Source of the DNA: Rhodocyclaceae bacterium
Lineage (GTDB): Bacteria > Pseudomonadota > Gammaproteobacteria > Burkholderiales > Rhodocyclaceae
Length of the DNA stretch: 64,000 bases
NCBI GenBank assembly: GCA_030824115.1
Contig: JAVBYI010000022.1
Span: 62,001 to 126,000 of the forward strand
Direction of reading: 5' to 3'
The position numbers and the translations under genes are program-made. Shown here in pieces: positions 1-64,000 of the stretch (within the stretch, counting starts at the first letter, position 1; each line of letters starts with the position of its first letter). The notes beneath the pieces are model-generated. The model was not told the DNA's origin, made no database searches, and worked only from the letters and a program-made list of their open reading frames with translations.

Positions 1-906
1 GGTGCGCCACACCTCGGCGAAGAAATCAGGCGGATGCTTCCCCGAGTTGATAATGCGGTGATCGCGGCCGATCAACTCCTCACGCGCATATTGGCTGACT
101 GCACAAAACTTGTCATTGACATAGGTGATGCGCCCCTGGGGATCGGCAATGCTGACAATGGCATGCTCATCAAGTGCCTGCTTCTGGAAATCGAGGTCAC
201 GCAGGCTGGCGTTCAGTTGCCAGGTCTTGTCCGTCAGCCCGCGCATCAGGCGCGACATATGGCGCTGGACATAGAACCCGATGGCCAGACTAGCCAGCAC
301 GGTCAGGAGCATCGCGGAGAGCAGGACCACCTGGGCACTGCGCACCTGCTCGCTCGCTTGCTGGCTGGTGCGTTCGATCTCGCGATTTTTCAGGGCAATG
401 AAGGCTGTCAACGCGCTCAACACACCCTCCTGGGCCGGCAGAGCCTGATCGGTAAGAATCGTCATCGCATCGCGCCGCCGGTGCTCACCATTCAATTCAA
501 TGACCCGCTCCTGCAGCGGCACCGTCAGTGCCGTCGCACGCGCCTGCTCACTGAGCAAGGCATGCTCTTCGGGTGTCAGGTTTTCCTTGACCAGCAAGCG
601 ACGTGCCTCGGCTACTTCCTGCGCCAGTGCCCAAAAGCGCATGTTGTAGTCGTCCACCACGAATGCATCATCTTCATGGACCAGCTTGACCAGCACATAC
701 GAACGCTCGCGTGCCGCGTGATACATCCGGTGGGCAAGCTGGACATGCCGGGCATGCTGCGTATTGATCTCGGCAACCAGCGTCTGGATGCGTTCGAGGC
801 GAACCATAGTGGCCGCCGTCATGGCAACTAAGAGAACGACAACCACACCAAAGCCCGCAATAATCATGCGGGCTGAATACGGTGATTTCTGATGGTCTAG
901 CGCCAC
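1..906 (-). CDS. Membrane PAS sensor protein, 5' part (runs off window)
   Basis: Partial gene cut by the left edge; about 302 residues are visible. A membrane segment near residues 14-34 (start MIIAGFGVVVVLL) is followed by about 165 helical extracytoplasmic residues resembling the four-helix sensor domain of chemoreceptors. A second membrane segment lies near residues 200-220, and then a cytoplasmic PAS domain begins (motifs ITYVND, EELIGRDHRI) that continues past the edge. The output domain is not visible, so kinase, diguanylate cyclase or chemoreceptor cannot be told apart. The GTG at 906 is preferred because GGAGGGGA sits about 5 bases upstream; an in-frame ATG at 939 lacks such a site. 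A dispersed-repeat copy lies just upstream. Confidence 0.75.
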   Translation of the reverse strand, partial: MALDHQKSPYSARMIIAGFGVVVVLLVAMTAATMVRLERIQTLVAEINTQHARHVQLAHRMYHAARERSYVLVKLVHEDDAFVVDDYNMRFWALAQEVAEARRLLVKENLTPEEHALLSEQARATALTVPLQERVIELNGEHRRRDAMTILTDQALPAQEGVLSALTAFIALKNREIERTSQQASEQVRSAQVVLLSAMLLTVLASLAIGFYVQRHMSRLMRGLTDKTWQLNASLRDLDFQKQALDEHAIVSIADPQGRITYVNDKFCAVSQYAREELIGRDHRIINSGKHPPDFFAEVWRT

Positions 907-946
907 TGACTCCCCTCCGTTATGCGAGAAGCCTACCATGTCCTAT

Positions 947-972
947 AAAAGTCGGCGGTGGCAAGACGGCAC
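947..972 (+). repeat. Dispersed 25-bp repeat, copy 1
   Basis: Variant reading GTCGGCGGTGGCAAGACGGC preceded by AAAA. It directly abuts the stop codon of the M18 aminopeptidase gene (stop at 973-975) and lies upstream of the PAS sensor gene. Other family members usually read GGCGCTGGCGGGACGG; this copy carries GGTGGCAAGACGG. Confidence 0.85.
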
Positions 973-2331
973 CTAACTTTGGAATGCGGCAGCCAGCGTC
1001 GCAATCATATCGGCATGATCCTGCACACCGGCGCTTTCGCGCAGGCTGTGCATCGCCCACAGCGGTGAACCGACATCCACGCTGGCGATGCCGAGACTGG
1101 CCGCAACCATCGGTCCGATGGTGCTGCCGCAACCGAGATCGCTGCGATGGGCATACTGCTGGCAGGCCACGCCGGCCTGCTCGCACAGGCGCATGAAGCG
1201 CGCGGCGGTTTCCGCATCGGTGGTGTAGCGCTGGTTGGCATTGCGCTTGATGACCGGCCCGCCATTCATGCGCACCTTGTGGCCCGGCTCATAGGCGTTG
1301 GGGAAATTCGGCTGGTAGGCATGCGCCATGTCGGCGCTGATGAAGAAGCTGCGCGCCATGACGCGCCGCGTGTCCTCACCATCCAGCCCGGCCGATAGCC
1401 CGATGCGCGCCAGCACATCCGCAAGGAAACTGCCACCCGCCCCGGTGGCGCTTTCGCTGCCCACTTCTTCATGATCGAACAGGCCGACCACGCAGGTCGC
1501 ACGCGGTGCCGAATTTGCCAATGAGGTTGCCAGCAATGCGGTGGTGGCGGCGTGGCACGATGCCAGGTTGTCGAGTTGGCTGTCCGCAATGAATTCCTCT
1601 TGCGCGCCCCACAGGCGACCGGGCTGCGTGTCTACCACCGCCAGTTCCCAACTGAGCAGATCGGCCGCCTCTACCGCCGCCTGAGTCGTCAGCAGGGCAC
1701 GCAGTTGAGCGTCGGCATCCTCGCCTTCAGCCAGATTTCCAAGAATCAGCGGCAGTTCGGTCTGCTTGTTGAGCTTGAGGCCCTGCTCATTGACATCGCG
1801 GTTCATGTGGATCGCCAGATTCGGCAGGCGTACCAGCGGCTGCTCAAAGCGCAACAGGCGCGTCTCCATCCCGGCGGCGGTGCGTACGACCACGCGTCCG
1901 GCCAAGCTCAGATCGCGATCGGTAAACGTCGCAAGAATCGGCCCGCCATAGATTTCCACCGCCAGCCGCGCCAAGCCGTCGCTGCCAGAGGCCGGCCGGG
2001 GCTTGAGACGCAGGCCGGGCGAATCGGTATGGGCGCCGATGAGGCGCAGACCGCTTTCCACCAGCGGTGTGCTCCCCATCACGAAGGCGATCAGCGAGGC
2101 GCCGCCGCGCGTGACGGTGTAACGCCCGCCCGGCACCAGTTGCCAGCGCGCCGCCTCATCAAGGTGAATAAAACCCTGCGCCGCCAGGCGGGCAGATGTC
2201 GTTGCCACAGCATGCCAGGGACTCGGGCTGGCATCGATAAAGTCGATCAGGTCAAGGGCGGTTTGGCGGTCGGTGCTGCGATCACGGGTCGGCTGAAACA
2301 TGGCGTTACGAAATGGTTGGGGATCGCCCAT
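973..2331 (-). CDS. apeB: M18 family aminopeptidase
   Basis: 452 residues, near the usual 430 for M18 zinc aminopeptidases, which release N-terminal residues from peptides in the cytoplasm. The expected motifs are present: SPWHAV near the start, the metal-ligand motif HTDSPG near residue 97, DHEEVGS in the middle, SCHAATTAL, and a C-terminal GSTIGPM followed by MHSLRE. The start at 2331 has a weak AGG about 6 bases upstream; an alternative ATG at 2301 begins MFQPTRD and has no visible ribosome site. The gene stands alone. Its stop codon touches a dispersed-repeat copy. Confidence 0.93.
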   Translation of the reverse strand: MGDPQPFRNAMFQPTRDRSTDRQTALDLIDFIDASPSPWHAVATTSARLAAQGFIHLDEAARWQLVPGGRYTVTRGGASLIAFVMGSTPLVESGLRLIGAHTDSPGLRLKPRPASGSDGLARLAVEIYGGPILATFTDRDLSLAGRVVVRTAAGMETRLLRFEQPLVRLPNLAIHMNRDVNEQGLKLNKQTELPLILGNLAEGEDADAQLRALLTTQAAVEAADLLSWELAVVDTQPGRLWGAQEEFIADSQLDNLASCHAATTALLATSLANSAPRATCVVGLFDHEEVGSESATGAGGSFLADVLARIGLSAGLDGEDTRRVMARSFFISADMAHAYQPNFPNAYEPGHKVRMNGGPVIKRNANQRYTTDAETAARFMRLCEQAGVACQQYAHRSDLGCGSTIGPMVAASLGIASVDVGSPLWAMHSLRESAGVQDHADMIATLAAAFQS

Positions 2332-2376
2332 CCTACCTCGGTTCAGCCTGGGCTTGGCCGGTGTAAGCTATGCGCC

Positions 2377-2688
2377 ATGAACCGTTCAATTACCGCCCTC
2401 CTCGTTGCCGCCGTCCTCGCCCTGAGCGCAAGCATGACGACGGCTGCCCCCGTGCCCGACAGCCGGCAACTCGAAAAAGAACTGCAAAGCCTGAACTGGG
2501 GACAGTTCAAAGGCGTGATCGAGGCCATTCCCGAAATCCGCCGCGAAGTCGAAAAGTATGGCCCGCTCGGCTGGGAGTACGTCAAGACGAACTACCGCAG
2601 CCACGGCTGGAAAAAGAGTATCGACCGGCTGGACACCGGGGAGAAACAGCGTCTCACCCAGTTGATCCAGCGCGCCCGCAATCAGTGA
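2377..2688 (+). CDS. Small exported protein of unknown function
   Basis: 103 residues. A cleavable signal peptide is clear: MNRSITALLVAAVLALSASMTTA, with likely cleavage after the TTA/AAP region. The mature part, about 78 residues, is charged and probably helical, with LNWGQFKGVIEAIPEIRREV and a WKKSIDRLD segment. No cysteines or catalytic motif are visible and I do not recognise a named family. It is convergent with nhaD, with only 3 bases between the stop codons. It is probably periplasmic. Confidence 0.75.
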   Translation: MNRSITALLVAAVLALSASMTTAAPVPDSRQLEKELQSLNWGQFKGVIEAIPEIRREVEKYGPLGWEYVKTNYRSHGWKKSIDRLDTGEKQRLTQLIQRARNQ

Positions 2689-2691
2689 CGG

Positions 2692-3975
2692 TCAGTGCAG
2701 CATCTGGTATTGGATCAGGTAGGTGCCTGCCCCGGCGAAATACCCGATCAAGGCCAGCCCGCTGATCCGTTTCACGTACCAGAAGAAGTGGATCTTCTCC
2801 AACCCCATGGCCGCCACGCCTGCGGCTGAACCGATGATCAGGATCGAACCGCCCGTTCCCGCGCAATAAGCGAGGAACTCCCACAGGAAGTGGTCGGTCG
2901 GGTACTGCTCCATGCTGTACATGCCCATGGATGCGGCCACCAGCGGCACGTTATCGACAATCGCACTGGCAATGCCGATGATCAGCACAATCACATCCTG
3001 CCGCCCCACGGTCTGATCGAGCCATTGGGCGAGGGAAGTCAGGATGTGGGTATGCTCCAGCGTAGCCACAGCCAGCAGGATGCCGATGAAGAATACGATC
3101 GAGCTCATGTCGATGCGGCTCAGGGCATGCACCAGCGTCAGGTGCTGCTTGAATTGGTCTTCCTTGTGGCGATGGACCAGATCACCGACCAGCCAAAGGA
3201 TGCCCAGCCCGAAGAGGATGCCCATGAAGGGCGGCAAATGGGTGATCGTCTTGAAGGCGGGAACAGCCACCAGAATGCCCAGCCCCATGAAGAACATCAG
3301 GTTGCGCTCAAACTCGGTCGTACGCAGCCCGTGGTCGCTTTCCTTGATCTGCGGCGCATCCACCGGGCGGCCGCGCAATACATAGGCGGTAACAGCCAAT
3401 GGCACGACCATGCTGACCACGGAAGGCAGGAACACCGACTTGATGATCGCCAGCGTCGTGATCTGGCCACCAATCCAGAGCATGGTGGTCGTCACGTCAC
3501 CGATGGGCGACCACGCACCCCCCGAGTTGGCGGCGATCACGATGATGCCGGCGAAGAACAGGCGATCCTCGTGCTTGGCGAGGAGCTTGCGCATCAGGGA
3601 AATCATCACAATGGTCGTGGTCAGGTTATCGAGGATGGCACTGAGAAAGAAGGTGACAAAACCCACGAGCCAGATCAGCGAGGACAGGTTCGCGGTGCGA
3701 ATGCGTTTGGTGATGACCTCGAAGCCGTTGTGCGCATCCACCACTTCGACAATGGTCATGGCGCCCATCAGGAAGAAGACGATTTGCGCCGTCGACATGA
3801 CGGACTCACCCAACTGTTCGCTGACCAGATGCGCATCCGCAGTAGCAAGCGCGTAGATAGTCCATAACAGCCCGGCACCGACCAGGGCTGAGGCGGATTT
3901 ATTGATCTTGATGGGATGTTCGAGGGCGATGGCCGCGTAAGCGACGACAAAAACAAGCACGAGTGCTGTCAGCAT
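2692..3975 (-). CDS. nhaD: Sodium/proton antiporter NhaD family
   Basis: 427 residues with about ten to twelve hydrophobic segments. It contains the NhaD/ArsB-superfamily signatures DNLTTTIVMISL and NSGGAWSPIGDVTTTMLW, which form the ion-binding core, and a second-half repeat with IVDNVPLVAASMGM. NhaD exports Na+ or Li+ in exchange for protons at the inner membrane. The ATG at 3975 is chosen because GGAGAG lies 9 bases upstream and the protein then begins with a hydrophobic helix (MLTALVLVF); the longer frame from 4011 adds a polar, arginine-containing leader. Confidence 0.92.
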   Translation of the reverse strand: MLTALVLVFVVAYAAIALEHPIKINKSASALVGAGLLWTIYALATADAHLVSEQLGESVMSTAQIVFFLMGAMTIVEVVDAHNGFEVITKRIRTANLSSLIWLVGFVTFFLSAILDNLTTTIVMISLMRKLLAKHEDRLFFAGIIVIAANSGGAWSPIGDVTTTMLWIGGQITTLAIIKSVFLPSVVSMVVPLAVTAYVLRGRPVDAPQIKESDHGLRTTEFERNLMFFMGLGILVAVPAFKTITHLPPFMGILFGLGILWLVGDLVHRHKEDQFKQHLTLVHALSRIDMSSIVFFIGILLAVATLEHTHILTSLAQWLDQTVGRQDVIVLIIGIASAIVDNVPLVAASMGMYSMEQYPTDHFLWEFLAYCAGTGGSILIIGSAAGVAAMGLEKIHFFWYVKRISGLALIGYFAGAGTYLIQYQMLH

Positions 3976-4130
3976 GGGTATGGTCTCTCCCGTGCAGCGG
4001 CCCGACCGCACGATAAACCTGTCCGCGGATTGATAGGTGAAATTACGACTGCTTCACGGACACCCGTGGGGAATCTTACAACAGGGTCGCGACAATCATC
4101 AACACATCGCCCCGGTTTCCTTGCTGCCCC

Positions 4131-4565
4131 TCACTGTCCTCTGGGTGCCCGCTCGACCCCGCCCAGAACATCACCTGCCTTGAGGCCGCGCTGTGCAAAC
4201 CAGCCGGCATTCATTTCCAGCGCATAGCGAGCGGGTTTCGCCGCACAATGATTTTCCTCGTTGCGCGGCTTCATCTCGGCAATATTGAGAATGCGCCCAT
4301 TCGCGTCCATAAAGGCCACCGAGAGCGGCAGCAGCGTGTTTTTCATCCACATGCAATGCGCTGCATCATGGGTAAATACAAACAACATGCCGCGCTGGCT
4401 GTCCATCGTTTTGCGGTGCATCAGCCCTTGTGCACGGCTTTGCGGCGTTGCGGCCACCTCGGCTTCGATGCGATGAAAACCGGCAGTCAGTTCCATGACT
4501 GGCATACCCTGCGCCATGGACAGATTGGCGCAGAAACCGAGAAAGAGAAAAAACCAACGCATCAT
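4131..4565 (-). CDS. DUF192 family exported protein
   Basis: 144 residues. N-terminal signal peptide (MMRWFFLFLGFCANLSMAQG), then a DUF192 domain with the family hallmarks RAQGLMHRKTM, GMLFVF, MWMKNTLLPLSVAF and a C-terminal ALEMNAGWF. DUF192 proteins are small beta-barrel proteins, usually exported, of unsettled function. The start ATG overlaps the aceK stop as ATGA, so translation is probably coupled to aceK; an ATG at 4574 would lie further inside aceK. Whether the protein has any link to isocitrate metabolism is unknown. Confidence 0.88.
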   Translation of the reverse strand: MMRWFFLFLGFCANLSMAQGMPVMELTAGFHRIEAEVAATPQSRAQGLMHRKTMDSQRGMLFVFTHDAAHCMWMKNTLLPLSVAFMDANGRILNIAEMKPRNEENHCAAKPARYALEMNAGWFAQRGLKAGDVLGGVERAPRGQ

Positions 4566-6358
4566 TTCGGGCACCCCTTGCTGTAACGATTGCAGAAGCG
4601 TAGCGCTTCCGGATAAGGAAAGAAGTCGCGGATCTTGCCGCTGCGGATGTCTTCCTGCGCCTGCTGCCAGAACGCGGCATCAAACAGATCGGCGTGATGG
4701 CGCATAAAGGCAGTGCGGATCTTCGGCGAGGTCAGCAGGAAGGTGGCAAATTCCTCGGGAAAGACGTCGTTGCGGCCCACCGAATACCACGGCTCGCCGG
4801 ACATCTCCGCCTCCTCGTTCGGCGCCGGCGGAATACGCCGGAAGTTGCAGTCGGTCATGAACTCGATCTCGTCGTAATCGTAGAACACTACGCGGCCGTA
4901 GCGGGTGACGCCAAAGTTCTTCCACAACATATCGCCGGGGAATATGTTGGCAATCGCCAGTTCACGAATGGCATTGCCATACTCCTTGACCGCATGCTCG
5001 ATCTGATCTTCGCGGCTGGTCTTGTCGGCCCGCTCAAGATAGAGATTGAGGGGCTCCATGCGCCGTTCGATGTAGAGGTGCTTGATGATGATTTCATCCG
5101 CACTCTCCTCGATCAGCGAGGGAATTTCGCGGCGCAGTTCCTCAAGCATTTCGGGCGCGAAGCGATTCTTGGGCAAGGCCACATGGGAAAACTCCAAGGT
5201 GTCTGCCATGCGCCCGACGCGATCCACCTGCTTGACGAGCTGATACTTGCGCTTGACGGTGGCGTGATCGACTTCCTTGGTCACCCCGAACTTGTCCTTG
5301 ATGACCTTGAACACATACGGGTAGGAAGGCAGAGTGAACACCAGCATGACCAGCCCGCGAATGCCCGGGGCAACGACGAACTTGTCGGCCGAGTGATGCA
5401 GATGGGACATCAGGCCACGGAAGAAGGCGGTCTTGCCCTGCTTGCCCAGACCTACCATCGAATACAGCTCGGCACGCGGCTTGTGCGGCATGATCGAGCG
5501 CAGAAACTGCACGTAGGCCGAGGGCACCTTCATGTCGACCATGAAATAGGCACGCGACAGCGAGAACAGCAGGCTGATGAGGCCCGGATCAAGGAGGATG
5601 GTATCGACCACCAGTTTGCCGCCCGGCTCATGCAGCACCGGAATGGCAAAGGGGAACTCGACCGCCCCATTGACGGCCTTGCCGATGATGTAGGCCGCCT
5701 TGTTGCGATAGAAGGCCGAGGACAGCACCTGCACCTGGAAATTGACTTCACGCAGTGGCAGTTCGGGCAAAAACTCATGCACCGCCGTACGGACGGCCTC
5801 GACATCGCGATCGAGATTGGCAAACTCACGCTGCCACTGGAAATCGATCAGGATCTGGCGAATCGTCGCGCGGAAGCCCGCCTGATTCGGATAGTAGCTA
5901 CGGTAGGTCGGCGGGTCGGACTCGATGTATTCCGTCGAGATCGCCGGGCGCACGAAAATGAAGTCATTGTGGAAATAGGTGCGGTGCAGGATCTGACAGA
6001 ACACCGAGTTGAAGAAGGTCTCGGCCAGCTCCGGCTGGCTGTGGTCGGTCAGGAGGCCGATGTAATACAGCTTGGCCTGACGCCAGACGACATCATCGAC
6101 GGTCTCGGCATTGAAATCGCGATGCAGGCGTTCAATGGTCTCGGCGACACGGTCGTCATAGAACTGAATGCGCTCGCGCACCGCACGCTGGACGGCGACC
6201 CAGTCACCCTGCTCGAAACGGTGCTTGGCCTGGGCAGAGCTTTCGCGGAAGAGACGATAGTGTTTGTTGAAGCCCTCGATCAGGGTCTGGGCGATCAACA
6301 GTGCCTGCGCGCCAGCCGCCGGATCTGCATCCACCACTGACTTCACCGATATATCCAT
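4562..6358 (-). CDS. aceK: Isocitrate dehydrogenase kinase/phosphatase AceK
   Basis: 598 residues, typical for AceK. This bifunctional enzyme phosphorylates dimeric isocitrate dehydrogenase at its active-site serine and also removes the phosphate, diverting isocitrate to the glyoxylate shunt. The N-terminal regulatory half is present, and the ATP-binding segment APGIRGLVMLVFTLPSYPY with the downstream lysine (VFKVIKD) lies near residues 330-355. The catalytic-loop region NIFPGDMLWKNFGV and VFYDYDEIEFM are also conserved. It is divergent from the monomeric icd gene and about 2.5 kb from the dimeric icd whose product carries the target serine. A DUF192 gene is coupled downstream. Confidence 0.97.
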   Translation of the reverse strand: MDISVKSVVDADPAAGAQALLIAQTLIEGFNKHYRLFRESSAQAKHRFEQGDWVAVQRAVRERIQFYDDRVAETIERLHRDFNAETVDDVVWRQAKLYYIGLLTDHSQPELAETFFNSVFCQILHRTYFHNDFIFVRPAISTEYIESDPPTYRSYYPNQAGFRATIRQILIDFQWQREFANLDRDVEAVRTAVHEFLPELPLREVNFQVQVLSSAFYRNKAAYIIGKAVNGAVEFPFAIPVLHEPGGKLVVDTILLDPGLISLLFSLSRAYFMVDMKVPSAYVQFLRSIMPHKPRAELYSMVGLGKQGKTAFFRGLMSHLHHSADKFVVAPGIRGLVMLVFTLPSYPYVFKVIKDKFGVTKEVDHATVKRKYQLVKQVDRVGRMADTLEFSHVALPKNRFAPEMLEELRREIPSLIEESADEIIIKHLYIERRMEPLNLYLERADKTSREDQIEHAVKEYGNAIRELAIANIFPGDMLWKNFGVTRYGRVVFYDYDEIEFMTDCNFRRIPPAPNEEAEMSGEPWYSVGRNDVFPEEFATFLLTSPKIRTAFMRHHADLFDAAFWQQAQEDIRSGKIRDFFPYPEALRFCNRYSKGCPK

Positions 6359-6511
6359 GAATTTTCTTTTACCTCTATTGACACAGCTTATACTACGCAG
6401 CGATGGTCAAGGATACTCAGAAATTGGCCGCAGCATGCTCGACCCCTTATTCCCTTTTCCGATCCATTCCGCAGCTTATACCTCATCAAGCTATCAGAAA
6501 GAGACACCGCA

Positions 6512-8752
6512 ATGACGACTGGGCAATCCAAGATCATCTACACCCTGACCGACGAAGCACCGCTCCTGGCAACGGCCGCTTTCCTGCCGATCGTGCGCAC
6601 CTTCACGGCCCCCGCCGGTATCGAGATCGAGAAGGCCGACATTTCTGTGTCGGCCCGTGTGCTGGCGGAATTTCCCGAGCACCTGACTGATGCACAGAAG
6701 GTGCCGGATACCCTTGGCGACCTCGGTCGCCGCACGCTACTGCCCGAAACCAACATCATCAAGCTGCCGAACATCAGCGCCTCCGTGGCCCAGTTAATCA
6801 CCTGCGTGCGCGAACTGCAGGCCAAGGGCTACAAGATTCCCGACTACCCGGAAGATCCCAAAACCGATGAAGAAAAAGCCATCCGCGCGCGCTACGCCAA
6901 GTGCATCGGCAGCGCCGTCAACCCGGTGCTGCGCGAAGGCAACTCCGACCGCCGTGCCCCGAAGGCGGTGAAGGAGTACGCGCGCAAGAACCCGCACTCG
7001 ATGGGCGAATGGAAGCAGTGGTCGCAGACCCATGTCTCGCACATGCACCACGGCGACTTCTACCACGGTGAAAAATCACTCACGCTCGACAAGGCGCGCG
7101 ATGTCAAGATGGAATTGATCACCAAGAGTGGCAAAACCATCGTCCTGAAGCCGAAAGTCGCCTTGCTGGCCGGTGAAATCATCGACAGCATGTTCATGAG
7201 CAAGAAGGCGCTGTGCGAGTTCTACGAACGTGAACTGGAAGACTGCCGCGAGGCTGGCATCCTCTTCTCGCTGCACGTCAAGGCGACGATGATGAAGGTC
7301 TCGCACCCGATCGTCTTCGGCCACTGCATCAAGATCTACTACAAGGAAGCCTTCGAGAAACACGGCGAACTGTTCAAGGAACTGGGCGTCAACGTCAATA
7401 ACGGCATGTCGGTGCTCTACGAGAAAATCAAGACATTGCCGGCCTCCAAGCGCGATGAAATCGAGCGCGACCTGCATGCTTGCCAGGAACACCGCCCACG
7501 CCTCGCCATGGTCGACTCGGCCAAGGGCATTACCAATTTCCACTCGCCCAACGACGTGATTGTGGATGCCTCGATGCCGGCGATGATCCGTGGCGGCGGC
7601 AAGATGTGGGGCGCCGACGGCAAACCCTACGACTGCAAGGCCGTGATGCCGGAATCGACTTTCGCCCGCATTTATCAGGAGATGATCAACTTCTGCAAGT
7701 GGCATGGCAACTTCGATCCCAAGACCATGGGCACGGTACCCAACGTCGGGCTGATGGCCCAACAAGCCGAGGAATACGGCTCGCACGACAAGACCTTCGA
7801 GATTGCCGAAGACGGCGTCGCCAACATTACCGACCTCGCCACCGGCGAAGTGCTGCTCTCGCAAAACGTCGAGGCCGGCGACATCTTCCGCATGTGTCAG
7901 GTCAAGGACGCACCGATTCGCGACTGGGTCAAACTGGCCGTCAATCGCGCGCGCAACTCCGGCATGCCGGTGATTTTTTGGCTCGACCCCTACCGTCCGC
8001 ACGAAAATGAACTGATCAAGAAAGTAAACACCTATCTCAAGGACTACGACACGACCGGTCTCGACATCCAGATCATGTCGCAGGTGCGCGCCATGCGCTT
8101 CACGCTGGAGCGCGTTGCCCGCGGCCTCGACACCATCTCCGCCACCGGCAACATCCTGCGCGACTACCTGACCGACCTGTTCCCGATCATGGAACTCGGC
8201 ACCAGTGCCAAGATGCTTTCCATCGTGCCGCTGATGAACGGCGGCGGCATGTACGAAACCGGCGCCGGCGGTTCGGCACCGAAGCATGTCCAGCAACTCG
8301 TCGAGGAAAATCATCTGCGTTGGGATTCGCTCGGCGAATTCCTGGCGCTGGCGGTCTCGATGGAAGACCTCGGCATCAAAACCGGCAATGTCCGGGCCAA
8401 GCTGTTGGCAAAAACACTGGATGCTGCCACCGGCAAGTTGCTCGATAACCGTAAGTCGCCCTCCCCAAAAACCGGCGAACTCTGCAACCGTGGCAGTCAG
8501 TTCTATCTGGCCATGTATTGGGCCGAAGAACTCGCCGGACAAGCGGAGGACAAGGCGCTGGCCGCCCAATTTACCCCGCTGGCCAAGGCACTCGCTGAAA
8601 ACGAGCAGCAAATCATCAGCGAGTTCAAGGCAGTCCAGGGCAAGCCGGCCGATATCGGTGGCTACTACAAGGTCGATCCAGCCAAGCTCAAGGCCGTGAT
8701 GCGACCAAGTGCCACCTTGAACAAGGTACTCGCCACCGCAGGCGCCGCTTAG
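6512..8752 (+). CDS. icd: NADP-dependent isocitrate dehydrogenase, monomeric type
   Basis: 746 residues, matching the roughly 740-residue monomeric IDH family that oxidises isocitrate to 2-oxoglutarate with NADP+. Family landmarks include the N-terminal [43 protein letters not shown] and [20 protein letters not shown]. The start is ATG 6512, with an AGAAAGAGA stretch upstream. It is divergent from aceK across about 150 bases and lies 75 bases before a second, unrelated IDH gene. This enzyme type is not an AceK target in the organisms where this has been studied, so the cell may hold one regulated and one unregulated IDH. Confidence 0.96.
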
Positions 8753-8827
8753 TTCGGTACTGAGTTCGGGGCCGCGCAGGGTTTATCATTCGGGGCTGGA
8801 TTTCACAATAACAGCTATGGAGAAGAC

Positions 8828-10072
8828 ATGAGCACCTCGCACATCAAGGTTCCCACCACGGGTCAGAAAATCGTTGCCGGACAACCCACGCCGGATAACC
8901 CCATCATCCCCTTTATCGAAGGCGATGGCATCGGGGTCGATATCACGCCTGTGATGAAAGCCGTGGTGGATGCGGCCGTCGCGAAAGCTTATGACGGCAA
9001 GAAGAAGATTTCCTGGATGGAAGTCTTCGCTGGCGAGAAGTCAACCCGGATCTACGGTCCCGATGTCTGGCTGCCCGAAGACACCCTGAATGCCTGCAAG
9101 GAATACTCCGTCTCGATCAAGGGGCCGATGACCACGCCGGTCGGCGGCGGCATCCGTTCGCTCAACGTTGCCCTGCGCCAGGAACTCGACCTCTACCAGT
9201 GCGTCCGTCCGGTGCGCTACTTCAAGGGCGTGCCTTCGCCGCTCAAGGATCCGTCGAAGACTGACATGGTGATCTTCCGCGAGAACACCGAGGATATCTA
9301 CGCCGGCATCGAGTGGCAGGCAGAGAGCACTAACGCGAAAAAGGTCATCGCCTTTCTGCAGGAGGAAATGGGCGTCAAGAAGATCCGCTTCCCTTCCACC
9401 TCTGGCATCGGCATCAAGCCTGTCTCTCGTGAGGGCACCGAGCGCCTGATGCGTGCCGCGATCAAGTACGCCATTGCCAACGACCGCAAGTCAGTCACGA
9501 TTGTGCATAAGGGCAACATCATGAAGTTCACCGAGGGTGGCTTCCGTGACTGGGCCTATGCGCTGGCGCAGAACGAATTCAATGCCAAGCCGATCGACGG
9601 CGGTCCGTGGTGTGCATTCAAGAACCCCAACACCGGCCGCGAAATCGTCATCAAGGACGCCATCGCCGACGCCTTCCTGCAGCAGATCCTGCTGCGTCCG
9701 GCCGAGTACGACGTGATCGCCACGCTCAACCTCAATGGTGACTACATCTCCGACGCACTGGCTGCACAGGTGGGTGGTATCGGCATCGCCCCGGGCGCCA
9801 ACATTTCCGATTATTACGCGGTATTCGAAGCCACCCACGGCACGGCACCGAAGTATGCCGGCAAGGACTACGTGAACCCCGGTTCGCTGATCCTCTCCGC
9901 TGAAATGATGCTGCGCCATCTCGGCTGGAAGGAAGCGGCCGACCTGATCATCAAGTCGATGGAAGCCGCCATCGCCGACAAGATCGTCACCTATGACTTT
10001 GCCCGGCTGATGGAAGGGGCAAAGGAAGTGAAGTGCTCTGAGTTTGGCCAGGCAATGATTGAGCGCATGTAA
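8828..10072 (+). CDS. icd: NADP-dependent isocitrate dehydrogenase, dimeric type
   Basis: 414 residues, the E. coli Icd type. EGDGIG near residue 31, [22 protein letters not shown] around residues 97-118, and [12 protein letters not shown] identify the family. Ser111 in GGIRSLNV (codon 9158-9160) corresponds to E. coli Ser113, the residue AceK phosphorylates, so control by the nearby aceK product is expected. GGAGAAG sits just upstream of ATG 8828. A strong terminator follows at 10088-10117. The adjacent monomeric IDH gene is unrelated in sequence. Confidence 0.97.
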
Positions 10073-10087
10073 GCAGTTCCGCGCAAA

Positions 10088-10117
10088 CAAAAAGCCCGCC
10101 GGTTGGCGGGCTTTTTT
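10088..10117 (+). terminator. Rho-independent terminator after icd
   Basis: Perfect 7-bp stem GCCCGCC/GGCGGGC (10094-10100 and 10105-10111) with loop GGTT, followed by six T residues. A-rich sequence on the 5' side means it could also terminate the cold-shock gene arriving from the other strand. Confidence 0.92.
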
Positions 10118-10128
10118 ATCAGCGCCTT

Positions 10129-10153
10129 AAAAGTCGGCGCTGGCAAGACGGCA
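10129..10153 (+). repeat. Dispersed 25-bp repeat, copy 2
   Basis: Reads AAAAGTCGGCGCTGGCAAGA then CGGCA. It sits between the icd terminator and the 3' end of the cold-shock gene, in a convergent gap. Confidence 0.9.
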
Positions 10154-10168
10154 AAGCTACCGTCGAAA

Positions 10169-10372
10169 TCAAGCCTTCTGGATGTTGGAAGCTTGCTTGC
10201 CCTTGGGGCCTTGCACGACTTCGAAACTAACCTTCTCACCCTCTTTCAGGGTCTTGAAGCCCTGCATGTTGATCGCGGAAAAGTGCGCAAACAGATCTTC
10301 GCTGCCATCATCCGGGGTAATGAAGCCGAAACCCTTGGAATCGTTGAACCACTTGACGGTACCCAGTGCCAT
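10169..10372 (-). CDS. Cold-shock domain protein, CspA family
   Basis: 67 residues, the standard size of a single cold-shock domain. RNP1 (KGFGFI) and RNP2-like (DLFAHF) motifs are intact, with start [10 protein letters not shown]. These proteins bind single-stranded RNA and DNA and act as RNA chaperones. The ATG at 10372 has AGAGG a few bases upstream; an upstream in-frame ATG would add an unrelated leader. A long untranslated leader is likely: a TTGGTT/CATTAA promoter can be drawn near 10500-10530, and its transcript would hold a CACCG-CTT-CGGTG hairpin. Long structured leaders are usual for this family. Confidence 0.93.
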
Positions 10373-10712
10373 AAAACCTCTTTCATAAAACGTGACATAT
10401 ATCCGACCAAAACAGGTTCGCCCGGTCGGCGACATGTTTGTGTTGCAAGTTCTCTACAGCGGGAGGGCACCGAAGCGGTGGGTCACTCTTTAATGCACTG
10501 ATGCGAATCTTGAACCAAACAAGCGCCTTTTACCCGAGTTTTGCGGAGCGCGTCAACCGCTTTTTATGCTGTTGTGCAGCAAAAAGGTCATTCGGTGCCC
10601 CGCCCCCAGCCCGCCACACCTTCCGGCGCAGATTGTGAAACGCACTTTTCACCCGTTTTTCCCCTGATGGGCGCACGGTTGCATGGTGTTTGATTCGCTC
10701 TACAATCAACGC
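10373..10712. other. Intergenic region between csp and clpS
   Basis: 340 bases without a gene between divergent csp and clpS. It holds the presumed csp leader and promoter on the minus strand and the clpS promoter on the plus strand. An inverted repeat GTGAAA-N6-TTTCAC at 10635-10652 lies about 27 bases before the clpS -35 element and could be an operator; I cannot assign a regulator. No small gene is evident. Confidence 0.5.
10679..10706 (+). promoter_or_regulatory. clpS promoter, possibly leaderless transcript
   Basis: TTGCAT (10679-10684), 16-base spacer, TACAAT (10701-10706). Transcription would start about 7 bases downstream, at or next to the clpS ATG at 10713. No ribosome-binding site is visible before that ATG. 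Confidence 0.55.
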
Positions 10713-11033
10713 ATGGCAACACGCAAGCAAAACCAGACCGAATCAGGGGTCGTCCTTGAGCCGGAGCGGCAACGCACCAAGCCGCCCCCGCTCTATAAGG
10801 TGCTCCTGCTGAATGACGATTACACACCGATGGATTTCGTCATTGTCGTGCTGGAACGCTTCTTTCGCATGCGCCGCGAGCAGGCCACGGTGGTCATGCT
10901 CAGTGTGCATCGGCAGGGGCGCGGGGTTTGCGGTGTGTTTCCGCGTGATTTGGCGGCTACCAAAGTCGAGCAGGTCGGCGCATTTGCCAAACGCCACGGT
11001 CATCCGTTGGCGTGTGTAATGGAAGAAAACTGA
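10713..11033 (+). CDS. clpS: ATP-dependent Clp protease adaptor ClpS
   Basis: 106 residues. ClpS delivers N-degron substrates to ClpAP and inhibits SsrA-tagged substrate degradation. Conserved features are the flexible N-terminal tail, [19 protein letters not shown] (substrate pocket D-D-Y-T), an MRREQA helix and [19 protein letters not shown]. The start MATRKQ at 10713 fits family N-termini better than the frame beginning MVFDSL at 10683. There is no Shine-Dalgarno sequence, and a good -10 box ends 6 bases before the ATG, which suggests leaderless translation. clpA follows after 11 bases. Confidence 0.95.
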
Positions 11034-11044
11034 AAGGGCTGTTC

Positions 11045-13327
<2,283 letters not shown>

Positions 13328-13329
13328 AC

Positions 13330-13821
13330 ATGCGCCTCGCCACCACGGATCTTTGCGACGCCCACGAAGGCAAGGTACCCGGTGTACGGGTGGCCGCCCC
13401 CATCTTCCGCAGCTTTGGTGGTCAGCCGGCCTTCCATGGCCGCATTGCCACCCTGAAGCTTTTCGAGGATAACGGGCTGGTGCGCAAAACGCTCGATGCC
13501 CCCGGCGAAGGCCGCGTGCTGGTCATCGATGGCGGCGGTAGCACACGTTGCGCCTTGCTCGGCGATCAACTGGCAGCACTTGCCGTCAAGAACGGCTGGG
13601 CCGGCGTCGTGTTATGGGGCTGTATTCGTGACTCTAAGGCCATCGGCACGATGGCGCTGGGCGTCTTTGCCCTCGCCACCCACCCGCAGAAAACCCTCAA
13701 GAAGAATCTCGGCGATGCCGAGATTCCGGTTTCATTCGCCGGCATCACGTTCATGCCGGGCGAATGGCTTTACGCTGACGAAGACGGCCTGATCGTCAGC
13801 GCCAGCGCCCTACATCACTGA
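13330..13821 (+). CDS. RraA family protein
   Basis: 163 residues, the normal RraA length. Family motifs: TTDLCDAH at the start, [28 protein letters not shown] and [21 protein letters not shown]. Members are either the RNase E inhibitor RraA or class II 4-hydroxy-4-methyl-2-oxoglutarate aldolases; sequence alone does not separate them here, although a compact protein with GxxRD-type motif fits both. It follows clpA by 2 bases with no independent promoter. Its 3' end overlaps that of the convergent helicase gene by 7 bases. Confidence 0.87.
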
Positions 13822-15149
13822 TGCCGCGATCCAGTGTGATGGCCGCCGCTGCGCGCCGGGGAAGTCTTGCTGCCTGACTTGGCACCTGGCCGCGCGCCGC
13901 GCGGCTTGGGTGCAAAAGGACTCGGCGTTGCGGTACGCGCCCGGCCATCGGACCGCCCGCCCGCCCCAGCTGCCCCTCTCGGTTTTTGAATCGGCTCGGC
14001 CTTGATCTTCGGATCGGGCTCGAAACCGGGCATCAGGCGCTTATCAATCTCGCGCTTCAATACCCGCTCGATATCGCGCAACAGCTTGTGCTCGTCAACG
14101 CACACTAGCGAGGTCGCCTCGCCCGATGCGCCGGCACGGCCGGTACGGCCGATGCGGTGCACATAATCTTCCGGCACGCTCGGCAGCTCGTAATTGACCA
14201 CGTGCGGCAGATCGTCGATGTCGATGCCGCGTGCGGCAATGTCGGTGGCCACCAGCACATTGATCTTCAGCTTCTTGAAGTCGTCCAGTGCGCGAATGCG
14301 CTGCCCCTGACTCTTGTTGCCGTGCAGCGCGGCCGCCGTGATGCGCGCCTTGCACAAACGTTCGGCCAGCGCATCGGCACCGTGCTTGGTGCGCGTAAAC
14401 ACCAGCACCTGATGCCAGTTGTTGTCGGTGATAAGTTGAATCAGCAAGTCGCGCTTGCGATCGCGATCCACGTGATAGACGCACTGCGCTACCGCCTCGG
14501 CGGGCGCATTGCGGCGTGCCACCTCGACGCTCGCCGGATCCCGCAACAGCCCGGTCGCCAGTTCGCGAATTTCATTGGAGAAGGTCGCCGAGAACAGCAG
14601 GCTCTGCTTTTTCTTCGGCAACAGCGCGATGATCTTGCGGATATCGCGGATGAAGCCCATATCGAGCATGCGATCGGCTTCATCCAGCACGAGAATCTCG
14701 ATACCGGACAGGTCGATATTGCGCTGGTTGATGTGGTCGAGCAGGCGGCCCGGGGTGGCTACCACGATATCGACGCCGCCCTTGAGCACTTTCGTTTGCG
14801 GACCGATGCCAACGCCACCATAAATGGCTGCGGAACGCAGCTTGAGATATTTGCCGTAGGTAAACACGCTTTGCTGAACCTGCATCGCCAGTTCGCGCGT
14901 CGGCACCAGTACGAGGGTGCGCGGCTTGAAGCGCTTCATCGTCAGGCTGCTTTCTTGAGAGAGCAGTTGCAGGATTGGCAGGGTAAAGCCGGCGGTCTTG
15001 CCGGTGCCGGTCTGGGCGCAGGCCATCAGGTCGCGGCCTTCCAGCACCACGGGAATGGCCTGTGCCTGAATCGGGGTGGGGATATCGTAGCCCTGATCGG
15101 CAACGGCACGGAGAATCGCGGCATCGAGGCCGAGTTCGGTGAATTTCAT
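13815..15149 (-). CDS. rhlE: DEAD-box RNA helicase, RhlE type
   Basis: 444 residues. All helicase motifs are in order: Q motif ([14 protein letters not shown]), I (AQTGTGKT), Ia (PTRELA), Ib (TPGRLLD), II (DEAD), III (SAT), IV ([11 protein letters not shown]), V ([11 protein letters not shown]), VI ([10 protein letters not shown]). A basic, low-complexity C-terminal tail of about 70 residues follows, as in RhlE proteins that act on ribosomal precursors. ATG 15149 is chosen because GGAG lies 8 bases upstream and MKFTELGL is the usual N-terminus. Confidence 0.93.
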
Positions 15150-15324
15150 GGGTGAAGCTCCTAGAACGGAATCGGCCTTCGTGCTTAGGGCACGAACCAG
15201 TCTAGGCAGAAACACAGTGGGGAAAAAACAAGGCCGGGGAATACCGGAAGCGCGGGGATGCGCTTATCGTTTCCCGCAGACTGAGGCAGGAACGAGGCGC
15301 GCAGTCTAGCATCCTCCTTACCCA

Positions 15325-15349
15325 TGCCGTCCCGCCAGCGCCGACTTTT
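15325..15349 (-). repeat. Dispersed 25-bp repeat, copy 3
   Basis: Reverse-oriented copy reading GCCGTCCCGCCAGCGCCGAC on the plus strand followed by TTTT. It lies in the divergent rhlE/aceA gap. Confidence 0.92.
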
Positions 15350-15384
15350 CTTAATTTATCGCCTCATCACAATTTTCTAACATA

Positions 15385-15400
15385 TGTCTTATATAAGACA
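15385..15400. promoter_or_regulatory. Perfect palindrome upstream of aceA, candidate operator
   Basis: TGTCTTATATAAGACA is a perfect 16-bp palindrome ending 2 bases before the aceA -35 box, near -45 relative to the predicted start. That position suits an activator. A related sequence overlaps the aceB promoter at 25328-25343. Confidence 0.5.
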
Positions 15401-15401
15401 C

Positions 15402-15430
15402 TTGTTGCTTTGCAAAAAACTCAATATACT
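15402..15430 (+). promoter_or_regulatory. aceA promoter
   Basis: TTGTTG (15402-15407), exactly 17 bases, TATACT (15425-15430). The spacer contains TTTGCAAA (15409-15416), which resembles sites of the RamB/PccR-type acyl-CoA regulators; that link is an inference. Confidence 0.65.
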
Positions 15431-15500
15431 GCGCTCCATCGTTTCACCCATCCTCATCTCCATTAACTACTCCCCGAACACTCACCGAGAGGACCTGACC

Positions 15501-16811
15501 ATGACCGATCGCAAAGCCCAAATCGCCGCCCTGGAAAAAGACTGGGCCACCAATCCCCGCTGGAAAGGCGTCAAGCGCGGTTACTCCGCCGAGGACGTCG
15601 TCCGTCTGCGCGGCTCCGTCCAGATCGAGCACACCCTCGCCAAGCGCGGTGCCGAGAAGCTCTGGGCACTCGTCAATGGCGGCGCCAAGAAGGGCTACGT
15701 CAATGCCTTCGGCGCCATCACCGCCGGTCAGGCCATGCAGCAAGCTAAGGCAGGCCTCGAGGCCGTCTATCTCTCCGGCTGGCAGGTCGCTGCCGACGGC
15801 AACACCTCCGAAACCATGTACCCGGACCAGTCGCTGTACGCTTACGACTCTGTCCCCACCATGGTTCGCCGCATCAACAACACCTTCAAGCGCGCCGATG
15901 AAATCCAGTGGGGCCGCAACATCAACCCCGGCGACAAGGACTATGTCGATTTCTTCCTGCCGATCGTGGCGGATGCGGAAGCCGGCTTCGGTGGTGTGCT
16001 GAACGCCTTCGAACTGATGAAGAACATGATCACCGCCGGCGCCGCCGGGGTGCACTTCGAAGACCAGCTGGCGGCCGTGAAGAAGTGCGGCCACATGGGT
16101 GGCAAGGTGCTGGTGCCGACCCGTGAAGCGGTCGAGAAGCTGATCGCCGCGCGCTTCGCCGCCGACGTCATGGGCGTGCCCACCATCGTGCTGGCGCGTA
16201 CCGATGCCGAAGCCGCCAACCTGATCACCTCCGACTACGACGCCAACGACAAGCCCTTCATCACCGGCGAGCGTACCCAGGAAGGCTTCTACCGCGTCAA
16301 GAACGGTCTGGAGCAGTCGATCAGCCGTGGCGTGGCTTACGCGCCCTATGCCGACCTCGTCTGGTGCGAAACCGGCGTGCCGGATATCGGCTTCGCCCGC
16401 GAGTTCGCTCAGGCCGTGCTCAAGGAGTGCCCAGGCAAGCTGCTCTCCTACAACTGTTCGCCCTCGTTCAACTGGAAGAAGAACCTCAACGACAAGCAGA
16501 TCGCCTCGTTCCAGGACGAACTCTCCGCGCTGGGCTACAAGTACCAGTTCATCACGCTGGCCGGCATCCATATCAACTGGTACAACACCTTCCAGTTCGC
16601 CCAGGCCTATGCCAACGGCGAAGGCATGAAGCACTATGTGAACATGGTGCAGGAACCCGAGTTCGCCGCACGCGACAAGGGCTACACCTTCGTCTCGCAC
16701 CAACAGGAAGTCGGCGTCGGTTACTTCGACGACGTCACCACCGTGATCCAGGGCGGGTCGTCCAGCGTCAAGGCGCTGACCGGCTCGACGGAGGAGGAGC
16801 AGTTCCACTGA
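15501..16811 (+). CDS. aceA: Isocitrate lyase
   Basis: 436 residues. It splits isocitrate into glyoxylate and succinate, the first step of the glyoxylate shunt. The catalytic loop KKCGHMGGK lies near residue 195, with the conserved [14 protein letters not shown] and [12 protein letters not shown] segments. The ATG at 15501 has GAGAGGA about 7 bases upstream and begins [13 protein letters not shown], typical of the family. Its own promoter and a candidate operator lie upstream and a strong terminator follows. The partners aceB and aceK are in the same window but not in one operon. Confidence 0.97.
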
Positions 16812-16863
16812 TTACAGAGATACCCTCGTCACAGAGGGAGTGGAGCGCTGTGTAGTTCAGCGG

Positions 16864-16893
16864 GCCTCACGGGGAAACCCGTGAGGCTTTTTT
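16864..16893 (+). terminator. Rho-independent terminator after aceA
   Basis: Perfect 10-bp stem GCCTCACGGG/CCCGTGAGGC closed by a GAAA tetraloop (16874-16877) and followed by TTTTTTA. Confidence 0.95.
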
Positions 16894-16897
16894 ATTT

Positions 16898-17128
16898 TCA
16901 GACAGGCTGCTCGGCCGAAACCACCTGCACTTCTTCATCGGCGACGCGCACGACCTGGCCACCGCGAATCTTGCACGCCTTGCGCGTTTCGACCTTGCCA
17001 TCGACGCATACCTCGCCAGCGGCAATCATGACTTTGGCTGCGCCACCTGACGACGCAATAGCGAGCAGTTTGAGGAGAACATGTAGCTCGACGAACGGCT
17101 TGTCGAGTTGAAAGGTATGCGGGTTCAT
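16898..17128 (-). CDS. S4-domain RNA-binding protein, YbcJ-like
   Basis: 76 residues that form essentially one S4 domain: FVELHVLLKLLAIASSGGAAKVMIAAGEVCVDGKVETRKACKIRGGQ, with the usual L-x-x-G-x-V-x-V-N/D-G pattern. The similarity is to E. coli YbcJ, a small RNA-binding protein of uncertain role. The gene is single, convergent with aceA and divergent from the GGDEF/EAL gene. Confidence 0.85.
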   Translation of the reverse strand: MNPHTFQLDKPFVELHVLLKLLAIASSGGAAKVMIAAGEVCVDGKVETRKACKIRGGQVVRVADEEVQVVSAEQPV

Positions 17129-17184
17129 TGACGGGTTCCGATTTGGACAGTCTGCATTCTAAGTTCCACTTCGCTGACAACTCG

Positions 17185-17210
17185 AAAAGTCGGCGCTGGC
17201 GGGACGGCAC
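17185..17210 (+). repeat. Dispersed 25-bp repeat, copy 4
   Basis: Consensus copy (core GTCGGCGCTGGCGGGACGGC preceded by AAAA) in the divergent gap between the S4 gene and the GGDEF/EAL gene. Confidence 0.93.
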
Positions 17211-17283
17211 ACGGCAGAAATGGGCACGAAAGACTAGTAATAAAGTAATATGATTGGCACCTGCTCAACCAGCCACGTGGCCC

Positions 17284-20200
17284 ATGTTGCCCTCTGCTCC
17301 CCTGCGTCGCCTGCTTATTGTTCTTGCACTGCTGCTGACCGGATTCGGGGCTCGGGCCGATGCAACGCCGCCCGAGCAAATCAAGGTCGTGCTGGATGAC
17401 AACTACCCGCCCTATACCTTTCGCGATGCGAATGGTCAGCCGCAAGGGCTCTTGAAAGACCTTTGGGCGTTATGGGCGCAACGCACCGGCATTCGCGTGG
17501 ATTTTCAACCGATGAGCTGGGGCAAGGCGCGCGCCACGATGGAGAGCGGTCAGGCGGATGTGATCGACACGATTTTCGAGACCCCGGAACGGCAGAAAAT
17601 TTACGCATTTTCAGCGCCCTATGCCTCAATCGAGGTTGCGCTGTTTTTCGATCATCACATCAGCGGCATCACTGATAGCGAATCGGCGCGCGGCTTCCCG
17701 ATCGGTGTCAAGGAAGGTGATGCCTGCATCGAATATCTGAACACGCGCGGTATCACTGATCTCAGACACTATCCCAGCTACGAGGCTCAGGTGCAGGCGG
17801 CCATCCGCCAGGAAGTGCGTGTGCTGTGCATCGACAAACCACCGGCCGCCTACTTTTTCCACCGCCAGGGTGCGGCTGAACAGTTCCGCCATACGGCCCC
17901 GCTGTACGTTGGCGAGTTTCACTGGGCCGTCGCCAAAGACCGGGCGGATTTACAACAACTGATTGCCGCCGGCTTTGCCAAGATCACACCGGAAGAACGG
18001 CAGGCCATCGAGGCACGCTGGTTGGGCGAACGCCTGCAGGCCGGCACCTGGGAGCGCTATAAGCGCCCCATGTTGTACAGCCTGCTGGGCCTGACGCTCC
18101 TAACCGGCGTGCTGCTCGCCATCAGTTGGCTATTGCGCCGACAGGTGGCCAATCGCACCCAAGCCCTGTCGCAGACACTGGAGTCATTGCGCACCTCGGA
18201 AGACAATTTCAAGGCTCTGCTCGATGAGCAGCGGCTGATCTTCGACAATGCCCAGGTGGGCATCCTGTTGCTGCAAAATCGCCGCATCCTTAAATGCAAC
18301 CAGCGCCTGGCCGGCATGTTCGGTTTCGCCGCTCCCGCCGATCTGGTCGGCCAGTCCACGGAGATTCTCTATTGCTCGCGCGAACAATTTGAAGCCGCTG
18401 GGTGGACCGGGTACGGCTTGCTGGCGCAGCAGGGCGTCGCCGAATTCGAAACCGAGATGTGCCGTCAGGATGGCCAGCGCATCTGGGTGATCCAGTCGGG
18501 ACGGCCTCTCGATCCGGCTAAGGTGCTCGAATCTCCGAGCATCTGGGTGTTTACCGACATCACCGAACGCAAGGACACGGAGGAGCAACTGCGCATCGCC
18601 GCAGCCGCCTTCGAATCACAGGAAAGCGTCATCATCACGGATGCCAATAATGTCATCCTGCGCGTCAATCGCGCCTTTACCGAAACCACCGGCTATGCCG
18701 CCGAGGAACTGATCGGCAAGACGCCACGCATGTTCAAGTCGGATCGGCACGATGACGACTTCTATCGGGACATGTGGGAAAGCATTGTCCGCACCGGCAA
18801 CTGGCAAGGCGAGATCTGGGACCAGCGCAAGAACGGCGAGGTCTATCCCAAGTGGCTGACCATTTCCACCGTCAAAAACGAAAAAGGCGAGGTGACCCAT
18901 TACATCGGCACCCAACTCGATATCTCCGAGCGCAAAAAAGCCGAAGCCAAGATCGAGTCGCTGGCCTTCTACGACCAGCTGACCGGACTGGCCAACCGCA
19001 CCCACCTCAGCGAACAACTGGCGCAGGCGGTACGCCTGAGCACGCGTAACAACCAGCCATTTGCACTGATGCTGCTGGACCTCGACAACTTCAAAGGCAT
19101 CAACGACTCGCTCGGCCACCATGTCGGCGACCAGTTGCTGGTGCAGGTGGCCAAGCGGCTCGTCCATGCCGTGCGCCAGAGCGACCTGGTCGCCCGCCTG
19201 GGCGGTGACGAATTCGTCATCATCCTGCCCGACATCGAGTCACCCGCAGATGCCGCCCATGTCGCCGACAAGATTCTGTTCGCCCTCGCCGAACCCTGCC
19301 GGCTCGAAGAGCATGAGTTGCGTACCTCCACCAGCATCGGCATCTGCATCTACCCTGACGACGCCACCGAGACGCACGATCTGCTGCAAAAAGCCGATGC
19401 GGCGATGTACCACGCCAAGGCACGCGGTCGCGGCAATTACCAGTTCTTCGAAGAAAAGATTCAGGCGGCCGCCGTACAACGCCTGTCGGTCGAATCCGAC
19501 CTGCGCAAGGCCATCCGCAATCAGGAATTCGTGCTGCACTACCAGCCCCAGCTTGACCTGCGCACCGGCCGTCTGTGCGGCGTCGAAGCGCTGCTGCGCT
19601 GGCAGCACCCCGAGCGTGGCCTCGTGCCGCCGCTGGAATTTCTGCCGATTGCCGAGGAAAGCGGCCTGATCGAACAGATCGGCGACTGGGTCCTGGCGGA
19701 AGCCGCGCAGCAGCTCGCCGAATGGCGCCGCCTTGGCCTCGATGAAATCAAGATGTCGATCAACCTCTCGGCCGCCCAGTTTTCGAACCCGGGGCTGCCA
19801 GTACGCATCAGCGCCATCATCGAATATGCCGGCTTGCCGCCCCACTCGATTGATCTGGAGATCACCGAGTCGATGACCATGCAGGCGCCGGATCAGGCGG
19901 TGACGATGATGCGCGTGCTGTCGCGCAACCAGATTTCCCTGTCCATCGACGACTTCGGCACCGGCTATTCGTCGATGTCTTACCTCAAGATGTTCCCGAT
20001 CAACACGCTGAAGATCGACCGCTCCTTCGTCAAGGACATCGAGACCGATCCGCACGATGCCGACATCTGTGACGTCACCGTGCTGCTGGCCCACCGGCTC
20101 GGGTTGGATGTCGTCGCCGAAGGCGTCGAGACCGAGGCGCAACTCAAGTACCTGCTCTCGATCGGCTGTGAAAAGATCCAGGGCTACCTGATCAGCAAGC

Positions 20201-20313
20201 CCTTGCCGGCGGCGGAAGCCGAAGCCTTCATCCGCAGCCGCCCCAAAATCTCAAACCTGGGCACCACGGAACTGTGGACTGACAGCCAGCCTCATTCAGA
20301 CTTATCCCAGTAA
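17284..20313 (+). CDS. Periplasmic-binding/PAS/GGDEF/EAL sensor
   Basis: 1009 residues. Order: signal peptide, a family 3 solute-binding domain (about residues 30-255, IKVVLDDNYPPYTF), one membrane helix (about 265-285), PAS 1, PAS 2 (FTETTGYAAEELIGKTP), GGDEF with intact RLGGDEFVII, and EAL with intact CGVEALLRW and DDFGTGYSS. The protein probably senses a small periplasmic ligand such as an amino acid and makes or degrades c-di-GMP; both catalytic signatures look active. The ATG at 17284 precedes a good signal peptide; a TTG at 17254 is possible. The 3' end overlaps the convergent lysR gene by 22 bases. Confidence 0.93.
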   Translation: MLPSAPLRRLLIVLALLLTGFGARADATPPEQIKVVLDDNYPPYTFRDANGQPQGLLKDLWALWAQRTGIRVDFQPMSWGKARATMESGQADVIDTIFETPERQKIYAFSAPYASIEVALFFDHHISGITDSESARGFPIGVKEGDACIEYLNTRGITDLRHYPSYEAQVQAAIRQEVRVLCIDKPPAAYFFHRQGAAEQFRHTAPLYVGEFHWAVAKDRADLQQLIAAGFAKITPEERQAIEARWLGERLQAGTWERYKRPMLYSLLGLTLLTGVLLAISWLLRRQVANRTQALSQTLESLRTSEDNFKALLDEQRLIFDNAQVGILLLQNRRILKCNQRLAGMFGFAAPADLVGQSTEILYCSREQFEAAGWTGYGLLAQQGVAEFETEMCRQDGQRIWVIQSGRPLDPAKVLESPSIWVFTDITERKDTEEQLRIAAAAFESQESVIITDANNVILRVNRAFTETTGYAAEELIGKTPRMFKSDRHDDDFYRDMWESIVRTGNWQGEIWDQRKNGEVYPKWLTISTVKNEKGEVTHYIGTQLDISERKKAEAKIESLAFYDQLTGLANRTHLSEQLAQAVRLSTRNNQPFALMLLDLDNFKGINDSLGHHVGDQLLVQVAKRLVHAVRQSDLVARLGGDEFVIILPDIESPADAAHVADKILFALAEPCRLEEHELRTSTSIGICIYPDDATETHDLLQKADAAMYHAKARGRGNYQFFEEKIQAAAVQRLSVESDLRKAIRNQEFVLHYQPQLDLRTGRLCGVEALLRWQHPERGLVPPLEFLPIAEESGLIEQIGDWVLAEAAQQLAEWRRLGLDEIKMSINLSAAQFSNPGLPVRISAIIEYAGLPPHSIDLEITESMTMQAPDQAVTMMRVLSRNQISLSIDDFGTGYSSMSYLKMFPINTLKIDRSFVKDIETDPHDADICDVTVLLAHRLGLDVVAEGVETEAQLKYLLSIGCEKIQGYLISKPLPAAEAEAFIRSRPKISNLGTTELWTDSQPHSDLSQ

Positions 20314-21191
20314 TCCGGCCGGCCGTAGTTGTCCTTGAGCATATCGATGAACAGCCGCACGCGCAGCGGCAAATGGCGGCGCTGCGGGAACACGGCGTGG
20401 ATGCCGACCGGCGGCGTGGCATAGTCGTCAAGCACCGAGACCAGCCGCCCCCAGCGCAAGTCCTCGCCCACTTCCCACAAGGAACGCCACGCCAGCCCCA
20501 TGCCGGCCAGTGCCCACTCATGCAGCACGGCGCCGTCGTTGCAGGCAAAGCGGCCCGGCGGCTTGAACAGGATCGGTTTCCCCTCCGCGATGAAATCCCA
20601 GCCCGGCTGGGTCACTAGGGCGAGGCAGGCGTGCTGCGCCAAATCCTCCAGCGTGCGCGGCACACCGCGCTGCTGGAAATACGCCGGGCTGCCGACCACC
20701 ACGCGCTTCATCTCGCCCAGCCGTACCGCCACCAGACTTGAATCCACCAATCCGCCGAGCCGCACCGCGCAGTCGATACCCTCGCTGATCAGGTCGACCG
20801 TACGGTCAGCCAGATCGAGGCTCGCGCTCACCTCCGGGTGCGCCCGCAGAAACGCCTGCAGCAATGGGGCGACATGCTTGCGGCCGAAGCCGGCGGGGGC
20901 CGTCACCCTGAGATGACCACTCGCCCGAGCACTGCCGAGCGTCAGTTGCGCCTCGGCGTTGGCCAGATCGGTGAGGATGCGCTGACAGTCTTCGAGGAAG
21001 GCCGCGCCCTCCTGCGTCAGCGTCAGCCTGCGGGTCGTCCGCACCAGCAGGCGCACGCCGAGCCGGTCTTCCAGCGCATCGAGGCGCCGGCCGATGATCG
21101 CCGGTGTGACGCCTTCAACCGCCGCCGCTGCGGTGAGGCTGCCTTTGTTCGCCACCAGCACGAAGGCTTCGAGTTCCTTGAGTTTGCTCAC
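20292..21191 (-). CDS. LysR-family transcriptional regulator
   Basis: 299 residues. N-terminal winged helix-turn-helix (about residues 1-60; LEAFVLVANKGSLTAAAAVEGVTPAIIGRRLDALEDRLG) and a type 2 periplasmic-binding effector domain from about residue 90. The target is unknown. It lies downstream of the fccB-like gene on the same strand with a 50-base gap that holds a dispersed repeat, so it may be transcribed with the cytochrome operon, but nothing proves that it regulates it. Confidence 0.9.
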   Translation of the reverse strand: MSKLKELEAFVLVANKGSLTAAAAVEGVTPAIIGRRLDALEDRLGVRLLVRTTRRLTLTQEGAAFLEDCQRILTDLANAEAQLTLGSARASGHLRVTAPAGFGRKHVAPLLQAFLRAHPEVSASLDLADRTVDLISEGIDCAVRLGGLVDSSLVAVRLGEMKRVVVGSPAYFQQRGVPRTLEDLAQHACLALVTQPGWDFIAEGKPILFKPPGRFACNDGAVLHEWALAGMGLAWRSLWEVGEDLRWGRLVSVLDDYATPPVGIHAVFPQRRHLPLRVRLFIDMLKDNYGRPDYWDKSE

Positions 21192-21207
21192 TCGCTACCC
21201 TCTACCC

Positions 21208-21232
21208 AAATGTCGGCGCTGGGAGGACGGCA
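21208..21232 (+). repeat. Dispersed 25-bp repeat, copy 5
   Basis: Degenerate copy: GTCGGCGCTGGGAGGACGGC with AAAT in place of AAAA. It lies between the fccB-like stop and the lysR start. Confidence 0.82.
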
Positions 21233-21241
21233 CTAAGGGGA

Positions 21242-22588
21242 TCAACTAAAGGCGTCGGCCATCAGGTTGTTCAGCCAGCCTGCCGCGTACTGCGCCTCGA
21301 TCTTGCGATAGGTGCGCGGCACCGGTTTTGCGTCCTTGCCAACACCGAAATTCACCGGCGAGATGCCGCTGCCTTCCTTGACATAGATCCACTGATTGCC
21401 TTCGACGCGATACAGATGCACGACCGAAAACCCCCAGTCGTGATCGACCACGCTGTAGCAGGTGTTGGTATACGTCGGGATCGGCGCCGGCAAGGCGTTG
21501 AACTTGGCGACGAGGCTGGCGGCCACCACCTTGGCCTGCGAGTTGGCCATGTGCGCGGACTTGGGAAAGGCATTGCCCGAGGCGATTTCGCCGCCGATGC
21601 ACGAATCGCCAATCACATAGACGTCCTTGTGCACCGTCGACTCCATGTTGTCCGGCTTGACGCCGCACCAGACGCCGCTATTCACCAGCCCGGCGGTCTT
21701 GGCGATCTTGCCGGCATGATGCGGTGGAATGACGTTGAGGACATCGGCCTTGTGCTCGTCGAAGCCGGTGCGGCAGATCATGGTGTCGGCATTCACCTCC
21801 TCCACCGCGCCGCCGCTCGATCCCGAGACCCACTCGATCATGCCGCCCGGGCCGTAGCCGTAGAGGGCTTTCCACGCCTGCTCGAACAGGCCGCGCTTGG
21901 AGAAGCTATCGTTGCTGTCGAGGATCAGCACCTTGGCCTTTTGCTTGCCGTGATGCTTGCAATACATGGCCACCTGCGCCGCACGTTCATAAGGGCCGGG
22001 GGGACAGCGCAACGGCCCCTTGGGCACGGCAATGATGAAGCGGCCGTTGTCCGGCATGGCGGCCAGTTGCTTTTTCAGCAACAGCGTTTGCGCACCGGCC
22101 TTCCAGGCATGCGGCAGGCGCGTATCGGCAATCTCGGGCGTCAGGCCGACGATAGCGCTGTAATTGAAGTCGACGCCGGGCGAGACCACCAGCGCATCGT
22201 AGCTGAAGGTCTGGCCATCCGCCGTCGACACTTTCTTGCCGGCCGGATCGATGCCCGTCACCTCGCCATGCACAAAGCGCACACCGCGCCGCGACAGGCG
22301 CTCATAACCGGTTTGCAGCGACTTGATGTCGCGCGAATCGGAGAGCACTTCGTTGGACAGCGGGCAAGCGGTATAGCGCGTTTCCCGCTCGATCAGCGTC
22401 ACCTCGATACCCGGATCGAGCAGGCGCAAATACTTGGCCACCGAAGCGCCGCCGAAGCCACCGCCCACCACCACCACCTGCGCCTTGGCACTGGCGGCAC
22501 GACCCTGCGGCACACACAGAATCGACGCGCCGGCAACCGCGCTCAGGCCCTTAAGGAAACTGCGACGATCAACGTTGTTCATGGTCAT
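21242..22588 (-). CDS. fccB: FccB-type flavoprotein (sulfide dehydrogenase family)
   Basis: 448 residues. Twin-arginine signal (NNVDRRSFLKGL), FAD-binding VVVGGGFGGASVAKYLR, conserved cysteine in ACPLSNEV, LRCPPGPYER, and a GDSCIGG segment near the C-terminal FAD site, all as in the flavin subunit of flavocytochrome c sulfide dehydrogenase. It probably acts in the periplasm with the diheme cytochrome encoded just upstream. The ATG at 22588 is chosen because GAGGGG lies 8 bases before it; the ATG at 22603 overlaps the fccA-like stop as ATGA and is also possible. Sulfide as substrate is inferred from family membership only. A second paralogue lies at 36040. Confidence 0.87.
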   Translation of the reverse strand: MTMNNVDRRSFLKGLSAVAGASILCVPQGRAASAKAQVVVVGGGFGGASVAKYLRLLDPGIEVTLIERETRYTACPLSNEVLSDSRDIKSLQTGYERLSRRGVRFVHGEVTGIDPAGKKVSTADGQTFSYDALVVSPGVDFNYSAIVGLTPEIADTRLPHAWKAGAQTLLLKKQLAAMPDNGRFIIAVPKGPLRCPPGPYERAAQVAMYCKHHGKQKAKVLILDSNDSFSKRGLFEQAWKALYGYGPGGMIEWVSGSSGGAVEEVNADTMICRTGFDEHKADVLNVIPPHHAGKIAKTAGLVNSGVWCGVKPDNMESTVHKDVYVIGDSCIGGEIASGNAFPKSAHMANSQAKVVAASLVAKFNALPAPIPTYTNTCYSVVDHDWGFSVVHLYRVEGNQWIYVKEGSGISPVNFGVGKDAKPVPRTYRKIEAQYAAGWLNNLMADAFS

Positions 22589-22599
22589 CTCATTTCCCC

Positions 22600-23169
22600 T
22601 CATTTTCCCTGGGCGCCAAAGTAGCGGGAAGTGGCCGACACCTCCTCCGGCTTCATGTCATGGGCGGCCTGCTTCATCTTGCGATGCGGCATCTTGAAGA
22701 CGCCGCTGCGGTACTTCAACAGTTCAAGTTCCATGTACTTCGACCATTGGCCGTTGATCTTCGGCACCTCGACATCGGGATCGTTGCCGGTCAGTCCGTG
22801 ACAGTCGCGGCAGTTTTCTTCCACCGCCGCCTTGCCCTTGGCCAACACGGCTTCCGAGGCCGGTTGCGGTACCGGCACCCAGGGCTGCTTGGAGAAATAC
22901 TCAGCCAGCGCATCCAGCTGATCGTCGCTGAACCCCTTGACGATGCGATCCATGGTCACGGCATTGCGCTCGCCGTATTTCCACTGCTTCATGATGCGCT
23001 TCAGGTATTCCTTGGGCAGACCGCCGATGGAAGGCATCGGGCCGCTGACGCTAACGCCGCCGACGCCATGACAGCCATTGCAGGTACGCGCCAGCGGCTC
23101 AATGTCCGGCCGCGCCGCCGCCGTGCTCGCACAGCCGACCAACAACAGGGACAGAATGATTTTGTGCAT
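22600..23169 (-). CDS. fccA: Diheme cytochrome c, FccA/c4 type
   Basis: 189 residues: signal peptide (MHKIILSLLLVGCASTAAA) and two cytochrome c domains, with heme motifs CNGCH near residue 30 and CRDCH near residue 120, and distal methionines in candidate positions (GPMPSIGG; KMPHRKM). Paired with the FccB-type gene it would be the electron-accepting subunit. GGGAGGG precedes the ATG. It lies 13 bases after the nonaheme cytochrome gene. Confidence 0.88.
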   Translation of the reverse strand: MHKIILSLLLVGCASTAAARPDIEPLARTCNGCHGVGGVSVSGPMPSIGGLPKEYLKRIMKQWKYGERNAVTMDRIVKGFSDDQLDALAEYFSKQPWVPVPQPASEAVLAKGKAAVEENCRDCHGLTGNDPDVEVPKINGQWSKYMELELLKYRSGVFKMPHRKMKQAAHDMKPEEVSATSRYFGAQGK

Positions 23170-23182
23170 GATTTCCCTCCCC

Positions 23183-25117
23183 TTATGGTGCGGTGCCGAT
23201 ACCGATCAGCACCAGCGTCAGCAGACTGAGGCCGGTAATGATCAGGACACTGGTGATGAACGAGGCCACCAGATCGGTGCGCCGTGAAGGGCGCCGCATC
23301 AGGTGCTTGTCGAGTTCGCCGGCCGCGAGCAGGCGCTCGTATTCCAGCCGGTGATCGTGCTTGAACTCCTCGATGGGAATCGCACCGGTAAAGATCGTGG
23401 TGCTCATCGGGAAGCGCTCGGGACGGAAATGCACATTGAAGAAGTGCACCGAGTTGAGGAAGATCGCCGCCAGCAAGGCCTCTTCGGCATGCACCAGCGT
23501 GGCGACGTTGAACACCCAGCCCGGCAGATATTGCGCAGTGGTTTCCGGCGCGAACAGCATGATGCCGGACGAGCCGATCACCGCCGCGCCCCAGAACGGC
23601 GCCCAGTAGTCGAACTTCTGCCAATACGTCCAGTGGCAGAACTGCGGCCGTGGCGCCATGCCGAGGAACCACTTGAACATGTCGCGCAGGTCGCGCGCAT
23701 CCTTCATGTTCGGCAACAGGCAGGTGCCGCCCATCCACTCGAAGGTCTTGCGCTTGCGATAGATGTTGGTCATCGCGATGATCAGATGCACCACGAAGAT
23801 CGACAACCAGAACACCGCCGCCGTGCGGTGGATGATGCCTTCCATCTGCGGCCCGCCGAGGAACACCACCACCGCCTTCGCCCAGCCGGTGTGCGAGAAC
23901 AGCAAGGTGGTGCCGGTCAGGATCAGTGTCATCGTCGAGATGGCGAACAGCGCGTGAATCCAGCGCCACACCGGCGTGAAGCGACGGAAATAGACGATGT
24001 CGGGCTTGTCCAGATCTTCCTTGAAGCCCTTGCCCTGGAAGTGATCCATCAGTTCGCGATAGAGCCACAACAGCACATGCACCCAGAAGAAAATCATCAC
24101 CGCGATGATCAGCACCTGCATGAAACGCTTGGCCGACCACAGCCACGGATATTTCTCCTTGTTGTCCGGGTCGCCGTGCGGCTGAAATTCGAGGAAGCTG
24201 TCGGTGGCATTCTTGTGGCAATTCTTGCAGTTCTCCAGCCGGTTGTTGACGTGGACTGACGACGTCGGGTCCTTGGCATCTTTCACGTCATGCCCACCGT
24301 GGCAATCGAAACACTTGGCGGTATTGGTATAGCCCAGCCGATGCACTTGGCCGTGATACGAGGACAGATAGGTCTTCTGCGCCTTTTCATGGCAGTTGCC
24401 GCAGTTCGCGGTAATCGCCAGCTTGGCCGGATCGCCCTTGGTGGCGCTGATGGCGTGGGTGGTATGGCAGTCGGCGCAGACGGCCGACTTTTCATCCTGC
24501 TTTTCGGTGATCAGCTTGCCATGCAGCGAGCCGAGGTAGTCCTTCTTCTGCTTCTCGTGGCAGCGGCCGCAGACTTCCGGATTCTTCAGCCGATGTTCCT
24601 TGCGCGCCAGGGTGCCGGGCTTGCCGATATCGTGGGCGTCGTGGCAATCATGGCAGGCGGCATTGACGCGTGCCTGATCCTTGACGCTGGGCCGGGCATG
24701 GGCCGAATGCAGGTAGTTTTCGGTCTGTTCCAGCACCACGTCGAGACGCTCGCGCTTTTTCGGGTCCGTGTCCTTGAGAGACTTTTCATGTTCCTTCCTG
24801 TGGCACTCGATACAGCCAATGGCCACGGCAAGGGGCTTGGCGTGCGGCAGCTTGGTCACATCGCGGTGGCAACCGACGCAGGCCACTTTGCCATGCACGC
24901 TTTTTTCCAGCTTGTCCTTGTCGATGAAGATATTGTTCTGGCTGCCATCCTGCCGCAGCGCGTGTTTTTCTTCCTGATCGGCATGGCAGCGCAAGCAGCG
25001 ATGATTTTCCACCCCGGCGGCGCTATCGATCCCCGTCGTGGTTTCCGCCGCCGCCCCGGAAAGCAGCAAAACTGCGAGCGCCAAGCCCGCAAACCATCCC
25101 TTGGCATGAGTTGCCAT
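23183..25117 (-). CDS. Nonaheme cytochrome c fused to membrane cytochrome b domain
   Basis: 644 residues. After a signal peptide, residues about 35-310 carry nine CxxCH motifs (CLRCH, CVGCH, CIECH, CHDCH, CGRCH, CADCH, CGNCH, CFDCH, CKNCH). From about residue 335 a cytochrome-b-like region has five or six membrane helices with histidines in RWIHALF, IIHRTAAVFW, VVHLIIAM and VHAEEALL, resembling the diheme b subunits of formate dehydrogenase or thiosulfate reductase. The layout suggests electron transfer between the quinone pool and periplasmic cytochromes. It is first in an operon with fccA- and fccB-like genes. GAGGAGG precedes the ATG and an FNR-like site lies 64-77 bases upstream. The physiological direction is not known. 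Confidence 0.88.
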   Translation of the reverse strand: MATHAKGWFAGLALAVLLLSGAAAETTTGIDSAAGVENHRCLRCHADQEEKHALRQDGSQNNIFIDKDKLEKSVHGKVACVGCHRDVTKLPHAKPLAVAIGCIECHRKEHEKSLKDTDPKKRERLDVVLEQTENYLHSAHARPSVKDQARVNAACHDCHDAHDIGKPGTLARKEHRLKNPEVCGRCHEKQKKDYLGSLHGKLITEKQDEKSAVCADCHTTHAISATKGDPAKLAITANCGNCHEKAQKTYLSSYHGQVHRLGYTNTAKCFDCHGGHDVKDAKDPTSSVHVNNRLENCKNCHKNATDSFLEFQPHGDPDNKEKYPWLWSAKRFMQVLIIAVMIFFWVHVLLWLYRELMDHFQGKGFKEDLDKPDIVYFRRFTPVWRWIHALFAISTMTLILTGTTLLFSHTGWAKAVVVFLGGPQMEGIIHRTAAVFWLSIFVVHLIIAMTNIYRKRKTFEWMGGTCLLPNMKDARDLRDMFKWFLGMAPRPQFCHWTYWQKFDYWAPFWGAAVIGSSGIMLFAPETTAQYLPGWVFNVATLVHAEEALLAAIFLNSVHFFNVHFRPERFPMSTTIFTGAIPIEEFKHDHRLEYERLLAAGELDKHLMRRPSRRTDLVASFITSVLIITGLSLLTLVLIGIGTAP

Positions 25118-25180
25118 CTTGCTGCCTCCTCTATATTTTTTCGTCCGCGCGCATTGTCATGAGTCAAGCCGTGAAACAAC

Positions 25181-25194
25181 TTGAGCTAGATCAA
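25181..25194 (-). promoter_or_regulatory. FNR/Anr-like binding site of the cytochrome operon
   Basis: TTGAGCTAGATCAA on the plus strand matches TTGAT-N4-ATCAA at 9 of 10 positions. On the minus strand its centre lies about 29 bases before GACAAT (complement of 25153-25158), the expected spacing for a class II FNR promoter with the site near -41. Confidence 0.6.
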
Positions 25195-25301
25195 AACCCC
25201 GATCAATGTATTTGTTGCCACTTGCACCCAGCCTTATGTACCAGGATTTACCTATTTACATACATAATGTATTAAATCATTTGACAGTTACATTGATTAT
25301 C

Positions 25302-25330
25302 TTACCTCCATGAATGCAATACACTATAGT
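25302..25330 (+). promoter_or_regulatory. Candidate aceB promoter
   Basis: TTACCT (25302-25307), 17 bases, TATAGT (25325-25330). The -10 is good and the -35 weak, as expected for a regulated promoter. Confidence 0.4.
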
Positions 25331-25343
25331 CATCTATAAGACC
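25328..25343 (+). promoter_or_regulatory. Candidate operator at aceB resembling the aceA palindrome
   Basis: AGTCATCTATAAGACC matches the aceA palindrome TGTCTTATATAAGACA at 12 of 16 positions, with ATAAGAC identical. It overlaps the predicted -10 and start site of aceB, suiting a repressor. Confidence 0.35.
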
Positions 25344-25356
25344 ACGGAGTAATGCC

Positions 25357-26964
<1,608 letters not shown>

Positions 26965-26972
26965 GCACCGCA

Positions 26973-26998
26973 AAAAGTCGGCGCTGGTGAGACGGCAC
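26973..26998 (+). repeat. Dispersed 25-bp repeat, copy 6
   Basis: Reads AAAAGTCGGCGCTGGTGAGA then CGGCAC, between the aceB stop and its terminator; it would therefore be part of the aceB mRNA 3' end. Confidence 0.9.
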
Positions 26999-27010
26999 CG
27001 ACAAGGAAAG

Positions 27011-27042
27011 AACGGCGCGCCGGGGGACCGGGGCGCCGTTTT
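27011..27042 (+). terminator. Terminator after aceB
   Basis: AACGGCGC (27011-27018) pairs with GCGCCGTT (27033-27040) across a GC-rich loop that can extend the stem, ending in TTTT. Confidence 0.75.
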
Positions 27043-27059
27043 GCTACTCGGCAGACAAT

Positions 27060-27106
27060 ATGTCGAAGATGTTTGCATTAATCGACATATCCTGAGAACA
27101 TGTCGA
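27060..27106. promoter_or_regulatory. Triple ATGTCGA operator upstream of fic
   Basis: ATGTCGA at 27060-27066, its inverse TCGACAT at 27082-27088, and ATGTCGA again at 27100-27106, all within 60 bases of the fic start. The layout suits autoregulation by the Fic protein's C-terminal winged helix; this is an inference. Confidence 0.5.
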
Positions 27107-27116
27107 AATAGTAAAC

Positions 27117-28214
27117 ATGTCCTCACTCATGCATTTCGATCCGCACCGCCCCTTTGACGACCTTCCTCCTCTGCCCCCCACGCAGGAAGTGGAAACGCGC
27201 GTCGTCCTCAAGGCCTGCATCGAAGCACGCGCCGCCGTGGCTGAACTGCGGCAGGCCGGCGCATTGATCCCAAATCAGGGCGTACTCATCAACAGCATTC
27301 CGCTGCTCGAAGCCCAGGCCAGCTCGGAAATCGAAAACATCGTCACCACCGCCGACCGCATGTTCCTGTTCGACGGTGGCCCGGAGGAACAGGCCGACAC
27401 CGCCACCAAGGAAGCCCTACGCTATCGCACTGCCCTTTGGGACGGCTACCGCTCACTGCAACAACGGCCGCTCACCACGTCCACGGCGGTGGAAGTCTGC
27501 CGCGCCATCAAAGGCATCGCCCTCGACATTCGCCGCACGCCCGGCACCCAGCTCGTCAACGACCGCAGCGGCGAAACCATCTATACGCCCCCCTCCGGCG
27601 AGACGCTGTTACGCGACAAGCTCGCCAACTGGGAACGCTACCTGCACGACGAAGGCGACACCGACCCGCTGGTGCGCATGGCCGTGATGCATTACCAGTT
27701 CGAAGCCATCCATCCCTTCGTCGACGGCAATGGCCGCACCGGCCGCGTGCTCAACCTGCTCTATCTGGTCGAACGCGGCCTGCTCGACATCCCGGTGCTT
27801 TACCTCTCGCGCTACATCGTCCAGCACAAAACCGACTACTACCGCAAGCTGCTAGCCGTCACCACAGACGAACAATGGGAAGACTGGATTCTCTACATGC
27901 TCGCCGCCGTGACTGACACCGCGCGCTGGACCACGCGCAAGATCAACGCCATCCGCGCTCTCATCGACACCACCGCCGAACGCATGCGCAAAGAAGCGCC
28001 CAACATCTACAGCCGCGAACTCGCCGAACTCATCTTCGAACGCCCCTACGCCCGCATCGCCCACGTCGTCGACGCCGGCCTCGCCAAGCGCCAGACCGCC
28101 TCGGTCTATCTCAAGGAGCTCTGCGCCATCGGCCTACTGGAAGAAAGCAAGGTCGGGCGGGAAAAGGTATTCCTCAATCCCGCCTTTGTCGAACTGCTCA
28201 AACAGGATGAGTGA
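27117..28214 (+). CDS. Fic family protein with C-terminal winged helix
   Basis: 365 residues. Order: N-terminal region with the inhibitory-helix motif S-S-E-I-E-N (about residues 67-72, matching [S/T]xxxE[G/N]), the Fic core with intact HPFVDGNGRTGR near residues 200-211, and a C-terminal winged-helix part (about 300-365). Fic enzymes usually transfer AMP to a hydroxyl on a target protein; the inhibitory glutamate keeps them auto-inhibited (class II). No separate antitoxin gene is adjacent. ATG 27117 lacks a clear ribosome site; ATG 27129 is an alternative. Three ATGTCGA sites precede it. The target is unknown. Confidence 0.93.
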   Translation: MSSLMHFDPHRPFDDLPPLPPTQEVETRVVLKACIEARAAVAELRQAGALIPNQGVLINSIPLLEAQASSEIENIVTTADRMFLFDGGPEEQADTATKEALRYRTALWDGYRSLQQRPLTTSTAVEVCRAIKGIALDIRRTPGTQLVNDRSGETIYTPPSGETLLRDKLANWERYLHDEGDTDPLVRMAVMHYQFEAIHPFVDGNGRTGRVLNLLYLVERGLLDIPVLYLSRYIVQHKTDYYRKLLAVTTDEQWEDWILYMLAAVTDTARWTTRKINAIRALIDTTAERMRKEAPNIYSRELAELIFERPYARIAHVVDAGLAKRQTASVYLKELCAIGLLEESKVGREKVFLNPAFVELLKQDE

Positions 28215-29535
28215 TCTAAGAAAAGTCGGCGCTGGCAAGACGGCAGATAGCCGCCCAGCTTGGAGGGCATTAAGGCACGGGGCAAGTGCTGGTTACTCGC
28301 CTCGCAAGCGACAGCGCCAGCTTCAGCCGCCAATACAGCAACCAAGCGCATTTCCTGCTTCGCTCAGGGATTGGCTATACGCTCGCATCAAAGACCATCC
28401 AGGAAGCTCCTTGTTAGCCTTGGCATTCACATTGGGCGGCCTGCTAATGCTCGCTCATTTCCAGCACATCGAGTATTTACCAGTACTCGACGTAAGGTCG
28501 GTGACGGGTTTGCTGTTGGGGGTTGCGTTTACAGGTTTGCTTGGCCTAGCTTCATTCGCAATCCTTCTTGCGGTACCAGGAATAGTCCTGCATCTATGCG
28601 TACGTTACAAGGTCATCAACCCTGGCATGGCCGACCTTGACAAAGATACCGGCGAAAAATCAAACCGCAACAAGTCGAAAGGCAATGCACGCGGACTCTT
28701 TGTTCTCTATCTCTACGCAAGTACTGCAATCGCACTAGGACTTCATCTCGGCCTGCCTTTGCTAGGCATTACGGAGACCATTGGCAGGATTGCGATAAAT
28801 ATATTTTTCTTTGGTGTTGGCGTCACCTACCTCGCGGCTGTGTTTTTTAACGTTGTCCTTAGCGCCAAAGCAAAAACGCCGCAACTCCTTCCCCGCATTC
28901 GCTATCGGAAAATCTTCGCGACTTGGCATGGGGCTTGGCTGCTTGGCTTCCTGACATTGCTACAGCTAGTGGTGACATTCATTATGTTTCTGCTCGCCCC
29001 GTTGTTTCGCCTTGAGGCCGGCCTGTTCAACATCATCAATTTTGGCGTAATGATCTCCTTCAGCGGTGCTTTCGGCATTGCTATTCGTCATAACTGGAAA
29101 ACCGCCTCCGTCTCAATTGGCGCCTTGCTTTTATTAGCACTTTTATTATTTGGCGGCTTTACTCAAATAGCCCAATCAGCCGTGCAAATCCTCAAGCTCG
29201 GTAACATTCGCAATGCGTCGCTCATCGTCTCCAGCGCCGGATGTGAAATGCTTGCCAATGCTGCCGGATGCGGAAAATGTTCGGGTACATCACAAAAACA
29301 ATCCCGCACCTTCCGCATTGAGGGGATCGATGTTCTTTCACGCGTTGGGAGTGAATATCTATTGGCGATCAAGCATGGAAATAGCGAAATCCGGCTTCTC
29401 ATCCCCTCGACGGATGTTCTCGCTATTACCTATCCCGCTGCCCCAATAAAGACATCGCGCAAGACACCAACACCTGCCGAAAACTGCCCTCGCATTACAC
29501 CGCTGGACACTAACTCTGAAACGACAATCAAGTGA
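28207..29535 (+). CDS. Multi-pass membrane protein of unknown family
   Basis: About 442 residues; I do not recognise the family. Six or seven hydrophobic helices lie between about residues 60 and 315, followed by a soluble part of about 125 residues with a cysteine cluster (AGCEMLANAAGCGKCSG). Base composition is visibly AT-richer than the neighbours, suggesting transfer. The start is uncertain: ATG 28207 overlaps the fic stop, and this N-terminus would translate a dispersed-repeat copy as KVGAGKTA; no later ATG, GTG or TTG is in frame before the first helix. Its stop is immediately followed by the HrgA-like start, so the two are probably one operon. Confidence 0.72.
   Translation: MSDLRKVGAGKTADSRPAWRALRHGASAGYSPRKRQRQLQPPIQQPSAFPASLRDWLYARIKDHPGSSLLALAFTLGGLLMLAHFQHIEYLPVLDVRSVTGLLLGVAFTGLLGLASFAILLAVPGIVLHLCVRYKVINPGMADLDKDTGEKSNRNKSKGNARGLFVLYLYASTAIALGLHLGLPLLGITETIGRIAINIFFFGVGVTYLAAVFFNVVLSAKAKTPQLLPRIRYRKIFATWHGAWLLGFLTLLQLVVTFIMFLLAPLFRLEAGLFNIINFGVMISFSGAFGIAIRHNWKTASVSIGALLLLALLLFGGFTQIAQSAVQILKLGNIRNASLIVSSAGCEMLANAAGCGKCSGTSQKQSRTFRIEGIDVLSRVGSEYLLAIKHGNSEIRLLIPSTDVLAITYPAAPIKTSRKTPTPAENCPRITPLDTNSETTIK
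28221..28245 (+). repeat. Dispersed 25-bp repeat, copy 7
   Basis: Reads AAAAGTCGGCGCTGGCAAGA then CGGCA, 6 bases after the fic stop and within the likely 5' end of the membrane-protein gene. Confidence 0.9.
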
Positions 29536-30495
29536 ATGGCTATGAAACTTAACCTCCGCCAAACCGTCATCGACTTCCTCAAGTCCCATCCCGAAGAGCG
29601 CTTCAAGGCGCGCCAGATCGCAGAATGGATTTTCGAGAATTTGCGCGAGGCCTGCGAGGAAAAGCGCCAGAACAGTAAACAGGATTTATCTAGCGACGAG
29701 TCGTTCCTGTGGCAGCTTGTTGCCGAAATTAGCTCCAACCGGCCCGAGATTCAGAAGAAGGAGCCGGCCATCCGCACCACCGAGGGACGACCGCGCCTTT
29801 ATTACTACGCAGTAGATGCGAAGTACGACAAAATCCTGCGCCCGGTCGACTTAGCCACATTTGTAGGAGACCATTCATCCAAGAACAAGGCTATTGAGAA
29901 GATTACGGAGCACGACCTATACCCCCTGCTCTGCCGCTACCTCCACGCCGAATTCGGCCTCTACCCCAAGCGCATCGACGAGAAGCGCGCCTCGAACCGT
30001 AACGGCCCCAAGGGCAACATCTGGCTGTTTCCCGACATCGTGGCCATGGAAGACCTGGGCGCCGAATGGCACAAGGACATCCGCGACTGCGTGCGCCACT
30101 ATGGCGATCCGCGTTGCCGGCTGTGGTCATTCGAGGTGAAGCTGAAGCTCAACCGTTCGAACGTGCGCGAGGCGTGGTTCCAGACGGTGTCGAATTCCTC
30201 ATGGTCCAACCAGGGCTATCTGGTGACGGCCGAGGTGGAGGGGGCAGATACGATGAAGGAGCTGCGCCTGCTGGCGGCGGCGCACGGCATTGGGCTGATC
30301 GTGCTGGACGTGGAAGACCCGACGGAGGGCAGCGAGATTCGCATACCCGCCCGCGAGCGCGGCGACGTGGACTGGGACGCCTGCAATCGTCTGGCGGAGG
30401 AAAACGCCGACTTCCGCGACTACATCCGCGCCGTGCGCCAGTTCCACCAGACCGACGACATCAAGCGCGGCGATTGGGATTTGCCAGCGGACTGA
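29536..30495 (+). CDS. HrgA-like HTH and PD-(D/E)XK nuclease-fold protein
   Basis: 319 residues. The N-terminal 80 residues form a helix-turn-helix of the HARE type (RQTVIDFLKSHPEERFKARQIAEWIFE). The middle has a PD-(D/E)XK pattern, FPDIVAME then LWSFEVKLKL (D..ExK), with RSNVREAWFQTVSNSSWSNQGYLV after it. This matches my recollection of the HrgA group (COG2958), one member of which occupies a restriction-gene site in Helicobacter pylori. DNA cleavage is inferred from the motif, not proven. The ATG lies directly after the upstream stop (TGAATG); a second ATG is at 29542. A dispersed repeat follows the stop. Confidence 0.8.
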   Translation: MAMKLNLRQTVIDFLKSHPEERFKARQIAEWIFENLREACEEKRQNSKQDLSSDESFLWQLVAEISSNRPEIQKKEPAIRTTEGRPRLYYYAVDAKYDKILRPVDLATFVGDHSSKNKAIEKITEHDLYPLLCRYLHAEFGLYPKRIDEKRASNRNGPKGNIWLFPDIVAMEDLGAEWHKDIRDCVRHYGDPRCRLWSFEVKLKLNRSNVREAWFQTVSNSSWSNQGYLVTAEVEGADTMKELRLLAAAHGIGLIVLDVEDPTEGSEIRIPARERGDVDWDACNRLAEENADFRDYIRAVRQFHQTDDIKRGDWDLPAD

Positions 30496-30499
30496 CCCG

Positions 30500-30525
30500 A
30501 AAAGTCGGCGCTGGCGGGACGGCAC
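30500..30525 (+). repeat. Dispersed 25-bp repeat, copy 8
   Basis: Consensus core copy 5 bases after the HrgA-like stop codon. Confidence 0.93.
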
Positions 30526-30612
30526 CCCACACCCCAATCTCCGCAAGAATCGGATTGCCCGCCGGCGCCTCCCGCGCCAAACTGCCGGCTGCGATCCTAT
30601 CTACCCCATCCG

Positions 30613-31509
30613 ATGAACCACGCCAGCCTGTTCCGTCTCGTTTCGCTCTCCGCCATCTGGGGTGCGTCCTTTTTGCTGTTGCGCATCGGCGCGCCGGTGC
30701 TGGGGCCGGCATGGCTGATCTTTCTGCGTGTGCTGCTCGCCGCACTGTTCCTGCTGGCGGTCGGCTGCCACCTGGGCAAGGCGCTGGACACCCGGCGCCA
30801 CTGGCGCCACTACCTGGCGCTGGGCTGCTTCAACTCGGCCCTGCCCTTTCTGCTGTTTGCGTATGCAGCAACCGGCATTTCGGCCTCGCTAATGTCCATC
30901 CTGAATGCCACGGCGCCAATCTGGGCGGCGCTGATCGGGGCGCTGTGGACGCGCACGGTGCCAACGGCGAAGGCGGTGGCCGGCATGCTGCTCGGGATTG
31001 CCGGCGTGGGCGTGCTGACGGGCATCGAGGCCAGCGCCTTGCCACCGGGCGGCAATCTGGCAATGGTAGCCGCAGTCGCGGCGGCCTGCTGTTATGGCAT
31101 CGCCACGACGTATGCCAAGTCGGCCAGCCCGGTCGAGCCTTTCGCCAATGCCCACGGCAGCATGTGGGGCGCGACAATCCTGCTGCTGCCATTGCTGCTG
31201 TTCGCGCCGTTGCCGGCGGCAATGCCGGGCGTGGGCATCGTCGCGGCGGTGGTAATACTGGGCGTGGTGTGCAGCGGGTTGGCCTACCTGCTCTACTTCC
31301 GTCTGATCGCCGATCTGGGCGCCACCCCGGCGCTGACCGTGACCTTTCTGATTCCGGTTTTCGGCGTGCTCTGGGGCCATCTGTTCCTCGACGAGGCAGT
31401 GGGCTGGCACACCCTGGCCGGCGCGGCGCTGGTGTTGCTCGGCACGGCGCTAACCACGGGTTTTTCGCCTGCGGCCGTGTTCGCCCTGCGGCGGGAGATG
31501 GCGCGATGA
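30613..31509 (+). CDS. EamA/DMT family transporter
   Basis: 298 residues with ten predicted membrane helices arranged as two EamA repeats (about residues 5-135 and 145-285), including the typical SAIWGASFLLLRI start, NATAPIWAALIGAL and the second-half YLLYFRLIADLGATPALTVTFLIPVFGVLWG. These transporters move amino acids, nucleotides or other small metabolites; the substrate cannot be told here. The stop overlaps the next gene as ATGA. Confidence 0.9.
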   Translation: MNHASLFRLVSLSAIWGASFLLLRIGAPVLGPAWLIFLRVLLAALFLLAVGCHLGKALDTRRHWRHYLALGCFNSALPFLLFAYAATGISASLMSILNATAPIWAALIGALWTRTVPTAKAVAGMLLGIAGVGVLTGIEASALPPGGNLAMVAAVAAACCYGIATTYAKSASPVEPFANAHGSMWGATILLLPLLLFAPLPAAMPGVGIVAAVVILGVVCSGLAYLLYFRLIADLGATPALTVTFLIPVFGVLWGHLFLDEAVGWHTLAGAALVLLGTALTTGFSPAAVFALRREMAR

Positions 31510-32363
31510 ATGGCGGCCTCGACGAGCAGGCGCGACATTACGCCGTGGTAGCCGCCGCCATCGATTACATCCGCCGGCATGCCGCGCGCCAGCCGGGGCT
31601 GGACGAGATCGCTGCCGCCGTGCATATGAGCCCCTTCCATTTCCAGCGCCTGTTCTCGGCCTGGGCCGGGGTTTCTCCCAAGCGTTTTTTGCAGTATCTG
31701 ACCAAGGAACATGCCAAACGCGAACTCTCAGGAACGGGCGATATGCTGGCTGTGGCCGCGCAAGTGGGACTGAGCAGCGGCAGCCGCCTGCATGATCTGA
31801 TGGTGAGTTGCGAGGCCATGTCGCCGGGCGAAATCAAGGCCGGTGGCGCGGGGCTGGAGATTGCCTATGGCCTGGGGCCGTCGCCTTTCGGCATGGCGCT
31901 GATCGCCTGGACCGGGCGCGGGATTTGTCATCTGGCCTTCTGTTCCGGCGACGCGGCGGCGCGGCTGGCGGAGTTGAAAACCGCCTGGCCAAGGGCCGCC
32001 TTCGTGCAGCGCGAGGCCGAAGCAACGGCCCTGCTCGAACGCGTGTTTTCAACGCCAGCGGCAGGTGAACCTTTGCGCCTGCTGCTGCGCGGCACCAACT
32101 TCCAGATCAAGGTCTGGGAAGCCTTGATCCGCGTCGAGCCGGGCCATCTCGCCTCCTATGGCGCACTGGCGCGCCAAGCCGCCGCCCCGCAGGCCCAACG
32201 CGCCGTGGGCAGCGCGCTGGCGGCGAACACGATTGCCTACCTGATCCCCTGCCACCGGGTGATCCGCGAATCGGGCGAGACGGGCAACTACCGCTGGGGA
32301 CCGGAACGCAAGCTGGCGATGCAGGGCTGGGAAGCGGCGCGGGCGGTGGTACCCAAGGCCTGA
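31506..32363 (+). CDS. Ada-like AraC/O6-methylguanine-DNA methyltransferase
   Basis: 285 residues. An AraC-type helix-turn-helix (about residues 15-110) is joined to an alkyltransferase domain with active-site PCHRV near residue 250. It repairs O6-methylguanine by suicide methyl transfer and may act as a regulator. The N-terminal zinc phosphotriester domain of full-length E. coli Ada is absent, so the methyl-sensing step of classical Ada is missing. ATGA overlap with the EamA gene indicates one operon. The stop TGA shares a base with a dispersed repeat. Confidence 0.9.
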   Translation: MNGGLDEQARHYAVVAAAIDYIRRHAARQPGLDEIAAAVHMSPFHFQRLFSAWAGVSPKRFLQYLTKEHAKRELSGTGDMLAVAAQVGLSSGSRLHDLMVSCEAMSPGEIKAGGAGLEIAYGLGPSPFGMALIAWTGRGICHLAFCSGDAAARLAELKTAWPRAAFVQREAEATALLERVFSTPAAGEPLRLLLRGTNFQIKVWEALIRVEPGHLASYGALARQAAAPQAQRAVGSALAANTIAYLIPCHRVIRESGETGNYRWGPERKLAMQGWEAARAVVPKA

Positions 32364-32387
32364 AAAGTCGGCGCTGGCGGGACGGCA
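32363..32387 (+). repeat. Dispersed 25-bp repeat, copy 9
   Basis: Consensus core copy whose first A is the last base of the Ada-like stop codon. Confidence 0.93.
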
Positions 32388-32429
32388 TCTGCAATTATCA
32401 TTGCCGCATTGTTCCCCCCGAAGGCCACC

Positions 32430-32780
32430 ATGCTCGCCGCCATCACCCTGTTATTGCTCTTTCAACTCGCCGGCGAGGCCATCGCGCGCTACTTTGCCCT
32501 GCCGGTGCCCGGCCCGGTGATCGGTATGGCCCTGCTATTCGCAGCCCTAGCCTGGCGCGGTGAGCCGTCCGCTGATCTACGCAGTACGGCACAAAATCTG
32601 TTGCAGCATCTCTCCCTGCTGTTTGTGCCGGCCGGCGTTGGCGTCATGCTGCATCTGCAGCGCATGGCCGACGAGTGGCTGCCGCTCCTGGTCGCACTGG
32701 TGATCAGCACCTTCGTCACCATCGCCGTCACGGCGCTGGTGTTGAAGGCGCTGCATGTGCATGAGGAGGAGCAATCATGA
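32430..32780 (+). CDS. lrgA: LrgA/CidA family holin-like protein
   Basis: 116 residues with four membrane helices and the family signature LPVPGPVIGMALLF and LLFVPAGVGVM. CidA/LrgA proteins influence murein hydrolase activity and pyruvate-related transport. ATG 32430 follows AAGG; an upstream TTG at 32409 is less likely. ATGA overlap with lrgB. Confidence 0.9.
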   Translation: MLAAITLLLLFQLAGEAIARYFALPVPGPVIGMALLFAALAWRGEPSADLRSTAQNLLQHLSLLFVPAGVGVMLHLQRMADEWLPLLVALVISTFVTIAVTALVLKALHVHEEEQS

Positions 32781-33520
32781 GCACCGTGCCGGGTCAAAGC
32801 CTTGGCGAAATCTGGGTCTATCTCGCCGCCTCGCCCCTGCTCGGCCTGACCCTGACCCTGCTCGCCTATCAGGGTGCGGTGAAGATCAACCAGCACTTCA
32901 AGGGACACCCGCTCGCCAACCCGGTACTGATCGCCGTGGCTGTACTGGTTGCCCTGCTGTGGGCCACGGGCACGTCCTATCAAACCTATTTTGACGGCGC
33001 CCAGTTCGTGCATTTTCTGCTCGGCCCCGCCACGGTGGCACTGGCCATTCCGCTTTACGCACAACTCGGGCGGCTCAAGCGCGTGGCAGTGCCACTGCTC
33101 ATCGCCCTGCTGGCCGGCTCGCTCACGGCTGCCTTTTCGGCAGTATTGATCGGCAAATTGCTCGGCGCCACGGATGCCACACTGATCTCGCTGGCGCCCA
33201 AATCCGTGACGACGCCGATTGCCATGGGCATTGCTGAACGTCTCGGCGGCCTGCCCTCGCTCACCGCTGTGCTGGTGATCCTCACCGGCATTCTCGGCGC
33301 GGTCGGCGCTCAGGGGCTTTATGCGCGGATGAAATGCCGCGATCCGGCCGTGCAGGGTTTTGCGATGGGGGTGGCGTCGCATGGCATTGGAACGGCGCGC
33401 GCCTTTCAGCTCAGCGAGCAGACCGGCGCCTTTTCCGCGCTGGCAATGGGCCTGAATGGCCTGCTTACAGCCACCCTGCTGCCCGTTCTGTTGCCACCGT
33501 TGATGCGCTGGCTGAGTTGA
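32777..33520 (+). CDS. lrgB: LrgB/CidB family membrane protein
   Basis: 247 residues, multi-pass. The family motif LAPKSVTTPIAMGIAERLGGLPSLTAV and the C-terminal VASHGIGTARAFQLSEQTGAFSALAMGLNG are conserved. It works with LrgA, encoded just upstream with a 4-base overlap. A nested inverted repeat lies after the stop. Confidence 0.93.
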   Translation: MSTVPGQSLGEIWVYLAASPLLGLTLTLLAYQGAVKINQHFKGHPLANPVLIAVAVLVALLWATGTSYQTYFDGAQFVHFLLGPATVALAIPLYAQLGRLKRVAVPLLIALLAGSLTAAFSAVLIGKLLGATDATLISLAPKSVTTPIAMGIAERLGGLPSLTAVLVILTGILGAVGAQGLYARMKCRDPAVQGFAMGVASHGIGTARAFQLSEQTGAFSALAMGLNGLLTATLLPVLLPPLMRWLS

Positions 33521-33812
33521 GGCACCTTCATGGCTGGACGGCTATCGTTTATTAGCGTTTTCGAATAAAAAGAGCCTTGATTGATGAATTGAATAAACGG
33601 GCTTGTTCGTCCAGACAATGCCTGTGATAATCGGGCGGATAAAAACCTTGCCAAAGGTATGAGTAATCGTGGAGGTGTGGTCGGCTATTTTCCGCGCAGC
33701 ATCAGCGGGAATAACTGATCCAGGAAAGGCAAGCTTCCGCTGTTCGGTCTTGGCAAAATGGTTTACTTTTTGTGCCATTTTCTGGCGCACCGACAACGAG
33801 GAAAAGAGAACG
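33521..33812. other. Intergenic region between lrgB and the cytochrome operon
   Basis: About 290 bases without a convincing gene. The first part holds a nested inverted repeat (33534-33614). The rest must carry the promoter of the cytochrome operon; I cannot place a clear -35/-10 pair, and a TTGAT at about 33578 has no matching second half-site for FNR. Confidence 0.45.
33534..33614 (+). other. Nested inverted repeat downstream of lrgB
   Basis: Outer arms CTGGACG (33534-33540) and CGTCCAG (33608-33614); inner arms CGTTTATT (33546-33553) and AATAAACG (33592-33599). An alternative small hairpin TTTATT-N10-AATAAA (33548-33569) competes with the inner pairing. There is no T-run, so it is not an ordinary terminator. 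Confidence 0.45.
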
Positions 33813-34439
33813 ATGAGTGACTCGCAGAACGACGACAAGCAAAGCTTGATCAAGGCCCTGAAAAGCCCTCCGAAGTGTTCGATGTTGCGCATGATTGTGG
33901 TCGGTACGCTGGGCGGCATCATCATCTGGGGCGCCCTTAACATGGGCATGGAATACACCAACCGTTCGCAATTCTGTATGTCCTGCCATGAGATGACGAT
34001 CCCCTTCGAGGAACTCAAGAAGACCGTTCACTACAAAAACCGCAGTGGTACGACCGTGCAGTGCGCCGACTGCCACGTGGCCAGCAGCAAGACCCCGACC
34101 GACTACATTTTCAAGTCCTTCCAGAAAATCATGGCCGCCCGTGACGTAATCGGTCATATCAAGGGCACCGTCGATACCCCGGAAAAGTTTGACGCCTATC
34201 GCCTGACCATGGCCAAGCGCGTCTGGGAGCGCATGGTGGAACGCGACTCGAAGGAATGCCGCAACTGCCACAGCTTCGAGACCATGGACCCCGAGAAGCA
34301 AAAAGACCGCTCAGTGGTCAAGCATGAAGGTGCTCTCGAAGACGGCAAGACCTGTATCGATTGCCACAAGGGCATCGCCCACAAGCCCGTCCACCACCTG
34401 CTTGAAGGTGAAAGTGGTGCAGCCAAGACCGAAGGCTGA
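33813..34439 (+). CDS. NapC/NirT-type tetraheme cytochrome c
   Basis: 208 residues: one N-terminal membrane anchor (about residues 27-46) and four CxxCH motifs (C55, C84, C149, C181). NapC/NirT/NrfH proteins take electrons from the quinol pool and pass them to periplasmic partners, and some work in reverse. The ATG at 33813 is preceded by GAGGAAAAGAGA and gives a normal NapC-type N-terminus. It heads an operon with three further redox genes, so those are the likely partners; no nitrate or nitrite reductase gene is nearby. Confidence 0.92.
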   Translation: MSDSQNDDKQSLIKALKSPPKCSMLRMIVVGTLGGIIIWGALNMGMEYTNRSQFCMSCHEMTIPFEELKKTVHYKNRSGTTVQCADCHVASSKTPTDYIFKSFQKIMAARDVIGHIKGTVDTPEKFDAYRLTMAKRVWERMVERDSKECRNCHSFETMDPEKQKDRSVVKHEGALEDGKTCIDCHKGIAHKPVHHLLEGESGAAKTEG

Positions 34440-34493
34440 TACGATTACACATTATTATCTCAACATAAAACCAACCAACTCAGGAGTTGCGTG

Positions 34494-35393
34494 ATGAACA
34501 AGATTGCTTTCGCTGTGATGGGTGTCTTTGCCGCTGGTAGCGCTGTTGCTGCCCCGGACTGGAGCAAGATTGACCCGGTCAAGATAACCCTCTTCTACCC
34601 GGGCCAGTCGAGCCTCGAGTGGGTCATGGACAAGGCAGAGCACTCCGCTGTCCCCGATATCGTCAACAAGGGCCGAACCTGCGCCAAGTGCCACACGGGC
34701 GATGCCAACGAAGTCGGCGACAAGATTGTCAAGGGCGGTCCCGCCGGTAACAAGAAGGCACCGATTGAGCCGAAGCCGGTCGCCGGCAAGGCCGGTCACA
34801 TTCCGGTTGAACTGCAAACCGCGCATGACGGCAGCAAGATCTACTTCCGTCTCACCTGGAACTCGCCGAAGCCTGCTGGCGAGAAGATGGACAAGAAGAA
34901 TGATGTCAAGGCAACCATCATGTTCGATGGCGGTGGTACGGTTGATGGTGCCAATCAAAACGGTTGCTGGGCCACCTGCCATGATGATCTGCGCACGATG
35001 AAGACACCCAAGAGCGATGAGAAGAAGAAATACATCAAGGATGCTGATCTCGCCAGCGGCAAGTTCTACGATTACATCCAGTTCCGTAGCGGCAAAGGTG
35101 AGCTGATGATTGACGGTTATGTCGCCGAAGACCGTGTGCGTGAGGGCGGCAAGAGCCTCATCAAGGCCGAAGGCAAGAAGGAAGGCGACAAGTGGGTCGT
35201 CACCTTCGAGCGTGATCTGGCTGGCAAAGGCAAGGGGGACCATACGATTGCAGCGGGCAAGATGTACAACTTCGGCGTGGCCATCCATGAGAATGGCGCG
35301 AACTACCGCTATCACCACGTCTCGCTCGGCTATCAGTTTGCGCTGGACGAAAAGGGCAAGGAAAAGAACCAGATCAGCGTTGTCAAGCAGTAA
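34494..35393 (+). CDS. Cytochrome with ethylbenzene-dehydrogenase-type heme domain
   Basis: 299 residues: signal peptide (cleavage near AVAA/PDW), a CAKCH heme c motif at residues 63-67, then a beta-rich domain (GHIPVELQTAHDGSKIYFRLTW, and C-terminal YNFGVAIHENG) resembling EB_dh gamma-subunit domains. A second motif, CWATCH at 158-163, has three rather than two residues between the cysteines. The protein is periplasmic and probably an electron carrier between the NapC-like and FccAB-like products. AGGAG lies 7 bases before ATG 34494; a GTG at 34491 is possible. The domain call is from pattern recognition, not a search. Confidence 0.8.
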   Translation: MNKIAFAVMGVFAAGSAVAAPDWSKIDPVKITLFYPGQSSLEWVMDKAEHSAVPDIVNKGRTCAKCHTGDANEVGDKIVKGGPAGNKKAPIEPKPVAGKAGHIPVELQTAHDGSKIYFRLTWNSPKPAGEKMDKKNDVKATIMFDGGGTVDGANQNGCWATCHDDLRTMKTPKSDEKKKYIKDADLASGKFYDYIQFRSGKGELMIDGYVAEDRVREGGKSLIKAEGKKEGDKWVVTFERDLAGKGKGDHTIAAGKMYNFGVAIHENGANYRYHHVSLGYQFALDEKGKEKNQISVVKQ

Positions 35394-35442
35394 CCGCGCA
35401 GTAACCGTTGTACCTTTTAACAGGAACAGGAGGAGGAATCCG

Positions 35443-36024
35443 ATGAAAATGAAAAAAAGCCTGGTCAGTTGGGCATTGGTAGCCGGCTGCACCTTTAGTG
35501 GCGCAGCAATGGCCGCCCCACCCACCCCGGAAATGCTGTCGTATGCCTGTGCCGGCTGCCATGGCACCAACGGTAGCAGCGCTGGTCTGAGCATGCCCAG
35601 TCTGGCCAGCCAGTCCAAGTCTGCGATCGTCGACGCCATGAAGAAGTTCAAGAGCGGCGACCGCCCCTCGACCGTCATGGGGCGTCTGGCAAAGGGTTAC
35701 AGCGATGCTGACTTCGACGCGATGGGTAACTTCTACTCCAAGCAGAAGTTCCATCCGACCACGCAAATGGTCGATGCCGCCAAGGCCAAGAAAGGCGCCG
35801 ATCTCGAGGATGCCAACTGTTCACGCTGCCACATCGATCAGGGCAAGGACGGCAAGGACGACACCCCGGTCATGGCCAGCCAGTGGCTTGACTATCTGAA
35901 GATGCAAGCCGAGTTGTACGATTCCGGCAAGCGCAAGATGCCAAAGGACATGGCCGACAAGTGGAACAAGTTGTCGAAAGAAGATCGTGAAGCGCTGCTG
36001 CACTTCTACGCCAGCCAGAAATAA
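35443..36024 (+). CDS. fccA: Diheme cytochrome c, FccA/c4 type
   Basis: 193 residues: signal peptide to about residue 24, heme motifs CAGCH (36-40) and CSRCH (126-130), each starting a cytochrome c fold. It is similar in layout to the product at 22600-23169. A strong AGGAGGAGG lies before ATG 35443; a longer frame from 35110 overlaps the previous gene and is not used. It lies 15 bases before the FccB-type gene, its likely partner. Confidence 0.88.
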   Translation: MKMKKSLVSWALVAGCTFSGAAMAAPPTPEMLSYACAGCHGTNGSSAGLSMPSLASQSKSAIVDAMKKFKSGDRPSTVMGRLAKGYSDADFDAMGNFYSKQKFHPTTQMVDAAKAKKGADLEDANCSRCHIDQGKDGKDDTPVMASQWLDYLKMQAELYDSGKRKMPKDMADKWNKLSKEDREALLHFYASQK

Positions 36025-36039
36025 CAGGGGGAAGAAAGA

Positions 36040-37347
36040 ATGACACTAGATCGTAGAAGTTTCATCAAACTGGTCGGTAGCGCCTCTGGCTTGGCACTCG
36101 CCGGCTGTGCGACGCAAGGTCCGGCGGTTTCGGCTGGATCGGCTGCCGACATCATGCCCAAGGGCAGTGCCCGCCGTGTGGTCGTTGTCGGTGGTGGCTA
36201 CGGTGGCGCCATCGCCGCCAAGTACGTGCGCATGCTCGACAAGTCCATTGAAGTCGTCATGATCGAGCGCAACGATCATTTCGTTTCCTGCCCGTTCAGC
36301 AACCTGTACATCGGCGGCCTCATCAAGGACCTCGATCCGCTGACCATTCGCTACGACAAGCTGACGGCAAATCATGGCGTCAAGGTATTGCAAGCCGAAG
36401 TAACTGCGGTTGATCCTGCCGCCAAGACGGTCGTGACCACCAAGGGGACACTCAAGTATGACCGGCTGATCATGTCGCCGGGCATCGATTTCCGCCTTGA
36501 GGAAATGAAGGGCTACGATGCGGCCGCCATGGATCTGATGCCGCACGCTTGGAAGGCCGGCCCTCAGACCGTCCTGTTGCGCAAGCAACTGGAAGCGATG
36601 AAGGATGGTGGCACCGTGGTGATGAGCGTGCCCCTGGCGCCCTATCGCTGCCCGCCCGGCCCATACGAGCGGGCCAACATGATTTCCCTGTACCTGAAGC
36701 AGCACAAGCCGAAGTCGAAGCTCATCATGCTGGATGCCAACCCGGATGTCTCCTCGAAGGGCGCGCTGTTCAAGAAGGGCTGGAAAGACAACTACGCCAA
36801 TATCTTCGAATATCGTGGTGCCAAGAAGGTGACTGAGGTCGATGCCAAGAACCGCTCCGTCATCATCGAAGGCATTGATGAAGTCAAGGGCGATGTCGTC
36901 AACGTAATTCCCCCGCAGCGCGCTGGACGAATCGCGGTTGCCGCTGGCCTGGTGGGCGATGACAAGAACTGGTGCCCGGTCAACCCGACCACCTTCGAGT
37001 CGGCCAAGCACAAGGATATTCATGTCATTGGCGATGCCTGCATTGCCGGCGCGATGCCGAAGTCCGGCTACTCGGCCAACTCGGAAGCCAAGATTTGCGC
37101 GCAAAACGTCGTCGCGCTGATGAATGGCAAGCCGACCACCGACATGTCCGGCATCAACGTCTGCTACAGCTATGTGACGGCCGACCAGGCAATCAGCGTG
37201 GCGGCGGTCTACACCGTGAAGGATGGCAAGATCGTCGGTGTGCCCAATTCGGGCGGCGTCTCCCCGATCGACTACTCACAGGCCAAGTCCGAAGCCATTT
37301 ATGCGCATAGCTGGCTGAAGAACATCCTGACCGAAATGTCGACCTGA
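36040..37347 (+). CDS. fccB: FccB-type flavoprotein (sulfide dehydrogenase family)
   Basis: 435 residues. Twin-arginine signal (LDRRSFIK), FAD motif VVVGGGYGG (about 48-56), Cys84 in SCPFSN, Cys204 in YRCPPGPYE, and a GDACIAG segment. The cysteines correspond in layout to those of flavocytochrome c flavin subunits, which oxidise sulfide and pass electrons to the diheme partner. It differs from the paralogue at 21242-22588 in length and in the CPFSNLYIGG region. It is last in the operon, followed by a terminator. Substrate inferred from family only. Confidence 0.88.
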   Translation: MTLDRRSFIKLVGSASGLALAGCATQGPAVSAGSAADIMPKGSARRVVVVGGGYGGAIAAKYVRMLDKSIEVVMIERNDHFVSCPFSNLYIGGLIKDLDPLTIRYDKLTANHGVKVLQAEVTAVDPAAKTVVTTKGTLKYDRLIMSPGIDFRLEEMKGYDAAAMDLMPHAWKAGPQTVLLRKQLEAMKDGGTVVMSVPLAPYRCPPGPYERANMISLYLKQHKPKSKLIMLDANPDVSSKGALFKKGWKDNYANIFEYRGAKKVTEVDAKNRSVIIEGIDEVKGDVVNVIPPQRAGRIAVAAGLVGDDKNWCPVNPTTFESAKHKDIHVIGDACIAGAMPKSGYSANSEAKICAQNVVALMNGKPTTDMSGINVCYSYVTADQAISVAAVYTVKDGKIVGVPNSGGVSPIDYSQAKSEAIYAHSWLKNILTEMST

Positions 37348-37367
37348 TATCGCTTCAGGCCGCACCG

Positions 37368-37393
37368 AGCCCCGCTACGGCGGGGCTTTTTTT
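37368..37393 (+). terminator. Rho-independent terminator after the cytochrome operon
   Basis: Perfect 7-bp stem GCCCCGC/GCGGGGC with loop TACG (37376-37379), followed by seven T residues. Confidence 0.95.
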
Positions 37394-37406
37394 ATGCCTT
37401 GCCCGG

Positions 37407-37868
37407 CTACGCCTTCCCCGTGCTGCCGAAACCGCCGGCACCACGGTGCGACTCTTCGAAATTCTCGACGACATTGAAGGCCACCTGCAACACCGGCACC
37501 ACGACCAGTTGCGCAATGCGGTCGAGCGGGTTGAGCAGGAAAACCTCCTTGCCACGATTCCACAAGGAGACGAAGATCTCACCCTGGTAATCGGAGTCGA
37601 TCAGGCCGACCAGATTGCCCAGCACGATGCCATGCTTGTGTCCCAAACCCGAGCGCGGCAGGATCATCGCCGCCATGCCGGGGTCGGCCAGATGTATGGC
37701 AATACCGGTCGGCACCAGCATGGTCTCGCCCGGATGCACACGTACCGGCGCTTCGATACAAGCCCGCAAGTCCATACCCGCCGCACCCGGCGTGGCGTAG
37801 TGTGGGGCATGTTCGCCTTGCGCATCTTTCAGGCGAACATCGAGGATTCGAACATCAATGGTGTGCAT
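37407..37868 (-). CDS. dut: dUTP diphosphatase
   Basis: 153 residues, trimeric dUTPase type. It hydrolyses dUTP to dUMP and diphosphate. The five motifs are visible: [33 protein letters not shown] and the C-terminal GAGGFGSTG that closes over the active site. It overlaps coaBC by 14 bases, as commonly seen in proteobacteria. Confidence 0.97.
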
Positions 37869-39045
37869 TTAGCATCTCCGCAATGTGGCGCACGATGGCG
37901 CGCGCGATTTCAAGCTTGTCGTCGGGCGGCAAGGGGTGCGCCCCGGCCGCATCAAACAAGGTCACCGTATTCGTTTCGCCACCCAGTCCATCCTGCACCA
38001 GATTACCGACGACCAAAGGCAGTTTCTTCGCCTGACGCTTGCCTTCGGCATACTCGGCCAGATTGCGGCTCTCGGCGGCAAAGCCAATGCAGAATGGCGC
38101 ATCCGGCCGCCCTGCAACCTCGGCGAGGATGTCAGGGTTGGCGACCAGTTCCAGCGTCAGTGTCTGGGCACCTTTCTTGATCTTGTGTTCGGCAGATGTG
38201 GTAGGGCGAAAATCGGCAACCGCCGCCACGCCGATAAAAATATCAGCCGGCAGTTGCGCCAGCACGGCCTCGCGCATCTCCAGCGCACTCTGTACATCGA
38301 TCCGCTTTACGCCCGCCGGTGTTGCCAGCCCGACCGGGCCGCAGATCGCCGTCACGTCAGCGCCGACTTCTGCACAGGCGCGTGCCAGCGCAAAGCCCAT
38401 CTTGCCTGAACTGCTGTTGGTAAGACCACGCACGGGATCAAGCGGCTCGAAGGTCGGCCCGGCTGTCAGCACGACCCGTTTGCCCTGCAGCAAATTGGGC
38501 TGAAAGAACGCTATCAAAGCATCGAAAAGTTCTGTCGGCTCCAGCATGCGGCCCTCGCCCACTTCGCCACAGGCCTGTGCGCCACTGGCGGGACCGAGAA
38601 CAGGAATGCCATCGGCACGAAGTTGCGCCACATTGCGCTGCGTCGGCGCGGCATCCCACATCTGCCGATTCATCGCCGGCGCTACCAGTAATGGGCAATC
38701 GCGCGCCAAACACAGTGTCGAGAGCAGATCGTCGGCCATGCCATGCACCAGCTTCGCCATGAAGTTCGCCGTCGCCGGCGCCACCAGGATCGCATCCGCG
38801 CCACGCGTCAGATCGATATGTGCCATGCCGTTGGAAAATCGCTCATCCCACATTGAGGTGAAGACGGGATGACCGGTCAGCGCCTGAAAGGTTTGCGGGC
38901 CGACAAAGCGTGCGCCCGCCTCTGTCATGACGACATCAACCTGTGCGCCCGCCTTGACCAACAGGCGCGCCAATTCACAGGTCTTGTAGGCCGCTACGCC
39001 CCCGGTAACGCCGAGGACAAGTCGCTTGCCTTGCAGTGGATTCAT
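37855..39045 (-). CDS. coaBC: Bifunctional CoaBC (phosphopantothenate-cysteine ligase/decarboxylase)
   Basis: 396 residues. The N-terminal flavoprotein decarboxylase domain (Coa[10 protein letters not shown], catalytic histidine in [15 protein letters not shown]) is followed by the CoaB ligase domain ([24 protein letters not shown], CoaB lysine region KIKK). It makes 4'-phosphopantetheine from 4'-phosphopantothenate and cysteine. Divergent from radC. The stretch [10 protein letters not shown] here partly resembles the dispersed repeat in DNA but is native family sequence. Confidence 0.96.
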
Positions 39046-39082
39046 GACAGATAGAATGCAGCTTTGGGAGCGATGATTCTAC

Positions 39083-39763
39083 ATGGCAATCACCGACTGG
39101 CCGGATGACCAACGACCGCGCGAACGCCTGCTGGCGCAAGGCCCGACCGCACTGAGTGATGCGGAATTGCTGGCCATTTTCCTGCGTACCGGCGTCACCG
39201 GCAAAAGTGCGGTCGAACTGGCGCGCGAGCTACTTGCCCACTTCGGGCATAGTCTTGCCCAGTTAGCCGCCGCCACACCGCAGGAACTCACGCAAGTTAA
39301 TGGCATCGGCCCCGCCAAGGCCGCGCAACTCGTCGCCACGTTGGAGCTGGCACGACGCGGCCTGCATGAGGGCATGCGCAGCCGCCCTGCCCTGGCCACG
39401 CCTGGCGCAGTGCGCGACTGGCTACGCCTCAAACTAGCGCCGCTGCATCAGGAAGTCTTTATTGCCCTCTGGCTGGATGCCCAGAACCACCTGATCGCGG
39501 ACGAAACCCTGTTCAAGGGCAGTTTGACGCAGACCAGCGTCTATCCGCGCGAAGTCGTCAAACAAGCGCTTGCCCACAATGCGGCCGCCGTCATCCTCGC
39601 GCATAACCACCCAAGTGGTCTTGCCGAACCCTCCAAGGCCGACGAAATGCTGACGCGCACGCTCAAGGATGCCCTTGCGCTGGTGGATGTGCGCCTGCTC
39701 GATCACTTCATCGTGGCCGGCCAAAGCACCCCACTCTCCTTTGCTGAACGCGGCCTGCTCTAA
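39083..39763 (+). CDS. radC: RadC family protein (JAMM/MPN domain)
   Basis: 226 residues: N-terminal helix-hairpin-helix part (about residues 1-95, [12 protein letters not shown]) and a JAMM domain with HNHPSG near residue 175 and the downstream aspartate in [11 protein letters not shown]. The function is uncertain despite the historical name. It is directly upstream of rpmB but a separate rpmB promoter is visible. Confidence 0.94.
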
Positions 39764-39789
39764 ATTCCTGGAAAATAATCTCAAACTGC

Positions 39790-39819
39790 TTGCCTAGCGT
39801 TCAGACAGTCGGGTAGAAT
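39790..39819 (+). promoter_or_regulatory. rpmB-rpmG promoter
   Basis: TTGCCT (39790-39795), 18 bases, TAGAAT (39814-39819). The leader from about 39826 contains a perfect hairpin TCCGAAA-N8-TTTCGGA (39836-39857). Confidence 0.65.
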
Positions 39820-39835
39820 GCACGGCTTTCCTAAA

Positions 39836-39857
39836 TCCGAAAGCTGTTTGTTTCGGA
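39836..39857 (+). promoter_or_regulatory. Hairpin in the rpmB leader
   Basis: TCCGAAA (39836-39842), loop GCTGTTTG, TTTCGGA (39851-39857). It would sit near the 5' end of the ribosomal-protein mRNA, with no T-run. A role in autoregulation is possible but unproven. Confidence 0.45.
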
Positions 39858-39896
39858 ACGCAGATTTAACCAAGGTTCGACTGGAGTTCAAATATT

Positions 39897-40133
39897 ATGT
39901 CCCGCGTTTGCCAAGTGACGGGCAAGGCCCCGATGGTGGGGAACCATGTGTCCCACGCCAATAACAAGACCAAGCGTCGCTATCTGCCTAACCTGCAGAA
40001 TCGCCGGTTCTGGGTCGAATCCGAAAACCGCTTCGTGCGCCTGCGCGTCTCGAACGCCGGTCTGCGCACCATTGACAAGAAGGGCATCGACATCGTTCTC
40101 GCCGAGTTGCGCGAACGTGGCGAAGCCGTTTAA
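39897..40133 (+). CDS. rpmB: 50S ribosomal protein L28
   Basis: 78 residues, full length for bacterial L28, beginning [23 protein letters not shown] with the usual KRRYLPNLQ and [14 protein letters not shown]. rpmG follows after 16 bases, the standard rpmBG operon. Confidence 0.98.
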
Positions 40134-40149
40134 CCAGGAGTAAGCGACC

Positions 40150-40320
40150 ATGGCATCCAAAGGCGGACGCGAAAAAATCAAGCTCGAATCCACGGCAGGT
40201 ACCGGGCACTTCTACACCACCAGCAAGAACAAGCGCACGACGCCTGAGAAGCTGGAGTTCATGAAGTACGACCCCAAGGTACGCAAGCATGTGCTCTACA
40301 AGGAAATCAAGCTGAAGTAA
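40150..40320 (+). CDS. rpmG: 50S ribosomal protein L33
   Basis: 56 residues, beginning [19 protein letters not shown] and ending YKEIKLK. It lacks the CxxC zinc ribbon, so it is the cysteine-free L33 form. AGGAG precedes ATG 40150. A terminator follows. Confidence 0.97.
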
Positions 40321-40341
40321 GCTCGGCTTACCTCCAGCAAA

Positions 40342-40375
40342 AAACGCCAGCACGGCTCCGCCTGCTGGCGTTTTT
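40342..40375 (+). terminator. Rho-independent terminator after rpmG
   Basis: CGCCAGCA (40345-40352) pairs with TGCTGGCG (40363-40370), extended by A/T pairs, followed by TTTTTG. Confidence 0.93.
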
Positions 40376-40400
40376 GTTTTTACTCGGGGGAAAGCTCAGG

Positions 40401-40557
40401 GAAAAAAGAGAAGCGGTGCGGGTTGCCTAAACATTCAACACAGGCACCTGAGGGAAGATTGCGCATGTCGAACAGTGGAGGAGGTCATCAGAACGTCCAG
40501 ATCAGGGGGACAAAGACATTCTTCTGTAGCAACCCGATGCACTGCACCGCTTCTTGT
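40401..40557 (-). ncRNA. Candidate hairpin-closed small RNA
   Basis: The 377-base gap between rpmG and the sigma-54 activator gene holds a long inverted repeat. AGAAGCGGTGC (40409-40419) pairs perfectly with GCACCGCTTCT (40544-40554), and inside it GGGTTGC (40420-40426) pairs with GCAACCC (40529-40535). On the minus strand the structure is followed by a T-run (complement of 40402-40407), and a sigma-54-like promoter ends about 12 bases before it. An RNA of about 150 bases is predicted. It does not show signatures I know from 4.5S, tmRNA or 6S RNA, although the long closing stem is 6S-like. Transcription is not shown; the plus-strand reading lacks a T-run. Confidence 0.4.
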
Positions 40558-40567
40558 CTTCTATATA

Positions 40568-40583
40568 TCAAGAGCCGTGCCAA
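40568..40583 (-). promoter_or_regulatory. Sigma-54-like promoter
   Basis: TTGGCACGGCTCTTGA on the minus strand: GG, then exactly 10 bases, then GA, against the GG-N10-GC rule. The TGGCAC part is perfect; the -12 element has A instead of C. The predicted start falls at the edge of the hairpin at 40554. Confidence 0.4.
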
Positions 40584-40667
40584 CTCCCGCTACCGCAGCA
40601 AGCTCATTAATTTTCAATGAGTTAGATTACTGAACAACCGCTAGTCACTGCGCAAACAATGCCAACT

Positions 40668-40706
40668 TGTCAGAAATAACCGCCAATATGGCAGTCATCA
40701 CTGACA
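40668..40706. promoter_or_regulatory. TGTCAG/CTGACA inverted sites, candidate activator site
   Basis: TGTCAG (40668-40673) and CTGACA (40701-40706) flank a small GCCA-ATA-TGGC dyad. They lie about 100-135 bases upstream of the sigma-54-like promoter, the usual distance for enhancer sites, and share the TGTCA core found upstream of the activator's own gene. The right site touches the stop codon of that gene. Confidence 0.35.
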
Positions 40707-42035
40707 GCGCAGCCCCTGTAACTTGCGGTACAAGGTGCGCTCACTGATGCCCAACTCGGCTGCCAGTGACTTACGATTACCACGATGCTGCGCCAAGCGC
40801 TCGCACAGGGTGGTTGCCTCTAGCGCCGACAGGGTCAAGGGGCCGGTTTTTGACGGCATTGCCGTCCCGCCAGCGCCGACTTTTTCATAGATGACGCCTT
40901 GGACCTCCTCCGGCAAATGCGTTGGCTGAATCTCGTTGCCATCGGTGAGCAAGCTGGCACGCTCCAGCACGTTGCGCAGTTCACGCACGTTGCCGGGGTA
41001 ATCGTAGTGCATCAGGCAGGCCAGCGCCGCCGGCGTCAAACGCAGCGCCCGCCCTGGCGCCACACGGCTCAGCAGCGCCGCGGCCAGCAGGGGGACATCC
41101 TCACGGCGCTCGCGCAAGGCAGGCAGCGCAATCGGAAAGGTATTCAGGCGGTAATACAAATCCTGGCGGAAACGTCCGTCATCCACCATCGTCCGCAAAT
41201 TGCGGTGGGTGGCTGATATCAGCCGAATATCGGCCTTCATGAAATCGCTCGCACCGACACGCCGGAAGGTGCCCGTCTCCAGCAAACGCAGCAGCTTGAC
41301 CTGCATACCGAGCGGAATATCGCCCAACTCATCGAGAAACAGGGTGCCCCCCGACGCTGCCTCGACCAGCCCAATGCGGCGTGCCGAAGCGCCGGTAAAG
41401 GAGCCTTTTTCATGGCCGAACAACTCGCTCTCGAACAGGGTTTCCGTCAGACCGGAGCAATCCACCGCGACGAAGGGGCGCTCGGCACGGCGGCTGGCAT
41501 CATGAATCGCCTTCGCCACCAGCTCCTTGCCGGTGCCCGACTCGCCCTGCAGCATCACCGTCGCATCGGAAGGCGCCACGCGCCCCATCAGTTCCAGCAT
41601 GCGCCGGAAGGCCGGCGCCCGCCCGACCAGCGTTCGCGCCTCGACCAGACCATGCGACACGCCGAGCGGCTCCATCTTTTCAATGAAGTAGGCCACCTGC
41701 CCATCGGCGCCGAGAATGGGTGCCAGTTCGATATTGACGTAAGCCTCGCCTTGCGGCGTGTGATGCAGATGAAGCACGCGCTCACGCTGCCGGGACTTGA
41801 GGCTTTGCTTGAGCGGGCAGGTTTCCCCCGCCTGGTCGCACGGGGCTGCATAGTGGTGCGACACGGCATAGCAGGTCTGTCCGATCAGGGGACGTTGATC
41901 CCCGTAATCGCGCCGATAGGCCTGGTTCGCCGCCACAATGCGGTAATCTGTATCGCACAGGATATGTGGTTCGGTCAGCGTATCCAGATAGGAAAGCAGT
42001 TCGACCGGAGGCTGCGGAGGTGTCAGTTGTGTCAT
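40698..42035 (-). CDS. Sigma-54-dependent transcriptional activator with PAS domain
   Basis: 445 residues: N-terminal PAS-like domain (about 1-125) with a Cys/His cluster (CYAVSHHYAAPC and CPL, residues about 55-74), AAA+ domain with Walker A GESGTGKE, the sigma-54 contact loop in the form GSFTGA, and Walker B GTLFLDELGD; then a Fis-type helix-turn-helix (about 405-440, RKSLAAELGISERTLYRKL). The linker between AAA+ and helix-turn-helix includes residues 385-392 encoded by a dispersed repeat. The Cys/His cluster suggests a redox, metal or reactive-sulfur signal; that is inference. It is divergent from a SLAC1-family transporter. Four TGTCA half-sites surround its start. Confidence 0.92.
   Translation of the reverse strand: MTQLTPPQPPVELLSYLDTLTEPHILCDTDYRIVAANQAYRRDYGDQRPLIGQTCYAVSHHYAAPCDQAGETCPLKQSLKSRQRERVLHLHHTPQGEAYVNIELAPILGADGQVAYFIEKMEPLGVSHGLVEARTLVGRAPAFRRMLELMGRVAPSDATVMLQGESGTGKELVAKAIHDASRRAERPFVAVDCSGLTETLFESELFGHEKGSFTGASARRIGLVEAASGGTLFLDELGDIPLGMQVKLLRLLETGTFRRVGASDFMKADIRLISATHRNLRTMVDDGRFRQDLYYRLNTFPIALPALRERREDVPLLAAALLSRVAPGRALRLTPAALACLMHYDYPGNVRELRNVLERASLLTDGNEIQPTHLPEEVQGVIYEKVGAGGTAMPSKTGPLTLSALEATTLCERLAQHRGNRKSLAAELGISERTLYRKLQGLRCQ
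40860..40885 (-). repeat. Dispersed 25-bp repeat, copy 10 (inside the sigma-54 activator gene)
   Basis: Consensus copy read in gene direction as AAAAAGTCGGCG and onward, translated K-V-G-A-G-G-T-A, in the linker before the DNA-binding domain. Confidence 0.92.
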
Positions 42036-42056
42036 GATGGTGACAATTATGTCACT
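42022..42056. promoter_or_regulatory. TGTCA half-site cluster upstream of activator and transporter
   Basis: TGTCA at 42022 and 42031, then GTGACA-ATTA-TGTCAC as a perfect inverted repeat at 42041-42056. The cluster overlaps the start of the activator gene and precedes the transporter promoter, consistent with autoregulation. Confidence 0.5.
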
Positions 42057-42111
42057 ACCGATGGAATGTTAGTAAATCCTTATAATCAGGCGAACGACTG
42101 AAAGGACAGAC

Positions 42112-43077
42112 ATGAACGCGCCGGCCACTCCCCAACGACTCGAACACTTCCCGGTTTCCTTCTTTGCCAGCGTGATGGGTACCACCGGCTTGGCCATCGC
42201 CTGGAAAAAAGCCCACGCCGTACTCGGCGTCCCCGAAGGCATCGGCTGTGCGCTGACGCTGTGGGCGGCTGCCCTGTTTTCGGTCCTCACCCTGATTTAC
42301 CTGACCAAGCTGTTACGCCACTGGCCGGCCGTGCAGCATGAGTTTGCCCACCCGGTACGCATCAACTTCTTCCCCGCTTTTTCGATTTCCCTGCTGCTGC
42401 TGGCGGCAGCCTTCAGCGAAGGACTACCCGCGTTGGCGACCGGGCTGTGGTCAGTCGGCGCCCTGCTCCATCTCGGTTTCACCGTCACCGTGATGAGCAG
42501 CTGGATTCACCACACCCACTACGATATCAAGCATGCCAACCCGGCCTGGTTCATCCCGGTGGTCGGCAACGTCATCGTGCCGGTGGCCGGCGTCACCCTC
42601 GCCCCACCGGAGATTTCCTGGTTCTTCTTCAGCATCGGGCTGGTGTTCTGGCTGGTGCTGATGACCATCGTCATGTACCGCCTGTTCTTCCATGAGCCGC
42701 TGCCCGAGCGTCTGACGCCGACGCTGTTCATCCTCATCGCGCCGCCCGCCGTTGGTTTCATCGCCTGGGTAAAACTTAATGGCGGCAACATCGACGCCTT
42801 TGCGCGCATCCTCTATTACGTGGCGCTGTTCCTGACGCTGCTGCTCGCGAGCAATGCCTTGCGTTTCTTCCGCGTGCGCTTTTTTCTCTCGGCCTGGGCC
42901 TATTCCTTCCCGCTCGCAGCAATCACCATCGCAACGCTGATCATGGCGGAGTCTCTCGGTGGCCTGTTCATGCCGCTGGCGATGGTGCTGCTCGGCGTGT
43001 TGACGCTGGTACTGGGTTTGCTGACCGCCCGCACGGCCCTTGGGGCCTATCGCGGGGAAATCTGCCAGCCGGAGTAA
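42112..43077 (+). CDS. SLAC1/TDT family anion transporter
   Basis: 321 residues with ten membrane helices, the SLAC1/TehA fold. Conserved positions include FPVSFFASVMGTTGLAIAW and RINFFPAFSISLLLLAAAF, and SWIHHTHYDIKHANPAWFIPVVGNVIVP. Bacterial members export anions such as sulfite or are linked to tellurite resistance. The divergent sigma-54 activator is a likely regulator. AAAGGA precedes the ATG, and a TATAAT near 42081 suggests a sigma-70 promoter. Sulfite as substrate would fit the sulfur-type redox genes nearby but is not shown. Confidence 0.9.
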   Translation: MNAPATPQRLEHFPVSFFASVMGTTGLAIAWKKAHAVLGVPEGIGCALTLWAAALFSVLTLIYLTKLLRHWPAVQHEFAHPVRINFFPAFSISLLLLAAAFSEGLPALATGLWSVGALLHLGFTVTVMSSWIHHTHYDIKHANPAWFIPVVGNVIVPVAGVTLAPPEISWFFFSIGLVFWLVLMTIVMYRLFFHEPLPERLTPTLFILIAPPAVGFIAWVKLNGGNIDAFARILYYVALFLTLLLASNALRFFRVRFFLSAWAYSFPLAAITIATLIMAESLGGLFMPLAMVLLGVLTLVLGLLTARTALGAYRGEICQPE

Positions 43078-43100
43078 ATGTCGGCGTTGGCGGGACGGCG
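43076..43100 (+). repeat. Dispersed 25-bp repeat, copy 11
   Basis: AAATGTCGGCGTTGGCGGGA then CGGCG; overlaps the stop codon of the SLAC1 gene and ends 2 bases before the psd stop, in a convergent gap of only 25 bases. Confidence 0.88.
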
Positions 43101-43102
43101 TC

Positions 43103-43942
43103 TTAGAGCGCCGTCATCGCCTCGCCCATGCGGAGAGCACCGCCCGGCGTCCAGGCCGGGTTGAAGCGCACCCCAAAACTGGCCGGGAACAGCATCACCA
43201 CGGTCGAACCGAGCAGGAAGCGGCCCATTTCGTCGCCCTGAGCAAAGGTGATGGATTGGTCAGCATAGCTCCAGTCACGCAAGTGGCCGGGGCGCGGCGG
43301 ATTGACCACGCCATGCCAGGTCGTCGCCATGCTGCCGACAATGGTCGCCCCCACCAGCACCATGACAAACGGGCCGGCCTCGCTGTCGAAGACACAGACG
43401 ACACGTTCGTTGCGTGCGAACAGGCCGGGCACACCGCGCGCCGTGGTCGGATTCACTGAGAACAGGTCGCCCGGCACATGGATCATGCGCCGCAGGCGCC
43501 CGGCACAGGGCATGTGGATACGGTGGTAATCCTTCGGGCTGAGATACAGGCAGGCGAAATGGCCATTCTCGAACGGTGCGGCCAGCGCGGCATCGCCGCC
43601 CACCAGCGCGGTGGTCGAATAGGCATGGCCTTTGGCCTGAAAAATCTGGTCGCACTCGATCTTGCCGAACTGGCTGATCGCCCCATCGACCGGGCAGATC
43701 AAAGGAGCATCCGCCAGCGGCCGCACGCCCGGCTTGAGCGGTCGGGTGAAGAATTCGTTGAAGCTCGGGTAGGCCGTAATGTCGGGATTGGCGGCCTCGG
43801 TCATATTGACGCCGTAGCGCGCAACGAAGCGCGCGATCAGCCAGGTGGTCAGCGCACCGCCGCGCCAACCAGCCAACTGGCCGGCCAGCATCGTCAGGGC
43901 CTGCTTGGGCAGGAGGTATTGCGCCAGGACGGCAGCTTCCAT
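43103..43942 (-). CDS. psd: Phosphatidylserine decarboxylase
   Basis: 279 residues, standard for PSD-B. It makes phosphatidylethanolamine at the inner membrane. SFNEFFTRPLKPGVRP, the CPVDGAISQFG segment, the catalytic YLSPKDYHRIHMP with its histidines, and the self-cleavage motif LGST near residue 242 are intact. It is the last gene of the overlapping operon; its ATG shares one base with the mscS stop (TGATG). Confidence 0.96.
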   Translation of the reverse strand: MEAAVLAQYLLPKQALTMLAGQLAGWRGGALTTWLIARFVARYGVNMTEAANPDITAYPSFNEFFTRPLKPGVRPLADAPLICPVDGAISQFGKIECDQIFQAKGHAYSTTALVGGDAALAAPFENGHFACLYLSPKDYHRIHMPCAGRLRRMIHVPGDLFSVNPTTARGVPGLFARNERVVCVFDSEAGPFVMVLVGATIVGSMATTWHGVVNPPRPGHLRDWSYADQSITFAQGDEMGRFLLGSTVVMLFPASFGVRFNPAWTPGGALRMGEAMTAL

Positions 43943-45219
43943 CAGAGCATTCTCACTTCGCGTTGCGGGAAAGGAATCTGGATACCGGCGGTCTTGAACG
44001 CTTTCCAGATCGCCAGATGAATGTCGGAACGAACCTGCATCGACCCCTCCTCCGGATCGGCGATCCAGAAGCTGACTTCAAGGTTAATGCCGGAATCGGC
44101 AAAAGCCGTGACCAATGCTTTGGGCGGTGGGTCGGCCAGTACACGCGGCTGAGCCTTCGCGGCTTCAATGAGAATCGCCATGGCCGGCTCCAGATCGGTA
44201 TCGTAGGCCACCTGCACCTGCGTAGCGATGCGTACCTTGGGGTCGGTAAAGGTTTCGTTTGAGATCACCGAACCCACCAGCGTTTCGTTCGGCACGATGA
44301 TCTCGATGCCGCTCGGACTGCGCAGCAGGGTGTAGCGCGTGGTGATGCGAGTAACGATGCCGCGCATACCGGCCACGTCGATCAGGTTGCCGATGCGAAT
44401 CGAGCGATCGAGCAGGATGATGAAGCCGGAAACATAGTTCGCCGCAATTTTCTGCAGGCCAAAACCAAGGCCGACGCCAAGCGCACCGCCGAAGACCGAC
44501 AGCGTGGTGAGATCAATCCCGACCAGTGGCAGGCCAATCAACACGGCCAGCAGGATCAGCAAGGCGCGCAACAGGCGCGACAACACCAGGCGCAGGTTGC
44601 CATCCAGCCCCGTGGCACTCATCAGGCGGGCTTCCGCGACACCGCCCACCCACAAGGCAAGCAGCAGGGTCGACAGCACGGCCACAAAGCCCTGCAAGAC
44701 CAGCCAGAGGTTGAGCTTTTCCTTGCCGAGCGTGAAGCTCACACTTTCCAAAAGTGCAATCACCTCGGGCAGGAGACCGAGGATATGCAAGGCCACCACG
44801 CTCCAGGCCAGCAGGGCAAATATGCGCTCAAAACTCCCGAGCCAGGATGCGGTCGAGAAGAGGCTGTGGCGCAGGATGAACAGCACCGCACGGATCAGCA
44901 CCATCGAGGTCAGCAGCGGCACCGCCAGCGAAAGCAGATTGACGTGGTGCCACTGCGCCAACACCGGGCGCGCGACCAGTACCAGCACCAGCATGGCCAG
45001 CGGCAGACCGATGCGCCGCATGCCGCGTTCGCCGAAATCCACCACGCGGCTGTCATGCGTTGCGCGCGCCTCGGCAAGCTGACCGCCCAACCAGCGTTCA
45101 AACGTCCAGGCCAAGGCAAAACAGGCCAGCAATACGCCTACCTGCCAAAGCACGTCGGGTGCCTGCAGATCCTGCCACAGCTCAATCAACAAGCCACCCA
45201 CGCGCAACTCGGCGTTCAT
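43942..45219 (-). CDS. MscS-family mechanosensitive channel
   Basis: 425 residues with about five membrane helices, the pore-lining helix (LSVFGGALGVGLGFGLQKIAANYVSGFIILLDRSIRIGNLIDV near residues 245-290) and the cytoplasmic beta domain (VTRITTRYTLLRSPSGIEIIVPN) plus the alpha/beta C-terminal part. It opens under membrane tension. Within the operon it lies between a PLD-like gene and psd, both with overlaps. Confidence 0.93.
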   Translation of the reverse strand: MNAELRVGGLLIELWQDLQAPDVLWQVGVLLACFALAWTFERWLGGQLAEARATHDSRVVDFGERGMRRIGLPLAMLVLVLVARPVLAQWHHVNLLSLAVPLLTSMVLIRAVLFILRHSLFSTASWLGSFERIFALLAWSVVALHILGLLPEVIALLESVSFTLGKEKLNLWLVLQGFVAVLSTLLLALWVGGVAEARLMSATGLDGNLRLVLSRLLRALLILLAVLIGLPLVGIDLTTLSVFGGALGVGLGFGLQKIAANYVSGFIILLDRSIRIGNLIDVAGMRGIVTRITTRYTLLRSPSGIEIIVPNETLVGSVISNETFTDPKVRIATQVQVAYDTDLEPAMAILIEAAKAQPRVLADPPPKALVTAFADSGINLEVSFWIADPEEGSMQVRSDIHLAIWKAFKTAGIQIPFPQREVRML

Positions 45220-45770
45220 GGCAACACCGCCTCGGCATAGGGGGCAGCCTCATCGTAATGGCGCTGCCAGTTGGACAGATAGGTTTTTGCCAGCGCCCGG
45301 TTGCCACGCAGGATCAGCAGGTTCTCGGCATTTCTGGCCTGCGCCGAAAACGTGAAGTTGTAGCTGCCGGTGATGATCACGGGCTGATCTCCTTCTGCAT
45401 CGATGAGCAGGATTTTATTGTGCGCGGCGGCATAGCGGGTTTCGAGACGCACCGCGATGCCGGCCTCATGCAGTTGCGGAATCAGTGAGTTGTTGCCCTT
45501 GATCAGCATCTCGCGATCCGCCAGTACCGTTACCCGGACGCCGCGCGCATGCGCCGCCAGCAAAGCGCGGGCGATATTGCGGCTGGTCAGCAGATAGGCT
45601 TGCACATGGAGCGTGCGACGCGCCGCACCGACCTGTTTCAGCAGGGCACCTTCGGCATCGTCCCACGGCGTAAACAACACGTCGATGGTGCCGGTGGCGG
45701 GCACTTCGACCGCCTGCACAGGTGCGATTAGGCAGACCAGCGCAAGCGCACATAACCACCACCGCATCAT
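45216..45770 (-). CDS. Secreted phospholipase D-like protein, Nuc type
   Basis: 184 residues: signal peptide (MMRWWLCALALVCLIAPVQA) and a single HKD domain with HNKILLIDAEGDQ near residue 125 and ITGSYNFTFSAQARNAENLL after it. This compact one-motif form is that of the plasmid nuclease Nuc, which dimerises to form an active site; many relatives are nucleases, some act on lipids. It is in an operon with psd, mscS and dedA, which makes a lipid role conceivable. ATGA overlaps at both ends. Confidence 0.9.
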   Translation of the reverse strand: MMRWWLCALALVCLIAPVQAVEVPATGTIDVLFTPWDDAEGALLKQVGAARRTLHVQAYLLTSRNIARALLAAHARGVRVTVLADREMLIKGNNSLIPQLHEAGIAVRLETRYAAAHNKILLIDAEGDQPVIITGSYNFTFSAQARNAENLLILRGNRALAKTYLSNWQRHYDEAAPYAEAVLP

Positions 45771-47029
45771 CCAACGCGTTCCAGCACCGCCGCATAGAAA
45801 CCATCCGTGCCATGCACATGCGGCAGCAGATGCAGGTCGTCACCGGACAGGTCGACAGCGATGCCCTGTGACGCCAGCACGGACTTTGCCGTAACACGGG
45901 CGAATTGCGGATGCGCCGCCAGGAAGGCATCGACGATGCCTTCGTTTTCCTCGGGCATCAGGCTGCAGGTGGCATACACCAGCCGTCCCTTCGGCTTGAG
46001 CAGCTTCGCCGCAGCGGCAAGAATGCTGGCCTGCTTGACGGTCAGCTCGGCAATGCTCTGCGGGCTTTGGCGCCACTTGAGGTCGGGGTTGCGCCGCAAG
46101 GTGCCCAACCCGGAGCACGGGGCATCGACCAGCACACGGTCGCACTTGCCGGCCAGCCGCTTCACATGCGTGTCGTTCTCGTGGGCGATGGCCACCGGAT
46201 GCACGTTCGACAGACCGGAGCGCGCCAGCCGCGGCTTGAGCTTGGCCAGCCGCCGCTCGGCAACGTCGAAGGCGTAGAGCCGGCCGGTCGAGCGCATCAG
46301 CGCGCCGAGCAGCAGCGTCTTGCCGCCCGCGCCGGCACAAAAGTCGACGACCATTTCGCTGCGCTTGGGCTGCAACAGGTGGCCCAACAACTGGCTACCC
46401 TCGTCCTGCACTTCGATGTGGCCATCGAGAAACAGCGGCTCATTCGAGACAAAAGGTTTCCCCGCCGTGCGGATCCCTTCCGGCGAATATGGGCAGGCCT
46501 GCGCCGCAATGCCATCCGCCGTCAACTGGGCGAGGACGGTGTCGCGTTCGGCCTTGAGCGTATTCACGCGCAAGTCGAGCGGCGCCGGCTGATTCAGAGC
46601 ACGCGCCAGTTCGAGCAGTTGCGGCTCGTCCATCATGCCCAGCAGGCGTTCCACCAGCCAGTCGGGCAGGTCGGTCTGTTCGGCCAGACTGAGGGTCGGT
46701 TCGGGGCGTCCCTTGAGTTGTGCCACCCATTCGGCATCGCGCGGCGCCAGACCCTCGGACAACTGGCGCTGGCTCATGCCGCCGTAACGCACCATGGCGG
46801 CCAGCACCAGTTGCTTGGTATTTGCATCCGGCCCGAGCCAGGCGGTCAGCGAGCGTTTGTGACGCAAGATGGCGTAGGCGGTTTCGGCAATCAGGGCACG
46901 TTCGCGCGGACCACATTTCTGGGCGCGGAAAAAGGCCGACAGCACGGCATCGGCCGGTTGAGCGAACATCAGCAATTGCGTGGTGACGGAAACGGCCTGA
47001 TCCAGCAGGCGGCGATTGAGTGGGGTCAT
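45767..47029 (-). CDS. RsmB/NOP family rRNA cytosine-C5 methyltransferase
   Basis: 420 residues: a NusB-like N-terminal part (about 1-130), then a Rossmann methyltransferase domain with SAM motif VVDFCAGAGGKTLLLGAL, motif IV DAPCSGLGTLRRNPDLKW and motif VI ATCSLMPEENE, which supply the two catalytic cysteines. It methylates a cytosine in RNA, probably 16S rRNA. Canonical RsmB usually follows fmt; here the context is different, so the exact site is uncertain. Confidence 0.88.
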   Translation of the reverse strand: MTPLNRRLLDQAVSVTTQLLMFAQPADAVLSAFFRAQKCGPRERALIAETAYAILRHKRSLTAWLGPDANTKQLVLAAMVRYGGMSQRQLSEGLAPRDAEWVAQLKGRPEPTLSLAEQTDLPDWLVERLLGMMDEPQLLELARALNQPAPLDLRVNTLKAERDTVLAQLTADGIAAQACPYSPEGIRTAGKPFVSNEPLFLDGHIEVQDEGSQLLGHLLQPKRSEMVVDFCAGAGGKTLLLGALMRSTGRLYAFDVAERRLAKLKPRLARSGLSNVHPVAIAHENDTHVKRLAGKCDRVLVDAPCSGLGTLRRNPDLKWRQSPQSIAELTVKQASILAAAAKLLKPKGRLVYATCSLMPEENEGIVDAFLAAHPQFARVTAKSVLASQGIAVDLSGDDLHLLPHVHGTDGFYAAVLERVG

Positions 47030-48015
47030 GGGGTGTCTTTCAGTTCAATGTGCGTGACGAGTTGATCGAACACTTCGCCTTTGCGGTCACGATGGCGAAT
47101 CTTGACCGGCAGGCCGGTCTGTTGGTCGATCCAGATTTCGGTGGCATCGTCGGATTTGTCACCCGCGATCAGATAATGGCGGGCGCGAAACTCTCCGTAG
47201 GGCACCACCACCATCTCGACCCCGGCGAGGACGATGCGATAGGCCGCCATCTTACGTCCCGTGGCGATGTTCAGGGTAGTTTCGCCCTGATCGGCAGAAT
47301 GGGCACCGAGCTGATGAAACAGCGCCAACAGATCCTGAGTGCCCGGTAGCAGGGGGGCGGACTGGCCATTACTGAGAAACACCAGCCCCTGCGCAAGGTC
47401 GAAACGCACGCTTTCGCGACGCTTGCCATCGCGCTGTGTTTCAAAGCTATGCGGCCGCAAGCCATGGGTATCGAAGCCACCCGCGCTCACCTGTTCGACC
47501 CGGGCAGGGCGAAACAGCGCCGCCAGCCCGACCGTTTCCGTGATGGCCTTCAGTTCGTACCTTTCGCCGTCGTGCTGCCAGGTATGTATGCTTTCGCCGA
47601 CCAACAGGCCACCCTCGCCACGGGTCACCTGGAAAACAATTCGCCCGGCGCGCGGCCAGCGACTGGCCATCTCGGAGACCAGCACGGGAGCAGACGGTGG
47701 CGCGGGGGCCGGCTCAAAAGTCGGCGCTGGTGGGACGGCATCGGGTTGCGGCGCAAGTTCAGGTGCTGCACTAGGTGCAGGATCGGACGGCACCGCAACC
47801 GGCGACGGGGTCACCGGTGATTTTTTTCTCGGGGATGGCCGGGGTGCGACAGGAACCGGGGCCATCGCAGGCGCTAGCCGCGTTTCCAGCAGGACAGCCT
47901 CCGGTTCGTCATCCAGCCCCGGCAGCCCCCAACCCGGCGCGGTCAAGGCACCGAGATGGATCAGCACGGAAACCACCAGCGCCAGCCATAATGACCGACG
48001 TGCCCCTTGCATCAT
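47026..48015 (-). CDS. DUF3108 domain protein, membrane-anchored
   Basis: 329 residues: one N-terminal membrane helix (about 8-26), a proline-rich linker (about 48-110), and a DUF3108 domain (about 115-325) with a predicted beta-rich structure and IWIDQQTGLPVKIRHRDRKGEVFDQL at the end. Function unknown. Residues 93-100 (AVPPAPTF) of the linker come from a dispersed-repeat copy. ATGA overlap with the rRNA methyltransferase gene and TGATG overlap with purN. Confidence 0.85.
   Translation of the reverse strand: MMQGARRSLWLALVVSVLIHLGALTAPGWGLPGLDDEPEAVLLETRLAPAMAPVPVAPRPSPRKKSPVTPSPVAVPSDPAPSAAPELAPQPDAVPPAPTFEPAPAPPSAPVLVSEMASRWPRAGRIVFQVTRGEGGLLVGESIHTWQHDGERYELKAITETVGLAALFRPARVEQVSAGGFDTHGLRPHSFETQRDGKRRESVRFDLAQGLVFLSNGQSAPLLPGTQDLLALFHQLGAHSADQGETTLNIATGRKMAAYRIVLAGVEMVVVPYGEFRARHYLIAGDKSDDATEIWIDQQTGLPVKIRHRDRKGEVFDQLVTHIELKDTP
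47716..47740 (+). repeat. Dispersed 25-bp repeat, copy 12 (inside the DUF3108 gene)
   Basis: Plus strand reads AAAAGTCGGCGCTGGTGGGA then CGGCA. The gene is on the minus strand and translates it as A-V-P-P-A-P-T-F within a proline-rich linker. Confidence 0.92.
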
Positions 48016-48662
48016 CAGGCAGCAGGCACCCGCAGGGCGCCATCGGCCGGCGTGGCATCGCTATCCCAAACCACACGATGCTTCTCAAGCCGGCAATGGC
48101 CGTTGAGAATACCGCGCGCCGCCTGCGGGTAGACGATGTGTTCCTGTACCAGCACACGTGCCGCCAGCCGATCAGCATCGTCGTCGGGCAACACCGGTAC
48201 GGCCGCCTGCACAATGATCGGGCCACAATCCAGCGCCGGGGTGACAAAGTGCACCGTGCAGCCATGAATGCGTACCCCCGTCTTCAACACGGTCTCATGG
48301 GTATGCAGCCCGGGGAAGGCCGGCAGCAGCGAGGGATGAATATTCACGAGGCGCCCGTTGAAGCGCTGTACGAAAGCCTCCGTCAAGACGCGCATGAAAC
48401 CGGCCAGCAGCACCAACTCGGCGCCGCGCCGGTCGATCTCTTCGGCCAGCGCCACATCAAAGGCCTCGCGCGACGGGAAAGCCTTATGGTCGATCACGGC
48501 AGTTGGCACGCCGCGCTCGGCGGCCCAGGCCAGTCCGGCGGCACCGGGACGATTGCTGATGACCCCGACACAGGTACCGGGCAGCTTGGCATCGATCAGG
48601 GCCTGCATATTGCTGCCCCGGCCGGAAATCAGAATCACATATTTGTCCATGGAGTTTTTCAT
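48015..48662 (-). CDS. purN: Phosphoribosylglycinamide formyltransferase
   Basis: 215 residues. It adds the formyl group to GAR in purine synthesis using 10-formyl-THF. Substrate loops ISGRGSNMQAL, the catalytic Asn-His-Asp set (VNIHPSLLPAFPG with H; HFVTPALDCGPII with D) are intact. Start ATG 48662 overlaps the upstream stop as TGATG; MDKYVIL at 48650 is the alternative. It sits in a membrane/lipid operon rather than beside purM, which is at 59189. Confidence 0.95.
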   Translation of the reverse strand: MKNSMDKYVILISGRGSNMQALIDAKLPGTCVGVISNRPGAAGLAWAAERGVPTAVIDHKAFPSREAFDVALAEEIDRRGAELVLLAGFMRVLTEAFVQRFNGRLVNIHPSLLPAFPGLHTHETVLKTGVRIHGCTVHFVTPALDCGPIIVQAAVPVLPDDDADRLAARVLVQEHIVYPQAARGILNGHCRLEKHRVVWDSDATPADGALRVPAA

Positions 48663-49342
48663 CAGATGGGCAGGAAAATGGCGGAGGTTATGCTTTGCAC
48701 GACCTTGACAACCGTGCGCTGGGTCTTATCGGCGACGATCTGCGACAGCAGGTCAAGATTGCCGATCAGACGGCCGAATTCGCGCTCGAAACTCAAATTG
48801 CGAACCGGCGTGATTTCGTTGGAAAACAGCATCGGCGCACCCACCGGAATATCGGCTTCGGGCAGTGTGCGCAGCGTATTGGCCAGCTTCCAGGCAGCGA
48901 TCTCGACATTGCGCGCTGCGTTGTAGAGCTTCTGCGCATCGAGATCGTCAAGAAAGAAAAATTCCAATTTGCCATCGAAGGCCAGGTGCAGCATCTGCGC
49001 CAGTCCGCCAATGAAGGCGGCGACCCGGTCATGCGCATAATCCTCGCGCAGGCTGGCCAGCACCAGCGTCGTACTGCGCCGACCATCTGCATCCAGCAGC
49101 AGAAAGCGCGTGGGATCGGCCAGCTGGGCCAGCGCGATTTCGAGGCTGGCATGCCCACCCTTCTTCCACTCGCGTGGATTGCGGCGATACAGTTTCTCGG
49201 TCAGACGCTGCAGACTGGCGGCAATTTCTCGACGATGCAGGTCGGCAATCCGGTCGATATCGCTTTTGGCAAACTGGCTGGGACCAGACACGCAACCGGC
49301 GAGCAGTACAGGCAGGGCGAGCAGGCAGGCGCGGCGCTTCAT
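48662..49342 (-). CDS. Lipoprotein of unknown function
   Basis: 226 residues. A lipobox LLAGC lies at the end of a short signal (MKRRACLLALPVLLAGC). The mature part is mostly helical with no recognised catalytic motif (TEKLYRRNPREWKKGG, LEFFFLDDLDAQKLYNAARNVEIAAWKLA). It is probably attached to the inner leaflet of the outer membrane. The start is set at 49342 because it gives a proper lipoprotein signal and overlaps the dedA stop as ATGA; a longer frame from 49495 has no signal. Confidence 0.82.
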   Translation of the reverse strand: MKRRACLLALPVLLAGCVSGPSQFAKSDIDRIADLHRREIAASLQRLTEKLYRRNPREWKKGGHASLEIALAQLADPTRFLLLDADGRRSTTLVLASLREDYAHDRVAAFIGGLAQMLHLAFDGKLEFFFLDDLDAQKLYNAARNVEIAAWKLANTLRTLPEADIPVGAPMLFSNEITPVRNLSFEREFGRLIGNLDLLSQIVADKTQRTVVKVVQSITSAIFLPI

Positions 49343-49989
49343 GAGCGCGTGCTGGCCAGACGCTGCCGCAGCCAGCCGATGGCAATCGGCAGCACCGAGA
49401 TGGCAATGATGGCCACAATCACCAGCGACAGGTTGTTTTTCACCACTGGCAGATTGCCAAACCAGTAGCCGGCCAGTGTCAGTGAAAACACCCACAGCAC
49501 GGCACCGAGGAAATCGAAGGCGAAATAGCGCGGATAGGTCATGCGCGCCACGCCAGCCACGAAGGGCGCAAAGGTGCGCACCAGCGGAATGAAACGTGCC
49601 ATGGTCATCGTCATCGGCCCATAGTGCTCGTAGAAGGCATGGGTTTTCTCATAGGCCGCGCGATTGAAGAAGCGCGACTTCTCACCCCAGTGGAGAATGT
49701 GGCTGCCCACCCAGCGGCCAATGGCGTAATTGACGTTGTCACCCAGCACTGCGGCCGTCAGCAGCACGGCAATGAGCACCTCGATATTCATGCCGCCAGT
49801 GGCCGCCAGCGCGCCCGCCACGAAGAGGAGCGAATCGCCGGGTAGAAAAGGCGTGACGACCAAACCGGTCTCGCAAAAAACAATGGCGAACAGGATGACG
49901 TAAATCCAGACGCCATACTCCGCCACCATCAGGGCGAGGTGCTTGTCGAGATGAAGGATGATGTCGATGAATTGGGCTAAGAGTTCCAT
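49339..49989 (-). CDS. DedA family membrane protein
   Basis: 216 residues with the VTT/SNARE-associated domain: FCETGLVVTPFLPGDSLLF, GDNVNYAIGRWVG and FIPLVRTFAPFVAGVARM are the family signatures. DedA proteins are membrane transporters now linked to undecaprenyl phosphate or phospholipid recycling. It is the first gene of the eight-gene overlapping operon that ends with psd. Confidence 0.93.
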   Translation of the reverse strand: MELLAQFIDIILHLDKHLALMVAEYGVWIYVILFAIVFCETGLVVTPFLPGDSLLFVAGALAATGGMNIEVLIAVLLTAAVLGDNVNYAIGRWVGSHILHWGEKSRFFNRAAYEKTHAFYEHYGPMTMTMARFIPLVRTFAPFVAGVARMTYPRYFAFDFLGAVLWVFSLTLAGYWFGNLPVVKNNLSLVIVAIIAISVLPIAIGWLRQRLASTRS

Positions 49990-50042
49990 GGCGGCGGAGT
50001 TTACAATGCCACCTCACCTCTCGCGGCACCTGTTGAATTATT

Positions 50043-50067
50043 AAAAGTCGGCGCTGGCGGGACGGCA
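50043..50067 (+). repeat. Dispersed 25-bp repeat, copy 13
   Basis: Consensus core copy in the divergent dedA/histidine-kinase gap, 14 bases before the shared 46-bp element. Confidence 0.93.
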
Positions 50068-50080
50068 TCCTCTCCGCAAC

Positions 50081-50126
50081 TTCTCCCAGATTTCTCCGTG
50101 ACAGCTGCCAGATCGCTTGCCAGAAT
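50081..50126 (+). promoter_or_regulatory. Shared upstream element A (histidine kinase operon)
   Basis: 46 bases starting TTCTCCCAGATTTCTCCG and ending CCAGAAT; 40 of 46 bases match element B at 53656-53701. It contains TTCTCC twice at an 11-base period and TGCCAGA twice at 12 bases, the pattern bound by OmpR-type regulators. Confidence 0.6.
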
Positions 50127-50155
50127 CCATCCCTGATCGTTTTCGACGACATACG

Positions 50156-51655
50156 ATGATGCGTCTTACCATACAGCACAAGACCTTTCTCGCCACCTTT
50201 GCCCTGGCAACCACGCTGGCACTGCTGCTCGTCCTGATGTTGCGCTGGAACCTCGAACAGGGTTTCGCACGCTACACCGTCGCGGCTGAGTTTTCCCGGC
50301 TGGACTGGATCGTCCGCAACATCGAACGGGAGTATGCCGCGCACGGCAATTGGGATTTCGTCCGCGCCGCGCCGGAGGCTGCGTGGCGCCGTCTCCAGCA
50401 CCCAACCGAGGACGCGGTCACCCCGCCACCAATGATGATGGCCGATGGCGAAGGCGGACCGCCGCCCTGGGTGCGCGACGGGCGTCCACCACCACCTCCC
50501 TGGGAAAAGCATGGGCCTAATGCGGCCGGACCACGGCCCTTGCCGGGCCGCCCCACTGATGCACTTGGCATCGGCCCACGCCTCGCGCTGGTCGACGCAG
50601 AGGGGAATCGGCTCGCCGGCAATGCCGACGCCCGCGCCGCTGCGGAAAAACCGATCATGCACGGCGACGCCATCGTCGGCCACCTGACGCTGGCGGCATC
50701 CTCTGCATCGGCAAACCAACTGGACGCCGCCTTCCTCGCCAGCCAGACGCGCAACATGCTGCTCGTCGGCCTTGCCGCGCTGGGTCTGTCGCTGGCCGCC
50801 GCCTGGTTGCTGGCGCGTCATCTGCTGGCGCCGATCCGCCAACTTGCCGCCGGCGCACGCCGCATCGCCGACGGCTGGCTCGACCAACGCATCGAGGTGC
50901 AGCGCGCGGACGAATTCGGCGAACTGGCTGCCGACTTCAACGACATGGCCGAGCGTCTGGCGCGCGTCGAGGAAGCACGCCGCGCCTGGATTTCCGAAGC
51001 CTCGCACGAGCTGCGCACGCCGCTGGCCGTGCTGCGCGCCGAGATTGAGGCAATCCAGGACGGCGTGCGCGCGGCCGACGCGGCGACGCTGGTGCGCCTG
51101 CACAGGCAGGTGCAGCAACTGGCCCGGCTGGTGGACGATCTGCGCCTGACACTTGACCGTGCGCCCGGTGCTGCCGATCTGGCGCAGGCACCGGTAGCGC
51201 CGCTCACCACGCTCGACGAAGTCATCGACAGTTTCCGCGACCGCTACGCCGCCGCCGGCATCGCGCTCGACACGGCCGGCCTGCAAGACGCCGGCTGGTA
51301 TGTGCGCGGCGACATCACGCGCCTGACCCAGGTATTCGCCAACCTGCTCGAAAACAGCCTGCGCTACACCCACGCGGGCGGGCGGCTGCGCGTCGCCGCG
51401 CATGCCGATGGCCGACACCTGCTGCTGACCTTCGACGATACCGCCCCGGCGCCACCACCGGCCGCGCTACCACGCCTGTTCGAGCGCTTCTTCCGCGCCG
51501 AACCCTCGCGCAGCCGCGCACACGGTGGCTCCGGCCTCGGCCTGGCAATCTGCAAGTCCATCGTTGAGGCCCACGGTGGCTGCATCACCGCCAATCTCTC
51601 AGAACTCGGCGGCCTCGCCATCCGCATCGACCTGCCGCTGGAGAAGACGCCATGA
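50156..51655 (+). CDS. Sensor histidine kinase (BaeS-like)
   Basis: 499 residues: membrane helix (about 9-29), periplasmic part of about 165 residues with an unusual Met/Pro-rich stretch (MMMADGEGGPPPW; PPPPPWEKHG), second helix (about 200-222), HAMP, HisKA with phosphorylated His in SHELRTPLAVLRAEIEAI, and HATPase with NLLENSLRYT and GGSGLGLAICK. The signal is unknown. The start is ATGATG at 50156 with no visible ribosome site; a TTG at 50117 would lie inside element A. It overlaps the response-regulator gene as ATGA. Confidence 0.92.
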   Translation: MMRLTIQHKTFLATFALATTLALLLVLMLRWNLEQGFARYTVAAEFSRLDWIVRNIEREYAAHGNWDFVRAAPEAAWRRLQHPTEDAVTPPPMMMADGEGGPPPWVRDGRPPPPPWEKHGPNAAGPRPLPGRPTDALGIGPRLALVDAEGNRLAGNADARAAAEKPIMHGDAIVGHLTLAASSASANQLDAAFLASQTRNMLLVGLAALGLSLAAAWLLARHLLAPIRQLAAGARRIADGWLDQRIEVQRADEFGELAADFNDMAERLARVEEARRAWISEASHELRTPLAVLRAEIEAIQDGVRAADAATLVRLHRQVQQLARLVDDLRLTLDRAPGAADLAQAPVAPLTTLDEVIDSFRDRYAAAGIALDTAGLQDAGWYVRGDITRLTQVFANLLENSLRYTHAGGRLRVAAHADGRHLLLTFDDTAPAPPPAALPRLFERFFRAEPSRSRAHGGSGLGLAICKSIVEAHGGCITANLSELGGLAIRIDLPLEKTP

Positions 51656-52353
51656 GCCAGCGCATCCTCGTCGTCGAGGACGAAGCCGACCTCGCCCAGA
51701 TCCTCGTCGATTACCTGAAGCGCGACGGCTACGCGGCGAACGCAATCGGCGACGGCCTGGCCGCGATGGATGAACTGCGCCGCGCGCCGCCGGACCTGCT
51801 GCTGCTCGACGTCATGCTGCCGGGCATGGACGGCCTGACGATCCTGCGCGAGCTGCGCAAAACCTCGCTCTTGCCGGTGATCCTGGTGACCGCCCGCGTC
51901 GAGGAAATCGACCGCCTGATCGGGCTGGAACTCGGCGCCGACGATTACGTCTGCAAACCCTATTCGCCGCGCGAGGTGGTCGCGCGCGTCAAGACCGTGC
52001 TGCGGCGGACACAGACAGGCACTGCGGCGGGGACAGCGGCCGAAGCGACCGCCAGCGCGACCGGCGGGAAACGCGTCGAGATCGACGCCGACGGCTGGCA
52101 GGCGCGCGTCGGTGGCAGTCGCCTCGACCTCACGCCCAAGGAGTTCCGCCTGCTGCAGGCACTGGTCACCCATCCGGGGCGAGTCATGTCGCGCGGGCAG
52201 TTGCTCGATGTGCTTTACGCGGACAACCTCGACGTCTCCGAGCGTGCCGTCGACAGCCACATGAAGAACCTGCGCAAGAAGCTTGCGCAGGCGCTGCCCG
52301 AGCGCGAGGCGATCCGTTCGATCTACGGCATCGGTTTCGTCTTCGAACCTTAG
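51652..52353 (+). CDS. OmpR-family response regulator (BaeR-like)
   Basis: 233 residues: receiver domain with acidic pair ED, phosphorylated Asp in LLLLDVMLPGMDG (about residue 54), Thr in VTAR and Lys in CKPYSPRE; an alanine/threonine-rich linker; and a winged-helix DNA-binding domain (VHAE-type replaced by SERAVDSHMKNLRKKL). It works with the upstream kinase. The 11-base repeats in elements A and B are plausible targets. Confidence 0.95.
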   Translation: MSQRILVVEDEADLAQILVDYLKRDGYAANAIGDGLAAMDELRRAPPDLLLLDVMLPGMDGLTILRELRKTSLLPVILVTARVEEIDRLIGLELGADDYVCKPYSPREVVARVKTVLRRTQTGTAAGTAAEATASATGGKRVEIDADGWQARVGGSRLDLTPKEFRLLQALVTHPGRVMSRGQLLDVLYADNLDVSERAVDSHMKNLRKKLAQALPEREAIRSIYGIGFVFEP

Positions 52354-52356
52354 CTG

Positions 52357-53580
52357 CTATTTGGCGTTACGCACCAGCCGCACCAGGTTGTAGATGCGCC
52401 GCACGTCGCCCTGCGGCCCCATGCCCATCGGGTGGTCGGCCGGGTTACCGGCCTTGGGGTCGCTGCGTTGTGCACCCGCACCATGCACGTCGAGCAGGGT
52501 GGGCCGGTGGCCGGTACGGGGCGTGCGCATCAGGCCGAGCGCCTCGCCGAAGGCGACATAGACGGCATCGCCGCCCGGGCGCGGGCCGTCCAGATGGGTG
52601 GTGCCCGTCCAGTAGAAGCCCCAGTGGGTACGGCCCCCTTCATCGACGATGGTCGAAGTGGCAAACACCGGGGCGAGCGCCGGGCTGTCGGTCGCTTGCG
52701 GTGAGCGCGTGTAGTCGACGATGCTTTGCAGCTCCTTGGCGTTCGGCAGACGCCAGTCACGGTGGCCAGCATGCACGAAGCCGGCGGCCCAGGCCAGCGC
52801 CTGCGGCCAGTCCATACGCCCGTCGCCGAAGGGACCAGCCTTGAAGTGGCCGCTGTCCTGCTTCAGCCACATCAGGCCGGTGGCGCGATCGGTCACCGTG
52901 CCGTCGCCGTTGTCGGCGAAGTCGTTACGGCCGTAGCCCGGATTGCCGCGCACGTAGCGCACGAACATGCGGTGTTCACCGCGCCCCGGCAGGACGCGCG
53001 GATAGCCCTTGATGCGGCCATCGGCGAAATTCACGCCGAACACCGTCGGGTTGCCATCCATGGTGCGGCCGGCGTATTCGGTGGCGCTCCAGAACTGCGC
53101 GTCGATGGGCCGCTCGCCCGCACCGGGGTTGCCATAGCGGAAGGCGAAGACGCCGCTGTCGATGAACGGCCGGCCGGCGCGGCCCGGTCCCGGCGAGATG
53201 CCGGAAAAGTCCATCAGCGAATACAGTTCCTTGATCGTCGGCAGCCGCCAGTCGGCATGCCCGCCGAGGCGTAGCGCAGCGGCGCCGGCGCGCGCTTCGG
53301 CAAACGTCAGTTTGGCCCCCAGCCCCTGTTGCCAGATCAGGCCGGTGTTGAGGTCGGTTACTGAGCCATCGCCATTGTCGCGGTAGCGCAAGGGTGTCTG
53401 CCCATGCCAGGCGTCCTGCCCGCCCAGCGGCACTTCCGGGCCAGCGCAGGCGATGCTGCGGCCGGCCGTGTCGTAGCAAAGACGCTGGCCGGTCGGCGCC
53501 AATTGATAGGCGCGTTCGTCAGCGGCAGCGGCGAGCGGCAAGAGCAGAGCACACAACACAAAAATGGTTTTATTCATCAT
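52357..53580 (-). CDS. DUF1566 (Lcl domain) exported protein
   Basis: 407 residues: signal peptide (MMNKTIFVLCALLLPLAAAA) and two copies of the Lcl/DUF1566 domain, each with VTDxxTGLxW, a WxxALAxA-type segment and DWRLPxxKEL(Y/Q)S, at about residues 70-220 and 220-400. These domains are common in secreted proteins of unknown or carbohydrate/fimbrial-type function. ATG 53580 has GAGG 6 bases upstream. It is convergent with the response regulator and divergent from the GGDEF gene, with element B in the shared promoter region. Confidence 0.85.
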   Translation of the reverse strand: MMNKTIFVLCALLLPLAAAADERAYQLAPTGQRLCYDTAGRSIACAGPEVPLGGQDAWHGQTPLRYRDNGDGSVTDLNTGLIWQQGLGAKLTFAEARAGAAALRLGGHADWRLPTIKELYSLMDFSGISPGPGRAGRPFIDSGVFAFRYGNPGAGERPIDAQFWSATEYAGRTMDGNPTVFGVNFADGRIKGYPRVLPGRGEHRMFVRYVRGNPGYGRNDFADNGDGTVTDRATGLMWLKQDSGHFKAGPFGDGRMDWPQALAWAAGFVHAGHRDWRLPNAKELQSIVDYTRSPQATDSPALAPVFATSTIVDEGGRTHWGFYWTGTTHLDGPRPGGDAVYVAFGEALGLMRTPRTGHRPTLLDVHGAGAQRSDPKAGNPADHPMGMGPQGDVRRIYNLVRLVRNAK

Positions 53581-53655
53581 AATTAGCCTCGAAGTAGCGA
53601 CGATAACCATTCTGGGCAGCAATTGCGGAAAGATCATGGCGTGTCTTTCCCCGAT

Positions 53656-53701
53656 TTCTCCCAGATTTCTCCGCGACGCCTGCCAGATCGGCTTCCAGAA
53701 T
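53656..53701 (+). promoter_or_regulatory. Shared upstream element B (GGDEF/DUF1566 divergent promoter)
   Basis: 46 bases with 40 identical to element A, including the whole first 18 bases. It ends within the first codon of the longest reading of the GGDEF gene, so that gene may start at ATG 53709. Confidence 0.6.
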
Positions 53702-55724
53702 GCGCTTCATGAACCCCACTACCGCACTGATCAACCTCTTTGTCACCCTGTTTATCGCCCTATGGCCGACCGCGCCGGCCGTGGCGGCGGAACGGGTGTC
53801 GGTCCTGCTGAACTGGAAACACCAGTTCGAGTTCGCCGCTTTCTATGCCGCCGAAGCGCAAGGCTACTACCGCGCAGTCGGCCTCGACGTGGAGATTCGT
53901 GAAGGCGGACCGGGCATCGATACCGTCAAGGAGGTAGCCGCCGGCCAAGCGGATTTCGGCGTCGGCGCTTCGTCGCTGGTGGCCGATCGCTATCGCGGCG
54001 CGCCGGTGGTCGCCATCGCAAGCCTGATGCAGCATTCCCCCGTCGGTATCCTGGCGCTACGCAAGAACGGCATTAACACTGTAAACGACCTTGCCGACCG
54101 GCCGGTGGCGGTCGATCCGCACAATCATGATGAGGTTAAAGCCTATCTGTTGGCTGCAGGCATTCCGCGTGATCGCATCCAACTGGTTGAGCAGACCGAC
54201 TGGACGCTCGCATCGCTCGAACAGGGGGAGATCGCCGCAAAGATTGTCTACGTCTCCAACGAGCCCTTCTGGTTCCGCGGCCGCGAACACGAATATCTTC
54301 TGATGACGCCGCGTTCGGCCGGCATTGACCTGTTCGGCGACGTACTATTCACCCACGAGAAGCTCCTTGCGGAACGCCCGGAGACGCTCAAGGCCTTTCG
54401 TGCGGCGACGCTGCGGGGGCTCGTCTATGCCCTCGACCATCCCGACGAGGTCGTCGATCTGATCCTCGCCCGCTACAACAGCCAGGGCAAGTCGCGCGAC
54501 CACCTGCTGTTCGAGGCGGTGCAGATGCGCGGGCTGGGCCGGCACGACATCGTCGAACCCGGTTACATGAGTCCGGGCCGCTGGCGCCATGTGGTCGAGG
54601 TGCTCGCCAGTCAGGGGCAACTCCCCGGTGATTTCGATTTGACCGGTTTCATCTACGACCCGACGCCACACAAAACACCGCTTTGGCTGATCCAGATGTT
54701 GGCCGGACTGCTGGTCGGGCTGACAGTGATCGTGCTGGTGGCCCTCAAGCTGCGCGACCTCAATCGCAAATTGCGGCGCGAGATGAGCGAACGCGCCACG
54801 GCCGATGCGAAATACCGCGAACTGGTGGATAACGCCAACGCCATCGTCCTGCGCATGAATGTTGATGGCACGGTGACCTATTTCAACGAGTTTGCCGAGC
54901 GCTTTTTCGGCTATCAGGCCGCAGAAATCCTCGGTCGGCATGTGCTGGGCACCATCGTGCCCGAACGCGAAAGCGACACTGATCGCAACCTCGCCGACAT
55001 GATCGACACCATCCTCGCCCATCCGGAAAACTTCGAACACAACGAAAACGAGAACATGACCAAGGACGGCCGCCGGGTCTGGGTGCGCTGGGCAAACAAG
55101 GTCATGCTCGACAGCGACGGCCGCCCGTCCGGCGTGTCCTGCTTCGGCCAGGACATCACGGAGAGCAGGAAAGCGCAGGAGCTCATCCGCACCATGGCCT
55201 TCTACGACACGCTGACCGGCCTGCCGAACCGGCGTCTGTTGCTCGACCGCCTGCATCAGGCGCTCGCCCTGAGCGCACGTAACGGCCGCTATGGCGCGCT
55301 GCTGTTCATCGACCTCGACAAGTTCAAGCAGCTCAACGACACGCACGGCCACGATATCGGCGACCGGCTGCTCGTCGAGGTCGCGCGTCGCCTGCAAGCC
55401 TGCGTCCGCGAGGGCGACACCGTTGCCCGGCTCGCCGGTGACGAGTTCGTCGTCATGCTGGAGGAGCTCGATGACAGCCCGGAAGCCGCGGCGCAACAGA
55501 CCGAGACCGTGGCTGCCAAGATTGTCGAGCAGCTCGGCCAACCCTATCAACTTGGCATCATCGAGCATCGCGCCAGCGCAAGTGTCGGCATCGCGCTGTT
55601 CCACGACAGAGAGCCAGGTATGGAGGAATTGATTCGGCATGCCGACTTGGCGATGTACCAGGCCAAGGCCGCCGGCCGCAATACCTGGCGCTTCTTCGAC
55701 ACGAGCCTGCTATCCACCACCTGA
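53700..55724 (+). CDS. NMT1-type periplasmic sensor with PAS and GGDEF domains
   Basis: 674 residues (671 if started at 53709). Order: signal peptide, NMT1/ThiY-like solute-binding domain (about 30-310; LLNWKHQFEFAAFYAAEAQGYY), membrane helix (about 325-345), PAS (about 370-480) and GGDEF (about 500-665) with the variant AGDEF in RLAGDEFVVM, a form compatible with diguanylate cyclase activity. It likely senses a pyrimidine- or thiamine-like periplasmic ligand. No ribosome site is visible. Element B directly precedes it. Confidence 0.9.
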   Translation: MRFMNPTTALINLFVTLFIALWPTAPAVAAERVSVLLNWKHQFEFAAFYAAEAQGYYRAVGLDVEIREGGPGIDTVKEVAAGQADFGVGASSLVADRYRGAPVVAIASLMQHSPVGILALRKNGINTVNDLADRPVAVDPHNHDEVKAYLLAAGIPRDRIQLVEQTDWTLASLEQGEIAAKIVYVSNEPFWFRGREHEYLLMTPRSAGIDLFGDVLFTHEKLLAERPETLKAFRAATLRGLVYALDHPDEVVDLILARYNSQGKSRDHLLFEAVQMRGLGRHDIVEPGYMSPGRWRHVVEVLASQGQLPGDFDLTGFIYDPTPHKTPLWLIQMLAGLLVGLTVIVLVALKLRDLNRKLRREMSERATADAKYRELVDNANAIVLRMNVDGTVTYFNEFAERFFGYQAAEILGRHVLGTIVPERESDTDRNLADMIDTILAHPENFEHNENENMTKDGRRVWVRWANKVMLDSDGRPSGVSCFGQDITESRKAQELIRTMAFYDTLTGLPNRRLLLDRLHQALALSARNGRYGALLFIDLDKFKQLNDTHGHDIGDRLLVEVARRLQACVREGDTVARLAGDEFVVMLEELDDSPEAAAQQTETVAAKIVEQLGQPYQLGIIEHRASASVGIALFHDREPGMEELIRHADLAMYQAKAAGRNTWRFFDTSLLSTT

Positions 55725-55746
55725 AAGCGGGCAAGCGGGGCTTAAA

Positions 55747-57480
55747 ATGCGCGCCTTCATGCCAACCCGATCCCGCATCCACCCTCTGCCCGATCTCCTG
55801 ATCAGCCAGATCGCTGCCGGCGAGGTCGTTGAACGTCCGGCTTCCGTCCTCAAGGAACTGCTTGAAAACAGCCTCGATGCCGGCGCGACGAAGATCGACG
55901 TGCAACTGGAGGAAGGCGGCGTCAGCCTGATCCGCATTGCCGACGATGGCAGCGGCATGCCGCCGGACGACCTACCGCTGGCGCTGGCCCGCCACGCCAC
56001 CAGCAAAATCGCCAGCCTGAGCGATCTGGAAAGCGTGGCGAGCTACGGCTTTCGCGGCGAGGCGCTGGCCTCCATCGCCGCCGTGGCGCGCGTGGACATC
56101 ACCAGCCGCACACAGGACAGTACCCACGCCTGGCGCATCGAGGCGCTGACTGGCGAGATCAAGCCCGCCGCCCTCGCTGCCGGCACCGTCATCAGCGTTG
56201 CCGACCTGTATTTCAATACGCCGGCACGGCGCAAGTTCCTCAAGACCACCGCCACCGAGTACGCCCATTGCGACGATATGCTGGTGCGCATGGCGCAGGC
56301 CCGCCCCGATGTGGCGTTCACTCTCACGCACAATGGACAGGTAAAGCGCCGTCTCGCCAGCGCCGACATTTCGCGCCGGACACGGGAATTGGTCGGCGAA
56401 GCATTCTTCCAGCATGTTCGCAACATCGATGTCGCCGCCGGCCCGCTCACACTGACCGGTTTCGCCGCCCTGCCCGCCTATGCGAAGTCTACGCGCGCCG
56501 AGCAGTTCTTCTACGTCAATGGCCGCTTCGTGCGCGACAAGCTACTGGTCCATGCGGCGCGTGAAGCCTATGCCGACATCCTGCATGGCGCCCACCACCC
56601 CGCCTACGTGCTGTTCCTGACACTCGACCCGGCAACGGTGGACGTCAATGTGCATCCGGCCAAGACCGAGGTGCGCTTCCGCGATGCGCGCGGCATTCAC
56701 CAGTTTATTTTCCACGCCCTGCAGCGTGCCTTGGCGACACCGTTGACCACGGCAAGTCCTAGCCATGCCGTCCCACCAGCGCCGACATTTACGCAACGTC
56801 CCCCCCAGCAAACCAGCTTCGCCATGCGCGAGCCCGCCGTCGCGGCCTATCTCGACTTCGCCCAGCAAGCGATGTCGGCAGCACCCGTGCCAGAGACGGA
56901 TGCCCCCCTCGGCCACGCCCTCGCGCAACTGCATGGCATCTACATCCTCGCCGAGAATGCGCAAGGGCTGGTACTGGTCGACATGCATGCGGCCCACGAA
57001 CGCATCCTCTACGAACGGCTGAAAGCCAGTACCGATGCCGCGCCCGCCATCCAGCCCTTGCTTGTGCCGGTGCTGTTTTCCGCCACGGCCGGCGAGATGG
57101 CCTGCGCCGAAGCCCATCAGGAAACGCTGCAGGTACTCGGCTGCGACATCGCCCCGACAGGCCCTGCGCAACTTGCCGTGCGCGCCGTGCCGGCCCTGCT
57201 GGCCGGCGGCAACGTCGAACAACTGGCGCGCGGCCTGCTCGCCGAGTTGGCCGAACAGCCCGCCAGCCGCGTCTTGCAGGAGCGCCGCAACGAGATTCTC
57301 GCCACGCTCGCCTGCCACGGTGCCGTGCGCGCGAACCGGCAACTCACCTTGCCCGAAATGAATGCGCTGCTGCGCCAGATGGAAGCCACCGAGCGCGCCG
57401 ACCAGTGCAACCACGGCCGCCCCACCTGGGTGCAACTTTCCATCGCCGATCTCGACAAGCTGTTCATGCGCGGGAAATGA
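55747..57480 (+). CDS. mutL: DNA mismatch repair protein MutL
   Basis: 577 residues. GHKL ATPase N-terminus with [35 protein letters not shown] and [12 protein letters not shown]-terminal dimerisation domain from about residue 395. The C-terminal endonuclease motif DQHAxxER appears here as [12 protein letters not shown]. The linker between domains contains A341-F348 (AVPPAPTF), encoded by a dispersed repeat. ATG 55747 or 55759 are both possible. miaA starts within its stop (ATGA), so they are coupled. Confidence 0.96.
56766..56790 (-). repeat. Dispersed 25-bp repeat, copy 14 (inside mutL)
   Basis: TGCCGTCCCACCAGCGCCGA then CATTT on the plus strand, in frame as A-V-P-P-A-P-T-F in the flexible MutL linker. 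Confidence 0.93.
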
Positions 57481-58445
57481 ACCCACACCCGCCCGCCATT
57501 GCCCTGATCGGCCCGACGGCCAGCGGCAAGACCGATCTCGCCCTCGATATCGCCAGCCGCTTTCCGGTCGAACTCATCAGTCTCGACTCGGCCCAGGTCT
57601 TCATCGGCATGGACATCGGCACGGCCAAGCCGGATCAGGCCACGCTGGCGCAATTCCCGCACCACCTGATCGACCTGATCACGCCGGAAGAACGCTATTC
57701 CGCCGCGCGCTTTCGCGCGGATGCCCTGCGCCTCATGGGCGAGATCACCGCGCGTGGCCGCATTCCTCTGCTGGTCGGTGGCACCATGCTTTATTACAAG
57801 GCCCTCGTGGAAGGACTGGCCGAGATGCCGGAGGCCGATCCGTTGCTGCGCGCCGAGATCGACGCCACGGCCGCCGCACAGGGCTGGCCGGCCCTGCACG
57901 GCGAACTGGCCCGGCTCGACCCGGAGACGGCGGCGCGTCTTGCACCCAACGACAGCCAGCGCATCCAGCGTGCCCTCGAAGTGGTGCGCCTGACCGGCAA
58001 GCCGCTGGGAGAGCACTGGCAGGCCCAGGCACGCCCCGAGCTACCCTTTCACCTGCTGACCTTTGCCCTCGCCGCCCCCGAGCGCCGAGTACTTCATGAA
58101 CGCATTGCCCGACGCTTTCACGCCATGCTCGCCGCCGGACTGGTCGACGAGCTTGAAACCTTACGCACTCGCTATCACCTTGCCGCCGATCTGCCTTCGA
58201 TGCGCTGTGTCGGCTATCGTCAGGTCTGGGAAGTACTGGAAGGACAAATGCCGGCCAGGGAACTGGCCGAACGCGGCATCTATGCCACGCGCCAGTTTGC
58301 CAAACGGCAGATCACTTGGCTGCGTGCGCTGCGCGCTGCCGGCCGGTTCAATGGTGAGTATGACTTGGAGGAATCAACAACTCCTGCCAAAATACGCAAT
58401 GAAGTCGAAAAACTGATAACGAACCCGCTTGCATTTCGCATATGA
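57477..58445 (+). CDS. miaA: tRNA dimethylallyltransferase
   Basis: 322 residues. It transfers dimethylallyl to A37 of tRNAs that read UNN codons. P-loop GPTASGKT near residue 12, [19 protein letters not shown], the [12 protein letters not shown] segment and [15 protein letters not shown] are typical. ATG 57477 overlaps the mutL stop; its own stop region overlaps ycgR by 4 bases. Confidence 0.97.
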
Positions 58446-59179
58446 GCTCCCACACCATTACCGCCGACGAACTCGAGAAACTCACGACCAATAACCGGCG
58501 TGAAATTCTTTTCTACCTGCACCAGCTTATCAACGATGGTGAGCGTATCAGTGTCATTTTTGATGGCGGCAGCGAGACGGTTCTGACGGTGTTGCTGCAT
58601 ATCGATGAAGCCGAAAACATGCTGATTTTCGACTGGGGCGGCAGCGAAATCTCCAACCGCAAGTTGCTGCAGAGTGAGCGCAATTTCTTTGTCTGCGCCC
58701 CCCATGGCGTCAAGAACCAGTTTTCGACCGGGCCTATCTACGAAGTCACCTACCAGAAGCGTCCTGCCTTTTCGACCAAACTGCCCGATCACTACACTCG
58801 GCTGCAGCGTCGGGAGTTTTTCCGTCTGGTGCTGCCGATGACGCGCCGCCCGACCTGCGTCGTGCGCCAGGAAGGCAAGCCTGTACTGAATCTTTCCGTG
58901 GTTGACATCAGCATTGGCGGCATCGCCGCCGAACTGCCCGGCGGCGGGCTCGATGCCGAACTGGGACAAATCATGCCCAAGGCGCGTATCGACCTGAAAA
59001 CCATCGGTACACTGGAAGTCGATCTGGAAATCCGCAACCGGTCAGAAATCCAGCGCGGCGGCAAACCGGTCAGCCGTGTCGGCTGCAACTTCGTCAAACT
59101 CAGTCAAGCCATGGAAAACCAGCTGCAGCGGTTCATCACCGACGTGCAGCGGGAAGAAAGGGCAAGACTCGGTAGCTGA
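58442..59179 (+). CDS. ycgR: Flagellar brake protein YcgR (PilZ domain)
   Basis: 245 residues: an N-terminal YcgR domain (about 1-115) and a C-terminal PilZ domain with the c-di-GMP motifs RREFFR and DISIGG. With c-di-GMP bound, YcgR slows or biases the flagellar motor. It overlaps miaA as ATGA. Its presence suggests a flagellated organism, and the window holds two or more c-di-GMP enzymes that could feed it. Confidence 0.9.
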
Positions 59180-59188
59180 GGTGGCTGA

Positions 59189-60232
59189 TCAGACGATCAG
59201 CGTCTGTTCCTGTCCGGTCTGGCGTGCTTCGATACGCCCGAGCCGATAGACTGTTTCACCGGATGCGGCCAGATTGGCGATTGACGCATCGGCATCCGCT
59301 GCAGCCACCACCACCACCATGCCGATGCCGCAGTTGAAGACGCGGTGCATCTCGTCGTCGACCACATTGCCCTCCTTTTGCAGCCACTGGAACAGCGGCG
59401 GCAATGTCCAGGACGACTTCCCGATCACCGCCGTGACATTCTCGGGTAGCACACGCGGCACGTTGCCGGTGATGCCACCGCCGGTAATGTGGGCCATGCC
59501 CTTGACCGTCACAGCCTCCATCAACTTGAGCAGCGACTTGACATAGATGCGCGTCGGCGCGATCAGGGCATCGGCAAACGGCTTGCCATGGAAGTCGGCC
59601 TTGAGGTCAGGCTTGGCCCGTTCGACGATACGACGGATCAGTGAATAGCCGTTGGAATGCGCGCCGGAGGAAGCAAGGCCGAGCACCACATCGCCGGGCG
59701 CAATCGACTTGCCGTCGATGATCTTTGATTTTTCCACGGCACCGACGGCAAAGCCGGCCAGGTCGTATTCACCGGCCGGATACATGTCGGGCATCTCGGC
59801 CGTCTCGCCGCCAATCAGCGCGCAGCCGGAGAGTTCGCAACCCTTGGCGATGCCTTCGACGACGGTCGCTGCCGTACCGACATCGAGCTTGCCGCAGGCA
59901 AAGTAGTCAAGGAAGAACAGCGGCTCGGCACCCTGTACCAGAATGTCATTAACGCTCATCGCCACCAGATCCTGGCCGACCGTGTCATGACGATTCAGTT
60001 CGAACGCCAGTTTCAGCTTGGTACCGACGCCATCGGTGCCGGAAACCAGCACCGGTTCCTTGTATTTCTTCGAGATTTCGAACAGCGCGCCGAAGCCGCC
60101 GATACCGCCCAACACCTCGGGGCGCATGGTGCGTTTGGCGGCAGGCTTGATGCGTTCGACCAGTGCGTCACCGGCATCGATATCGACCCCCGCATCGCGG
60201 TAGGTCATGGAACTGGAAGTTGTTGTGGTCAT
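59189..60232 (-). CDS. purM: Phosphoribosylformylglycinamidine cyclo-ligase
   Basis: 347 residues. It makes AIR in purine synthesis. Conserved: [43 protein letters not shown] and [16 protein letters not shown]. The start at 60232 ([15 protein letters not shown]) is the family N-terminus; the frame extends upstream to 60325. It is divergent from hda, the usual neighbour in betaproteobacteria. A GCTGATC-AGAC-GATCAGC hairpin spans the ycgR/purM 3' junction (59184-59201) without a T-run. Confidence 0.96.
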
Positions 60233-60316
60233 GATCGGAATCCGAAGTTTGCGGCGATAATTCACATACCGCCCGGAAAGGGCGGATTCTAGCGAAATTA
60301 CCTTCCCCGATTCGTC

Positions 60317-61015
60317 TTGACCCAACTGCTTCTCGATCTCCAGCCGGCACAGCCCCCCAGTCTGGACAACTTCATCGCCGGCACCAACCAGGAACTACTG
60401 TCCCGCTTGCGCGCGCTGGCCGAGCCCGGCTGCTGCGATGCCCTTTATCTGTGGGGAGCGGCGGGGAGCGGCAAGACGCACCTGCTCGCCGCCGTCGCCA
60501 GCTTGGCGATGCGAAAGCGCCCGGTGATGTTTCTCGATCGCCGTCCGGCCAGCGCCGACTTTTTCGACCTGCCCGGTGGCCTGCTGGTGGTTGACGACAT
60601 CGACCGTCTTGACGACGATGCGCAGATCGCCCTCTTTCGCCTCTACAACACGGCGCGCGTCATCGGGCTCGGCCTGCTACTGGCCGGCAACCGTCCGCCC
60701 CTGCAGCTTTCCCTGCGCGAAGACCTGCGCACACGTATCGGCCAGACCCTGATCTACGAGGTCAAAACCCTCAACGACGACGAGAAGGCCGCTGCCCTGC
60801 AACGCCATGCACTGGAGCGCGGTCTCAAGATCGATGACAGCCTGCTGCGCTACCTGCTCGCCCACGGCCGGCGCGACCTGCCCGCGCTGATGGCCGTGCT
60901 CGATCACCTTGACCGCACCACCCTGGAACGGCAGCGCCCGGCCACCCTGCCGCTGCTCAAGGAAGCCCTGCAACTTCAACGGATGCCTCAGGAAAATGAA
61001 CCTCGCCCTGTTTGA
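60317..61015 (+). CDS. hda: DnaA regulatory inactivator Hda
   Basis: 232 residues. The N-terminal QLLLDL is the sliding-clamp-binding motif; AAA+ Walker [11 protein letters not shown] (about 48-57), Walker [11 protein letters not shown], arginine-finger region [10 protein letters not shown]. Hda with the clamp stimulates DnaA-ATP hydrolysis to prevent re-initiation. The start is a TTG at 60317, which gives the standard M-x-Q-L-L-L-D-L N-terminus; no ATG fits. Residues 75-83 (RRPASADFF) coincide with a near-exact dispersed-repeat sequence read in a different frame from the other genic copies. Confidence 0.93.
60541..60564 (-). repeat. Dispersed 25-bp repeat, copy 15 (inside hda)
   Basis: CCGTCCGGCCAGCGCCGACT then TTTT differs from the reverse consensus at one of 24 bases. 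It is read in a frame giving R-P-A-S-A-D-F-F. The flanking bases differ from the other copies, so chance or native origin cannot be fully excluded. Confidence 0.65.
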
Positions 61016-61658
61016 TCTCGACAATACCCTGCTCGCCGGCGACTCGGACTTCGAGTGGGCACAATTCCTCATCTCGAAAGGTGTGCTCGATCGCGAAGTG
61101 CATGAAGCAAAGAATCAGGCCTTCTACGACGACTACAAGGCCGGCACCCTCGACATCCACGCCTTCCTCGAATTCCAGCTCGCGCCGCTGGCACGCCATG
61201 CGCGCACCGAACTCGATGCCTGGCATCGCGAATTTGTCGCCACGCGCATCCGCCCGATCATTGGCGCGGCAGCCCGCTCACTGGTCCAGCGTCATCTGGA
61301 TGCCGGCGACCTGTGTGCCATCGTCACCGCCACCAACAGTTTTGTTACCGGGCCGATCTGCCACGAGTTTGGCATCCCCCACCTGATTGCCACTATCCCG
61401 GCACAGGAAGACGGGCAATTTACCGGTGCGCCGCGCGGCCTGCCGGCGTTTCGCGAAGGAAAAATTGTCCGCGTCGATGCCTGGCTGGAGTCACTCGGCC
61501 TGTGGTGGGGCGCCTTCGAACAAAGCTGGTTCTACAGCGATTCGCTCAACGACCTGCCGTTGCTGGCCAAGGTCAGCCATCCGGTCGCTGTCGATCCCGA
61601 CGACACCCTGCGCGCCCATGCCGCCGCCCACGGCTGGCCAGTCCTAAGCTTGAGATGA
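60996..61658 (+). CDS. HAD-IB family phosphatase (SerB-like)
   Basis: 220 residues. HAD motif I DLDNTL (nucleophile D), motif II in VTATNSF, and motif III in FYSDSLNDLPLL. The cap region (EWAQFLISKGV) and short size match the HAD-IB group that includes phosphoserine phosphatase-like and CicA-like enzymes; the substrate is unknown. ATG 60996 overlaps the hda 3' end by 20 bases, so it is probably co-transcribed with hda. Confidence 0.9.
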   Translation: MNLALFDLDNTLLAGDSDFEWAQFLISKGVLDREVHEAKNQAFYDDYKAGTLDIHAFLEFQLAPLARHARTELDAWHREFVATRIRPIIGAAARSLVQRHLDAGDLCAIVTATNSFVTGPICHEFGIPHLIATIPAQEDGQFTGAPRGLPAFREGKIVRVDAWLESLGLWWGAFEQSWFYSDSLNDLPLLAKVSHPVAVDPDDTLRAHAAAHGWPVLSLR

Positions 61659-61701
61659 GGTCTTCGGGTATGATCACGGCCTCCCCGTTAGCGACAAGCG
61701 C

Positions 61702-63054
61702 ATGATCCGCAAGCTCCTGCGCCGCGTATTCAAACGCGGCGAACCTACCCCCCACGCAGTTGAAACCATCGGCCCCAGCCAGCACGGCATTCGTCCAGAG
61801 GCTGTCTCGTCGGCCGCACGCCGCACCTGCGAAGGCTTGCAACAAGCCGGCTACCGCGCCTATGTGGTCGGCGGTGCCGTGCGCGACCTGATCGCCGGGA
61901 TCGAGCCCAAGGATTTCGACGTCGCCACCGACGCCACCCCCGAGCAGGTGCGTGCCCAGTTCCGCCGCTCACGCGTCATCGGTCGCCGCTTCCAGATCGT
62001 GCACGTGATGTTCGGTGCCGAAACCATCGAGGTATCGACCTTCCGCGCCGCCCACGACGCCGACACGCTCAAGGATGAACATGGCCGCGTGCTGCGCGAC
62101 AATGTCTGGGGCAACATGGAAGAGGACGCCGCACGACGCGACTTCACCGTCAATGCGCTGTACTACGATCCGGCCACCGGCAAGGTCTTCGATTACCACC
62201 ACGGCGTGCGCGACTTGCAAAGGAAAACCCTGCGCATGATCGGCGATCCGCGTGCACGCTATCGCGAAGACCCGGTGCGCATGCTGCGTGCCGTGCGCCT
62301 CGCGGCCAAGCTCGATCTGCGGCTCGATCCGCAGGTGCAGGCCCCGATTCGCGAAATGGCCGAACTGATCGAGAACGTGCCCGCCGCGCGTCTCTTCGAC
62401 GAAATGCTCAAGCTGCTGTTCTCCGGCCACGCCGTCGAATGCGTCAAGCGTCTGCGCGAGGACGGGCTGCACCACGGTCTGTTGCCTCTGCTCGACGTCA
62501 TCCTCGAACAGCCCCTGGGTGAAAAATTTGTCATGCTGGCGCTGGCCGATACTGATCGGCGCATCCGCGAGGGCAAGCGCACCTCGCCCGGTTTCCTGTT
62601 CGCCACGCTGCTGTGGCACGAAGTGCTGTCCAACTGGGAAACGCGCAAGAAAAACGGCCAACTGCCGGTGCCCGCGCTCCACGAAGCGATGGACGAGGTG
62701 CTTGATACGCAGGGCGAAAAACTCGCCATCACACGCCGCATCGCCGGCGACATCAAGGATGTCTGGCTGCTGCAGCCACGCTTCGAGAAGCGCAGTGGAC
62801 GCATGCCTTTCCGCCTGATTGAACAGCCGCGCTTCCGCGCCGCGTGGGATTTTCTGCGCTTGCGCGCCGAGAGCGGCGAGGCGCCGCAGGAACTGTCCGA
62901 CTGGTGGGCTGCCTTCGAACAGGCCGATAACGCCGAGCGCGAAGCGATGCTCAAGCCCGACACGGGGCCGAAGAAGCGGCGGCGGCGCACCCGGGTCCGC
63001 AAACCCGGCGAGGACGCGACCAATGCCGTCCCGCCAGCGCCGACATTTGAGTAA
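61702..63054 (+). CDS. pcnB: Poly(A) polymerase I
   Basis: 450 residues. Nucleotidyltransferase core: VVGGAVRDLIAG, DFDVATDATPEQV with catalytic aspartates, ETIEVSTFRA, RRDFTVNAL, and RYREDPVRMLRAVRLAAKLD. The PcnB-type arginine-rich N-terminus (RKLLRRVFKRG) and basic C-terminal tail KKRRRRTRVRK separate it from CCA-adding enzymes. The last nine residues, A442-E450 (AVPPAPTFE), come from a dispersed repeat, and the stop follows immediately. Its mRNA-decay role is polyadenylation of RNAs. Confidence 0.95.
   Translation: MIRKLLRRVFKRGEPTPHAVETIGPSQHGIRPEAVSSAARRTCEGLQQAGYRAYVVGGAVRDLIAGIEPKDFDVATDATPEQVRAQFRRSRVIGRRFQIVHVMFGAETIEVSTFRAAHDADTLKDEHGRVLRDNVWGNMEEDAARRDFTVNALYYDPATGKVFDYHHGVRDLQRKTLRMIGDPRARYREDPVRMLRAVRLAAKLDLRLDPQVQAPIREMAELIENVPAARLFDEMLKLLFSGHAVECVKRLREDGLHHGLLPLLDVILEQPLGEKFVMLALADTDRRIREGKRTSPGFLFATLLWHEVLSNWETRKKNGQLPVPALHEAMDEVLDTQGEKLAITRRIAGDIKDVWLLQPRFEKRSGRMPFRLIEQPRFRAAWDFLRLRAESGEAPQELSDWWAAFEQADNAEREAMLKPDTGPKKRRRRTRVRKPGEDATNAVPPAPTFE
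63024..63048 (-). repeat. Dispersed 25-bp repeat, copy 16 (3' end of pcnB)
   Basis: TGCCGTCCCGCCAGCGCCGA then CATTT, in frame as A-V-P-P-A-P-T-F, followed by GAG TAA. It is likely a C-terminal extension gained when the repeat inserted. Confidence 0.93.
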
Positions 63055-63057
63055 GGT

Positions 63058-64000
63058 CTAGCTGGCGCTACGCGAGGAAGCGGACGCCAACGGCGCCAGT
63101 GCACTCAGGATGCGCTGAAAAACCGCGCTGCACGCCTCAAACGCCGATGGATCGTGTTGCCCATCCGCGTAATACCCCTCCAGGGCTTTGGCACTGGCCG
63201 AAAGTTCGCCGGCACCGATCGTGGCCGCCGCCGACTTGAGCGAATGCGCCAGACGGCGTGCCCGGGGATAGTCGTGCTCTGCGACTGCTGCCACGATGGA
63301 CTCCATCGTATGGCTGAACTCTGCCGGGAACCCACTCAGGATCATGTGATAAAGGTCGGCATCCCCAACGTGGAAAAGACCCCGTGCCGTGTCAATGCCA
63401 TCCAGTACCGGCAGCGCCGTCGGGATCGGCGTAGGCGATGCCACCGGCATCCCGGTCGATATCTCGTCAACGCAGACCCGTGGTTTGATCCACTGCAACA
63501 GGGCATCGAAGAGCCGTTCGGGCATGATCGGCTTTGTCAGATGGTCGTTCATCCCCGCCTCGATGCTACGCTCGCGATCCCCGGTCATCGCATGCGCCGT
63601 CATGGCCAGGATCGGCAGTTGGGCATGGCGCGGATCCTTGCGAATCTCGCGGGCCGCCGTCAGGCCATCCATTTCCGGCATCTGGATATCCATCAGGACG
63701 AGGTCGTAATCGCTGCTCCCAACCTTGCTGACCGCCTCCAGTCCATTCACGGCAATCTCCACCTGTACGCCGGCCTGACGCAGGAAGGCCAGCGCCACCT
63801 CACGATTGAGACGGACATCCTCGACCAGTAGCACGCGCGCCCCGCAGATCGCGCGAAAATCATGGTGTGTGCCGATTTGCGCAGACGCACGCACCAGCGC
63901 CTGCCCAATGGCCTCAGGCGCTGCGGAAAAGGGTAATTCAAACTGGAAACTGCTGCCGACGCCGGCCACGCTCTCGGCGGAAATGTGTCCGCCCATCATT
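63058..64000 (-). CDS. Hybrid histidine kinase, C-terminal part (runs off window)
   Basis: Partial; 313 C-terminal residues are visible. They start in the end of a HATPase domain (MMGGHISAESVAGVGSSFQFELPF), then a receiver domain with RVLLVEDVRLNRE, phosphorylated Asp in LVLMDIQMPEMDG and Lys in LTKPI, a proline/valine linker, and an Hpt domain with ARRLAHSLKSAAATIGA, whose His is the phosphotransfer residue. The sensor part lies beyond the right edge. Convergent with pcnB, 3 bases between stops. Confidence 0.92.
   Translation of the reverse strand, partial: MMGGHISAESVAGVGSSFQFELPFSAAPEAIGQALVRASAQIGTHHDFRAICGARVLLVEDVRLNREVALAFLRQAGVQVEIAVNGLEAVSKVGSSDYDLVLMDIQMPEMDGLTAAREIRKDPRHAQLPILAMTAHAMTGDRERSIEAGMNDHLTKPIMPERLFDALLQWIKPRVCVDEISTGMPVASPTPIPTALPVLDGIDTARGLFHVGDADLYHMILSGFPAEFSHTMESIVAAVAEHDYPRARRLAHSLKSAAATIGAGELSASAKALEGYYADGQHDPSAFEACSAVFQRILSALAPLASASSRSAS

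What the first reader, a model, noticed from the sequence alone, without database searches (positions are those of the whole stretch)
947..63048. Dispersed 25-bp repeat with about 16 copies in 64 kb
Copies with core GTCGGCGCTGGCGGGACGGC (often preceded by AAAA) occur at 947, 10129, 15325r, 17185, 21208, 26973, 28221, 30500, 32363, 40860r, 43076, 47716, 50043, 56766r, 60541r and 63024r. At one per ~4 kb, a genome could hold many hundreds. Many sit within a few bases of stop codons or in divergent gaps. There is no clear internal palindrome, no flanking duplication visible and no transposase nearby, so it does not look like a REP, a CRISPR or an ordinary MITE. How it spread is the open question.
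Basis: seen in the sequence. Interest (0 to 1): 0.75.

Follow-up and report, generated by a model that had tools for sequence, protein, structure and literature searches.

The report
Uptake-tag-like repeat in Rhodocyclaceae genomes
Hundreds of copies of one 25-letter DNA word are scattered through these bacterial genomes; where this could be followed they arose by point mutation rather than by jumping, and they look like the tags that two other bacterial families use to recognise their own DNA when taking it up, though this has not been tested here.

Summary
It is an asymmetric 25-bp word, AAA[A/T]GTCGGCGCTGGCGGGACGGCA, without conserved flanks. It does not behave as a mobile element: 66 of 96 sampled copies lie inside crudely called genes; at two well-aligned gene sites the word is built by point substitution; all 11 copies in blocks alignable to G011 are shared with it; third codon positions inside it are unusually conserved. 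It has no replication-strand polarity and is missing from two probably acquired regions. Seven of 68 sampled Rhodocyclaceae genera have at least 20 copies in some genome; another has a dialect. This combination matches DNA uptake sequences (Neisseriaceae DUS, Pasteurellaceae USS). Best explanation: a third uptake-tag system, with a longer, bipartite word, accumulated by biased transformation. Against it: ComEA is missing from most carriers tested, other competence genes do not separate carriers from non-carriers, no receptor was identified, and uptake is untested.

The parts
947..971 (+). motif copy
   Evidence: 25-mer, 3 mismatches; shared with G011
10129..10153 (+). motif copy, 3' of isocitrate dehydrogenase
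   Evidence: 2 mismatches; gene; shared with G011
15325..15349 (-). motif copy, gap between helicase and isocitrate lyase genes
   Evidence: perfect; genes; shared with G011
17185..17209 (+). motif copy, upstream of GGDEF/EAL gene
   Evidence: perfect; kept in G011 although its near flanks hardly align
21208..21232 (+). motif copy
   Evidence: 3 mismatches; not in an aligned block with G011
26973..26997 (+). motif copy just after malate synthase stop
   Evidence: 2 mismatches; graded versions in relatives, with small gaps
28221..28245 (+). motif copy just after Fic gene
   Evidence: 2 mismatches; gene
30500..30524 (+). motif copy just after ORF 29536-30495 (overlapping ORFs make the context uncertain)
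   Evidence: perfect; ORFs
32363..32387 (+). motif copy overlapping the stop of ORF 30066-32363
   Evidence: perfect; ORF
   Evidence: 4 mismatches; word built by gap-free substitution; gene by Pfam DFP/Flavoprotein
40860..40884 (-). motif copy inside sigma-54 regulator gene
   Evidence: perfect; encodes KVGAGGTA; gene; relatives other than G011 align with gaps here
43076..43100 (+). motif copy at stop of SLAC1-like gene
   Evidence: 3 mismatches; gene; shared with G011
47716..47740 (+). motif copy inside DUF3108 gene (antisense)
   Evidence: 1 mismatch; gene; shared with G011; more distant relatives align with gaps
50043..50067 (+). motif copy
   Evidence: perfect; not in an aligned block with G011
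   Evidence: 3 mismatches; shared with G011; gene
56766..56790 (-). second motif copy inside mutL (antisense)
   Evidence: 2 mismatches; shared with G011
60539..60563 (-). motif copy inside hda-like gene (antisense)
   Evidence: 2 mismatches; shared with G011; gene
63024..63048 (-). motif copy at 3' end of poly(A) polymerase gene (antisense)
   Evidence: 1 mismatch; gene; not in an aligned block with G011

Best explanation
The word is a DNA uptake tag of a third bacterial family. Carriers would take up free DNA by type IV pili with a receptor that prefers this 25-bp word. Imported kin DNA recombines into the chromosome, so point mutations that improve the word are imported more often and accumulate (molecular drive). 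This would give hundreds of copies in both orientations, in and between genes, with lineage dialects, and none in recently acquired DNA. Shown here: the repeat, its birth by substitution at two gene sites, its conservation at the DNA level against one relative, its distribution and its dialects. Inferred: that the driving step is DNA uptake, and that a pilin-type receptor reads the word.
For: Top-ranked over-represented 10-, 12- and 14-mers of a 400-kb own sample. Mismatch classes bimodal: 96 copies at 0-4, 22 at 5-7, then background; reversed control none below 7 and 4 at 7. 66 of 96 in crude genes, 163/Mb coding against 374/Mb noncoding; 64 of the 66 in four of six frames. Gap-free substitutional birth in coaBC and in a LysR-type gene, with intermediates at the latter. 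11 of 11 copies in alignable blocks shared with G011. In five genes third codon positions are identical to G011 in 48 of 52 cases inside the word against 1410 of 1916 outside, p=0.001. No replichore polarity: 17 plus/17 minus and 16/15. On C1 no spacing under 500 bp (5.8 expected), and two gaps of 45 and 42 kb in low-GC DNA with sugar genes or Tni/GmrSD/JetD genes. Dialects in G086 and G017, and variation in G026 and G187. Type IV pilins, ComEC and DprA in the genome. The pattern matches published DUS/USS behaviour (passages of PMC1939737, PMC3630211, PMC7371117, PMC5031613).
Against: ComEA (TIGR00426) is over its cut-off in 8 of 32 genomes: 2 of 17 carriers (both genus g88) and 6 of 15 others. 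PF12836 finds no small ComEA-like ORF over its cut-off in 11 of 16 genomes, among them 10 carriers, including the single-contig G017 and G110; G001 has one weak hit below the cut-off. ComEC (47 of 48 genomes), DprA (31 of 32), PilE-like (48 of 48) and FimT-like pilins (31 of 32, paralogues not told apart) do not separate carriers from non-carriers; G005, with no copies, has them. No ComP-labelled PDB chain among the matches. In a bulk comparison over all stop-to-stop ORFs the word was not better conserved than its flanks (identity 0.685 against 0.722 in 897 pairs; controls 0.780 and 0.783) and was gap-free less often (567 of 897 against 5163 of 5708). Spacing is not even overall: on C1 the standard deviation (7612 bp) exceeds the mean (5723 bp) because of the deserts. 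Density, 96 copies in 484 kb or about 200/Mb, is lower and the word longer than for DUS; no two copies within 200 bp, so no inverted pairs. I ran no search on competence alone in these organisms.
Confidence: 0.6

Rival explanations
1. The word is the binding site of an intracellular protein (nucleoid, chromosome segregation, repair or recombination) and each copy is kept by selection for that function.
For: DNA-level conservation against G011 and avoidance of short spacings on C1; ComEA missing in most carriers tested; other competence genes not discriminating.
Against: No replication polarity, unlike KOPS or Chi (recalled). About two thirds inside genes, unlike promoter sites. The profile sums to about 43 bits (inflated, as copies were selected by mismatch) where about 22 would single out one place in a genome of this size (inference). 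Missing from probably acquired DNA and dialects, although a slowly evolving binding site could show these too.
Confidence: 0.22
2. Biased gene conversion or another recombination-linked drive without extracellular uptake favours the word.
For: Gradual substitutional birth with intermediates and third-position conservation need only some drive.
Against: I recall no conversion machinery that favours a 25-bp word. Absence from two probable islands and the dialects fit uptake better.
Confidence: 0.08
3. Transcription terminator or other regulatory element at gene ends.
For: Six of 18 window copies lie within about 10 bp of stops of ORFs listed; density outside genes is 2.3 times that inside.
Against: 66 of 96 inside crude genes, only 4 of those within 60 bp of the stop, both strands; weak hairpin.
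Confidence: 0.05
4. Short mobile element (MITE or REP-like) that inserts as 25 bp.
For: Many near-identical copies with sharp edges. In the bulk test 6 of the 330 gapped pairs in ORFs had exactly 25 gap columns, not examined further.
Against: In-frame copies in genes although 25 is not a multiple of 3; gap-free absent alleles at coaBC and the LysR-type gene; sites shared with G011; no flank duplication visible in the 18 window copies.
Confidence: 0.03

Closest known systems
DNA uptake sequence (DUS) of Neisseriaceae, receptor ComP
   Same: Most over-represented word of the genome, in and between genes, lineage dialects, gaps mark genomic islands (passages of PMC3630211, PMC1939737, PMC7371117). 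The CTG that is fixed in DUS dialects also lies in the conserved block here.
   Different: 25 bp bipartite against 10-12 bp; about 200/Mb against about 1900 10-mers per pathogenic Neisseria genome (PMC3630211); another word and family; ComEA missing in most carriers tested; receptor unknown.
Uptake signal sequence (USS) of Pasteurellaceae
   Same: Asymmetric word; 65% of H. influenzae copies in ORFs (PMC1939737) against 66 of 96 here; no chromosome orientation bias; gradual drive by point mutation.
   Different: 9-nt word AAGTGCGGT (PMC5031613); another family; the 25-bp word here is different.
Chi / KOPS-type recombination and segregation motifs
   Same: Hundreds of copies per genome, selected at the DNA level (recalled).
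   Different: Those are short and strand-biased with replication (recalled); this is 25 bp and unbiased.

Membership tests
DUS/USS uptake sequences | One short asymmetric word hugely over-represented genome-wide | tested here: met
   611 copies against 0 reversed control; top-ranked k-mers of 400 kb
DUS/USS uptake sequences | Both orientations, no replication polarity | tested here: met
   20 sampled stretches of the single-contig genome G017: 17+/17- and 16+/15- by half
DUS/USS uptake sequences | In genes and between genes, denser outside genes | tested here: met
   66 of 96 in crudely called genes; 163 against 374 per Mb
DUS/USS uptake sequences | Arises by point mutation at the site, with intermediates | tested here: met
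   coaBC and LysR-type gene sites; the bulk test over ORFs was not clean
DUS/USS uptake sequences | Depleted in acquired islands | tested here: met
   two deserts on one 400-kb stretch of C1; 10 of 40 and 10 of 36 ORFs scanned
DUS/USS uptake sequences | Lineage dialects | tested here: met
   G086 GTCGACGCTGG, G017 shifted edges, G026 mixing GTCGGT and GTCGGC
DUS/USS uptake sequences | The word is one of the published DUS or USS words | tested here: not met
   different, longer word (against the words quoted in PMC5031613)
DUS/USS uptake sequences | Competence machinery present | tested here: inconclusive
   pilins, ComEC, DprA present; ComEA missing in most carriers tested
DUS/USS uptake sequences | Receptor pilin that prefers the word | tested here: inconclusive
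   PilE-like and FimT-like pilins exist but have matches in non-carriers too; no ComP-labelled chain matched; binding not testable here
DUS/USS uptake sequences | Preferential uptake of tagged DNA | not testable with these tools
   needs a cultured carrier or purified pilin
REP / MITE mobile repeats | Copies arrive as insertions, with empty sites and terminal or internal symmetry | tested here: not met
   gap-free absent alleles at two gene sites, shared sites, weak fold
KOPS / Chi-type motifs | Skewed to one strand with replication | tested here: not met

The most novel reading that the evidence does not exclude
A third origin of self-DNA tagging: several mostly uncultured Rhodocyclaceae genera use a 25-bp bipartite tag with genus dialects to restrict natural transformation to kin, read by an unknown receptor and taken across the envelope without canonical ComEA, with drive strong enough to rewrite amino acids in housekeeping enzymes such as CoaBC.
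Probability: 0.45. Interest if true: 0.87.

Novelty: new variant of a known kind. Interest (0 to 1): 0.75.

Why it matters
A 2016 review and a 2013 paper name only Neisseriaceae and Pasteurellaceae as having sequence-tagged DNA uptake (passages of PMC5031613, and PMC3630211). A third, environmental family with dialects and tag-free relatives would let one ask how such tags start, change and vanish, would predict natural transformation in bacteria known mostly from metagenomes, and would give a built-in marker of recently acquired DNA in their genomes.

Tried and rejected
Mobile insertion: rejected. Terminator: rejected mainly by in-gene copies. Replication-polar motif: rejected. Competence genes as discriminators: ComEC, DprA, PilE-like and FimT-like pilins are nearly universal in the sets searched, so they neither support nor exclude; ComEA runs against the simple model. 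A bulk gap and identity test used stop-to-stop ORFs as a stand-in for genes; in this GC-rich DNA that mixes coding and noncoding copies. Its result does not support my reading as it stands: 567 of 897 motif pairs gap-free against 5163 of 5708 control pairs, identity 0.685 in the word against 0.722 in its flanks; among the 897 pairs 257 had the word, 55 were intermediate, 255 gap-free without it, 330 gapped (6 of these with exactly 25 gap columns, not examined). I rely on the two sites inside identified genes. At two other in-gene sites of the window (40860, 47716) relatives beyond G011 align with gaps and cannot be judged. K-mer scans of small samples of G154 (78 kb), G047 (96 kb), G096 (37 kb) and G064 (20 kb) gave no clear dialect; G097 (44 kb, contigs chosen because they carry the word) showed the same word. 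Viral contigs: 53 stretches hold an exact degenerate match; of these 53 loci 27 have a single copy at up to 5 mismatches; host DNA in them was not excluded. Papers: in the 15 listed of 16 papers that hold one of four words, the 20-mer and its complement do not occur; none holds 'DNA uptake sequence' with Rhodocyclaceae; the listings (12 of 376 listed) show nothing on this repeat in Rhodocyclaceae. I saw search listings; passages of PMC3630211, PMC1939737, PMC5217627, PMC7371117, PMC5031613 and PMC8897410; section 6 of PMC3630211; and of PMC12616744 only its listing (a term search in it found nothing).
Full report
OBSERVATION. The 20-bp core occurs 18 times in the window with at most 3 mismatches, against 0.01 in shuffles, and 611 times (312 forward, 299 reverse) with at most 2 mismatches in the 2,999,174-bp assembly, against 0 for the reversed pattern. 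The profile of 58 own copies is 25 bp with sharp edges: AAA, A or T, GTCGGCGCTGGCGGGACGGC, A; three positions after GCTGG vary most within the core, and the flanks carry no signal. Without any prior, this word supplies the top-ranked over-represented 10-, 12- and 14-mers of 400 kb of contig C1. The mismatch histogram over 484 kb is bimodal (96 copies at 0-4, 22 at 5-7, 28 at 8 and rising), while the reversed word has none below 7 and 4 at 7.

WHO CARRIES IT. Named relatives by a malate synthase search are mostly Rhodocyclaceae and Sulfuritalea-like betaproteobacteria. In 61 genomes, 17 of the 18 other members of the genus hold 149 to 658 copies and one (G005, 87% complete) none. In 199 family genomes, 22 genomes of 7 of the 68 genera hold at least 20 copies, the rest at most 17; in one of the 7 genera (g47) a single genome has 26 and its congener 1. 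In the order search (300 genomes, 291 of other families) the exact pattern AAAAGTCGNCGCTGG occurs at most 5 times outside the family; that pattern would miss other dialects. On a malate synthase tree of 81 rows, the 31 rows with a copy in their locus need 6 changes against a mean of 25 for shuffled labels; one locus per genome makes the negative labels uncertain, and this is a gene tree.

DIALECTS. G086 (another genus) has AAAAGTCGACGCTGG, four variable bases, then ACGG: 17 exact GTCGACGCTGG cores in 124 kb, and its top-ranked 12- and 14-mers. The single-contig G017 of the window's own genus has lost the first A and gained a trailing C. G026 mixes GTCGGT and GTCGGC; G187 tends to end GGtgA.ACGgCg; G110 and G087 keep the core (100 kb and 14 to 27 copies each, at up to 7 mismatches). 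The parts that persist are TCG..GCTGG and ACGG, so the word looks bipartite.

NOT AN INSERTION. G011 is the genus member with the best match to this region. Of 26 own copies in 84 kb, 11 fall in blocks alignable to G011, and all 11 are present there; 11 of 38 G011 copies fall in such blocks and all 11 are in the own genome. The other copies (15 and 27) had no alignment across them, so gains and losses there are not excluded. In the coaBC gene (window 38347) the word is present in G012 (the query), the window's genome, G011, G010, G013 and L043. Of 32 partner rows 7 have it, 23 align gap-free without it (10 to 15 mismatches) and 2 rows of one genome have two gap columns (some genomes appear as two rows). 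In a LysR-type gene (named from its sequence, not by a family search) upstream of malate synthase, 56 partner rows give 9 with the word, 6 intermediates, 26 gap-free without it (the window's own genome among them) and 15 with 1 to 4 gap columns. There the word is built step by step in aligned coding sequence, at coaBC even changing residues. In the 484-kb own sample 66 of 96 copies are inside crudely called genes, 64 of them in four of six frames (AVPPAPTF 25, KVGAGGTA 20, RRPASADF 11, KSALAGR 8); a 25-bp insertion would break such frames.

A TEST THAT WENT THE OTHER WAY. A bulk comparison over all stop-to-stop ORFs gave 567 of 897 motif pairs gap-free against 5163 of 5708 control pairs, and identity of 0.685 in the word against 0.722 in its flanks (controls 0.780 and 0.783). 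It pools distant relatives that lack the word, and its ORF criterion mixes noncoding copies with coding ones, so I do not take it as decisive; but it means that the clean substitution picture is shown for two gene sites, not for all copies.

KEPT AT THE DNA LEVEL. Across 10 gap-free pairs with G011 the word is 0.93 identical against 0.81 in its flanks, higher in 10 of 10; 12 random control sites gave 0.86 and 0.88. In five genes (six copies) the third codon positions are identical in 48 of 52 cases inside the word and 1410 of 1916 outside (Fisher p=0.001). The controls are few.

LAYOUT. In 20 evenly sampled 20-kb stretches of G017, the first ten (mostly positive GC skew) hold 17 plus and 17 minus copies and the other ten (mostly negative) 16 and 15: no replication polarity. 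On C1 no two of the 70 copies are closer than 500 bp (5.8 expected), yet two gaps of 45.4 and 41.9 kb stand out (probability of so large a largest gap 0.014), so spacing as a whole is uneven (standard deviation 7612 against mean 5723 bp). These deserts have GC 0.50 and 0.57 against 0.607 for the rest. Of the first, 10 of 40 ORFs were scanned: three DegT-type sugar aminotransferases, an epimerase and other metabolic genes. Of the second, 10 of 36: GmrSD, a Mu/TniA-type transposase, TniQ, JetD, an SbcC-like ATPase and an RND efflux system, with an ordinary gene at the edge. Both look acquired, which is inference. In Neisseriaceae, gaps in DUS are used to find genomic islands (PMC7371117, passages).

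MECHANISM. The passages I saw describe this set of properties for uptake sequences: 65% (H. influenzae) and 35% (N. gonorrhoeae) in ORFs, not palindromic, more in noncoding DNA than expected, no orientation bias, gradual drive by point mutation (PMC1939737); dialects with a fixed CTG (PMC3630211); two families named (PMC5031613). I therefore infer biased uptake plus recombination as the drive. The genome has 12 prepilin-type genes over the Pfam cut-off (13 hits), ComEC and DprA. Against this, ComEA is missing in most carriers tested (that the remaining hits in ORFs of about 800 residues are Tex-like is recalled), and the competence genes tested do not separate carriers from the copy-free G005 or from other non-carriers. 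Sequence comparison links the PilE-like pilin to type IV pilins in general, with no ComP-labelled chain among the matches. Uptake was not tested here.

VERDICT. A real and unusual genome-wide word that does not behave as a transposable repeat; most likely an uptake-tag system of a third family, a new variant of a known kind, with function unproven.

Noticed in passing
window 6512-26964: Two isocitrate dehydrogenases of different type side by side, with isocitrate lyase and malate synthase A in the same neighbourhood.
   Followed up: no
L172-L174 (own contig C1, about 79-112 kb): Region with GmrSD, a Mu/TniA-type transposase and TniQ, JetD (Wadjet) and an SbcC-like ATPase, free of the motif.
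   Followed up: partly
L159 2967-3099; G001:C1 775575/775629 and 1840847/1840901: In G001 motif copies recur exactly 54 bp apart, as if part of a small tandem repeat.
   Followed up: no
G097:C104, G123:C1, G168:C1: Genomes poor in the motif carry a few copies clustered on single contigs or regions: imported segments, or misbinned contigs in draft genomes.
   Followed up: no
L199-L208 (G086): A second repeated word containing GTGTTCCCCGTG, nine exact copies in 124 kb, possibly a CRISPR repeat; not examined.
   Followed up: no
motif right block: GACGGCA near the end of the word also occurs in the reverse complement of the neisserial DUS quoted in PMC5031613; the left end AAAAGTCGG resembles the USS. 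Probably chance; not tested.
   Followed up: no
G005: A member of the same genus with no copy and no strong word in 142 kb, yet with ComEC, DprA and pilin matches: a natural contrast case.
   Followed up: partly
L292-L344: 53 stretches of the viral-contig collection hold the word; loci L294 and L339 have 6 and 5 copies at up to 5 mismatches. Host DNA, prophage edges or tagged phages were not told apart.
   Followed up: no
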